From Hexactinellida sp. DTS-2022 (taxonomy: Eukaryota > Porifera > Hexactinellida), in contig JAPNXP010000010.1 in NCBI GenBank assembly GCA_028753945.1, forward strand, positions 6,203,042 to 6,267,041: 64,000 nt of DNA, in the 5' to 3' direction. Position numbers and translations under genes: made by a program. Below are positions 1-64,000 of this stretch, piece after piece. Below the pieces are notes generated by a model. It made no database searches and had not been told where the DNA came from. It worked only from the letters and a program-made list of their open reading frames with translations. Each line of letters begins with the position of its first letter. Position 1 is the first letter of the stretch.

Positions 1-91
1 GGAATTCATTAAATCCACCCATAACATATAGAAACATTTGTCCTTTCTATTTATAGCACATTCTACTAAACAAGAACCTTGTTAGTATAAT

Positions 92-118
92 ATTGTACGC
101 TTTTTGCGTACAATATAT
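92..118. repeat. Hairpin palindrome present in every satellite monomer (first copy shown)
   Basis: Each monomer contains ATATTGTACGC, a 5-nt loop (TTTTT or ATTTT), then GCGTACAATAT. This is a perfect 11-bp inverted repeat able to form a short stem-loop or cruciform. In the subtype with CTCGTTAG the right arm reads GCGTACATTAT, which shortens the perfect stem to 7 bp, so stem length varies in step with subtype. No coding or RNA-gene context surrounds it. A role is not shown by the sequence. Confidence 0.9.
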
Positions 119-140
119 AGCACATTATACTACCGTAGAC

Positions 141-158
141 CTTCGTTAGGATTCGGAA
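141..158 (+). other. CENP-B-box-like motif in satellite monomers (first copy shown)
   Basis: Nearly every monomer junction carries CTTCGTTAGGATTCGGA. The core bases required in the mammalian CENP-B box follow NTTCGNNNNANNCGGGN. This satellite motif fits NTTCGNNNNNANNCGGN, with one extra spacer base and CGG instead of CGGG. Many junctions, typically those after the CTCGTTAG subtype, read ATTCAGA and lose the CGG. So box-like and box-less monomers are interspersed. It is a resemblance and not a match; it may be chance. Confidence 0.35.
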
Positions 159-308
159 TTCATTAAATCCACCCATAACATATAGAAACATTTGTCCTTT
201 CTATTTATAGCACATTCTACTAAACAAGAACCTTGTTAGTATAATATTGTACGCTTTTTGCGTACAATATATAGCACATTATACTACAGTAGACCTTCGT
301 TAGGATTC

Positions 309-1852
309 GGAATTCATTAAATCCACCCATAACATATAGAAACATTTGTCCTTTCTATTTATAGCACATTCTACTAAACAAGAACAATGTGGTATAATAT
401 TGTACGCATTTTGCGTACAATATATAGCACATTATACTACCGTAGACCTTCGTTAGGATTCGGAATTAATTATATTCACCCATAAGATATTGAAACCATT
501 TATCCTTTCTATATAGTATAGCACATTCTACTAAACAAGAACCTTGTTAGTATAATATTGTACGCTTTTTGCGTACAATATATAGCACATTATACTACAG
601 TAGACCTTCGTTAGGATTCGGAATTCATTAAATCCACCCATAACATATAGAAACATTTGTCCTTTCTATTTATAGCACATTCTACTAAACAAGAACCTTG
701 TTAGTATAATATTGTACGCTTTTTGCGTACAATATATAGCACATTATACTACAGTGTACCTTCGTTAGGATTCGGAATTCACTATATCCACCCATAAGAT
801 ATTGAAACATTTGTCCTTTCTATTTATAGCACATTCTACTAAACAAGAACCTCGTTAGTATAATATTGTACGCATTTTGCGTACATTATATAGCAATTAT
901 ACTACAGTAGACCTTCGTTAGGATTCAGAATTCACTATATCCACCCATAACTTATAGAAACATTTGTCCTTTCTATTTATAGCACATTCTACTAAACAAG
1001 AACCTTGTTAGTATAATATTGTACGCTTTTTGCGTACAATATATAGCACATTATACTACAGTAGACCTTCGTTAGGATTCGGAATTCATTAAATCCACCC
1101 ATAACATATAGAAACATTTGTCCTTTCTATTTATAGCACATTCTACTAAACAAGAACAATGTGGTATAATATTGTACGCATTTTGCGTACAATATATAGC
1201 ACATTATACTACCGTAGACCTTCGTTAGGATTCGGAATTAATTATATTCACCCATAAGATATTGAAACCATTTATCCTTTCTATATAGTATAGCACATTC
1301 TACTAAACAAGAACCTTGTTAGTATAATATTGTACGCTTTTTGCGTACAATATATAGCACATTATACTACAGTAGACCTTCGTTAGGATTCGGAATTCAT
1401 TAAATCCACCCATAACATATAGAAACATTTGTCCTTTCTATTTATAGCACATTCTACTAAACAAGAACCTTGTTAGTATAATATTGTACGCTTTTTGCGT
1501 ACAATATATAGCACATTATACTACAGTGTACCTTCGTTAGGATTCGGAATTCACTATATCCACCCATAAGATATTGAAACATTTGTCCTTTCTATTTATA
1601 GCACATTCTACTAAACAAGAACCTCGTTAGTATAATATTGTACGCATTTTGCGTACATTATATAGCAATTATACTACAGTAGACCTTCGTTAGGATTCAG
1701 AATTCACTATATCCACCCATAACTTATAGAAACATTTGTCCTTTCTATTTATAGCACATTCTACTAAACAAGAACCTTGTTAGTATAATATTGTACGCTT
1801 TTTGCGTACATTATATAGCACATTATACTACAGTAGACCTTCGTTAGGATTC
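309..1852. repeat. Example higher-order repeat: two adjacent 772-bp five-monomer units
   Basis: Monomers at 309, 462, about 616, about 770 and about 924 form an ordered set of five subtypes. The same set follows at 1081, 1234, about 1389, about 1542 and about 1696. The two blocks read as near-identical, while neighbouring monomers within a block differ clearly. A third copy of this five-monomer order starts at 4328 and a fourth at 5100. Between 2627 and 4328 the cycle is expanded to 11 monomers by inserting other subtypes. This is the usual signature of multi-monomer amplification by unequal exchange or conversion. Confidence 0.85.
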
Positions 1853-4800
1853 AGAATTCATTATATTCACCCATAAGATATTGAAACATTTGTCCTTTTA
1901 ATATATAGCACATTCTACTAAACAAAAATCTTGTTAGTATAATATTGTACGCATTTTGCGTACAATATATAGCACATTATACTACAGTGTACCTTCGTTA
2001 GGATTCGGAATTCAATATATCCACCCATAAGATATTGAAACATTTGTCCTTTCTATTTATAGCACATTCTACTAAACAAGAACCTTGTTGGTACAATATT
2101 GTACGCATTTTGCGTACAATATATAGCACATTTTACTACAGTAGACCTTCGTTAGGATTCAGAATTCATTATATCCACCCATAAGATATTGAAACCATTT
2201 ATCCTTTCTATATAGTATAGCACATTCTACTAAACAAAAATCTTGTTAGTATAATATTGTACGCATTTTGCGTACAATATATAGCACATTATACTACAGT
2301 GTACCTTCGTTAGGATTCGGAATTCAATATATCCACCCATAAGATATTGAAACATTTGTCCTTTCTATTTATAGCACATTCTACTAAACAAGAACCTCGT
2401 TAGTATAATATTGTACGCATTTTGCGTACATTATATAGCACATTATACTACAGTAGACCTTCGTTAGGATTCAGAATTCACTATATCCACCCATAACTTA
2501 TAGAAACATTTGTCCTTTCTATTTATAGCACATTCTACTAAACAAGAACCTTGTTAGTATAATATTGTACGCTTTTTGCGTACAATATATAGCACATTAT
2601 ACTACAGTAGACCTTCGTTAGGATTCGGAATTCATTAAATCCACCCATAACATATAGAAACATTTGTCCTTTCTATTTATAGCACATTCTACTAAACAAG
2701 AACAATGTGGTATAATATTGTACGCATTTTGCGTACAATATATAGCACATTATACTACCGTAGACCTTCGTTAGGATTCGGAATTAATTATATTCACCCA
2801 TAAGATATTGAAACCATTTATCCTTTCTATATAGTATAGCACATTCTACTAAACAAGAACCTTGTTAGTATAATATTGTACGCTTTTTGCGTACAATATA
2901 TAGCACATTATACTACAGTAGACCTTCGTTAGGATTCGGAATTCATTAAATCCACCCATAACATATAGAAACATTTGTCCTTTCTATTTATAGCACATTC
3001 TACTAAACAAGAACCTTGTTAGTATAATATTGTACGCTTTTTGCGTACAATATATAGCACATTATACTACAGTAGACCTTCGTTAGGATTCGGAATTCAT
3101 TAAATCCACCCATAACATATAGAAACATTTGTCCTTTCTATTTATAGCACATTCTACTAAACAAGAACCTTGTTAGTATAATATTGTACGCTTTTTGCGT
3201 ACAATATATAGCACATTATACTACCGTAGACCTTCGTTAGGATTCGGAATTCATTAAATCCACCCATAACATATAGAAACATTTGTCCTTTCTATTTATA
3301 GCACATTCTACTAAACAAGAACCTTGTTAGTATAATATTGTATGCTTTTTGCGTACAATATATAGCACATTATACTACAGTGTACCTTCGTTAGGATTCG
3401 GAATTCACTATATCCACCCATAAGATATTGAAACATTTGTCCTTTCTATTTATAGCACATTCTACTAAACAAGAACCTCGTTAGTATAATATTGTACGCA
3501 TTTTGCGTACATTATATAGCACATTATACTACAGTAGACCTTCGTTAGGATTCAGAATTCATTATATTCACCCATAAGATATTGAAACATTTGTCCTTTT
3601 AATATATAGCACATTCTACTAAACAAAAATCTTGTTAGTATAATATTGTACGCATTTTGCGTACAATATATAGCACATTATACTACAGTGTACCTTCGTT
3701 AGGATTCGGAATTCAATATATCCACCCATAAGATATTGAAACATTTGTCCTTTCTATTTATAGCACATTCTACTAAACAAGAACCTTGTTGGTACAATAT
3801 TGTACGCATTTTGCGTACAATATATAGCACATTTTACTACAGTAGACCTTCGTTAGGATTCAGAATTCATTATATCCACCCATAAGATATTGAAACCATT
3901 TATCCTTTCTATATAGTATAGCACATTCTACTAAACAAAAATCTTGTTAGTATAATATTGTACGCATTTTGCGTACAATATATAGCACATTATACTACAG
4001 TGTACCTTCGTTAGGATTCGGAATTCAATATATCCACCCATAAGATATTGAAACATTTGTCCTTTCTATTTATAGCACATTCTACTAAACAAGAACCTCG
4101 TTAGTATAATATTGTACGCATTTTGCGTACATTATATAGCACATTATACTACAGTAGACCTTCGTTAGGATTCAGAATTCACTATATCCACCCATAACTT
4201 ATAGAAACATTTGTCCTTTCTATTTATAGCACATTCTACTAAACAAGAACCTTGTTAGTATAATATTGTACGCTTTTTGCGTACAATATATAGCACATTA
4301 TACTACAGTAGACCTTCGTTAGGATTCGGAATTCATTAAATCCACCCATAACATATAGAAACATTTGTCCTTTCTATTTATAGCACATTCTACTAAACAA
4401 GAACAATGTGGTATAATATTGTACGCATTTTGCGTACAATATATAGCACATTATACTACCGTAGACCTTCGTTAGGATTCGGAATTCATTATATTCACCC
4501 ATAAGATATTGAAACCATTTATCCTTTCTATATAGTATAGCACATTCTACTAAACAAGAACCTTGTTAGTATAATATTGTACGCTTTTTGCGTACAATAT
4601 ATAGCACATTATACTACAGTAGACCTTCGTTAGGATTCGGAATTCATTAAATCCACCCATAACATATAGAAACATTTGTCCTTTCTATTTATAGCACATT
4701 CTACTAAACAAGAACCTTGTTAGTATAATATTGTACGCTTTTTGCGTACAATATATAGCACATTATACTACAGTGTACCTTCGTTAGGATTCGGAATTCA

Positions 4801-7800
4801 CTATATCCACCCATAAGATATTGAAACATTTGTCCTTTCTATTTATAGCACATTCTACTAAACAAGAACCTCGTTAGTATAATATTGTACGCATTTTGCG
4901 TACATTATATAGCAATTATACTACAGTAGACCTTCGTTAGGATTCAGAATTCACTATATCCACCCATAACTTATAGAAACATTTGTCCTTTCTATTTATA
5001 GCACATTCTACTAAACAAGAACCTTGTTAGTATAATATTGTACGCTTTTTGCGTACAATATATAGCACATTATACTACAGTAGACCTTCGTTAGGATTCG
5101 GAATTCATTAAATCCACCCATAACATATAGAAACATTTGTCCTTTCTATTTATAGCACATTCTACTAAACAAGAACAATGTGGTATAATATTGTACGCAT
5201 TTTGCGTACAATATATAGCACATTATACTACCGTAGACCTTCGTTAGGATTCGGAATTAATTATATTCACCCATAAGATATTGAAACCATTTATCCTTTC
5301 TATATAGTATAGCACATTCTACTAAACAAGAACCTTGTTAGTATAATATTGTACGCTTTTTGCGTACAATATATAGCACATTATACTACAGTAGACCTTC
5401 GTTAGGATTCGGAATTCATTAAATCCACCCATAACATATAGAAACATTTGTCCTTTCTATTTATAGCACATTCTACTAAACAAGAACCTTGTTAGTATAA
5501 TATTGTACGCTTTTTGCGTACAATATATAGCACATTATACTACAGTGTACCTTCGTTAGGATTCGGAATTCACTATATCCACCCATAAGATATTGAAACA
5601 TTTGTCCTTTCTATTTATAGCACATTCTACTAAACAAGAACCTCGTTAGTATAATATTGTACGCATTTTGCGTACATTATATAGCAATTATACTACAGTA
5701 GACCTTCGTTAGGATTCAGAATTCACTATATCCACCCATAACTTATAGAAACATTTGTCCTTTCTATTTATAGCACATTCTACTAAACAAGAACCTTGTT
5801 AGTATAATATTGTACGCTTTTTGCGTACAATATATAGCACATTATACTACAGTAGACCTTCGTTAGGATTCGGAATTCATTAAATCCACCCATAACATAT
5901 AGAAACATTTGTCCTTTCTATTTATAGCACATTCTACTAAACAAGAACCTTGTTAGTATAATATTGTACGCTTTTTGCGTACAATATATAGCACATTATA
6001 CTACCGTAGACCTTCGTTAGGATTCGGAATTCATTATATTCACCCATAAGATATTGAAACCATTTATTCTTTCTATTTATTGCACATTCTACTAAACAAG
6101 AACCTTGTTAGTATAATATTGTACGCTTTTTGCGTACAATATATAGCACATTATACTACCGTAGACCTTCGTTAGGATTCGGAATTCATTATATTCACCC
6201 ATTATTGAAACCATTTATCCTTTCTATTTATAGCACATTCTAGTAAACAAGAACCTTGTTAGTATAATATTGTACGCTTTTTGCGTACAATATATAGCAC
6301 ATTATACTACAGTAGACCTTCGTTAGGATTCGGAATTCATTATATTCACCCATAAGATATTGAAACCATTTATCCTTTCTATATAGTATAGCACATTCTA
6401 CTAAACAAGAACCTTGTTAGTATAATATTGTACGCTTTTTGCGTACAATATATAGCACATTATACTACAGTAGACCTTCGTTAGGATTCGGAATTCATTA
6501 AATCCACCCATAACATATAGAAACATTTGTCCTTTCTATTTATAGCACATTCTACTAAACAAGAACCTTGTTAGTATAATATTGTACGCTTTTTGCGTAC
6601 AATATATAGCACATTATACTACAGTGTACCTTCGTTAGGATTCGGAATTCACTATATCCACCCATAAGATATTGAAACATTTGTCCTTTCTATTTATAGC
6701 ACATTCTACTAAACAAGAACCTCGTTAGTATAATATTGTACGCATTTTGCGTACATTATATAGCACATTATACTACAGTAGACCTTCGTTAGGATTCAGA
6801 ATTCATTATATTCACCCATAAGATATTGAAACATTTGTCCTTTTAATATATAGCACATTCTACTAAACAAAAATCTTGTTAGTATAATATTGTACGCATT
6901 TTGCGTACAATATATAGCACATTATACTACAGTGTACCTTCGTTAGGATTCGGAATTCAATATATCCACCCATAAGATATTGAAACATTTGTCCTTTCTA
7001 TTTATAGCACATTCTACTAAACAAGAACCTTGTTAGTATAATATTGTACGCTTTTTGCGTACAATATATAGCACATTATACTACAGTAGACCTTCGTTAG
7101 GATTCGGAATTCATTAAATCCACCCATAACATATAGAAACATTTGTCCTTTCTATTTATAGCACATTCTACTAAACAAGAACAATGTGGTATAATATTGT
7201 ACGCATTTTGCGTACAATATATAGCACATTATACTACCGTAGACCTTCGTTAGGATTCGGAATTCATTATATTCACCCATAAGATATTGAAACCATTTAT
7301 CCTTTCTATATAGTATAGCACATTCTACTAAACAAGAACCTTGTTAGTATAATATTGTACGCTTTTTGCGTACAATATATAGCACATTATACTACAGTAG
7401 ACCTTCGTTAGGATTCGGAATTCATTAAATCCACCCATAACATATAGAAACATTTGTCCTTTCTATTTATAGCACATTCTACTAAACAAGAACCTTGTTA
7501 GTATAATATTGTACGCTTTTTGCGTACAATATATAGCACATTATACTACAGTAGACCTTCGTTAGGATTCGGAATTCATTAAATCCACCCATAACATATA
7601 GAAACATTTGTCCTTTCTATTTATAGCACATTCTACTAAACAAGAACCTTGTTAGTATAATATTGTACGCTTTTTGCGTACAATATATAGCACATTATAC
7701 TACCGTAGACCTTCGTTAGGATTCGGAATTCATTATATTCACCCATAAGATATTGAAACCATTTATTCTTTCTATTTATTGCACATTCTACTAAACAAGA

Positions 7801-10800
7801 ACCTTGTTAGTATAATATTGTACGCTTTTTGCGTACAATATATAGCACATTATACTACCGTAGACCTTCGTTAGGATTCGGAATCATTATATTCACCCAT
7901 AAGATATTGAAACCATTTATCCTTTCTATTTATAGCACATTCTAGTAAACAAGAACCTTGTTAGTATAATATTGTACGCTTTTTGCGTACAATATATAGC
8001 ACATTATACTACAGTAGACCTTCGTTAGGATTCGGAATTCATTATATTCACCCATAAGATATTGAAACCATTTATCCTTTCTATATAGTATAGCACATTC
8101 TACTAAACAAGAACCTTGTTAGTATAATATTGTACGCTTTTTGCGTACAATATATAGCACATTATACTACAGTAGACCTTCGTTAGGATTCGGAATTCAT
8201 TAAATCCACCCATAACATATAGAAACATTTGTCCTTTCTATTTATAGCACATTCTACTAAACAAGAACCTTGTTAGTATAATATTGTACGCTTTTTGCGT
8301 ACAATATATAGCACATTATACTACAGTGTACCTTCGTTAGGATTCGGAATTCACTATATCCACCCATAAGATATTGAAACATTTGTCCTTTCTATTTATA
8401 GCACATTCTACTAAACAAGAACCTCGTTAGTATAATATTGTACGCATTTTGCGTACATTATATAGCACATTATACTACAGTAGACCTTCGTTAGGATTCA
8501 GAATTCATTATATTCACCCATAAGATATTGAAACATTTGTCCTTTTAATATATAGCACATTCTACTAAACAAAAATCTTGTTAGTATAATATTGTACGCA
8601 TTTTGCGTACAATATATAGCACATTATACTACAGTGTACCTTCGTTAGGATTCGGAATTCAATATATCCACCCATAAGATATTGAAACATTTGTCCTTTC
8701 TATTTATAGCACATTCTACTAAACAAGAACCTCGTTAGTATAATATTGTACGCATTTTGCGTACATTATATAGCACATTATACTACAGTAGACCTTCGTT
8801 AGGATTCAGAATTCACTATATCCACCCATAACTTATAGAAACATTTGTCCTTTCTATTTATAGCACATTCTACTAAACAAGAACCTTGTTAGTATAATAT
8901 TGTACGCTTTTTGCGTACAATATATAGCACATTATACTACAGTAGACCTTCGTTAGGATTCGGAATTCATTAAATCCACCCATAACATATAGAAACATTT
9001 GTCCTTTCTATTTATAGCACATTCTACTAAACAAGAACAATGTGGTATAATATTGTACGCATTTTGCGTACAATATATAGCACATTATACTACCGTAGAC
9101 CTTCGTTAGGATTCGGAATTCATTATATTCACCCATAAGATATTGAAACCATTTATCCTTTCTATATAGTATAGCACATTCTACTAAACAAGAACCTTGT
9201 TAGTATAATATTGTACGCTTTTTGCGTACAATATATAGCACATTATACTACAGTAGACCTTCGTTAGGATTCGGAATTCATTAAATCCACCCATAACATA
9301 TAGAAACATTTGTCCTTTCTATTTATAGCACATTCTACTAAACAAGAACCTTGTTAGTATAATATTGTACGCTTTTTGCGTACAATATATAGCACATTAT
9401 ACTACAGTGTACCTTCGTTAGGATTCGGAATTCACTATATCCACCCATAAGATATTGAAACATTTGTCCTTTCTATTTATAGCACATTCTACTAAACAAG
9501 AACCTCGTTAGTATAATATTGTACGCATTTTGCGTACATTATATAGCACATTATACTACAGTAGACCTTCGTTAGGATTCAGAATTCATTATATTCACCC
9601 ATAAGATATTGAAACATTTGTCCTTTTAATATATAGCACATTCTACTAAACAAAAATCTTGTTAGTATAATATTGTACGCATTTTGCGTACAATATATAG
9701 CACATTATACTACAGTGTACCTTCCTTAGGATTCGGAATTCAATATATCCACCCATAAGATATTGAAACATTTGTCCTTTCTATTTATAGCACATTCTAC
9801 TAAACAAGAACCTTGTTGGTACAATATTGTACGCATTTTGCGTACAATATATAGCACATTTTACTACAGTAGACCTTCGTTAGGATTCAGAATTCATTAT
9901 ATCCACCCATAAGATATTGAAACCATTTATCCTTTCTATATAGTATAGCACATTCTACTAAACAAAAATCTTGTTAGTATAATATTGTACGCATTTTGCG
10001 TACAATATATAGCACATTATACTACAGTGTACCTTCGTTAGGATTCGGAATTCAATATATCCACCCATAAGATATTGAAACATTTGTCCTTTCTATTTAT
10101 AGCACATTCTACTAAACAAGAACCTCGTTAGTATAATATTGTACGCATTTTGCGTACATTATATAGCACATTATACTACAGTAGACCTTCGTTAGGATTC
10201 AGAATTCACTATATCCACCCATAACTTATAGAAACATTTGTCCTTTCTATTTATAGCACATTCTACTAAACAAGAACCTTGTTAGTATAATATTGTACGC
10301 TTTTTGCGTACAATATATAGCACATTATACTACAGTAGACCTTCGTTAGGATTCGGAATTCATTAAATCCACCCATAACATATAGAAACATTTGTCCTTT
10401 CTATTTATAGCACATTCTACTAAACAAGAACAATGTGGTATAATATTGTACGCATTTTGCGTACAATATATAGCACATTATACTACCGTAGACCTTCGTT
10501 AGGATTCGGAATTCATTATATTCACCCATAAGATATTGAAACCATTTATCCTTTCTATATAGTATAGCACATTCTACTAAACAAGAACCTTGTTAGTATA
10601 ATATTGTACGCTTTTTGCGTACAATATATAGCACATTATACTACAGTAGACCTTCGTTAGGATTCGGAATTCATTAAATCCACCCATAACATATAGAAAC
10701 ATTTGTCCTTTCTATTTATAGCACATTCTACTAAACAAGAACCTTGTTAGTATAATATTGTACGCTTTTTGCGTACAATATATAGCACATTATACTACAG

Positions 10801-13800
10801 TGTACCTTCGTTAGGATTCGGAATTCATTATATTCACCCATAAGATATTGAAACCATTTATCCTTTCTATTTATAGCACATTCTACTAAACAAGAACCTT
10901 GTTAGTATAATATTGTACGCTTTTTGCGTACAATATATAGCACATTATACTACAGTAGACCTTCGTTAGGATTCGGAATTCATTAAATCCACCCATAACA
11001 TATAGAAACATTTGTCCTTTCTATTTATAGCACATTCTACTAAACAAGAACCTTGTTAGTATAATATTGTACGCTTTTTGCGTACAATATATAGCACATT
11101 ATACTACCGTAGACCTTCGTTAGGATTCGGAATTCATTATATTCACCCATAAGATATTGAAACCATTTATCCTTTCTATATAGTATAGCACATTCTACTA
11201 AACAAGAACCTTGTTAGTATAATATTGTACGCTTTTTGCGTACAATATATAGCACATTATACTACAGTAGACCTTCGTTAGGATTCGGAATTCATTAAAT
11301 CCACCCATAACATATAGAAACATTTGTCCTTTCTATTTATAGCACATTCTACTAAACAAGAACCTTGTTAGTATAATATTGTACGCTTTTTGCGTACAAT
11401 ATATAGCACATTATACTACAGTGTACCTTCGTTAGGATTCGGAATTCACTATATCCACCCATAAGATATTGAAACATTTGTCCTTTCTATTTATAGCACA
11501 TTCTACTAAACAAGAACCTCGTTAGTATAATATTGTACGCATTTTGCGTACATTATATAGCACATTATACTACAGTAGACCTTCGTTAGGATTCAGAATT
11601 CACTATATCCACCCATAACTTATAGAAACATTTGTCCTTTCTATTTATAGCACATTCTACTAAACAAGAACCTTGTTAGTATAATATTGTACGCTTTTTG
11701 CGTACAATATATAGCACATTATACTACAGTAGACCTTCGTTAGGATTCGGAATTCATTAAATCCACCCATAACATATAGAAACATTTGTCCTTTCTATTT
11801 ATAGCACATTCTACTAAACAAGAACCTTGTTAGTATAATATTGTACGCTTTTTGCGTACAATATATAGCACATTATACTACAGTAGACCTTCGTTAGGAT
11901 TCGGAATTCATTAAATCCACCCATAACATATAGAAACATTTGTCCTTTCTATTTATAGCACATTCTACTAAACAAGAACCTTGTTAGTATAATATTGTAC
12001 GCTTTTTGCGTACAATATATAGCACATTATACTACAGTGTACCTTCGTTTGGATTCGGAATTCACTATATCCACCCATAAGATATTGAAACATTTGTCCT
12101 TTCTATTTATAGCACATTCTACTAAACAAGAACCTCGTTAGTATAATATTGTACGCATTTTGCGTACATTATATAGCACATTATACTACAGTAGACCTTC
12201 GTTAGGATTCAGAATTCATTATATTCACCCATAAGATATTGAAACATTTGTCCTTTTAATATATAGCACATTCTACTAAACAAAAATCTTGTTAGTATAA
12301 TATTGTACGCATTTTGCGTACAATATATAGCACATTATACTACAGTGTACCTTCGTTAGGATTCAGAATTCAATATATCCACCCATAAGATATTGAAACA
12401 TTTGTCCTTTCTATTTATAGCACATTCTACTAAACAAGAACCTCGTTAGTATAATATTGTACGCATTTTGCGTACATTATATAGCACATTATACTACAGT
12501 AGACCTTCGTTAGGATTCAGAATTCACTATATCCACCCATAACTTATAGAAACATTTGTCCTTTCTATTTATAGCACATTCTACTAAACAAGAACCTTGT
12601 TAGTATAATATTGTACGCTTTTTGCGTACAATATATAGCACATTATACTACAGTGTACCTTCGTTAGGATTCGGAATTCACTATATCCACCCATAAGATA
12701 TTGAAACATTTGTCCTTTCTATTTATAGCACATTCTACTAAACAAGAACCTCGTTAGTATAATATTGTACGCATTTTGCGTACATTATATAGCACATTAT
12801 ACTACAGTAGACCTTCGTTAGGATTCAGAATTCATTATATTCACCCATAAGATATTGAAACATTTGTCCTTTTAATATATAGCACATTCTACTAAACAAA
12901 AATCTTGTTAGTATAATATTGTACGCATTTTGCGTACAATATATAGCACATTATACTACAGTGTACCTTCGTTAGGATTCGGAATTCAATATATCCACCC
13001 ATAAGATATTGAAACATTTGTCCTTTCTATTTATAGCACATTCTACTAAACAAGAACCTCGTTAGTATAATATTGTACGCATTTTGCGTACATTATATAG
13101 CACATTATACTACAGTAGACCTTCGTTAGGATTCAGAATTCACTATATCCACCCATAACTTATAGAAACATTTGTCCTTTCTATTTATAGCACATTCTAC
13201 TAAACAAGAACCTTGTTAGTATAATATTGTACGCTTTTTGCGTACAATATATAGCACATTATACTACAGTGTACCTTCGTTAGGATTCGGAATTCACTAT
13301 ATCCACCCATAAGATATTGAAACATTTGTCCTTTCTATTTATAGCACATTCTACTAAACAAGAACCTCGTTAGTATAATATTGTACGCATTTTGCGTACA
13401 TTATATAGCACATTATACTACAGTAGACCTTCGTTAGGATTCAGAATTCACTATATCCACCCATAACTTATAGAAACATTTGTCCTTTCTATTTATAGCA
13501 CATTCTACTAAACAAGAACCTTGTTAGTATAATATTGTACGCTTTTTGCGTACAATATATAGCACATTATACTACAGTAGACCTTCGTTAGGATTCGGAA
13601 TTCATTAAATCCACCCATAACATATAGAAACATTTGTCCTTTCTATTTATAGCACATTCTACTAAACAAGAACCTTGTTAGTATAATATTGTACGCTTTT
13701 TGCGTACAATATATAGCACATTATACTACAGTAGACCTTCGTTAGGATTCGGAATTCATTAAATCCACCCATAACATATAGAAACATTTGTCCTTTCTAT

Positions 13801-16800
13801 TTATAGCACATTCTACTAAACAAGAACCTTGTTAGTATAATATTGTACGCTTTTTGCGTACAATATATAGCACATTATACTACAGTGTACCTTCGTTAGG
13901 ATTTGGAATTCACTATATCCACCCATAAGATATTGAAACATTTGTCCTTTCTATTTATAGCACATTCTACTAAACAAGAACCTCGTTAGTATAATATTGT
14001 ACGCATTTTGCGTACATTATATAGCACATTATACTACAGTAGACCTTCGTTAGGATTCAGAATTCATTATATTCACCCATAAGATATTGAAACATTTGTC
14101 CTTTTAATATATAGCACATTCTACTAAACAAAAATCTTGTTAGTATAATATTGTACGCATTTTGCGTACAATATATAGCACATTATACTACAGTGTACCT
14201 TCGTTAGGATTCGGAATTCAATATATCCACCCATAAGATATTGAAACATTTGTCCTTTCTATTTATAGCACATTCTACTAAACAAGAACCTCGTTAGTAT
14301 AATATTGTACGCATTTTGCGTACATTATATAGCACATTATACTACAGTAGACCTTCGTTAGGATTCAGAATTCACTATATCCACCCATAACTTATAGAAA
14401 CATTTGTCCTTTCTATTTATAGCACATTCTACTAAACAAGAACCTTGTTAGTATAATATTGTACGCTTTTTGCGTACAATATATAGCACATTATACTACA
14501 GTAGACCTTCGTTAGGATTCGGAATTCATTAAATCCACCCATAACATATAGAAACATTTGTCCTTTCTATTTATAGCACATTCTACTAAACAAGAACAAT
14601 GTGGTATAATATTGTACGCATTTTGCGTACAATATATAGCACATTATACTACCGTAGACCTTCGTTAGGATTCGGAATTCATTATATTCACCCATAAGAT
14701 ATTGAAACCATTTATCCTTTCTATATAGTATAGCACATTCTACTAAACAAGAACCTTGTTAGTATAATATTGTACGCTTTTTGCGTACAATATATAGCAC
14801 ATTATACTACAGTAGACCTTCGTTAGGATTCGGAATTCATTAAATCCACCCATAACATATAGAAACATTTGTCCTTTCTATTTATAGCACATTCTACTAA
14901 ACAAGAACCTTGTTAGTATAATATTGTACGCTTTTTGCGTACAATATATAGCACATTATACTACAGTGTACCTTCGTTAGGATTCGGAATTCACTATATC
15001 CACCCATAAGATATTGAAACATTTGTTCTTTCTATTTATAGCACATTCTACTAAACAAGAACCTCGTTAGTATAATATTGTACGCATTTTGCGTACATTA
15101 TATAGCACATTATACTACAGTAGACCTTCGTTAGGATTCAGAATTCACTATATCCACCCATAACTTATAGAAACATTTGTCCTTTCTATTTATAGCACAT
15201 TCTACTAAACAAGAACCTTGTTAGTATAATATTGTGCGCTTTTTGCGTACAATATATAGCACATTATACTACAGTAGACCTTCGTTAGGATTCGGAATTC
15301 ATTAAATCCACCCATAACATATAGAAACATTTGTCCTTTCTATTTATAGCACATTCTACTAAACAAGAACCTTGTTAGTATAATATTGTACGCTTTTTGC
15401 GTACAATATATAGCACATTATACTACCGTAGACCTTCGTTAGGATTCGGAATTCATTATATTCACCCATAAGATATATAAACCATTTATTCTTTCTATTT
15501 ATTGCACATTCTACTAAACAAGAACCTTGTTAGTATAATATTGTACGCTTTTTGCGTACAATATATAGCACATTATACTACCGTAGACCTTCGTTAGGAT
15601 TCGGAATTCATTATATTCACCCATAAGATATTGAAACCATTTATCCTTTCTATTTATAGCACATTCTACTAAACAAGAACCTTGTTAGTATAATATTGTA
15701 CGCTTTTTGCGTACAATATATAGCACATTATACTACAGTAGACCTTCGTTAGGATTCGGAATTCATTAAATCCACCCATAACATATAGAAACATTTGTCC
15801 TTTCTATTTATAGCACATTCTACTAAACAAGAACCTTGTTAGTATAATATTGTACGCTTTTTGCGTACAATATATAGCACATTATACTACCGTAGACCTT
15901 CGTTAGGATTCGGAATTCATTATATTCACCCATAAGATATTGAAACCATTTATCCTTTCTATATAGTATAGCACATTCTACTAAACAAGAACCTTGTTAG
16001 TATAATATTGTACGCTTTTTGCGTACAATATATAGCACATTATACTACAGTAGACCTTCGTTAGGATTCGGAATTCATTAAATCCACCCATAACATATAG
16101 AAACATTTGTCCTTTCTATTTATAGCACATTCTACTAAACAAGAACCTTGTTAGTATAATATTGTACGCTTTTTGCGTACAATATATAGCACATTATACT
16201 ACAGTAGACCTTCGTTAGGATTCGGAATTCATTAAATCCACCCATAACATATAGAAACATTTGTCCTTTCTATTTATAGCACATTCTACTAAACAAGAAC
16301 CTTGTTAGTATAATATTGTACGCTTTTTGCGTACAATATATAGCACATTATACTACCGTAGACCTTCGTTAGGATTCGGAATTCATTATATTCACCCATA
16401 AGATATTGAAACCATTTATTCCTTCTATTTATTGCACATTCTACTAAACAAGAACCTTGTTAGTATAATATTGTACGCTTTTTGCGTACAATATATAGCA
16501 CATTATACTACCGTAGACCTTCGTTAGGATTCGGAATTCACTATATCCACCCATAAGATATTGAAACCATTTATTCTTTCTATTTATTGCACATTCTACT
16601 AAACAAGAACCTTGTTAGTATAATATTGTACGCATTTTGCGTACAATATATTGCACAGTAAACTACAGTAGACCTTCGTTAGGATTCAGAATTCACTATA
16701 TCCACCCATAACATATAGAAACATTTGTCCTTTCTATTTATAGCACATTCTACTAAACAAGAACCTTGTTAGTATAATATTGTACGCTTTTTGCGTACAA

Positions 16801-19800
16801 TATATAGCACATTATACTACCGTAGACCTTCGTTAGGATTCGGAATTCATTATATTCACCCATAAGATATTGAAACCATTTATTCCTTCTATTTATTGCA
16901 CATTCTACTAAACAAGAACCTTGTTAGTATAATATTGTACGCTTTTTGCGTACAATATATAGCACATTATACTACCGTAGACCTTCGTTAGGATTCGGAA
17001 TTCATTATATTCACCCATAAGCTATTGAAACCATTTATCCTTTCTATTTATAGCACATTCTACTAAACAAGAACCTTGTTAGTATAATATTGTACGCTTT
17101 TTGCGTACAATATATAGCACATTATACTACAGTAGACCTTTGTTAGGATTCGGAATTCATTAAATCCACCCATAACATATAGAAACATTTGTCCTTTCTA
17201 TTTATAGCACATTCTACTAAACAAGAACCTTGTTAGTATAATATTGTACGCTTTTTGCGTACAATATATAGCACATTATACTACCGTAGACCTTCGTTAG
17301 GATTCGGAATTCATTATATTCACCCATAAGATATTGAAACCATTTATCCTTTCTATATAGTATAGCACATTCTACTAAACAAGAACCTTGTTAGTATAAT
17401 ATTGTACGCTTTTTGCGTACAATATATAGCACATTATACTACAGTAGACCTTCGTTAGGATTCGGAATTCATTAAATCCACCCATAACATATAGAAACAT
17501 TTGTCCTTTCTATTTATAGCACATTCTACTAAACAAGAACCTTGTTAGTATAATATTGTACGCTTTTTGCGTACAATATATAGCACATTATACTACCGTA
17601 GACCTTCGTTAGGATTCGGAATTCACTATATCCACCCATAAGATATTGAAACATTTGTCCTTTCTATTTATAGCACATTCTACTAAACAAGAACCTCGTT
17701 AGTATAATATTGTACGCATTTTGCGTACATTATATAGCACATTATACTACAGTAGACCTTCGTTAGGATTCAGAATTCACTATATCCACCCATAACTTAT
17801 AGAAACATTTGTCCTTTCTATTTATAGCACATTCTACTAAACAAGAACCTTGTTAGTATAATATTGTACGCTTTTTCCGTACAATATATAGCACATTATA
17901 CTACAGTAGACCTTCGTTAGGATTCGGAATTCATTAAATCCACCCATAACATATAGAAACATTTGTCCTTTCTATTTATAGCACATTCTACTAAACAAGA
18001 ACCTTGTTAGTATAATATTGTACGCTTTTTGCGTACAATATATAGCACATTATACTACAGTAGACCTTCGTTAGGATTCGGAATTCATTAAATCCACCCA
18101 TAACATATAGAAACATTTGTCCTTTCTATTTATAGCACATTCTACTAAACAAGAACCTTGTTAGTATAATATTGTACGCTTTTTGCGTACAATATATAGC
18201 ACATTATACTACAGTAGACCTTCGTTAGGATTCGGAATTCATTAAATCCACCCATAACATATAGAAACATTTGTCCTTTCTATTTATAGCACATTCTACT
18301 AAACAAGAACCTTGTTAGTATAATATTGTACGCTTTTTGCGTACAATATATAGCACATTATACTACAGTGTACCTTCGTTAGGATTCGGAATTCACTATA
18401 TCCACCCATAAGATATTGAAACATTTGTCCTTTCTATTTATAGCACATTCTACTAAACAAGAACCTCGTTAGTATAATATTGTACGCATTTTGCGTACAT
18501 TATATAGCACATTATACTACAGTAGACCTTCGTTAGGATTCAGAATTCACTATATCCACCCATAAGATATTGAAACCATTTATCCTTTCTATATAGTATA
18601 GCACATTCTACTAAACAAGAACCTTGTTAGTATAATATTGTACGCTTTTTGCGTACAATATATAGCACATTATACTACAGTAGACCTTCGTTAGGATTCG
18701 GAATTCATTAAATCCACCCATAACATATAGAAACATTTGTCCTTTCTATTTATAGCACATTCTACTAAACAAGAACCTTGTTAGTATAATATTGTACGCT
18801 TTTTGCGTACAATATATAGCACATTATACTACAGTGTACCTTCGTTAGGATTCGGAATTCACTATATCCACCCATAAGATATTGAAACATTTGTCCTTTC
18901 TATTTATAGCACATTCTACTAAACAAGAACCTCGTTAGTATAATATTGTACGCATTTTGCGTACATTATATAGCACATTATACTACAGTAGACCTTCGTT
19001 AGGATTCAGAATTCACTATATCCACCCATAACTTATAGAAACATTTGTCCTTTCTATTTATAGCACATTCTACTAAACAAGAACCTCGTTAGTATAATAT
19101 TGTACGCATTTTGCGTACATTATATAGCACATTATACTACAGTAGACCTTCGTTAGGATTCAGAATTCATTATATTCACCCATAAGATATTGAAACCATT
19201 TATTCTTTCTATTTATTGCACATTCTACTAAACAAGAACCTTGTTAGTATAATATTGTACGCTTTTTGCGTACAATATATAGCACATTATACTACCGTAG
19301 ACCTTCGTTAGGATTCGGAATTCATTATATTCACCCATAAGCTATTGAAACCATTTATCCTTTCTATTTATAGCACATTCTACTAAACAAGAACCTCGTT
19401 AGTATAATATTGTACGCATTTTGCGTACATTATATAGCACATTATACTACAGTAGACCTTCGTTAGGATTCAGAATTCATTATATTCACCCATAAGATAT
19501 TGAAACATTTGTCCTTTTAATATATAGCACATTCTACTAAACAAAAATCTTGTTAGTATAATATTGTACGCATTTTGCGTACAATATATAGCACATTATA
19601 CTACAGTGTACCTTCGTTAGGATTCGGAATTCATTAAATCCACCCATAACATATAGAAACATTTGTCCTTTCTATTTATAGCACATTCTACTAAACAAGA
19701 ACCTTGTTAGTATAATATTGTACGCTTTTTGCGTACAATATATAGCACATTATACTACAGTAGACCTTCGTTAGGATTCGGAATTCATTATATTCACCCA

Positions 19801-22800
19801 TAAGATATTGAAACCATTTATTCTTTCTATTTATTGCACATTCTACTAAACAAGAACCTTGTTGGTATAATATTGTACGCTTTTTGCGTACAATATATAG
19901 CACATTATACTACAGTAGACCTTCGTTAGGATTCAGAATTCACTATATCCACCCATAACTTATAGAAACATTTGTCCTTTCTATTTATAGCACATTCTAC
20001 TAAACAAGAACCTTGTTAGTATAATATTGTACGCTTTTTGCGTACAATATATAGCACATTATACTACAGTAGACCTTCGTTAGGATTCGGAATTCATTAA
20101 ATCCACCCATAACATATAGAAACATTTGTCCTTTCTATTTATAGCACATTCTACTAAACAAGAACAATGTGGTATAATATTGTACGCATTTTGCGTACAA
20201 TATATAGCACATTATACTACCGTAGACCTTCGTTAGGATTCGGAATTCATTATATTCACCCATAAGATATTGAAACCATTTATCCTTTCTATATAGTATA
20301 GCACATTCTACTAAACAAGAACCTTGTTAGTATAATATTGTACGCTTTTTGCGTACAATATATAGCACATTATACTACAGTAGACCTTCGTTAGGATTCG
20401 GAATTCATTAAATCCACCCATCACATATAGAAACATTTGTCCTTTCTATTTATAGCACATTCTACTAAACAAGAACCTTGTTAGTATAATATTGTACGCT
20501 TTTTGCGTACAATATATAGCACATTATACTACAGTGTACCTTCGTTAGGATTCGGAATTCACTATATCCACCCATAATATATTGAAACATTTGTCCTTTC
20601 TATTTATAGCACATTCTACTAAACAAGAACCTCGTTAGTATAATATTGTACGCATTTTGCGTACATTATATAGCACATTATACTACAGTAGACCTTCGTT
20701 AGGATTCAGAATTCACTATATCCACCCATAACTTATAGAAACATTTGTCCTTTCTATTTATAGCACATTCTACTAAACAAGAACCTCGTTAGTATAATAT
20801 TGTACGCATTTTGCGTACATTATATAGCACATTATACTACAGTAGACCTTCGTTAGGATTCAGAATTCACTATATCCACCCATAACTTATAGAAACATTT
20901 GTCCTTTCTATTTATAGCACATTCTACTAAACAAGAACCTTGTTAGTATAATATTGTACGCTTTTTGCGTACAATATATAGCACATTATACTACAGTGTA
21001 CCTTCGTTAGGATTCGGAATTCACTATATCCACCCATAAGATATTGAAACATTTGTCCTTTCTATTTATAGCACATTCTACTAAACAAGAACCTCGTTAG
21101 TATAATATTGTACGCATTTTGCGTACATTATATAGCACATTATACTACAGTAGACCTTCGTTAGGATTCAGAATTCACTATATCCACCCATAACTTATAG
21201 AAACATTTGTCCTTTCTATTTATAGCACATTCTACTAAACAAGAACCTTGTTAGTATAATATTGTACGCTTTTTGCGTACAATATATAGCACATTATACT
21301 ACAGTAGACCTTCGTTAGGATTCGGAATTCATTAAATCCACCCATAACATATAGAAACATTTGTCCTTTCTATTTATAGCACATTCTACTAAACAAGAAC
21401 AATGTGGTATAATATTGTACGCATTTTGCGTACAATATATAGCACATTATACTACCGTAGACCTTCGTTAGGATTCGGAATTCATTATATTCACCCATAA
21501 GATATTGAAACCATTTATCCTTTCTATATAGTATAGCACATTCTACTAAACAAGAACCTTGTTAGTATAATATTGTACGCTTTTTGCGTACAATATATAG
21601 CACATTATACTACAGTAGACCTTCGTTAGGATTCGGAATTCATTAAATCCACCCATAACATATAGAAACATTTGTCCTTTCTATTTATAGCACATTCTAC
21701 TAAACAAGAACCTTGTTAGTATAATATTGTACGCTTTTTGCGTACAATATATAGCACATTATACTACAGTGTACCTTCGTTAGGATTCGGAATTCACTAT
21801 ATCCACCCATAAGATATTGAAACATTTGTCCTTTCTATTTATAGCACATTCTACTAAACAAGAACCTCGTTAGTATAATATTGTACGCATTTTGCGTACA
21901 TTATATAGCACATTATACTACAGTAGACCTTCGTTAGGATTCAGAATTCACTATATCCACCCATAACTTATAGAAACATTTTTCCTTTCTATTTATAGCA
22001 CATTCTACTAAACAAGAACCTTGTTAGTATAATATTGTACGCTTTTTGCGTACAATATATAGCACATTATACTACAGTAGACCTTCGTTAGGATTCGGAA
22101 TTCATTAAATCCACCCATAACATATAGAAACATTTGTCCTTTCTATTTATAGCACATTCTACTAAACAAGAACCTTGTTAGTATAATATTGTACACTTTT
22201 TGCGTACAATATATAGCACATTATACTACAGTGTACCTTCGTTAGGATTCGGAATTCACTATATCCACCCATAAGATATTGAAACATTTGTCCTTTCTAT
22301 TTATAGCACATTCTACTAAACAAGAACCTCGTTAGTATAATATTGTACGCATTTTGCGTACATTATATAGCACATTATACTACAGTAGACCTTCGTTAGG
22401 ATTCAGAATTCATTATATTCACCCATAAGATATTGAAACATTTGTCCTTTTAATATATAGCACATTCTACTAAACAAAAATCTTGTTAGTATAATATTGT
22501 ACGCATTTTGCGTACAATATATAGCACATTATACTACAGTGTACCTTCGTTAGTATTCGGAATTCAATATATCCACCCATAAGATATTGAAACATTTGTC
22601 CTTTCTATTTATAGCACATTCTACTAAACAAGAACCTCGTTAGTATAATATTGTACGCATTTTGCGTACATTATATAGCACATTATACTACAGTAGACCT
22701 TCGTTAGGATTCAGAATTCACTATATCGACCCATAACTTATAGAAACATTTGTCCTTTCTATTTATAGCACATTCTACTAAACAAGAACCTTGTTAGTAT

Positions 22801-25800
22801 AATATTGTACGCTTTTTGCGTACAATATATAGCACATTATACTACAGTGTACCTTCGTTAGGATTCGGAATTCACTATATCCACCCATAAGATATTGAAA
22901 CATTTGTCCTTTCTATTTATAGCACATTCTACTAAACAAGAACCTCGTTAGTATAATATTGTACGCATTTTGCGTACATTATATAGCACATTATACTACA
23001 GTAGACCTTCGTTAGGATTCAGAATTCATTATATTCACCCATAAGATATTGAAACATTTGTCCTTTTAATATATAGCACATTCTACTAAACAAAAATCTT
23101 GTTAGTATAATATTGTACGCATTTTGCGTACAATATATAGCACATTATACTACAGTGTACCTTCGTTAGGATTCGGAATTCAATATATCCACCCATAAGA
23201 TATTGAAACATTTGTCCTTTCTATTTATAGCACATTCTACTAAACAAGAACCTCGTTAGTATAATATTGTACGCATTTTGCGTACATTATATAGCACATT
23301 ATACTACAGTAGACCTTCGTTAGGATTCAGAATTCACTATATCCACCCATAACTTATAGAAACATTTGTCCTTTCTATTTATAGCACATTCTACTAAACA
23401 AGAACCTTGTTAGTATAATATTGTACGCTTTTTGCGTACAATATATAGCACATTATACTACAGTAAACCTTCGTTAGGATTCGGAATTCATTAAATCCAC
23501 CCATAACATATAGAAACATTTGTCCTTTCTATTTATAGCACATTCTACTAAACAAGAACAATGTGGTATAATATTGTACGCATTTTGCGTACAATATATA
23601 GCACATTATACTACCGTAGACCTTCGTTAGGATTCGGAATTCATTATATTCACCCATAAGATATTGAAACCATTTATCCTTTCTATATAGTATAGCACAT
23701 TCTACTAAACAAGAACCTTGTTAGTATAATATTGTACGCTTTTTGCGTACAATATATAGCACATTATACTACAGTAGACCTTCGTTAGGATTCGGAATTC
23801 ATTAAATCCACCCATAACATATAGAAACATTTGTCCTTTCTATTTATAGCACATTCTACTAAACAAGAACCTTGTTAGTATAATATTGTACGCTTTTTGC
23901 GTACAATATATAGCACATTATACTACAGTGTACCTTCGTTAGGATTCGGAATTCACTATATCCACCCATAAGATATTGAAACATTTGTCCTTTCTATTTA
24001 TAGCACATTCTACTAAACAAGAACCTCGTTAGTATAATATTGTACGCATTTTGCGTACATTATATAGCACATTATACTACAGTAGACCTTCGTTAGGATT
24101 CAGAATTCACTATATCCACCCATAACTTATAGAAACATTTGTCCTTTCTATTTATAGCACATTCTACTAAACAAGAACCTTGTTAGTATAATATTGTACG
24201 CTTTTTGCGTACAATATATAGCACATTATACTACAGTAGACCTTCGTTAGGATTCGGAATTCATTAAATCCACCCATAACATATAGAAACATTTGTCCTT
24301 TCTATTTATAGCACATTCTACTAAACAAGAACCTTGTTAGTATAATATTGTACGCTTTTTGCGTACAATATATAGCACATTATACTACCGTAGACCTTCG
24401 TTAGGATTCGGAATTCATTATATTCACCCATAAGATATTGAAACCATTTATCCTTTCTATATAGTATAGCACATTCTACTAAACAAGAACCTTGTTAGTA
24501 TAATATTGTACGCTTTTTGCGTACAATATATAGCACATTATACTACAGTAGACCTTCGTTAGGATTCGGAATTCATTAAATCCACCCATAACATATAGAA
24601 ACATTTGTCCTTTCTATTTATAGCACATTCTACTAAACAAGAACCTTGTTAGTATAATATTGTACGCTTTTTGCGTACAATATATAGCACATTATACTAC
24701 CGTAGACCTTCGTTAGGATTCGGAATTCATTATATTCACCCATAAGATATTGAAACCATTTATCCTTTCTATATAGTATAGCACATTCTACTAAACAAGA
24801 ACCTTGTTAGTATAATATTGTACGCTTTTTGCGTACAATATATAGCACATTATACTACAGTAGACCTTCGTTAGGATTCGGAATTCATTAAATCCACCCA
24901 TAACATATAGAAACATTTGTCCTTTCTATTTATAGCACATTCTACTAAACAAGAACCTTGTTAGTATAATATTGTACGCTTTTTGCGTACAATATATAGC
25001 ACATTATACTACAGTGTACCTTCGTTAGGATTCGGAATTCACTATATCCACCCATAAGATATTGAAACATTTGTCCTTTCTATTTATAGCACATTCTACT
25101 AAACAAGAACCTCGTTAGTATAATATTGTACGCATTTTGCGTACATTATATAGCACATTATACTACAGTAGACCTTCGTTAGAATTCAGAATTCACTATA
25201 TCCACCCATAACTTATAGAAACATTTGTCCTTTCTATTTATAGCACATTCTACTAAACAAGAACCTTGTTAGTATAATATTGTACGCTTTTTGCGTACAA
25301 TATATAGCACATTATACTACAGTAGACCTTCGTTAGGATTCGGAATTCATTAAATCCACCCATAACATATAGAAACATTTGTCCTTTCTATTTATAGCAC
25401 ATTCTACTAAACAAGAACCTTGTTAGTATAATATTGTACGCTTTTTGCGTACAATATATAGCACATTATACTACAGTAGACCTTCGTTAGGATTCGGAAT
25501 TCATTAAATCCACCCATAACATATAGAAACATTTGTCCTTTCTATTTATAGCACATTCTACTAAACAAGAACCTTGTTAGTATAATATTGTACGCTTTTT
25601 GCGTACAATATATAGCACATTATACTACAGTAGACCTTCGTTAGGATTCGGAATTCATTAAATCCACCCATAACATATAGAAACATTTGTCCATTCTATT
25701 TATAGCACATTCTACTAAACAAGAACCTTGTTAGTATAATATTGTACGCTTTTTGCGTACAATATATAGCACATTATACTACAGTGTACCTTCGTTAGGA

Positions 25801-28800
25801 TTCGGAATTCACTATATCCACCCATAAGATATTGAAACATTTGTCCTTTCTATTTATAGCACATTCTACTAAACAAGAACCTCGTTAGTATAATATTGTA
25901 CGCATTTTGCGTACATTATATAGCACATTATACTACAGTAGACCTTCGTTAGGATTCAGAATTCATTATATTCACCCATAAGATATTGAAACATTTGTCC
26001 TTTTAATATATAGCACATTCTACTAAACAAAAATCTTGTTAGTATAATATTGTACGCATTTTGCGTACAATATATAGCACATTATACTACAGTGTACCTT
26101 CGTTAGGATTCGGAATTCAATATATCCACCCATAAGATATTGAAACATTTGTCCTTTCTATTTATAGCACATTCTACTAAACAAGAACCTCGTTAGTATA
26201 ATATTGTACGCATTTTGCGTACATTATATAGCACATTATACTACAGTAGACCTTCGTTAGGATTCAGAATTCACTATATCCACCCATAACTTATAGAAAC
26301 ATTTGTCCTTTCTATTTATAGCACATTCTACTAAACAAGAACCTTGTTAGTATAATATTGTACGCTTTTTGCGTACAATATATAGCACATTATACTACAG
26401 TGTACCTTCGTTAGGATTCGGAATTCACTATATCCACCCATAAGATATTGAAACATTTGTCCTTTCTATTTATAGCACATTCTACTAAACAAGAACCTCG
26501 TTAGTATAATATTGTACGCATTTTGCGTACATTATATAGCACATTATACTACAGTAGACCTTCGTTAGGATTCAGAATTCACTATATCCACCCATAACTT
26601 ATAGAAACATTTGTCCTTTCTATTTATAGCACATTCTACTAAACAAGAACCTTGTTAGTATAATATTGTACGCTTTTTGCGTACAATATATAGCACATTA
26701 TACTACAGTAGACCTTCGTTAGGATTCGGAATTCATTAAATCCACCCATAACATATAGAAACATTTGTCCTTTCTATTTATAGCACATTCTACTAAACAA
26801 GAACCTTGTTAGTATAATATTGTACGCTTTTTGCGTACAATATATAGCACATTATACTACCGTAGACCTTCGTTAGGATTCGGAATTCATTATATTCACC
26901 CATAAGATATTGAAACCATTTATCCTTTCTATTTATAGCACATTCTACTAAACAAGAACCTTGTTAGTATAATATTGTACGCTTTTTGCGTACAATATAT
27001 AGCACATTATACTACAGTAGACCTTCGTTAGGATTCGGAATTCATTAAATCCACCCATAACATATAGAAACATTTGTCCTTTCTATTTATAGCACATTCT
27101 ACTAAACAAGAACCTTGTTAGTATAATATTGTACGCTTTTTGCGTACAATATATAGCACATTATACTACCGTAGACCTTCGTTAGGATTCGGAATTCATT
27201 ATATTCACCCATAAGATATTGAAACCATTTATCCTTTCTATATAGTATAGCACATTCTACTAAACAAGAACCTTGTTAGTATAATATTGTACGCTTTTTG
27301 CGTACAATATATAGCACATTATACTACAGTAGACCTTCGTTAGGATTCGGAATTCATTAAATCCACCCATAACATATAGAAACATTTGTCCTTTCTATTT
27401 ATAGCACATTCTACTAAACAAGAACCTTGTTAGTATAATATTGTACGCTTTTTGCGTACAATATATAGCACATTATACTACAGTGTACCTTCGTTAGGAT
27501 TCGGAATTCACTATATCCACCCATAAGATATTGAAACATTTGTCCTTTCTATTTATAGCACATTCTACTAAACAAGAACCTCGTTAGTATAATATTGTAC
27601 GCATTTTGCGTACATTATATAGCACATTATACTACAGTAGACCTTCGTTAGGATTCAGAATTCACTATATCCACCCATAACTTATAGAAACATTTGTCCT
27701 TTCTATTTATAGCACATTCTACTAAACAAGAACCTTGTTAGTATAATATTGTACGCTTTTTGCGTACAATATATAGCACATTATACTACAGTAGACCTTC
27801 GTAGGATTCGGAATTCATTAAATCCACCCATAACATATAGAAACATTTGTCCTTTCTATTTATAGCACATTCTACTAAACAAGAACCTTGTTAGTATAAT
27901 ATTGTACGCTTTTTGCGTACAATATATAGCACATTATACTACCGTAGACCTTCGTTAGGATTCGGAATTCATTATATTCACCCATAAGATATTGAAACCA
28001 TTTATCCTTTCTATATAGTATAGCACATTCTACTAAACAAGAACCTTGTTAGTATAATATTGTACGCTTTTTGCGTACAATATATAGCACATTATACTAC
28101 AGTAGACCTTCGTTAGGATTCGGAATTCATTAAATCCACCCATAACATATAGAAACATTTGTCCTTTCTATTTATAGCACATTCTACTAAACAAGAACCT
28201 TGTTAGTATAATATTGTACGCTTTTTGCGTACAATATATAGCACATTATACTACAGTAGACCTTCGTTAGGATTCGGAATTCATTAAATCCACCCATAAC
28301 ATATAGAAACATTTGTCCTTTCTATTTATAGCACATTCTACTAAACAAGAACCTTGTTAGTATAATATTGTACGCTTTTTGCGTACAATATATAGCACAT
28401 TATACTACCGTAGACCTTCGTTAGGATTCGGAATTCATTATATTCACCCATAAGATATTGAAACCATTTATTCTTTCTATTTATTGCACATTCTACTAAA
28501 CAAGAACCTTGTTAGTATAATATTGTACGCATTTTGCGTACAATATATTGCACAGTAAACTACAGTAGACCTTCGTTAGGATTCAGAATTCACTATATCC
28601 ACCCATAAGATATTGAAACCATTTATTCTTTCTATTTATTGCACATTCTACTAAACAAGAACCTTGTTAGTATAATATTGTACGCATTTTGCGTACAATA
28701 TATTGCACAGTAAACTACAGTAGACCTTCGTTAGGATTCAGAATTCACTATATCCACCCATAACATATAGAAACATTTGTCCTTTCTATTTATAGCACAT

Positions 28801-29935
28801 TCTACTAAACAAGAACCTTGTTAGTATAATATTGTACGCTTTTTGCGTACAATATATAGCACATTATACTACAGTAGACCTTCGTTAGGATTCAGAATTC
28901 ATTAAATCCACCCATAACATATAGAAACATTTGTCCTTTCTATTTATAGCACATTCTACTAAACAAGAACAATGTGGTATAATATTGTACGCATTTTGCG
29001 TACAATATATAGCACATTATACTACAGTAGACCTTCGTTAGGATTCAGAATTCATTAAATCCACCATAACATATAGAAACATTTGTCCTTTCTATTTATA
29101 GCACATTCTACTAAACAAGAACCTTGTTAGTATAATATTGTACGCTTTTTGCGTACAATATATAGCACATTATACTACAGTGTACCTTCGTTAGGATTCG
29201 GAATTCACTATATCCACCCATAAGATATTGAAACATTTGTCCTTTCTATTTATAGCACATTCTACTAAACAAGAACCTCGTTAGTATAATATTGTACGCA
29301 TTTTGCGTACATTATATAGCACATTATACTACAGTAGACCTTCGTTAGGATTCAGAATTCACTATATCCACCCATAACTTATAGAAACATTTGTCCTTTC
29401 TATTTATAGCACATTCTACTAAACAAGAACCTTGTTAGTATAATATTGTACGCTTTTTGCGTACAATATATAGCACATTATACTACAGTAGACCTTCGTT
29501 AGGATTCGGAATTCATTAAATCCACCCATAACATATAGAAACATTTGTCCTTTCTATTTATAGCACATTCTACTAAACAAGAACCTTGTTAGTATAATAT
29601 TGTACGCTTTTTGCGTACAATATATACCACATTATACTACCGTAGACCTTCGTTAGGATTCGGAATTCATTATATTCACCCATAAGATATTGAAACCATT
29701 TATCCTTTCTATATAGTATAGCACATTCTACTAAACAAGAACCTTGTTAGTATAATATTGTACGCTTTTTGCGTACAATATATAGCACATTATACTACAG
29801 TAGACCTTCGTTAGGATTCGGAATTCATTAAATCCACCCATAACATATAGAAACATTTGTCCTTTCTATTTATAGCACATTCTACTAAACAAGAACCTTG
29901 TTAGTATAATATTGTACGCTTTTTGCGTACAATAT

Positions 29936-30051
29936 CCCTCGGCTGGCTTGGGGTAAAAGGTATAAATAGAAAAACCCCACTTTCACTTTCACTTTCAATT
30001 GAAATTCAATTAACTTTCAGTTTCAATTTTACATTCCTAGCCAGACGAGGG
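29936..30051. mobile_element. 116-bp inverted-repeat element inserted in the satellite
   Basis: The satellite is interrupted once, just after the right hairpin arm. The insert begins CCCTCGGCTGGCT and ends AGCCAGACGAGGG, which are inverted repeats matching at 12 of 13 positions. Flanking ATAT at 29932-29935 and 30052-30055 is a 4-bp target duplication relative to uninterrupted monomers, though the AT-repeat context leaves the exact register open. The interior has CACTTT/CTTTCA runs and no coding capacity. A diverged relative in reverse orientation lies near 61660-61740. The superfamily is not determined. Confidence 0.85.
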
Positions 30052-31218
30052 ATATATAGCACATTATACTACAGTAGACCTTCGTTAGGATTCGGAATTC
30101 ATTAAATCCACCCATAACATATAGAAACATTTGTCCTTTCTATTTATAGCACATTCTACTAAACAAGAACCTTGTTAGTATAATATTGTACGCTTTTTGC
30201 GTACAATATATAGCACATTATACTACCGTAGACCTTCGTTAGGATTCGGAATTCATTATATTCACCCATAAGATATTGAAACCATTTATTCTTTCTATTT
30301 ATTGCACATTCTACTAAACAAGAACCTTGTTAGTATAATATTGTACGCTTTTTGCGTACAATATATAGCACATTATACTACCGTAGACCTTCGTTAGGAT
30401 TCGGAATTCACTATATCACCCATAAGATATTGAAACCATTTATTCTTTCTATTTATTGCACATTCTACTAAACAAGAACCTTGTTAGTATAATATTGTAC
30501 GCATTTTGCGTACAATATATTGCACAGTAAACTACAGTAGACCTTCGTTAGGATTCAGAATTCACTATATCCACCCATAACATATAGAAACATTTGTCCT
30601 TTCTATTTATAGCACATTCTACTAAACAAGAACCTTGTTAGTATAATATTGTACGCTTTTTGCGTACAATATATAGCACATTATACTACAGTAGACCTTC
30701 GTTAGGATTCAGAATTCATTAAATCCACCCATAACATATAGAAACATTTGTCCTTTCTATTTATAGCACATTCTACTAAACAAGAACAATGTGGTATAAT
30801 ATTGTACGCATTTTGCGTACAATATATAGCACATTATACTACAGTAGACCTTCGTTAGGATTCAGAATTCATTAAATCCACCATAACATATAGAAACATT
30901 TGTCCTTTCTATTTATAGCACATTCTACTAAACAAGAACCTCGTTAGTATAATATTGTGCTCATTTTGCGTACATATATAGCACATTATACTACAGTGGA
31001 CCTTCGTTAGGATTCGGAATTCACTATATCCACCCATAACTTATAGAAACATTTGTCCTTTCTATTTATAGCACATTCTACTAAACAAGAACCTTGTTAG
31101 TATAATATTTTTCGATTTTGGCGTACATTATATAGCACATTATACTACAGTAGACCTTCGTTAGGATTAGAAATTCATTAAATCCACCCATAACATATTG
31201 ATACCATTTATCCTTTCT

Positions 31219-31275
31219 GCTCTTAATTGATTAATTAAGGTTTCATTGTAGTACTTCCTATTAACAGAGCTACTA
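31219..31275. mobile_element. Element fragment at the right end of the satellite
   Basis: At about 31219 the monomer breaks off in the middle (after ATCCTTTCT) and passes into GCTCTTAATTGATTAATTAA, then a stretch ending in TTCCTATTAACAGAGC. The same segment recurs at about 50737-50787 and, reversed, at about 55966-56020 and 63335-63360. There it belongs to the CAGTAGA...-ended element family. The array edge therefore coincides with a dispersed element. Confidence 0.6.
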
Positions 31276-31291
31276 TATATAATAGTGTTAC

Positions 31292-34243
31292 CTTCTCCTA
31301 AGGGCCAATTCTGTCCACATTGCTTTACAATGCTTATGGTCGCAGATATCCTGTTTGGTGCCTCATTATGTTGTTGAATAGGTGTTGCTATCTGAGTGCT
31401 TATTGTTGTGTTTGTTGACATTTGTGAGAATGTTATTGTGTTTGTGTTGTGTATATTTGTGTACGAGTAGTTTAACTCCAGTTGGTATGAGAGAGATATT
31501 ATCATCTGTTCTGTTAATACTCCACTTGATAGAGACTATAAACATGTTATTATTATTGTATAATATAGCGATTCCCAACCTTTTTCAACCGTGCACTCCC
31601 TATAGTCATTATGTGGACTCCCTCCCATTTACCGTAATACATTTTGTGGACCCCAGGTTGGGAACCACTGGTGTGATGCAACAAATAAATGTAAAAATAC
31701 TCTTTGTTTGTTAAAAGGGGATTCGACTTTTCTATAAATAGATACTCACCCAATCAACTTTAAGTATTCCTGTCTGAGTATCATAGGCAAGTAGTAGGGA
31801 GTTGTTCACAATACTATAAGCTAGAAATACAAACAAATTAATTTATGTGGAAATACTATAACTTAGAGTGTTATTTCAGTTTCTATAACAGGTCTATTAA
31901 CAAGCCATATCTACTGTATTAAGGCCTGATAGTAACATTAGTAATTGTAATACAGATATGATACTTTCATTTGCAGGCCTTACTACAACATACTACATTA
32001 TACCTTCGTTAAAAATGTGTTCGCCTTATCTGGAATTAGTATTAAGTATTAACCGTTGTTATTTGTATTGATAAGGCCTTGAGGGTTACTGAAATAGTGT
32101 TCGTATTTACTGGAAATTAGTATTAATTATACTCGTACTAACTAGGTTCTACTGATTAGCATTACATACCTTTAACAGAGAACATGTGTGTGTTCGCTAC
32201 TGTTGAGTTGCCAGCACAACTAGCTGCTATCACAGAGTACGTATATTCTGTGTTAAGCGTTAATACTCCTGTGTCAGTGTATTGAGTAGTGCTACCATTG
32301 AGTAATGCCATCCTATATCCGTTCCTGTATATGTAGTAGGTGTGTATTGGCCGTTCTGTCGTTACGGGTAACCAGTCAATTCTTGTGTTGGAACAGGTGT
32401 TGGGGGAGAGTGTTGTTGTTGTTAAGATAGGGATAGGTTCTTCTGGAGGCACTATATGGTGTTGTTGTTAACTTGTTACATCGTATTGTTGTTGTTGTAT
32501 TTCGTGTTTATTGTTGTTGCTGTTATTATTTCGTGTTTACTATTATGTGTTATTGTTGTATTTCGTGTTGTTGTTTTAGTTATTTCGTGTTTATTGTTGT
32601 TTTTGTTATTTCATATTTGTTTGTTGTTGTTGTTGTTTCATGTTTATTGTAGTTTTTCGTGTTGTTATAGTAGTTATTTGTCTTTCTTGTTGTTATTTCA
32701 TGTTTGTTGTAGTTATTTCATGTTTGTTTGTTATTATTTCGTGTTTGTTGTTGTTTGTTATTATTTCGTATTTGCTATTGTTGTTATTTATGTTTGTTGT
32801 TGTTATTTCGTGTTTGTGTTATTGTTATTTCGTGTTGTTGTTGTTTGTGTTTGTTGTTATTGTTATTTCGTGTTGTTATTTTGTGTTTGTTGTTGTTATT
32901 TCGTGTTATTATTTTGTGTTTGTTGTGTTATTTCATGTGTGTTGTTGTTGTTTGTGTTTACAAGTCCTATAATACTCACCCGCCGGTCTCATCATTTTCC
33001 CAGTCACTAGCGCCTCTGTAGAGTTCAAGCTGTCTAGAAATGCATGACAACCGAACAGAATAGAACTGTCAGAAGGAATGTAGCTAATATTTAGCCACGC
33101 CCCTGGTCTCTCAACAGTTACATCTAACTCTTTGAAATCTCCTATGTATCGACTGGTATCAATATCGGTTAGGTAGTCTAGTGTGGTTGGAAATGTAGGC
33201 TTTGATCCGTTAATGGATATTTGAGCTGAAATGAACACTCCTTTATGTGGGGAATCTTCCGGTACTATTATGTGACACACCATTCGTACTGTGTCACCGA
33301 TGCAGAGGGGGTGGGTAGGTGAGAAAGTCATGTTGTTACCTGGAGGTGTGACAATATGAATGTACAGTATACCCCGCTTAATAGAGCCAACGGTTAATAG
33401 ATTTCTCTGCTTAATTGGGTCAAAATTTCACAGGATTTGTAGAACGGAATTACAGTTTTTGCTTAAAATATTTCTCCGCTTAATGGGGTCAAAGCAACCT
33501 GGTTCCGAGGTGACTCTATTAGCGGATTCGACTGTAGTATAATCTCATTAGTAGGAACACTAGGGGGCCGTCAAAGTATATTCTCCTTATCCGGAATTCG
33601 TATAAACCGGTGTCATTTGTATTTAAAAAGCTTTGAAAAGGACTGAATTAGTAATCGTATTACCGGAATTTCTTATTAACCGCGTTTGCACTAATGAAGT
33701 TCTAATGTATAAAGTATCAAAAGGCAATTACAACACTGAATTTCTATATGAGTTTGTAAATATTTTTGGTTCTAGAATCAGTTCCATATTCCAGTATAAC
33801 GGAGTATTACTTCCTAATCATTACTGCTGTATTCGTATGTCATTAACACTGTATTAATTAGCTTCTATTTCAAGCCATACTGCCACTTGACAGATGATAG
33901 TATAATCTGCAATAAGATATAACTGCTATACTGTATAGGCTAACTCTTCTTGTATGCAATTCTGCTGTTGTTGTTGTTGTTGTCGTGACAATATAACAGG
34001 CGTTGTTTGTTTGTTCGCTTGTTGTTTACTTGTTTGTCCGTTTGTTTGTTGTTTGCTTGTTGGTTATTATTGTTAGTAAATCAAAATAGCGGTTTTTAAT
34101 ATTTTCATTGGAATTTGGAATCATAAATATAAATTCAATTTGTTTCTTAAGAATAATTTACAGAACCTACCTTGTATAAGAGTTATTAAACAGCTGTTAA
34201 TTAGTAGGAATATTGTAGCACCCCTTCCATTGGCTAGTTTCAT
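31292..34243 (-). CDS. Ig/fibronectin-III receptor-like gene, 3' end missing
   Basis: Five exons can be joined on the minus strand: 34243-34171 (signal peptide), 33339-32980 (Ig-like), 32451-32170 (FN3), 31820-31750 and 31505-31292 (second FN3 split in two). Boundary phases are 1-1-1-0-1 and compatible throughout; the total is 1000 nt (333 codons plus one base). The start exon encodes MKLANGRGATIFLL followed by a hydrophobic stretch, a plausible secretion signal. The Ig exon has paired Cys in VRMVC and FGCHAF. The FN3 exon has TRIDWLPV, a HTYYIYRNG strand and a YTYSV strand near the end. The split domain shows LKVDW and a SYQLELNYSY strand, with a weak acceptor at 31505. No transmembrane exon or stop was found before the satellite, so the rest is beyond it or lost. 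Family membership is by fold pattern only. Confidence 0.7.
32456..32955. repeat. Degenerate TTG/TTATTTCGTG minisatellite in an intron
   Basis: About 500 bp of T/G-rich simple repeat on the plus strand, built from variants of TGTTATTTCGTGTTTGTTGT. It fills the intron between the Ig and first FN3 exons of the minus-strand gene. Long Cys/Leu/Val-rich open frames on the plus strand here are translations of the repeat and are not genes. Confidence 0.85.
33365..33534. mobile_element. CAGT...ACTG element, GCTTAATAGAG family
   Basis: Starts CAGTATACCCCGCTTAATAG and ends GCGGATTCGACTG, flanked by TA on both sides. It shares its interior (CGCTTAATNGGGTCAAA, ACCTGGT) with copies at 49476-49660, 58362-58463 and 60520-60621. 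It lies in the first intron of the Ig/FN3 gene and has no coding capacity. TA target and CAGT ends fit a Tc1/mariner/pogo-type nonautonomous element. Confidence 0.75.
33541..33709. mobile_element. Diverged element copy, GTTAGTAGGAACAC family
   Basis: Contains TTAGTAGGAACACTAGGGG, CTTATCCGGAATTCGTAT and TGAAAAGGACTGAATTAGT, the landmarks of the better-preserved copy at 57866-58022. The ends are eroded. It lies in the first intron of the Ig/FN3 gene. Confidence 0.6.
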
Positions 34244-35303
34244 TCTCCTGCAAGAAATAAACAAATTAATTATGTAAACTTTTTAGTTATTTATGTACAG
34301 TAGACTCTGTTAATAGGAACACCAGGGGACCGTCGAAATTTGTTCCTATTAACCGGAGTCACTTGCTTGCATTTGTATAGGCTAGGGGAATTAAACCTTG
34401 TACTCCTTAACCGATATTTCCTTATCCGTGTTCATATTAACGAGAGTCTAATGTAGTATATAATTTGTTTACCTGTTGTTGCTTGATTGAATAGAATAAA
34501 ACAAACTTAATTAACGTGTATATTTTGTCAGATTCTTTAAGAGCCCTACTTATACTCCATAGAATCCTCTCAATGCCAATACTAGCTATTTTATCTCGTT
34601 TGATTCTTTCCAGATATTCCATCTATATTCTAGTAGCAAGTATTGTGTAGTAGTTTGAGAATGGGTTTGCATATTTTCATAATTAGGTGGTTGCAACCTA
34701 CTAGGGAATATTTATTCATAAAATATGTTGCTTTGGAAAGAAAGCCTAACTTGTTTGAAATTATGGAAATAAAGCCATTGATTATCTGCATTAGTTATGA
34801 TAGAATTGAAAAGGTATTTCATGTTCTGTTGTTATTTACCTTTTTAGAACAGATGAAAGCGACTACTCATTTATTAATTGATCCAATTACAGTTGACTCA
34901 AATTAGCTCCTATTAGTTAGTTAAAACAGAGCTCAAATGGAATTTACTTATCATATATGGCCCCAAATATCATGGTAAATTGGTCAATAAATTAGTAACC
35001 CGCTATCCTTTTATAAATATTATAAATTATTAACCAACTTCGTTAGTAGGAACACTAGGGGACCGTCAAAATGCGTTCGCCTTATCCGGGATTCGTATTA
35101 ATGTATGTCATTTGTATTGAAAAGGCTTTGAAGGGACTGAAATAGTGTTCTACTAACTACTGTAGTTACAATATTAATATTGTGTATTACATCACAGTAT
35201 ATTCAGTAATTCGACCCGCGTGCTTACATAATCTAATTTGTAGGCTCTCCTATAGTATAAGTGGAATACAGGAATAATATAGTATAGTATTAACTGTATT
35301 AAT
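34244..35303. other. Head-to-head intergenic region with two element copies
   Basis: This 1.06-kb gap separates the divergent starts of the Ig/FN3 gene (minus) and the first small membrane-protein gene (plus). It holds an element at 34298-34453 starting CAGTAGACTCTGTTAATAGG and a diverged one at about 35033-35164. The remainder is AT-rich. Short open frames at 34437-34622 and 34643-34906 have no recognisable domains or splice context. Any shared promoter is inference from the geometry. Confidence 0.6.
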
Positions 35304-36104
35304 ATGCTGAGGAGTAAGTGTGTACAAATAGCTGTGTTGTTGTTGTTGTTTACAGAGACAGCATATGCACAAGGTTAGTTCTATATAGGATCTGGGATCA
35401 AGTTGTTTACTTGTTTACTTTTATAGATGAGAGGAATACTGTGTTGGTTCCTGTAGTTGTTGTTATACCCGGTGTGATCCTATTGACATACCTGTCTGCT
35501 ATACTAATAGTGTTTATCGGTAAGATATACAGGAAAGTCAAGGACCATAATGAGAAGAAACAGTTGGGAACTTCAACAAAACCTAGAGGGGAACCAAGGG
35601 ATATAGAAAAGTCTATTGTTGGGAACCCAGGGGTCAATATTAACCCTGCATTTGGTACCGATGATACTCTGGGTACCACGGGGCAAATTTCCACCTAGTA
35701 AACAAACAAATTCGCAACTTGTTGACATATTTAATTAACCGACTATTAGGCATTAAACTTTAATAACGTTTGTTTGTGTTGGTGTTTTATCTAACTATTA
35801 TTTTTACCCCCTAGAAATTTCTCACACCTTTGCTTAACATCCCCTGATTTAATGAAATATTCATAAATATATATCTGTTTATTTGTGTACAATTAATCTG
35901 GTTGTTTTATTATTTGTAAGTTTATTTAATTAAAAACGAACATTAATATCAGATAAATAAATAAAAAATAGAAAACATGTGATTATTATAACTGTTGTTG
36001 TTGCACCAGTTAGATTAACTATATTATAACAGGAACACCACCGTCGAACACTGTTCGTATTAACCCTTACAGTAGTTACAGTATAACCTAACGAGGTTCT
36101 ACTG
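35163..36104. repeat. Left copy of a ~950-bp tandem segmental duplication
   Basis: The stretch upstream of gene A (about 35170-35303) matches that upstream of gene B (about 36118-36253) almost in order. Shared landmarks are ATATTGTGT, GTAATTC(G/T)ACCCG, TATAGTATAAGTGGAAT and AATATGCTGAGGAGTAAGTG. The two start codons are 950 bp apart. One unit therefore carries promoter, gene and downstream sequence. The unit edges are approximate and lie in eroded element copies (35033-35164 and about 36020-36104). Confidence 0.7.
35304..35698 (+). CDS. Small single-pass membrane protein, paralogue A
   Basis: Exons 35304-35373 and 35427-35698 (phase 1 intron of 53 nt, GTTAGT...TTATAG) encode 113 aa. The N-terminus MLRSKCVQIAVLLLLFTETA is a signal peptide with a likely cleavage after AYA. 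Only about ten residues (QGDERNTVL) precede a strong membrane span, LVPVVVVIPGVILLTYLSAI and beyond. A basic KIYRKVK stop-transfer and a tail of about 60 residues follow, ending in NPG and NPAFG motifs. No ITAM, kinase or other domain is seen. The layout resembles adaptor or regulatory subunits with a minimal ectodomain, which is inference. The Leu run is encoded by a TTG microsatellite. The family is not recognised. Confidence 0.75.
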
Positions 36105-36253
36105 TAGTTCTAATGTTAATAATATTGTGTCAGCCCGTCACATAATATTCTGTAATTCTACCCGTGTACTTACCTAATCTCATGTGTCACTGTATAGGCT
36201 CTGGTATAGTATAAGTGGAATAATATGTATAGTATAGTATATACTGTATTAAT
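35699..36253. other. Intergenic stretch between the paralogues
   Basis: AT-rich 3' flank of gene A (AATAAA-like runs near 35955) and an eroded element copy at about 36020-36104 ending GAGGTTCTACTG. The last 135 bp match the promoter-side flank of gene A. No gene is seen. Confidence 0.6.
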
Positions 36254-36698
36254 ATGCTGAGGAGTAAGTGTGTACATATAGTATTGTTGTTGTTGTTGTT
36301 GTTTACAGATACAGTATACGCACAAGGTTAGTCCATATAGGATCAAGTTGTTTACTTGTTTACGTGTGTTCTCTCTTATAGGTGATACGAATACTGTGTT
36401 GGTTCCTGTAGTTGTTGTTATACCCGGGTTGTTCCTATTAACATACCTGTCTGCTATACTAATAGTCTGTATCGGAAAGGTATACAGAATATGCAAAGAT
36501 AGATACAATAAGAAACACTTAGGAACTTCAACAGAACCAAGAGCTAAACCAAGTGACATAGAACAATCTATTGTTCTTGGAAACCCAGGAGCAAATCTTA
36601 ATCCCACTTTTGGGGAAACTCCAATGCCTGCCTTTGGTACCAGTGATACCATAGTGCACCAGGGGGAACACGCCTCACCTACAAAACAAACAAATTAA
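36254..36698 (+). CDS. Small single-pass membrane protein, paralogue B
   Basis: Exons 36254-36326 and 36382-36698 (phase 1 intron) encode 129 aa. It matches gene A along its length: signal peptide MLRSKCVHIV plus a Leu run, a short ectodomain GDTNTVL, membrane span LVPVVVVIPGLFLLTYLSAI and beyond, then KVYRICKDRYNKK. The tail is longer by about 15 residues and keeps NPGANLNPTFG, adding PMPAFG. Conserved protein sequence beside diverged intron and flank suggests both copies are or were under selection. Function is unknown. An antisense frame at 36170-36652 is a shadow. Confidence 0.75.
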
Positions 36699-36870
36699 CA
36701 ACTTGTAAACAGATATATATTTATTGTTGTTTCTTGTAGTATTTATAAATCAACTGTTCAATGCATTACAGCAAACAAATTAATATCAAGTTGCAACAAC
36801 AACTACTACAACAACGATCAAACAAACAAACAAACTAACTAACAACACACAAACAAACAAACAAACAAAC

Positions 36871-36902
<32 letters not shown>

Positions 36903-37686
36903 TAATAATACGTAAATAGACTCACGAAGTTATAGTTCCATATGGAACTAACTTCCCAGCATCTGAGATTCCATAGTAACTGCTGTATACAATTGGAATC
37001 TCTAAACATACCACTGCATTGTTCATATACTATGCTATATGCAATAATTATGACCGTACTAATATATATGCATATGCACTATATTACTATAGCTATTCTA
37101 CAATAATTAGTTTCTATTGTAACTAACTAGGTTCCCATACCAATGTACAAGCGTTGCCATCTGCTATAAGCTGGCTTCTATCTGACTAATATATTATAGC
37201 TGTGAGGAGTAAATAATATGTAGTGAGTGGCATAAGTGGTTTGTAGTCTGTTTTGTTGTTATTTGTTCCTATTCTAACAGCTAAGATAATCTCAGTTCCT
37301 ATATAACAGTTCCATTTAATTTAAAAGCCATACCAATATACAGTGAACTCCCGTTATAACGAAGTGCTTGGGACCTGTAAATCCCTTCGTTATATCCGGA
37401 TATTCGTTATAATCGGATAATAATTAATGCATTTAGTGCTCTGGGGGAAATATCCGTTTTGTTAAAAGCGGGTATTTCGTTATATCCGACTTGGTTATAA
37501 CGGGAGTTCACTGTATATTGTAATCATGGTACTGTAAGGTGTTAGTATCAGTTCGAATTTCACATTTTTCAGAGCAAATATTCACTATTTTTAATGAACC
37601 ACTTTTTGTTTACTATACTACCTTATGTCCCAGTTTGATACACAGACTTATTATAACATTCCAATCACTAGATTCGGTATCTAGCT
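36699..37686. other. Intergenic stretch with simple repeats and one element
   Basis: A compound (AAAC)n/(AAC)n microsatellite lies at about 36784-36901. AT-rich sequence with paired AGTTCCATATGGAACTAACT follows, then an element at 37341-37513. The last 170 bp before 37687 may hold the promoter or 5' UTR of the V-ATPase gene. TATCTAG directly before the start region could be a 5'-UTR splice acceptor. No gene is seen. Confidence 0.6.
37341..37513. mobile_element. CAGTGAACTCCCGTTATAACG element
   Basis: Inverted ends CAGTGAACTCCCGTTATAAC and GTTATAACGGGAGTTCACTG are perfect complements over 20 bp, flanked by TA. Related copies are at 38709-38864, 40869-41026, 48977-49134, 54229-54371 and 59745-59879, in both orientations. 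All share GCTTGGGACCTGT and TAGTGCTCTGGGG internally (or their complement). No open frame is present, so it is nonautonomous. Confidence 0.85.
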
Positions 37687-41742
<4,056 letters not shown>

Positions 41743-42817
41743 TCCCATAGCCCCCTGATTAGGTGTTACATATCACAGTATACTATAGTCTATAGGAGTT
41801 GTATGTTATATGAGAGTGCTATCAGCTGTTTAGCTATGGGACATATAGTACATATAGGAGCCACTGTGGCCCAGTTGGCCCAGTTCTAATCTTACTTCCT
41901 TGGTTTGTTTTTAATCCGTATCCGCTCTACTGGCCAGAGTTAGATTACCCCGGGGCTAAATTTTTTTAGCATAGGTGTCCCATATGTTACAGATGTGCAT
42001 CCCGAGCCAAATTTTGATAAACCATTTTTTAATACCACTTTGACACCATTGAAAATTTGTCTGGTCCATAACACAAAGAATGTTATACTAAACACCCAAC
42101 TTTTATTTACCATTGGATTCACCATAAATTCTGCGTCTGATGGGGAAGAAATTTTTTAATAATCGGTTTAATTTCTGCCATAAATGGGGGTTGAAATTTC
42201 TTTGTTTACTCACCCTTCAATTTCAGTAAACTTGTTAAATATATTGATTTAACTTATAAATTCCAGCTGTCTTCTATTCAATTCTAGTATTACCATACAG
42301 TGGATTAAATAAATTAATATAATATAAGGAATTTGTTGACTTAACTCAACTTACCGTAGATAAGATTGCTAAAATAATTAACTAATAATATAATTTATTA
42401 TCAATACATAATTAATGAATGGCATTAAACTCAAGATGGTTCAAGATAGAAATAATCTACCGTTCCGTTGTTCCGTAACAACTTGTTAAATGAGTCTAAA
42501 CACCTTGATGCGTTCATGACATGGCGAAAAAATCCAAAATTGCAGCCTGTGCCGAAAGTATTTCCCTTTGGAGGCACTGCTTGTCACCCAACCACCAAAT
42601 GTAGTGCCTCCAATTTTTTCGGAAATAAAAAATTGCAGCCTGTGACGAAGTATTTCCCTTTGGAGGCACTACTAGTCACCCAACCACCAAATGTAGTGAC
42701 TCCAAAGGGAATTGCGTCGGCACAGGCTGCAATTTTCCTTTTCAATTCCAGAAACTTTATGATTATAGCTATCTATGTTAATTAATTGTTGTTGTTGTTG
42801 TTGTTGTTGTTGTTAGC
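41743..42817. other. Intergenic region between V-ATPase B and USO1
   Basis: AT-rich sequence with AAATAAAT near 42306 and a 201-bp inverted-repeat element at 42536-42736. The last 35 bp before the USO1 start are a TTG microsatellite ending TTAG directly before CATGG. That ending could be an acceptor closing a 5'-UTR intron. No gene was found. Confidence 0.6.
42536..42736. mobile_element. 201-bp element with perfect 20-bp inverted ends
   Basis: Begins AAAATTGCAGCCTGTGCCGA and ends with its exact complement. Inside, a block from GCAGCCTGTG(C/A)CGAA through TTTCCCTTTGGAGGCACT to CACCAAATGTAGTG occurs twice in direct orientation, so the element appears internally duplicated. No coding capacity and no clear target duplication. 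Its ends are unlike the CAGT families around it. Confidence 0.8.
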
Positions 42818-45800
42818 ATGGACTTGTTGTCTCGCGGGTTTAGCGCTGTCCTGGGGTCGGGGGGCCCCGAGGCGGGACGGGAGGACTCGGCAGCGGGGGT
42901 GGTAGATAAGCTCTGCCAGAGACTTAGCACCTCCACGCTATTGCAGGATAGGAGAGATGCCATGCGAGCTCTCAGGTACAAAGAGCCTGTTAGCTTGTTA
43001 TCCATATCAGGGTTTCATACAGACAAAAATTTATTACTTAATTAAAATACTTAATTTGTATTACGTCTTATGAGAGCGTCTCTCGATCTTGGCGCGCCTA
43101 TAATAGTTTTCTTTGAAATTTACGCGCGTTGCGCACGCCTGGATGGAACCCTGGTTTGAAACCAATAAATCATAAGTAATAATGGATTTAGCAATAATAC
43201 CAGGGGAATTTTTAGGGGAATAGTATAGTTTTAATTAGCATTCGATATGTGTACCATATCTAAGATATTGGGTTTATGACTAGTCTGTAATAACACATTC
43301 CATGTGACTACCCCTGTATCTAGGTCTCTGTCTCAGGGAGAGGAGGGGTACCGCGTGGAGGTGGGGGCCCAGGCGCTGCCCCTGATAGTCTCCTGTCTGG
43401 AGGAGAGAGACCCCGAGTTGTGTCTCCTCACTCTGGAGGCCATCCTGGGGCTCATAGGGACCCGGGACCAGAGCACTGAGCTGAATAACACATTCTCGGA
43501 GATAGTGCTCAAGGGCCAGGAGGTGTTATAATGTGGAACTATAGGAGCTCTGTTTATAGGACACCAGGGGACAGTCTTGATATGTTCGTATTAACCGGAG
43601 TCACTTGCATGCATTTGTATAGGCTAGGGGAATTAAACCTAAACAGATATTCCCTTATCCGTGTTCCTATTAACGAGAGTCTACTGTATACAGTTTAAAT
43701 ACAGTAAAACCTTCAGAAAGTGAATACCCTGGGACCAGCCAAAATATTAACTTTTCATTATTCACCATAAGTGTGTCCAAAGTAATGGGAAAAATTTGTG
43801 ACCGAGAAAAGTGTTCATATTTTCATTTCTTGAAGGTGTTTACTTTTTGAGGTTCTACTATTTCTATACAAAGGCCGTATCATTGAGTTTAACTATGGCT
43901 CTATGGTGGCTCTATTAAGCTGAGTATACTGTATGTAATTTGTATACCATTCCGTGTTGTTCATTAAAACTGTCCCCTGGTGTCCTATTAACAGAGTCTA
44001 CTGTATTAAGACGGTCCCCTGGTGTCCTATTAACAGAGCTACTGTATTAAGACTGTCCCCTGGTGTCCTATTAACAGAGTCTACTGTATTAGGACGGTGC
44101 CCTGGTGTTCCTATTAACAGAGTCTACTGTATTAGGACGGTGCCCTGGTGTTCCTATTAACAGAGTCTACTGTATTAGGACGGTGCCCTGGTGTCCTATT
44201 AACGTAGCTACTACAATAGGATTAACTGCATGTTAATACCACCCCGTGTGTCCCTAGGTGGTGGGCCGTATCGTGGAGGTGTCTACAGACACGGACATCC
44301 ACACGCAGCTGGCCGGCATCCGTGTGGTCCGGGCCCTGAGCTCGAATAGGAGGGAGAGGGTCCAGGAGTGCCTCCTCTCCTCCCCAGGGGCCCTCTCACA
44401 CCTGGTGGACCTCCTGGATACACAGGACGTAGTCAGGAATGAGGTGCTGCTCATACTCTCCGAGATATGCCAAGGGAGTCCACAGGTATATACTGGGTAA
44501 TGGGTAGTGATTGAAATATTATGATTATTGATTTTTTCGGGAAATTTATATCATTGATTTGAATGAACATACACAAATCACTGCACAAATTGTATAACAG
44601 CTATTCAATTGCGAATTGCGCAGTGAATATACTTTTTTTTTAACACCGGGTTTTTCTAACTAATCGGTGTTTTCTAACTAACTAGTTATTCTATAATGTC
44701 TAATTTTGTTTTATTTCAATCGGTTTATTCTAACTATCGAATTTTCCTTACTTTATTTCCATGCAAAGAATTTATAGAAAAATACGGTTTCGACACTAGT
44801 TCCAATTGGAACCGGAACTAACTCATGGGTGTTTAGATCCAGAAGCTGCTTGCCTTTGAGAGCGGGTTCGACAGACTGCTGGGCATAGTCCTGACGGAGG
44901 GGAGTCTCTCAGGGGGCGTCATAGCACAGGACTGCCTACAGATATGCATAAGCCTGCTAGCCTATAACTCTTCTAATCAGTCCCTGTTCAGGGAGGGGCC
45001 TTATACCGCACCCATAAGGGACATTCTACAGGTACCCCTTAGACTATAATTCGTCTATATTATAATCAACCTGTGTACTGTTGTACAGTCAGGTCTGCTT
45101 ATTATGAACAAGATTTCGTCTGCTTAATATGAAGATCTTTTTTTATTATGAACAAGCCCTATCGTCCCAATTTAACACCTTTATAGGGTTTATATTAAGT
45201 TGAGTTCGCTTATTATAAAGTCTCTCTATTATGGACACAATTTTGGTCCCTTGAAAAAATAACTTGGCTATATTACTCTGTGATATAATTCATCTGTATA
45301 ATATCTCAATTAATCCTGGCTGTATACTGCTATTAGTACCATGGATATCCTAACTGCCTATATAGGATGCGACAGAAGACACTAGCAGAGGCTGGGACTC
45401 GAACAGGACCGATAACGCCCTGTTGGTGCTTAAGCTTATTCGCACCCTCTGTTCCCCCCATAACCCCCTCTCCTCCTCCCAGCAAGCCAGGGCCAGCTTC
45501 CGGAGGGGCGGACTCCTGGCCCCCCTCCTCAGTCTCATGCTATCAGGTTTGTAGGGACACATGTTAATGTCCCATAGAGTATGCCTAAGGAATTATCCAG
45601 GAGTTCTATTTTAAGCCATACCATATACAGTAGAACCTCGTTAATACGAGCACCAACGGACGGTAGATATTTGTTCGCTTTATCCGGAGTTCGTATTAAG
45701 AGTAATACTAATTGGATAGCCATTGTAGGGACCTGATTTGTGGAACTGTTTGTTCGTCTTATCCAGAAATTCGCATCCCTTTAAATTATCTGTGCATTAA

Positions 45801-48800
45801 ATCGAGGAAATTGACCAGGCTTTCATACAGGCAAAATTATCTGCGCGCCTAGATTAACTTTGAGCTTAAAATACTCAATTTGTATTATTTACAACTATGG
45901 GAGCTCTCGATTTTCGTGCGCCTAGAAAAGTTTCCTTTCTCCAATTACACGCCTGGATGAACCCTGAATTAGCGTATACTATCTACCAGCCTTTATAATA
46001 GCCCCTGTATGTCCATAGGCACAGTCCCCGGGGACCTGCTAACAGAGACTATCCTCACGGTTGCTGACGTCATATGGGGACAGCCGGCTAGTCAGCAGGA
46101 ACTAGCGTCAGCTGTTATGCCGAGGGACCAGCGGTCTGCCGTGGAGACCCTGCTCGTGTGTATGCTCAACGATAAACAGGTATATACTGGAACTAACTAG
46201 TGTATAGTTCCATATAGGTAGTATGCCAACGATAAACAGGTGTATACTGGAACTAACTAGTGTATAGTTCCATATAGGGTAGTATGCCAACGATAAACAG
46301 GTATGTATTGGAACTAACACGTGTATAGTCCCATATAGTGTAGTATGCCAACGATAAACAGGTATATACTGAAACTAACTAGTGTATAGTTCCATATAGG
46401 GTAGTATGCCAACGATAAACAGGTATGTATTGGAACTAACACGTGTATAGTCCCATATTGGAAGTACAGTCGAAACCAATTCTTTGCATGGAAATAAACT
46501 TAATAAAGTAAGAAAAATCCGATAGTTAGAATAAACCGATTGAAACAAAACAAAATCGGAATTTTCTTACACACTTGAATAAATAGTTAGTTAGAAAACA
46601 CGATTTCGACTGTATGCTCAATGATATACAGCTATTCATACTAACACATACAAACTACAGTATAACCTCGTTAATACGGTTAATACGAACACTATACAGT
46701 TCCCTTCTAAGGCCTACATGCGATTGGCTATCACAGCATTCCTCCCGTTGCTAGACTCAACAGATGCGGTTGGCCTGTCTCTACGCACTACAGGGTCACC
46801 TGGTGTCTAATCTGACCAATCAGCAGGAGCTCCTGTCCACCCTACTCCCCTCCAGGTACCCATAGGGGCACACGGGGAATAAGGCAGGGGTTTTATAAAA
46901 TAGTAACGTAAATACTACACGTATTCCTAATTTCTATTAGTAATAATTTAATTAATCTTTAATTAATTTAAACATTTGAAGTTTCACAATTCAAACATTA
47001 ATTAAATTAATTACACTAAGATGAAATGTAATTTGAATATTGAAATTCTAGTTAAATTAAACATTGGGGAAGTGCAATCAGAAGGAGCACACTCCCATCC
47101 CGTCTGTGAGGGGTTTTTATTGTCTTGTTGTGTTGTTATTATATTGTTATTATTGTTGTTATCATTGTGTTGTTGTTGTTGTTGTTGTTATTATTGTTGT
47201 TATCATTGTGTTGTTATTATTGTGTTGTTATTATCATTGTCTTGTTATGGCTTTACGTCCTCAGGTCTGACAGCAGTGTCCCCTCTCCCTCGTCGGGCCG
47301 CCTGTTGCTGGCTGGTCTGTTCGGGAAGGACGGGGTCACCTGCTGGTGCTCCAGCGTCCTGCTGGTCTCAGCCCTGGAGAGCCCCGCCTCCAGAGAGGAG
47401 CTCCTTAGGGTGCAGCTCTCCACCGGACAGGGACAGGGCTCCCTGGTAGCCATGATATGCCAGAAGGTAGGTGGGTATGTAGTGGGCTCATTAGTGATAG
47501 TGAATATTTGATATGCAAATACTGGTACTTAGAATTAACTTAACAGTTAGTTTGCGGATTAGCTTTATAAGCAAGTTACTTTTAATTCCCAGTAACCTAA
47601 TCAGTTCCTTATCAGGTTAGAGATCAGCTGCTAGAGCCCCTCAAGCTCTCAGGTCTCCTCTGTCTCCTCTCGGTGTGGGTACACAACTGTCCACAGGGTT
47701 AGTTAGAGTATAACCTATGTTCTTATATCCGACATCTACTGTTATACCCAGGTTATCTTTATAACCTGTTAGTGAGTACATACACTATCCCCTGTATATT
47801 AACAAGGGTCCCCTATAGGCGCCACTATCCCCTATGTATTAACAAGGGTCCCCTATAGGCGCCGCTCTGCTGCTGAGGGACCAGGCCTTCACGGACCACC
47901 TGATAGCCCAGACAGAGCTACAACCGGACTCGGAGCAGGGCGCGGTGGTCCGGTCTCTGTGCGCCACGCAGCTGGGGGCCTGCATGGCGGCCGCGGGGGG
48001 GGACGTGGTTACCGAGAGGGAGAGAGTTATGCGCCGGATAAGACCCGAGGCCCTCTGCGATATTATGGGATATGTACTCAGGTATAGGCACTTGTGTTGC
48101 ATTACTATACCCCCCTACCGTTGTTAGGTTATTTATACAGTTTATAACACAGTAGGATTGTACAGTAGAACCTCCTTAATACGAACACCAAAGGACCGTA
48201 AAAGTTTGTCGTATTAACCGAAATTCTCAGTTTATAACACAATATAATAGTATAATATCACACATTAGTTAACGGGCCTTATACAGTAGACATTAGAACC
48301 TCGATATTACGAATTTCTGGTTAATACGAATTTCTGGTTAATACGAATTTCTGGTTAATACGTACACTATTTCAGTCCCATTTCAAAGGCTTTTCAAGAC
48401 AAATAACACAACTAATACGAATACGGATAAGGCGAACACAATTTTGGACCCTTCAAAGGATGAATACAAATGACACCGGTTAATACGAATTCCTAATAAG
48501 ACGGTCCCCTGGTGTACTTATACTAACTATACTATACAGTACCTAGGTATCTATATCTATATACAGTCGAAATCGGGTTTTTTTGCCCCCCTAAATGCAT
48601 GGAAAAAGAGGCAAAAAAACCCGATACGCAAAAAAACCCGTATTTAACATTATACAGTGCTATGAGATTATGAAGAAACAAGGAGAAGCAAGGAGGCAAA
48701 ATAACCCGGGGAGGCAAAAAAACCCGATTTCGACTGTACAGAACAGTTCTATATTTAATACCCCCTGTAGATCCGCCCCGTTTATCCAGGCCGCGAAGAG

Positions 48801-50800
48801 TCCAGAGCCCTCCCCCCTGTCCCCCTCCTCCATCAGTCTATCCTACTGCTTCACAAACATAGCCAGACACATAGTGGATAGGGCCACGGCAGCTATTATA
48901 GCACCCGTGCCTGATAAGGTATGTAGGGGGTTATTGTGACTGTACAGTGGTGTACTTTATCCGTCTGGGGAATATACAGTGAACTGCCCCGTTATAACCA
49001 AGTCGGATATAACGAAATAACTGCTTATAACAAAATGGAGATTTTCCCCAGAGCACTAAATGCATTGATTAATATCCGCTTATAACGAAGGGATTTACAA
49101 GTCCCAAGCACTTCGTTATAACGAGAGTTCACTGTAGTATAAATCAACAGTAAATCACTTGATTTGATTTCGATTTTAACCAACTAACTGTTTGTACTTA
49201 AGGTGCCTGTACAGGAACCTGATACGGTGCTGCATCAGTACAAACAGCTGATCGGGAGACAGGACGGAGAGTTGGAGGTGTTAAGGGGTGCAGTGGACCA
49301 GTACAGGGGACAGGTAAGCTTATATAGGGGCTATATGGTATGTGACACACCAAGGGGACATACCATACTTGTATAGTGGTGTTGGTATAGTAGCAATACA
49401 ATGGACCATCCTGTATAGTGGTATTAGCAAATTAGCAATACAATGGACCATCTTTGTATATAGTGGTTATACATACAGTCAACTCCGCTTAATAGAGCCA
49501 CCGGTTAATCGGTTTCTCCGCTTAATCGGGTCAAAATTTCACAGGATTTATAGGACAGAATTACAGTTTGGCTTACAATATTTTCGGTTAATCGGTTTCT
49601 CCGCTTAATCGGGTCAAAACAACCTGGTCCCGAGATGGCTCTATTAAGCGGAGTCGACTGTGCTTGAATTGTATGGCTAATAGCAATACAATGGACAACC
49701 ATACTGTGGTATTACATAGTATCAAATTAGCAATACAATGGACCACCTTTGTATACAAGTGGTATTAGCATATAGCGTAAGGACTGACCATACTTTGTAC
49801 GTATGTACATACCTTTGTATACAGTAGTATTAGCATAATAGCAATCCTAATAGCAATAGTAATAATGGCATTCGTATGGTGAAATTACAGAACATCGTCG
49901 GAACTGCATATAATGTTCTTATAATCAGCATAAATTATATAGGGGGTATATGGCAACCGTTTTCCAGTAGAATGTTCTTATATCCGGTGTTCTTATATCC
50001 AGCATCTACTGTATTTTCAGTCCCCAAGCGAGCATTAATGTAAATTCTGTTCCTCTAATAGCAAGTTCGCCTATTAACAAGCAAATTTAGTGCAAAATGC
50101 GACTTGCTATTACGAACATCGCAGTATAACTAAATGATCAAATGGGAAAAGTAAAAAAAATGTCTAATTTTGTTATTAAATGGTCAAAAAATGTCTATTT
50201 TGTTTACTCGCGTTACATACGTTTGAACTATGTCCCTAACACGGTATGACCGGTTGGCCTGTAGACCGAGGTGCTGCGACGGGAGCTGGCCACCTCCCAG
50301 CAGAGAGAGCTGGAGGCCTGTCAGCTGACCGAACAGCTGAGAGGGCGCCTGAGCCAGCTGGAGGATCAGCTGAGCAGAGAGACCCCTGTCAGGGCTAGTC
50401 CCGAACTGGAGCATTCCATAGACACCAGTCCGTCCCTAAGGGAGGTGTACAAGCGGAACGAGCTACTAGGTACCACAGAGTTAATAAATAGAAATATTAC
50501 TATATACAGTATATTCTGTTAATAGGGACACCAGGGGACCGTCTTAATATGTTCGTATTAACCGGAATTCGTATTTACCGGAGTCACTTGCATGCATTTG
50601 TATAGGCTAGGGGAATTAACTTTGTACTCCTTAACCGATATTTCCCTTATCCGTGTTCCTACTAACAGAGCTACTGTATTTCCGGTAAATTTGTTGTGTA
50701 ATCATCATCTATAAAGCGATTTCTGGCTTCAATGCTCTTAATCGATTTAACTAAGGTTCCATTGTACTTCCTACTAACGAGAGTCTATTGTATTGTTGTT

Positions 50801-50857
<57 letters not shown>

Positions 50858-51180
50858 GCTGTGTAGAGAAGGAACAGGAGGAGCTGCTGATGTACCTGGC
50901 TGACCTGGACATTAAGGTGCGTCGCTACAAAGCGCGTCTCGAAGAGGTGGGACAAGAAATCTCCTCTTCAGGGGAGGAATCTGAAACTGGGAACATTCCT
51001 ATCCCGTCAGATCACATTCCAGAGGGGGACTATAGCAACGGTATCCATAGCAACCCGGAGTATGCAGATGAGGGAGGTATGGACCTGAGGTTGGTGCCAG
51101 GAACCGCGACACATTTGTTCACACCTCTAGTGGACACACAGCTGTACTACACTCACTCAGTGCCCCCTAGTCAATTCTAA
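42818..51180 (+). CDS. USO1: General vesicular transport factor p115 (USO1)
   Basis: Fourteen exons: 42818-42975, 43324-43522, 44258-44485, 44837-45031, 45366-45546, 46019-46179, 46755-46855, 47265-47466, 47616-47697, 47859-48081, 48771-48918, 49203-49313, 50265-50469, 50867-51180. They total 2508 nt (835 aa) with consistent phases. p115 is the golgin-type tether of COPII and COPI vesicles at the ER-Golgi interface. The armadillo head fills about residues 1-600, with KLCQRLSTSTLLQDRRDAMRAL near the start, then SNQSLFREG, DLLTETI, LTNQQELLSTLLPS and REELLRVQL. Exons 12-14 encode a coiled coil (about 630-770), and KEQEELLMYLADLDIKVRR matches the conserved end of the human coil. An acidic stretch (EEVGQE, SGEESE) follows. 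The coil is much shorter than in the 962-aa human protein. The exon 7 start could instead be 46764, dropping three codons. Confidence 0.95.
43008..43153. mobile_element. CAGGGTTTCATAC...GGAACCCTG element in USO1 intron 1
   Basis: Imperfect inverted ends CAGGGTTTCATACAG and CTGGATGGAACCCTG enclose AATTTGTATTA, TCTCGATC, GCGCGCCTA and TTTACGCGC. A second full copy is at 45815-45966 and a truncated one at 38190-38347. Noncoding. Confidence 0.75.
43545..43686. mobile_element. CAGTAGA-family element in USO1 intron 2
   Basis: Carries CTGTTTATAGGACACCAGGG, CGTATTAACCGGAGTCACTT, GCATGCATTTGTATAGGCTA and GTTCCTATTAACGAGAGTCT, then ACTG. It is the same family as 34298-34453 and 50507-50676. Confidence 0.75.
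43701..43861. mobile_element. CAGTAAAACCTTCAGAAAGTG element in USO1 intron 2
   Basis: Starts CAGTAAAACCTTCAGAAAGT. Near its end TGAAGGTGTTTACTTTTTGA and GGTTCTACTA give a loose inverted repeat. The internal phrase CCTGGGACCAGCC and its counterpart GTGACCGAG resemble the other CAGT families in style but not in sequence. Only one copy was noticed. Confidence 0.5.
43960..44215. repeat. Six-copy ~43-bp minisatellite made from an element end
   Basis: Six tandem copies of a unit reading (G/C)TCCCCTGGTGTCC, then TATTAACAGAGTCTACTG, then TATTAAGAC or TATTAGGAC. The unit equals the terminal segment of the CAGTAGA-family elements. The third to last copies carry GGTGCCC instead of GGTCCCC. It lies in USO1 intron 2, just upstream of exon 3. 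Confidence 0.85.
44636..44799. mobile_element. Diverged element, CGAAACCGGTTTTTCTAAC family
   Basis: Contains GGGTTTTTCTAACTAATCGG, CGGTTTATTCTAACTATCGA, CTTACTTTATTTCCATGCAA and GGTTTCGACACTAG. Better copies are at 46467-46612, 52157-52326 and 53760-53922. It lies in USO1 intron 3. Confidence 0.65.
45086..45262. mobile_element. CAGTCAGGTCTGCTTATTATG element in USO1 intron 4
   Basis: Starts CAGTCAGGTCTGCTTATTAT and contains ATGAACAAGCCCTATCGTCC and TTCGCTTATTATAAAGTCTC. The intact relative at 57117-57306 ends AGAACCTGACTG. The right end here is eroded. Confidence 0.7.
45628..45966. mobile_element. Two abutting elements in USO1 intron 5
   Basis: The first part (45628 to about 45800) starts CAGTAGAACCTCGTTAATAC and matches the copy at 51565-51715, including AGGGACCTGATTT and TGTTTGTTCGTCTTATCC. 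The second part (45815-45966) is a CAGGCTTTCATACAGG...GGATGAACCCTG element with GCGCGCCTAGATT and TGCGCCTAGAAAAGTTTCC. Together they fill most of the intron. Confidence 0.7.
46161..46460 (+). repeat. Five-copy ~61-bp tandem array over the 5' splice site of USO1 exon 6
   Basis: The end of exon 6 and its donor (AACGATAAACAG then GTATAT) are repeated with donors at 46180, 46240, 46301, 46362 and 46423. The later copies read GTGTAT or GTATGT and carry TATGCCAACG instead of TATGCTCAACG. After each donor the reading frame meets AACTAG or AACTAA-type stops or shifts. Only the first donor joins in phase 0 to exon 7. Confidence 0.9.
46467..46612. mobile_element. CAGTCGAAACC element in USO1 intron 6
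   Basis: Ends CAGTCGAAACCAATTCTTTG and ACACGATTTCGACTG, flanked by TA. The interior has AGTTAGAATAAACCGATTGA. It starts directly after the 61-bp tandem array. Confidence 0.75.
47110..47250. repeat. TTG/TTA-rich simple repeat upstream of USO1 exon 8
   Basis: Runs of TTGTTG, TTATTG and TTATCATTGTG fill the last 150 bp before the exon 8 acceptor CTCAG (exon from 47265). Cys/Leu-rich open frames here are repeat translations. Confidence 0.8.
47783..47862 (+). repeat. 40-bp tandem duplication over the 3' splice site of USO1 exon 10
   Basis: The unit CACTATCCCCTRTRTATTAA, then CAAGGGTCCCCTATAGGCGC, then C lies at 47783-47822 and 47823-47862. Both copies have a full acceptor CCCCTATAG followed by GCGCC. 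The second (exon from 47859) joins exon 9 in phase 1 to give GAALLLRDQAF. The first would add 40 nt and shift the frame. Confidence 0.88.
48163..48518. mobile_element. Composite CAGTAGAACCTCC element with an internal triplication
   Basis: Starts CAGTAGAACCTCCTTAATAC and includes a second left end near 48290 and right-end landmarks ACACCGGTTAATACGAATTC and ACGGTCCCCTGGTG. Between about 48319 and 48363 the 17-mer AATTTCTGGTTAATACG is repeated three times. It appears to be one copy nested in or joined to another. USO1 intron 10. Confidence 0.65.
48564..48736. mobile_element. CAGTCGAAATCGGG element in USO1 intron 10
   Basis: Starts CAGTCGAAATCGGGTTTTTT and ends AAAACCCGATTTCGACTG, a perfect inverted repeat over the outer bases. 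The interior repeats GGCAAAAAAACCCG. It ends about 35 bp before the exon 11 acceptor. Confidence 0.8.
48977..49134. mobile_element. CAGTGAACT element in USO1 intron 11
   Basis: Starts CAGTGAACTGCCCCGTTATA and ends TAACGAGAGTTCACTG. Reverse-oriented copy of the 37341-37513 family. Confidence 0.8.
49476..49660. mobile_element. CAGTCAACTCCGCTTAATAGA element in USO1 intron 12
   Basis: Ends CAGTCAACTCCGCTTAATAG and CTATTAAGCGGAGTCGACTG pair almost perfectly. The interior repeats GGTTAATCGGTTTCTCCGCT twice. Around it, the intron repeats AGCAATACAATGGACCA-type words at about 49390-49450 and 49680-49745. Confidence 0.8.
49891..50011. mobile_element. AACATCGTCGG...CATCTACTG element in USO1 intron 12
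   Basis: Contains AACATCGTCGGAACTGCATA, AATGTTCTTATAATC, GGCAACCGTTTTCC and TTATATCCAGCATCTACTG. The intact family member is 61157-61280; other copies are at about 52976-53090 and 56661-56812. The left CAGT end is missing. Confidence 0.7.
50507..50787. mobile_element. CAGTATATTCTG element plus adjoining family arm in USO1 intron 13
   Basis: The first part (50507-50676) carries GTTAATAGGGACACCAGGGG, GTATTAACCGGAATTCG and CCTACTAACAGAGCTACTG. The second (about 50678-50787) carries ATCATCATCTATAAAGCG and GCTCTTAATCGATTTAACTA and ends CTAACGAGAGTCTATTG. The two parts appear joined, in reverse, at 55966-56240. Confidence 0.7.
50793..50859. repeat. (TTG)n microsatellite directly before the last USO1 exon
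   Basis: About 22 TTG units lead into CTGTGTAG, the acceptor of exon 14 (exon from 50867). The tract stands where a polypyrimidine tract is expected. Confidence 0.9.
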
Positions 51181-51788
51181 TTATAGTAGCTGTAATTCCT
51201 ATTGGTGTATTATGTTGCTATGTTGATATGGGATGGGTTGTTTACTTATTTGTTTACACCAATCAGCTACAGTTGTTACGGTATATTGGCATTTAGATGG
51301 TTATTAACTTATTATACAGAGGTGTTATTGTTGTTGTTTACTTATTTAATAAATTAACACCTCTATAGGCTCTAACTGACAACTGAGTTTGTTGTTGTTT
51401 ACAAATAGAAGACTTGAATTTATAATTAGTATCAAATCCATTAATCTGATTAGTGTACTATATCAAATTACAAGAGTACTGAGTTTACTATTTATAGAAT
51501 ATTTGTTACCATCATTAAGCACATTCCTATGCTGTTAACTGGTTGTTAGGCAGTCTATTATATACAGTAGAACCTCGTTAATACGAACACTAACGGACGG
51601 TAAAAATTGTGTTCGTATTAACCGGAGTAATACCCATTGAATAGCCATTATAGGGACCTGATTTTGTGAAACTGTTTGTTCGTCTTATCCGGAAATTCGT
51701 ATTAATTAACCGTGTATAATGAATACGTGTATAGCTAACTATATAGTCTATTATATGTACAATTGAGGTTGATTAGCAATTAGGTTGA
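51181..51788. other. Intergenic region between USO1 and LARP4
   Basis: Holds the USO1 3' flank with a polyadenylation-type AATAAA at 51348-51353, about 170 bp after the stop. A CAGTAGAACCTCGTTAATAC element lies at 51565-51715. The LARP4 promoter or 5' UTR must fall in the last few hundred bases. No gene was seen. Confidence 0.65.
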
Positions 51789-54700
51789 ATGACTGCAACA
51801 AATAACGAGAGCTATAATTGCACCGGTTTGGCATCCGATACGAACTCAACAGTTGATGCCATTAGCCGTATGTCTATTGCGGCCACTAACTGTATATGTG
51901 TGTCCCCCACGCGCGAGGCTTTTAACCCCAGGTCAGTTGTGAGCCCACAGGCTGCCACTTCACACCTGCATACCCCGACACACGACACGACACACTCTGT
52001 GGAGAGTAGCGGAGATAGGAACGGGACTAGCGAGTCCCCAGAAGAGAGGGAGGAGCTCTGCGATAGAATTAGGAGACAAATAGAATACTATTTCTCAAAG
52101 TAAGCACATTCCTTCTGTTGCCTTACAACTAGGGGCAGTTCAAACGCTATGTAATACAGTTCAAACCGGTTTTTTTCTAACCATTTCTTTTCAGATAAAA
52201 ATAGTAAGAAAAAAACGATGAAAAATACAGTATAGTTAGAATTTCTTACAAAAGATTGCATTACTAATAGTTAGAATAAACCGATAAGTTAGAATAACCC
52301 GAGTTAGAATAAACCGGTTTCGACTGTACGAATTTCAGGAAAATTGAGAAGAAAAATTAAATCTTTTGTAACGCTCTTTTAGCAAGTTTGTAGTACAAAA
52401 TATGGTCTGTCACATATTGATAATAAATTAATCGTTACGTAACGTTTGAATAGCCCTTATAGGAATGTCATTTCTTGAATAAAGGGTTAGTATATTTTGA
52501 TTGCATTTGATTATTTATTGTTGTTATTTACTTTTGTTATTTATTGTTTATTATTTATTGTTGTTATTTACTTGTAGGCAAAATTATTGGAACGACCAAT
52601 ACCTATGTGAGTTGTTGTTGTTTACCAATAGGAGCATATATTCTAACACCTACTTTAGTATCACAGAGTGATGCGGACCAATACGTGTGTCTCGCTACCC
52701 TGGCAACCTTCCCGGCTGTTAAGAATTTGTCACCTGACCTCGAGGCGATACGATTAGCCCTGAGACCCTCTACACAGCTGGAAATGGATGCTACGGAAAC
52801 TAAGGTGAGTATATAGCGTTATATGCATAGGGCAATGGCACTATGTCTATTAGTCGAAGTGCATGCTATGAAGTGCCATATAAAGCTATGGGTAAGCCTC
52901 TGTGATAGAAACATAAGTAGTTAAGCCTTCTAATATGCCATGGATATAAAGCTCTGATTTAAGGGTTGTATAACATATTATAAGAACATCGTAGGGAACT
53001 GCATATAATGTTCTTATAACTGGCATAAAGTATATAGGGTATATTGCAAACCGTTTTTTATGTGAGTTGTTCTTATAACCGTTGTCTTATTTTGGACATG
53101 TTATGATATACAGAAGTGTTCTTATATCCAAGGGATTATCCAAGAGCGCGAGACGCTCCTTTTGGAGCATGATTTTGAAAAATTTGGAATCCTCTCTTAT
53201 ACCATAACATTAATTTGTGATTAGGCGTATGAAATTGCATCAGACCAGGATAGGAGCGTATTTACAAATGCCTGTATAATACACTGGTTATATCCGGTGT
53301 TCTTATAACCTGATATGAAATTATACTTCAGTATAACTCGGGTATAACGTACCTTGGTTAGTACTTACTTAGTACGTACTAAATTATTTTAACCAAGTTT
53401 ATAAAGCAGTTTCTTTGTTTGACACTACGAGACACTTATAACTCGTGTTCTTATACTACTGTATGCGTATAGGTGCGTCCCAACTTAAAGCGTAGCATCC
53501 TTATCCTACGGGACATCCCTGAGGAGACCTCCCCGGAGGAGATAGAGACTCTGTTCGCGGGAGAGGGAATCCCAGAGGTGAAGGGACGCGTGGAGTACGC
53601 ATTCAACAGCAACTGGTATGTCCGATTCGATTCTGAGGCCGAGGCGTACACTGCCTACCAGTTCGTTATCAACAAGACGTTCAATGGGAGACCGATACAC
53701 GTATGTTGTTATGCTAATTAGCTAGGTAGTTAGATAGTTAGTAGTTAGTTAGATAGATACAGTCGAAACCGATTTTTTGTAAAACTGGTTTTTCTAGCTA
53801 ACTATTTACAGTATTCTAAATTTGTAAGAAATTCCACTTTCCAATCGGTTTATTCTAACTATCGGGTTTTTCTTACTTCATTTCCATGCAAATATTTGGT
53901 TAGAAAAAACCAGTTTCGACTATAGTTAGTTTGTTTGTTTGTTTGTTTGTTTACTTGCTTGTTGTTTAACACTTCTATTTATAGCCTAGAATAAAGTCAG
54001 CCTCTACCTCAGCCCCTAACACGAGTCCTGAATTGGTATGTCTCACTGTTCTATTTATAGCACAGTTAATACCCTACCTTATAGCCCGCTCAGTACAGCC
54101 CCAGGCCCCAATACGAACAATTCTCTCTCTACAACTATCCGGCTATTCCAGTAAGTCTCTTGTAATACAAGCTTAGGTCAGGGTTATAACAGTTAATACA
54201 GTGTACTCCGCTTAATAGATTTGTAATTCAGTGAACTCTCGTTATAACGAAGTGCTTGGGACCTGTAAATCCCTTAGTTATATCCGGATATTTGTTATAA
54301 GCGGATAATAATTAGTGCTCTGGGGAATATCCATTTCGTTATATCCACTTGGTTATAACGGGAGTTCACTATATACGCTTAGTTCCGGTTTATAACACCT
54401 CTGTCTGTAGCTCCCATACATGCCCCCTCCGGTCCCCTCGTGGGGTCCCATGGAGCCCATGATGTACCCAGCTGGGTACCTCAAGCCCCTACTAGGTATT
54501 CTATAAATAGAACTATAGTACAGCGGTGTTCGTAATAGCAAGCCGCATTTGATACGGAATTTGTTTGTTAATAGGCGAACTATTAGAGGAACAGAATTAC
54601 CATTAAATGCTCGCTTGGGGACTGAAATAACTTGCTAATAGAGCAATTGTTATTAGTCGAACACCACTGTATAATGTAGAATATATTATAATAGCATAAA

Positions 54701-57700
54701 TCTAAAATTACAGCTGTGACAATAGATACACACCCTTGGATCACATTAATCCCATTGGTTGACACTGCTGTATCTATAGTGCATCGGTTCGTGCCTATAC
54801 CTCGGATGATCACACCTAAATCTGAGTACATTCTCGCCTCGTTGCCACGCAACGGAGGTGTTGATTACACGCAGACTTCCCCGCCTAACCAGCGACACCA
54901 CGGCTCAGCTGTCTCAGGGGGGGACACAGGCCGAGAGGGGACAGGGGACAGGGGGCCCAGGAGGAGGCCGGGGGGCAGGTACCCCGTCAGGGAGGAGAAG
55001 AGAGTGGAGAGGGTGAGTGTACCCCTAGGTTGGCACTTAATTTGGTGTCAGGTCTCTGAGCTGAGAAGATTTTGCCATAGAAATTCCTGGATAAATCCCT
55101 GTTTGAGACCGTACTACGAATTTTACATCTTTCAAATAATCCCGCATTTTTGAATTATATCGATCATGTATTACAGTTGATACCTAGCTATATATCCCTA
55201 AGGAGTACACTTTTTATTACTCGAAAAATCAAATAAATAGCCCACTATTAATCCATACCCTATACCCATACTATGCCCTGTAGATCCCAACACCTAAGAT
55301 GGACGCGGACTCCTTCCCGCCCCTCCCCACGAGTCCGGGTATCAGCTCCGCCCCCTGGGGTAGCCCCCAGACCCCACAGACCCCCGTAGAGCCGACCAAC
55401 AAGACCCTCTCGGACATTGTCCGGAAGGGGCCCACGGGTGTCTCCTCTCCCCAGCAGCGACACTCGGCCGCTAATCCGCCCCCCGGTCTGGGGAGGGGCA
55501 GGGGACGGGGGGGCCTGCCAGAGACACCTCTCGAGGAGGATGTGGAACCTACGCAGAAGTTAGTTCCTATTAGGTTTAGACAATTCCAATCAATGGGGTA
55601 TTTATGTAGAATACTGAATTAGTATAGTTAACTATAAAATTTGAAAAAATTCTAAAATTACAGCTGTGCCGACAGCATTTCCTCTTTAAAAAGCTATTTT
55701 CAACTTTCTTTATAATGTGGGGAAACGGTGTTATATCATACTGTAGAGTATACCCATAGCACTATACATTATACCATAGCACATACGCATGCTATTAACT
55801 ACTACGGTGCCTGTAGGAACACAGAGGTTAGACCGCTGGGGAGAGGAAGGAAGCCTAAGTCCCAGAGCACCTCAGACTCCCCCACACAGCCCCACTCCAC
55901 CGACCAGTCTAGAAGCCGGTCCGAGAGTGGGGACAAGGTATAGATAGCAACACTATTATATCCAGTAGACTCTGTTAGTAGGAAGTACAATGGAACCTTA
56001 ATTTAATCGATTAAGAGCATTGAAGCTAGAAATTGCTTTATAGATGATGATTACACAACAAATTTAATGGAAATACAGTAGCTCTGTTAATAGGAACACG
56101 GATAAGGGGAATATCGGTTAAGGAGTACAAGGTTTAATTCCCCCAGCCTATACAAATGCATGCAAGTGACTCCGGTTAATACGAATCCCGGATAATACGA
56201 ACATATTAAGACGGTCCCCTGGTGTTGTGTAGAGTACAGTAGAACCCCGTTAATATGATTGTTTACTGTAAACTAACTATACGATACTCCTAGGATCTTT
56301 TGAAATCAGAGAAGTTGTCGTATGCGCAGATGGCCCAGAAGCTGCCCCCTCCGCCGCCCCCTCCCCTCCCCGAGGCCGCCTGTCTGCCTCCCTCCCCCAC
56401 CCTCTCGGACCCCCCGACCCCCCCCTGCCACTCCAGTCAGCAGCTGGGCTTCTTTAAGGACACTAACGAGTTTAACTCCAATGGTGAGTCATAGCCATTG
56501 CTTACTTAGCAATAGGAATACTTATACAACTCAGTTTAATAATAACAAACCAACAAGGTTACTTCTAAAGGTAGTTTTAGCTGTAAAAAGCGACCTTTGT
56601 AAAAGCTATAAAATGACCTTACCCATTAGTAACTTATTATCAATTGTATTAACTGCATAAAATGTTCTTATATCCAGAATGTCGGTTATAAGAAATTCTT
56701 CATAGTATAATGTTCTTATAACGGGTAAGAATTAAATTGTGTAGAATACATAAGATTCAGTAAATCGAGTTAGGGTTCTTATAACCGGTGTTCTTATATG
56801 CGGCATCTACTGTAATACAATAACCTAAATGTGTAGTCATTTGAAACCTATAAACCTATAAGCTTATAACCGTGTGTAATGTGTCCGTGCCATAGGCTGT
56901 GTAGGGAGAGGGGCACACACCCAAGCGGATAGCGACACCAACAAATACACACAGAGGAAACCCTTTGTCAGGTTAGTTCCATCATTAACACCTCTATGCA
57001 AGTTAGTTCCATTAATTAACACCTCTATACAAGTTAGTTCCATTAATTAACACCTCTATACAAGTTAGTTCCATTAATTAACACCTCTATACACATTCGG
57101 ACAAATTATACAAGTACAGTCAGGTCTGCTTATTGTGAACAATATTTCGTCTGCTTATATTAAAACTTTTTATAATGAACAAGCCCTATGGTCCCAATTT
57201 AACACTTTTATAGGGTTTGTATTAAATTGAGTTCGCTTATTATGAAGTCTCTCTAATATGAACACAATAGTTGGTCCCTTGAATCTGAATTATAAGAACC
57301 TGACTGTATAATCATGTGCTATTACTATGGCTCATTAATCCTATCATTACTAACACCTGTGATACAAGGGACTAAGGGTGTGCCTCTGTAGGGTGTCAAA
57401 CGGGCCCATGAGTCGGGCTGTGCGGGGGTACAACGGGTCCGACACCTCCAAACTCAGAAAGGGGGTCTACTCCAGCTCACGGCCCTCTCGAGAGAGGAGA
57501 CAGGTACCCCAGGACAGGGACAGCGCTTTCAAAGGTAACACCTCTTTACACCCTATGTACCCTCTATAGGGACACAATATGACACCTATGGTATATGTAT
57601 ACTGTACACTGTACATACAGAATATTATACAAATATTAGATGAAAATTTATTATTTATAAAATTGATATATTTGCGTGTAAATTGTTGGATTTTAGTTCG

Positions 57701-58098
57701 AGACATGACTATTCAAAAACAGTATTTATTAGGATTGAGGAGTGCATATTGTATTGTATTATATTCTCACTAATTAGCCTTTCAAAGGTATTGTATAGCT
57801 TGGAAACTTGGTTAGAATCACTAAATAGATACATTGTTTTATTCCCTTGTACTACATCCAATATACAGTAGAACATCGTTAGTAGGAACACAGGTAATAC
57901 GAACACTATTTCAGTCCCCTTCAAAGCCTTTTAAATACAATTGACACCGGTTAATACGAATTCCGGATAAGGCGAACATATTTTGACGGTCCCCTGGTGT
58001 TCCTACTAACGAGGTTCTACTGTATCAAATTTATATTAGTTAAAACCCCCTTATGAGGTATACGTGTTAAGTTGCCTAACTCCCGTGTAGAGCATTAG
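51789..58098 (+). CDS. LARP4: La-related protein 4 (LARP4-type RNA-binding protein)
   Basis: Fourteen exons: 51789-52099, 52578-52606, 52659-52804, 53473-53700, 53985-54035, 54085-54150, 54411-54495, 54780-55012, 55284-55558, 55817-55937, 56294-56483, 56896-56971, 57392-57534, 58091-58098. They total 1962 nt (653 aa); human LARP4 has 724. LARP4 binds poly(A) and PABP and stabilises mRNA. The La motif spans about residues 88-162 (IRRQIEYYFSKQNYWNDQYL, then SDADQYVCLATLATFPAVK). The RRM-like domain is about 163-238 (KRSILILRDIPEETSPEEIE, NSNWYVRF). Later LARP4 landmarks include YEQFSLYNYP, PTPKMDADSFPPLP, KTLSDIVRKG and EKLSYAQMAQKLP. FNPRSVV in exon 1 might be a weak PAM2-like site. The exon 8 acceptor (54780 or 54714) and the tiny last exon, which ends FKEH and stop, are uncertain; another last-exon frame would give a longer tail. 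Confidence 0.92.
52157..52326. mobile_element. CAGTTCAAACCGG element in LARP4 intron 1
   Basis: Ends CAGTTCAAACCGGTTTTTTT and AAACCGGTTTCGACTG, flanked by TA. The interior repeats AGTTAGAATAAACCG three times. It belongs to the family of 46467-46612 and 53760-53922. Confidence 0.8.
52976..53425. mobile_element. Element remnants in LARP4 intron 3
   Basis: About 52976-53090 is an AAGAACATCGTAGGGAACTG family copy. About 53322-53425 (ATAACTCGGGTATAACGTAC, then TTAGTACGTACTAAATTATT) recurs in reverse at about 62224-62322 in the erlin gene. Between them, GAGCGCGAGACGCTCC and GGAGCATG form a small imperfect inverted repeat with no recognised function. Confidence 0.6.
53760..53922. mobile_element. 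CAGTCGAAACCGATTTTTTG element in LARP4 intron 4
   Basis: Starts CAGTCGAAACCGATTTTTTG and ends AAAACCAGTTTCGACTA. The interior has CAATCGGTTTATTCTAACTA and TTTCCATGCAAATATTTGG. A TTTG microsatellite and the exon 5 acceptor TTTATAG follow. Confidence 0.78.
54229..54371. mobile_element. CAGTGAACTCTCGTTATAAC element in LARP4 intron 6
   Basis: Starts CAGTGAACTCTCGTTATAAC and ends TTATAACGGGAGTTCACTA. Copy of the 37341-37513 family, about 40 bp before the exon 7 acceptor. Confidence 0.8.
55640..55690. repeat. Dispersed CTAAAATTACAGCTGTGCCGAC repeat copy
   Basis: TCTAAAATTACAGCTGTGCC then GACAGCA here is matched at 54701-54720 (TCTAAAATTACAGCTGTGAC) and, reversed, at about 60435-60465 (GCTGTCGGCACAGCTATAAT then TTTAG). 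It contains an AG that mimics a splice acceptor, which is why I did not use 54714 as the exon 8 start. Confidence 0.6.
55966..56240. mobile_element. Long composite CAGTAGACTCTG element in LARP4 intron 10
   Basis: Joins an arm with GTTAGTAGGAAGTACAATGG, CGATTAAGAGCATTGAAGC and GATGATGATTACACAACAAA to a second with CTGTTAATAGGAACACGGAT, TTAAGGAGTACAAGG, AATGCATGCAAGTGACTCCG and GACGGTCCCCTGGTGTT. The same order, less complete, is at about 63290-63570 and, reversed, at 50507-50787. Confidence 0.7.
56661..56812. mobile_element. GTTCTTATATCC...CATCTACTG element in LARP4 intron 11
   Basis: Carries TGTCGGTTATAAGAAATTCT, ATGTTCTTATAACGGG, TTCTTATAACCGGTGTTC and GCGGCATCTACTG. Diverged member of the 61157-61280 family. 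Confidence 0.65.
56971..57094 (+). repeat. Four-copy ~31-bp tandem array starting at the LARP4 exon 12 donor
   Basis: GTTAGTTCCAT(T/C)A...TTAACACCTCTATRCA is repeated with GTTAGT at 56972, 57002, 57033 and 57064. The first copy is the real donor (CAG then GTTAGT, exon end 56971). Later copies have CAA before GTTAGT, so they are potential but weaker donors. Use of a later copy would add sequence with in-frame TAG or TTAA-type stops. Confidence 0.85.
57117..57306. mobile_element. CAGTCAGGTCTGCTTATTGTG element in LARP4 intron 12
   Basis: Starts CAGTCAGGTCTGCTTATTGT and ends AGAACCTGACTG; the outer 10 bases pair (CAGTCAGGT/ACCTGACTG). The interior has ATGAACAAGCCCTATGGTCC and GAGTTCGCTTATTATGAAGT. 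It is the most intact copy of this family here. Confidence 0.82.
57866..58022. mobile_element. CAGTAGAACATCGTTAGTAGG element in LARP4 intron 13
   Basis: Ends CAGTAGAACATCGTTAGTAG and TACTAACGAGGTTCTACTG form an inverted repeat of about 19 bp with one mismatch, flanked by TA. The interior has ACACTATTTCAGTCCCCTTC and CGGATAAGGCGAACATATTT. Best copy of this family with 62871-63045. Confidence 0.85.
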
Positions 58099-58596
58099 GA
58101 ATGCAGGGAGAGGAGACACGACACGAACAGATTCACGGCACTGAGCTAATCTTATTATATTTAATTCTTATGCTACCTACCAGCCGCTCGTATGTATTAT
58201 GTCGCAGTTAGTGTATTGTCATTCGCTGGTTTAGATAAGTAAAAGGGACTGACCTTATAATTATCAGATTTGATACAATCACTGTTGATGTTTACAATGT
58301 TTGATTATTATGTATTGATTTATATATCTTGTGTCATGGTTGGGACTAGCAATAGGAAATACAGTCGACTCCGCTTAATAGAGTCACTTCGGGACCAGGT
58401 TACTTTGACCCGATTAAGCGGAGAAATCTATTAACCGGTGGCTCTATTAAGCGGAGTCGACTGTATTTGTTTTCTTAAGATAATATCAAGAATTAAAGGA
58501 GAGACTTAACTACATCCCATTAGTTAGTTTGCTATAAATCGCATTACTATTTCCCTATAATAAGGCGTTAGTTAGTATGGTGTACAGAGGTTATAA
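58099..58596. other. Intergenic region downstream of LARP4
   Basis: AT-rich flank containing the CAGTCGACTCCGCTTAATAG element at 58362-58463 (102 bp, ends fully paired as GCGGAGTCGACTG). No gene was seen. If LARP4 uses an alternative last-exon frame, its stop would move about 50-100 bp into this stretch. Confidence 0.6.
58362..58463. mobile_element. 102-bp CAGTCGACTCCGCTTAATAG element
   Basis: Left end CAGTCGACTCCGCTTAATAG and right end CTATTAAGCGGAGTCGACTG are exact complements over 20 bp. The interior (GGGACCAGGTTACTTTGACC, CGATTAAGCGGAGAAATC) is shared with 60520-60621. It is an almost pure inverted repeat, flanked by TA. Confidence 0.88.
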
Positions 58597-59562
58597 ATGG
58601 ACTTTCTAATAGTATCAAAAGCGCCAATAATAACAGACATTCCTAGGCTCAGTCCCCAGCAACGGAGCCCATATGCCCCTGCCTATAAAACCTCTCAAAA
58701 GCGACACAAATCCAAACCCAGGATTTCCCTCAGTCTCGACACTTTAACCGCAGAGTGTCCCAAATGCGACCACAATCCCATCTCAGAACTGACCAACCAA
58801 ATTAAGCACAGGAAGCCGCGAAGAGCTAGAAAGTCTAACTCAGTGCCACATTGCGACCACATTAACACCTCTCCACATAAGGTGTCAAAGCCGACACATT
58901 ATGTCGCCCCCCTACCCCATAGATCTGCCCCTGTCCTAAACAGACCTGACCTGTCACCTTACAAATTGTGTCCGAAAGCCACTTGTCAGCCACTAACACT
59001 TTCCCCTGATAAGATTATAAAGAGAGCTATTTCTAACATAATGTGTCGGTCTGCCACTTATAGCAACCCGACCACTTCAAACGGTGCCAAAGGAATGTTC
59101 ACACCTCACAAACCACCTAAATCCAGTCCCTATAAACCTATTAATCCACTGGTGCCATTCGTAACTAAGCAGGTACACAATATGGTACATAGGAATGTGC
59201 CGCATAAAAGACGTATTTATTTATCGGAGCCACAGAACCCAGGTGTCATTGGGTCAACAGCTGGCAGAATCCCGCCTCTTAACTCGCCTATGGAGGTGTC
59301 ACATTCCATTGAACTCGTACCTTCGCTAGGAGACGCGAGGAGTCAGGTATGCCTACAGAAAGAATTACGCGCTTTGGAATCTAAGCGCCTCGCGGTTCTA
59401 TTGGCCAATTCCGAGCGGGAGCGCGCTCAAAACGACCGCAGAATCTACGAAGATAAATTACGCGCCAAATCTCAATTCCGCGCGGAAATTTACGCGCTAA
59501 ACGGAGTTATGCGGGAATTAGAAGCGAATAAGTTTAACGAGTCTCAATCTGCTAAGGTGTAG
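58597..59562 (+). CDS. Unrecognised intronless basic protein with CDK-type sites and a C-terminal coiled coil
   Basis: One 966-nt open frame encodes 321 aa, unusual here because every neighbour is split by many introns. I do not recognise the family. The first three quarters are basic, Pro/Ser/His-rich and probably disordered. They hold five full (S/T)PxK sites, the CDK consensus: SPHK at 92, SPYK at 120, SPDK at 136, TPHK at 169 and SPYK at 177. KHRKPRRARKS at about 70-80 could be a nuclear localisation signal. CPKCDHN and PHCDH may be a Cys/His pair. Residues about 252-315 (QKELRALESKRL, ERERAQNDRR, MRELEANKF) look like a charged coiled coil. A cell-cycle or cytoskeletal role is inference. 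It lies between LARP4 and the erlin gene on the same strand. Confidence 0.72.
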   Translation: MDFLIVSKAPIITDIPRLSPQQRSPYAPAYKTSQKRHKSKPRISLSLDTLTAECPKCDHNPISELTNQIKHRKPRRARKSNSVPHCDHINTSPHKVSKPTHYVAPLPHRSAPVLNRPDLSPYKLCPKATCQPLTLSPDKIIKRAISNIMCRSATYSNPTTSNGAKGMFTPHKPPKSSPYKPINPLVPFVTKQVHNMVHRNVPHKRRIYLSEPQNPGVIGSTAGRIPPLNSPMEVSHSIELVPSLGDARSQVCLQKELRALESKRLAVLLANSERERAQNDRRIYEDKLRAKSQFRAEIYALNGVMRELEANKFNESQSAKV

Positions 59563-60047
59563 CCTAGTAACCGAACTGTCCATTGTTATTTATCTGCTGT
59601 ACATACTGTTTGACGGACTTACAGACTTTCCAACTGTATTTTATTGGTTTACAATATTTATAACAAACAATAACGAACAATTATATTTACACCGAATTCC
59701 AAAGGACCCTTCATTTATTTCGCTATAAACAGATACATTTAATACAGTGAACTCCCGTTATAACCAAGTCGGATATAACGAAATGGATATTTTCCCCTAG
59801 AGCACTAAATACATTAATTATTATCCGCTTATAACGAATATCCGGAATCCGAAGCACTTCCTATAACGAGAGTTCACTGTATATCACGTAGATATCCAAA
59901 ATTCATTTATTTAGAAAAAGTTAGAAAAACTGGTGTTAGAAAAAACCGGTTTCGACTGTATAACTTTGGTATAAGTGGGTATGCAATTATTCGTTATAAC
60001 GGGAGTTACTATAAATAGAACTATTACATTCCGACTGTGTAGCGTGT
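59563..60047. other. Intergenic region with element copies upstream of the erlin gene
   Basis: Holds a CAGTGAACTCCCGTTATAAC element at 59745-59879, a fragment ending AAAACCGGTTTCGACTG at about 59911-59958, and a lone element end CGTTATAACGGGAGTTACT at about 59992. The erlin promoter must overlap these. No gene was seen. Confidence 0.65.
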
Positions 60048-62658
60048 ATGAACCCGATGCTGGCTCCAATCCTGATAGGGTCCCTGGCCCTGTGTGGCTT
60101 CATCCTGCTTAACTCGGTGCACCAGATAGAGGAGGGACACGCGGGGGTGTACTACAGGGGAGGGGCGCTCCTCTCTTACATATCGGAACCCGGCTACAAT
60201 GTAAAGCTGCCCTTCATTACCAGCTACAGGTAATGCGTAATGGTACATTATTAAATGTAGGAAATAGTTCGACCATATAGGAAATAGTTGAAGCATAATA
60301 GGAAAAAGTACGAAATTTCATTATTGTATTGTTGGACCATGGATTCAAGCGGGATTTTCTCGTATGCATGATATAGGAACACTGAAAGTTCGAACTACAG
60401 TTGACTATTAATCTACCAACGAATAAAGTACGACATGCTGTCGGCACAGCTATAATTTTAGATTTTTGATGTTAAAAATTACCTATCCAATTCCTGAAAT
60501 TACAATAGAAAAGGTTATACAGTCGACTCCGCTTAACAGAGTCACCTCGGGACCAGGTTACTTTGACCCGATTAAGCAGAGAAATCTATTAACCGGTGGC
60601 TCTATTAAGCGGAGTCGACTATATTTCCTATTTTGGTTATTATAACTACAGTGGAGTTCGCTTAATAGCAACCCGTGTTTGCCACTAAATCTGGTTGCTA
60701 ATAAGGGAATGAAATTAACAGTATTATCACGCTTGGGAAAGCGGGTGCTAATACAGCAATATTGTTGCTATTAAGCGGAGTCGACTGTATTACCTATATT
60801 TTGGTTATCCTACCTATTTCCTTTATGCTTATGTTACCCTCCCCCTAGACACGTGCAGACGACGCTCCAGACGGACGAGGTTAAGAACGTCCCCTGCGGC
60901 ACCTCCGGGGGGGTGATGATATACTTCGACAGGGTGGAGGTGGTTAATATGCTGGAGACAGAGGCTGTGTATACCATCGTTAAGAAGTACACGGCCGACT
61001 ATGATAGGACTCTCATATTCAATAAGGTTAGTGTGTATCATAAATTCATAATAAATACTCTATAATAAGCGACCCTATTTAGTATTTAAAGCTTGTTCAT
61101 AATAATAAGATGTTTACATTAATTAAAGTAAACTAACTTTGTTCATAATTCAGGTACAGTGGATGCCGGTTATAAGAACATCGTCGGGAACTCCACTTAA
61201 TGTTCTTATAACCGACATAATTATACAGAGTATATGGCAACCGGTTTTCAACATAGTGTTCTTATATCCGAAATCTACTGTATGTAACACCTCTAGGTGT
61301 CTTGAATATGGAACTACGTATGATTACCTTACGACTGTAGGTATATCTTGTATATGGAACTTGAATAGGAACTAACTAACTAACAGTATGACTAACAACC
61401 CTAGGTACACCACGAGCTGAACCAGTTCTGCTCCTCGCACACCCTGCAGGAGGTGTACATCGACCTGTTTGATCAGATCGACGAGAACCTGAAGACGGCT
61501 CTGCAGCAGGACCTCACGCAGATGGCCCCCGGTCTGACGGTCCAGGCTGTCCGGGTAACCAAGCCTAAGATCCCAGAGGTCATACGACAGAACTATGAGT
61601 CTATGGAGGGAGAGAAGACCAAGCTACTCATATCCACGCAGAAACAAAAGGTAGGTGGCAATAGCTAAAGTGAAAGTGAAAGTTAATTGAATATCAATGG
61701 GAAATGAAAGTGAAAATGGGAATTTTTATCTGCCTTAATCGAGCTCCTATGTGAAAAACCATATTTTTGTATTACTTTTGTATTGTCAAAAAGCGTGACA
61801 TAAGGAGGGGGTATTAAATTTTTGTTTATTCGTACGTTAGAACGCCAGTATAATAGATTGAATTCCTATGTCCCTACTTGGTAACTAACCTGGCTGGTAC
61901 GATAGGTTGTGGAGAAGGAGGCAGAGACGGAGCGCAAGAGAGCCATAATAGAGGCGGAGAAGATAGCAGAAGTGGCCCGCATACAGTACCAACAGAAGAT
62001 TCTAGAAAAGGAGAGCATACGACAGATGTCAGAGATAGAGGACAAGACACATCTGGCCAAGGAGAAGGCTGTAGCCGACGCTAGGTAACTATACGCAGCT
62101 AGCTATTGGTACTAACACCTGTATAGTTCCATATAGGATAGGTACTGTATACAGGCAGGTCTGCTTAGTAAATAACATGCCGGTTATAAGAACATTATAT
62201 TCTTATAACCGGCATCCACTGTACTAACCGAGTTTACCCTACATAGAAATACATACTGCTTTATAAACTTGGTTAAAATAAATAAGTACGTACTAGGTAC
62301 GTTATACCCGAGTTATAATGTATGAACATATTTCGTCTGCTTATTGTGAACACTTTCTATTATGAACAAGCCCTATGGTCCCAGTTTAACAGCTTACCGA
62401 GGGTGTGTATACTTCTATTATTATGTGCTTGCTAGATTCTACTCCAGCGAGAGAGAATCGGAGGGTAACAAAATGAAACTAACACCTCAGTATCTGGAAC
62501 TAACCAGATACCAATCCCTGGTCCAGAACGCCAAACTCTACTTCGGCTCCAGTCTCCCTCAGTTCCTGACTCAGCTCTCCGGGAAAGATATTGGAACCAT
62601 ACAGGCGTTTGGTTCCAGTTCCGATACAGAGGGACAGGCTAAGATAGAGACCATATAG
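60048..62658 (+). CDS. ERLIN2: Erlin, ER lipid-raft SPFH-domain protein
   Basis: Five exons: 60048-60229, 60849-61026, 61405-61650, 61906-62084, 62436-62658. They total 1008 nt (335 aa); human erlins have about 340-346. Phases agree throughout. Erlins form large ER-membrane rings that recruit RNF170 and drive degradation of activated IP3 receptors. An N-terminal anchor (about 5-24, [20 protein letters not shown]) precedes the SPFH domain, with [63 protein letters not shown] and [19 protein letters not shown] charged coiled coil follows ([20 protein letters not shown]), then KLTPQYLEL and a C-terminal segment. The Asn of the human NYT glycosylation site is Lys here (KKYTADYD). Whether it is the ERLIN1 or ERLIN2 orthologue cannot be told, so the symbol is nominal. 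Confidence 0.96.
60520..60787. mobile_element. Two adjacent CAGT elements in erlin intron 1
   Basis: The first (60520-60621) is a GACTCCGCTTAACAGAG family copy ending in a mutated GTCGACTA. The second (60649-60787) starts CAGTGGAGTTCGCTTAATAG and ends TATTAAGCGGAGTCGACTG. It has a different interior (AACCCGTGTTTGCCACTAAA, GCTTGGGAAAGCGGG), so it belongs to a related but distinct family. Confidence 0.8.
61157..61280. mobile_element. CAGTGGATGCCGGTTATAAG element in erlin intron 2
   Basis: Starts CAGTGGATGCCGGTTATAAG and ends TTATATCCGAAATCTACTG, flanked by TA. The interior has AACATCGTCGGGAACTCC and GGCAACCGGTTTTC. It is the reference copy for this family here. Confidence 0.85.
61655..61740. 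mobile_element. Diverged relative of the element inserted in the satellite
   Basis: Erlin intron 3 contains GTGAAAGTTAATTGAATATC, AATGAAAGTGAAAATGGG and AATTTTTATCTGCC. The reverse complement of the satellite insert (29936-30051) has GAAAGTTAATTGAATTTCAA, GAAAGTGAAAGTGGGG and TTTTTCTATTTATACC in the same order. The ends are not preserved in this copy. Confidence 0.6.
62151..62400. mobile_element. Nested elements in erlin intron 4
   Basis: A CAGGCAGGTCTGCTTAGTAA left end is separated from its continuation (TTTCGTCTGCTTATTGTGAA, ATGAACAAGCCCTATGGTCC at 62327-62385). Between them lie a GCCGGTTATAAGAACATTAT...GGCATCCACTG element (about 62180-62222) and a copy of the GTACGTACTAGGTACGTTAT sequence (about 62224-62322). 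The later elements inserted into an older one. Confidence 0.7.
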
Positions 62659-63115
62659 TTTGTGTTGTCTAGCCCGTTAGGGATTGTAGTGAATGCTTTT
62701 GTATACATTCCTGAGGATTAGTCCATTACAAATATTGTAGTAGAACCTCCTTATGAGTCCAATGCAATTACAATACAACCCCGTTAGTAGGAACACCAGG
62801 GGACCGTCAAAATGTGTACTCATCAATCATCATATAAATTCGTGTTGTGATTCCCTTTTGATACTTTATACAGTAGAACCTCCTTAGTACGAACACGGTT
62901 AATACGAAATTCCGGTTAAAATACGAACACTATTTCAGTCCCCTTCAAAGCCTTTTCAATACAAATGACACCGGTTAATACGAATTCCGGATAAGGAGTA
63001 ACATTTTGACGGTCCCATGGTGTTCCTACTAACGAGGCTCTACTGTAGATAGCAACCATTATACACCTCTGGTATGTTATTACGGATAAAGCAGTGTACT
63101 ATTTATAGCTGAGAA
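62659..63115. other. Intergenic region between the erlin and Abraxas-type genes
   Basis: Contains a partial element (about 62760-62820, CGTTAGTAGGAACACCAGGG) and a full CAGTAGAACCTCCTTAGTAC...GAGGCTCTACTG element at 62871-63045. The Abraxas-type start lies only about 70 bp after that element, so element DNA may form part of its promoter. No gene was seen. Confidence 0.65.
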
Positions 63116-64000
63116 ATGTCAGATGTGTCCCCCGACACCAGAGCCACCAGAGTGGAGGTGTTGATAAGTGGCACAACTCTCAGCTTCCTAACTTTCAAAC
63201 TTAAGAACTGTTTGGGAGACACAGAGGGATTCCTATACGGACACATAAGCAACAGGTTACATGACACCTCTTATAGCTATAGTACAGTAGAATATCGGTA
63301 TAGCAAGGTTATATGCAGTAGTCTGGTAATAGGAAGTATCGATTAAGAGCATTGAAGCCAGAAATTGCTTTGTAGATGATGATTACACAACAAATTTGTG
63401 GAAATACAGTAGACTCTTGTTAATACTAAAACTTAATAGGAACACGATTAAGGGAAATATCTGTTAAGGAGTACAAGGTTATATTCCCCTAGCCTATACA
63501 AATGCATGCAAGTGACTCCGGTTAATACGAAAATATTAAGACGGTCCCCTGGTGTCCTATTAAGTATTATAATACAGTCTACATTATATGTGTTTGTTTA
63601 TTAGTTAGTTAGTTTGTTTGTTTACTTGTTGTTTGTGTTTAGAGTTACCCAAGAGGTGTCAGACACCCATGAGGAATACGAATCTACCCACAAGACAATA
63701 ACAATAACAGACTTCACCTGTTTCAAGAATAAGTTCACTTTCTATGACAGGTGTGGGCGTCTGGACCCACTTAAGTGTTCCCGTTTGGAGTGTCTAACAG
63801 CTGACACCCCGGCCCACTCACGGACGGTGGGTTGGTTCTCTTTCCGACGGAACACCACGAGTGGCATGACTGTTAGGGAGAAATACGTACACGGGGAACT
63901 GAGGGAACTGTTCACACCTCTGAATGACACATTCCTACATCTGCTGTTGATAGAGACTCTCTCTAATCAGCTGGTCCTGGAACAGCTCAGCATTGCTGTG
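63116..64000 (+). CDS. ABRAXAS1: Abraxas/FAM175-family MPN scaffold protein, 5' part
   Basis: Exon 1 63116-63255 and exon 2 63643 to the window end (phase 2 join), giving 166 codons so far. Abraxas1 scaffolds the nuclear BRCA1-A complex and Abraxas2 the cytoplasmic BRISC complex; both pair an inactive MPN domain with the BRCC36 deubiquitinase. Seen here are LSFLTFKLKNCLGDTEGFLY (the family's DTEGFLLGEV position), then KFTFYDRCGRLDP and RTVGWFSFRRN, matching the human VGWYKFRR/VGWYRFRR block. MTVREKYVHGELRELF follows, then a hydrophobic LLLIETLSNQ. No JAMM zinc-binding residues are visible, as expected for a pseudo-DUB. The C-terminal coiled coil lies beyond the window. Assignment to member 1 or 2 is not possible, so the symbol is nominal. 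The intron holds a composite element at about 63290-63570. Confidence 0.88.

Follow-up and report, generated by a model that had tools for sequence, protein, structure and literature searches.

A dimeric satellite with a conserved palindromic box in a hexactinellid sponge: a candidate for centromeric DNA

The window analysed here is a stretch of 64 kb from the sponge Hexactinellida sp. DTS-2022, corresponding to C2:6,203,042-6,267,041 of an assembly of 112.4 Mb in 18 contigs of 2.6-17.6 Mb. A preliminary description of the window had supposed a compact genome, and the size of the assembly agrees with this. The left part of the window consists of a head-to-tail tandem array with a period of approximately 154 bp (93% matches) at positions 1-29,935 and 30,052-31,218, followed by exons of a receptor-like gene and by a V-ATPase-like gene:

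1-31,218, plus strand, continuing left to approximately C2:6,197,413: satellite array of ~154-bp units with one insert (period analysis and upstream DNA)
95-111, plus strand: first intact palindromic box in the window, GTACGC-TTTTT-GCGTAC, given as an example (read from the sequence)
132-150, plus strand: first copy of a motif related to a transposable element end, ACCGTAGACCTTCGTTAGG, given as an example from half A of the unit (read from the sequence; compared on the C2 consensus)
29,936-30,051, no strand assigned: 116-bp insert inside one unit, with terminal inverted repeats of ~16 bp and ATAT on both sides (sequence)
31,251-31,460, minus strand: third extracellular-domain exon of the receptor-like gene, with an inferred exon end at 31,292 and a GT donor from 31,291 (inferred splice site)
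32,168-32,428, minus strand: fibronectin-III-like exon of the same receptor-like gene (tblastn, 43% identity to a left-flank gene)
32,999-33,319, minus strand: Ig-like exon of the same receptor-like gene (by eye; no Pfam match)
37,672-41,742: V-ATPase-like gene

Since upstream DNA carries the array to approximately C2:6,197,413, 5.6 kb left of the window, the assembly contains all 36.8 kb of it between unique flanks, its right edge being at window position 31,218. It comprises 237 units, 232 of which contain an exact 17-bp box, GTACGC-W-TTTT-GCGTAC, and the large satellite array of ~154-bp monomers recognized earlier is thereby confirmed. A scan of the 64-kb window at Rfam gathering thresholds returned no matches. 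Tandem arrays are prone to assembly errors, and collapsed or misplaced repeats might be invoked to account for the array. Such an artefact is barely conceivable here, however: there is no N in the region, both flanks are unique, the array holds 62 distinct units in a structured order, and diverged relatives occur on 14 other chromosomes.

The left flank of the array is occupied by a cluster of genes for receptor-like proteins that combine Ig-like and fibronectin-III-like domains with a membrane span and a tail; a divergent member of this group is found on the right flank, on the minus strand. These domain names are tentative because Pfam support was sub-threshold (an fn3 match in one left copy) or absent (no match in the two right-hand open frames). 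The preliminary description had placed an exon less than 150 bp from the array; with the probable exon ending at the inferred splice site at 31,292, the gap amounts to 73 bases. At the other edge of the array, a threonine-rich exon whose phase matches begins after an AG acceptor that precedes C2:6,197,050, and another frame has a hydrophobic segment and then a stop at its end. If spliced in this way, the C2 array would seem to lie within a 37.3-kb intron of a receptor-like gene. In the genome as a whole, at least 16 homeodomain matches were recorded, a low number that points to a non-bilaterian of the sponge type.

The units had been described as a multi-scale higher-order repeat (HOR) of ordered sets of 5 (772 bp), 10 (1546 bp) and 11 (1701 bp) monomers. 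When 236 C2 units were grouped into 18 clusters and the same-cluster frequency at each lag was compared with 500 shuffles, lag 11 was enriched (0.244 vs. a shuffle maximum of 0.213), lag 5 was borderline (0.212 vs. a shuffle mean of 0.142 and maximum of 0.221), and lag 10 showed no enrichment, its value of 0.142 being that of the average shuffle; the shuffle maximum was likewise exceeded at lags 21 and 36. Repeated five-unit words covered 130 positions, compared with at most 14 in 300 shuffles, and a first-order neighbour model gave a mean coverage of 112 and a maximum of 150. The order of the units is far from random with respect to shuffles, and most of it is reproduced by the neighbour model. 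Runs of exact identity 300 bp or longer covered 2196, 1255 and 986 of the 36,848 bp at lags of 772, 1546 and 1701 bp, respectively, and 2520 bp at a lag of 4791, more than at 772; long exact repeats were found at many lags. No fixed multi-unit period extended along the array, many other lags being as strong, and divergence among the units of a period was not clearly greater than that between copies of it, the distinct C2 units being on average 93.8% alike (minimum 88%). Units inside alpha-satellite HORs are ~70% alike (PMC8122249). Together, the lag, word and exact-run results and the likeness of the units identify the array as a mosaic of local duplications, and rule out a regular HOR of 5, 10 and 11 units as a description of the whole. 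The clustering therefore upheld a non-random order of subtypes, retaining the 11-unit set as a local duplication only and the 5-unit set as a borderline case; the 10-unit set and a stable multi-scale HOR found no such support. Nor are HORs unusual per se outside of primates, as had been implied, dimers and trimers having been described in a leaf beetle (PMC8122249). The array is real and structured and its higher-order pattern was overstated; its interest now comes from its distribution and its box.

A 29-bp box pattern was found genome-wide in 1214 forward and 1471 reverse copies, and a backward control in none. Arrays were located with rarer box variants, box-to-box spacings and then patterns outside the box (eight complete match lists), and the remaining seven chromosomes were sampled with 112 probes of 250-300 bp. 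Relatives were identified on 15 of the 18 chromosomes, usually within a single region lying 0.1-0.5 Mb away from a chromosome end. The arrays are on C2 at 6.197-6.234 of 6.335 Mb, C4 at 5.75 of 5.91 Mb (among the matches listed, and by sequence reading), C5 at 5.059-5.069 of 5.377 Mb, C9 at 2.24-2.33 of 2.56 Mb, C12 at 6.27-6.33 and 6.45 of 6.57 Mb (with an outlier at 6.10), C13 at 5.41-5.43 and 5.52-5.53 of 5.64 Mb, C16 at 0.15-0.17 of 5.58 Mb, C17 at 4.54-4.55 of 4.90 Mb and C18 at 0.18-0.32 of 6.62 Mb, with an interstitial array on C1 at 9.88-10.02 of 17.64 Mb and two regions on C11, one at each end (0.135-0.170 and 15.34-15.42 of 15.56 Mb). Four of the 112 probes fell in arrays, these being on C6 (0.14 Mb), C10 (0.20), C15 (0.14) and C8 (2.74 of 3.08), and on C3, C7 and C14 no array was encountered in 26, 27 and 27 sparse probes, which gave merely matches of 18-29 bp. 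Several chromosomes (C11, C12 and C13) have two blocks in opposite orientation. Array relics were found near opposite ends, 20 kb (C2) and 15 kb (C6) from the end, which suggests exchange between chromosome ends. The ends themselves bear a different repeat, at 13 of the 18 ends tested. The distribution is not that of a subtelomeric repeat adjacent to the telomeres at both ends: only C11 has arrays at both, most opposite ends being covered by the patterns or a few probes only, and the arrays are situated inside of the ends.

Full units consist of two homologous halves of 88 bp, the likeness of which exceeded that of 200 shuffles in each of the seven families tested. Unit length is ~88 bp in families of C6, C11 and C15, which are single boxed halves, 145 bp in a C13 family, 154-158 bp in C2, C5, C8, C10, C13, C17 and C18, and 175-184 bp in C1, C4, C9, C11, C12 and C16. 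Likeness among the consensuses of 19 of the 20 families, C11a being left out, ranges from 77 to 97%, with a mean of 88%. The box is present in one half only, and with anchors outside the box in C2 and C5, half B was found to have unrelated sequence at the corresponding position. As a single strand, the strand carrying the box would form a hairpin with an 11-bp stem, better than in 200 shuffles.

Given that box patterns had served to find most families, conservation of the box was tested on six that were not: C6, C8, C10 and C15 (probes), and C11L and C16 (outside-box pattern); C12b was left out, its locus having been picked by a box pattern. An exact box was present in 77 of the 93 units of these families and in the consensus of five of the six, the exception being C11L (6/11 units). 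Among distinct units, the box differed from the consensus at 11 of 816 sites, compared with 208 of 6077 elsewhere (Fisher p 0.0009, which is not strict as the units are related), and it was the best conserved 17-bp window (0.99 vs. 0.91 for gap-free and 0.76 for all other columns). Beyond this set, the box has decayed on C1 (exact in 23/68 units). It was exact at 11/20 anchors in C4 and 37/102 in C5; of the 102, 48 fell in half B or at an edge and 17 show a single mismatch. Anchor totals also count half-B units along with a few edges of arrays. In C11a it was exact in 2/15, on a mis-split consensus.

Confined blocks on most chromosomes, coupled with a strongly conserved palindromic box, make this satellite a good candidate for centromere DNA, though not a proven one, and lend support to the possible link with centromeres raised at the outset. 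Judged from sequence, the C2 array is a member of a genome-wide satellite family that, on balance, probably marks the centromeres or pericentromeres of chromosomes that are mainly acrocentric. Possibly, the arrays constitute instead a satellite of distal heterochromatin on the subtelomere side with no kinetochore role, shaped by ectopic exchange between ends and by homogenization, with the internal copy on C1 reflecting an old end-to-end fusion. The proximity to an end of all other arrays found is consistent with this. The arrays at both ends of C11, the relics at opposite ends of C2 and C6, and the genes closely flanking the C2 array, which is apparently intronic, also fit distal heterochromatin and count against the centromere reading, as do the lack of arrays in the sparse probes of C3, C7 and C14, the decay of the box on C1 and C11L, and the opposite-orientation double blocks on C11, C12 and C13. 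A heterochromatic role is opposed, however, by the confinement of arrays to a single region on 14 of 15 chromosomes (complete pattern lists and probes), by the internal array of C1 and by the presence of another repeat at chromosome ends; moreover, homogenization alone would leave the constraint on the box unexplained.

The origin of the units may be sought in a transposable element. The sequence ACAGTAGAACCTCGTTAATACG had 29 matches, with at most four mismatches, in 147 kb of non-array DNA of C2 and C5, and a reversed control had none. Six pairs of matches form elements of 146-190 bp with inverted ends, five having TA at both ends and one at one end. Having inverted ends beside TA, these dispersed copies qualify as miniature elements, and we infer that they are of the Tc1/mariner-like superfamily. 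Over the 19 bp at the start of this end, 19 of the 20 satellite families match at 14-18 positions, a level reached in 0-4 of 400 shuffles; the C11b family gave no such match (11/19). In the satellite, the distance between box start and motif start is 36-37 bases for half A; in half B the motif lies approximately 88-92 bases further on, in the same direction. For C10 the value is 103. The unit itself is not built as a Tc1/mariner-like miniature element, the motif being direct in both halves and the unit ends having no inverted terminal repeats. The motif common to satellite and dispersed elements, and a palindrome with a constant 5-bp middle, would also be accommodated by a selfish transposon-derived satellite, the box of which is an abutted pair of element ends and the boxed units of which are amplified by transposase or a replication hairpin, with no chromosomal role. 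We consider this improbable, as none of the dispersed elements examined ends in the box sequence and the arrays are confined rather than dispersed (complete lists). Tandem units with a hairpin are also known from the Helitron/Helentron-associated repeats of Drosophila and bivalves, which the present arrays resemble on these two features but from which they differ in their confinement to one region per chromosome.

If the arrays do mark centromeric regions, the halves of the unit would derive from the terminus of a miniature Tc1/mariner-like element, or have acquired it; the box would be retained for its use in organising centromeric chromatin, either by a DNA-binding protein or by a local cruciform; and unequal exchange would grow and homogenise the arrays into a mosaic of repeated words. 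A wider proposal, which we regard as somewhat unlikely, is that a centromere satellite based on a box arose independently in a non-bilaterian animal, paralleling that of mammals. It would combine dimeric units and motifs from transposon ends with a palindromic box in every other half-unit, and would presumably be read by a protein of its own, possibly derived from a transposase. In the literature, the CENP-B box has been connected with the ends of pogo elements, and CENP-B itself with a domesticated transposase of the pogo-like kind. This parallel is suggestive only, because the essential CENP-B bases are incomplete in the satellite: at best 5-6 of the nine are present in each of the 20 family consensuses, which rules out the box as a CENP-B box. 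The whole CENP-B box is matched at 10-13 of 17 positions across the 20 consensuses, the best being C4 (13/17, reached in 1 of 300 shuffles).

Compared by description, the satellite is like dimeric primate alpha satellite in its AT-rich units near nucleosome length, its chromosome-specific variants and its 17-bp box in one of two units, the CENP-B box occurring in every second alpha unit (PMC8122249). Unlike alpha satellite, its box is palindromic and unrelated in sequence, its half-units are 88 bp, its arrays are ~10-150 kb and it forms no regular HOR. As with the mouse minor satellite of telocentric chromosomes, the box of which binds protein (PMC8122249), the array is near one chromosome end and its box is a candidate for such binding, whereas the present arrays are set 0.1-0.5 Mb in from the end, differ between chromosomes and have an unrelated box. 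MITE-derived satellites such as bivalve BIV160 and oyster HindIII (PMC6947457) similarly have a tandem unit with miniature inverted-repeat element sequence; here, in contrast, just ~19 bp of an element end are common, the units contain no inverted end pairs, and the conserved box does not come from the elements examined.

No report of a sponge centromere sequence was found in the literature, as judged from titles and abstract openings in a search that most subscription journals lay outside of. A satellite with a conserved box on most chromosomes would provide a testable system for the independent origin of binding boxes and alternating dimers, and also a testable case of a gene apparently extending across an array of this kind. 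Within the window, the 116-bp insert has a second match at 61,726-61,667 (60 bp, 85%), and a tandem at 43,963-44,212 appears by eye to be made of the same element end that is related to the satellite motif.

Inverted-repeat elements of 146-190 bp, adjoining TA and ending in TACAGTAGAACCTCGTTAGTACGAACAC, were found scattered in the non-array DNA of contigs C2, which carries the window, and C5, as in the following two examples:

C2:6,176,143-6,176,315, dispersed inverted-repeat element
C5:5,050,955-5,051,144, dispersed inverted-repeat element

Within the window, two small tandem repeats and an insert in the satellite array were identified:

window 43,963-44,212, tandem repeat of 43/83-bp units
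window 48,308-48,362, tandem repeat of the 17-bp unit TACGAATTTCTGGTTAA
window 29,936-30,051, insert in the array, 116 bp long and bearing terminal inverted repeats

Judged by eye, the 43/83-bp units are made up of the end of the dispersed miniature elements, and this tandem appears to be a second, local instance of an element end having given rise to a tandem repeat. The 17-bp tandem resembles, again by eye, the inner sequence of these elements. A portion of the 116-bp insert recurs at window 61,726-61,667 (85% over 60 bp).

The satellite array is flanked on both sides by a cluster of receptor-like genes, for which Ig-like and fibronectin-III-like parts, a membrane span and a tail with tyrosine were predicted; one minus-strand gene of the cluster may span the array.

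C2:6,143,000-6,197,000 and window 31,251-33,427, receptor-like gene cluster

A tandem repeat other than the satellite was present at 13 of the 18 contig ends tested, and these contig-end pieces contained no TTAGGG or TTAGG doublets. Near the ends of C2 and C6 opposite their main satellite arrays lie degenerate, isolated satellite units; in the C2 stretch, a unit is broken by other sequence:

C2:19,801-21,000, degenerate satellite units
C6:5,351,501-5,352,700, degenerate satellite units
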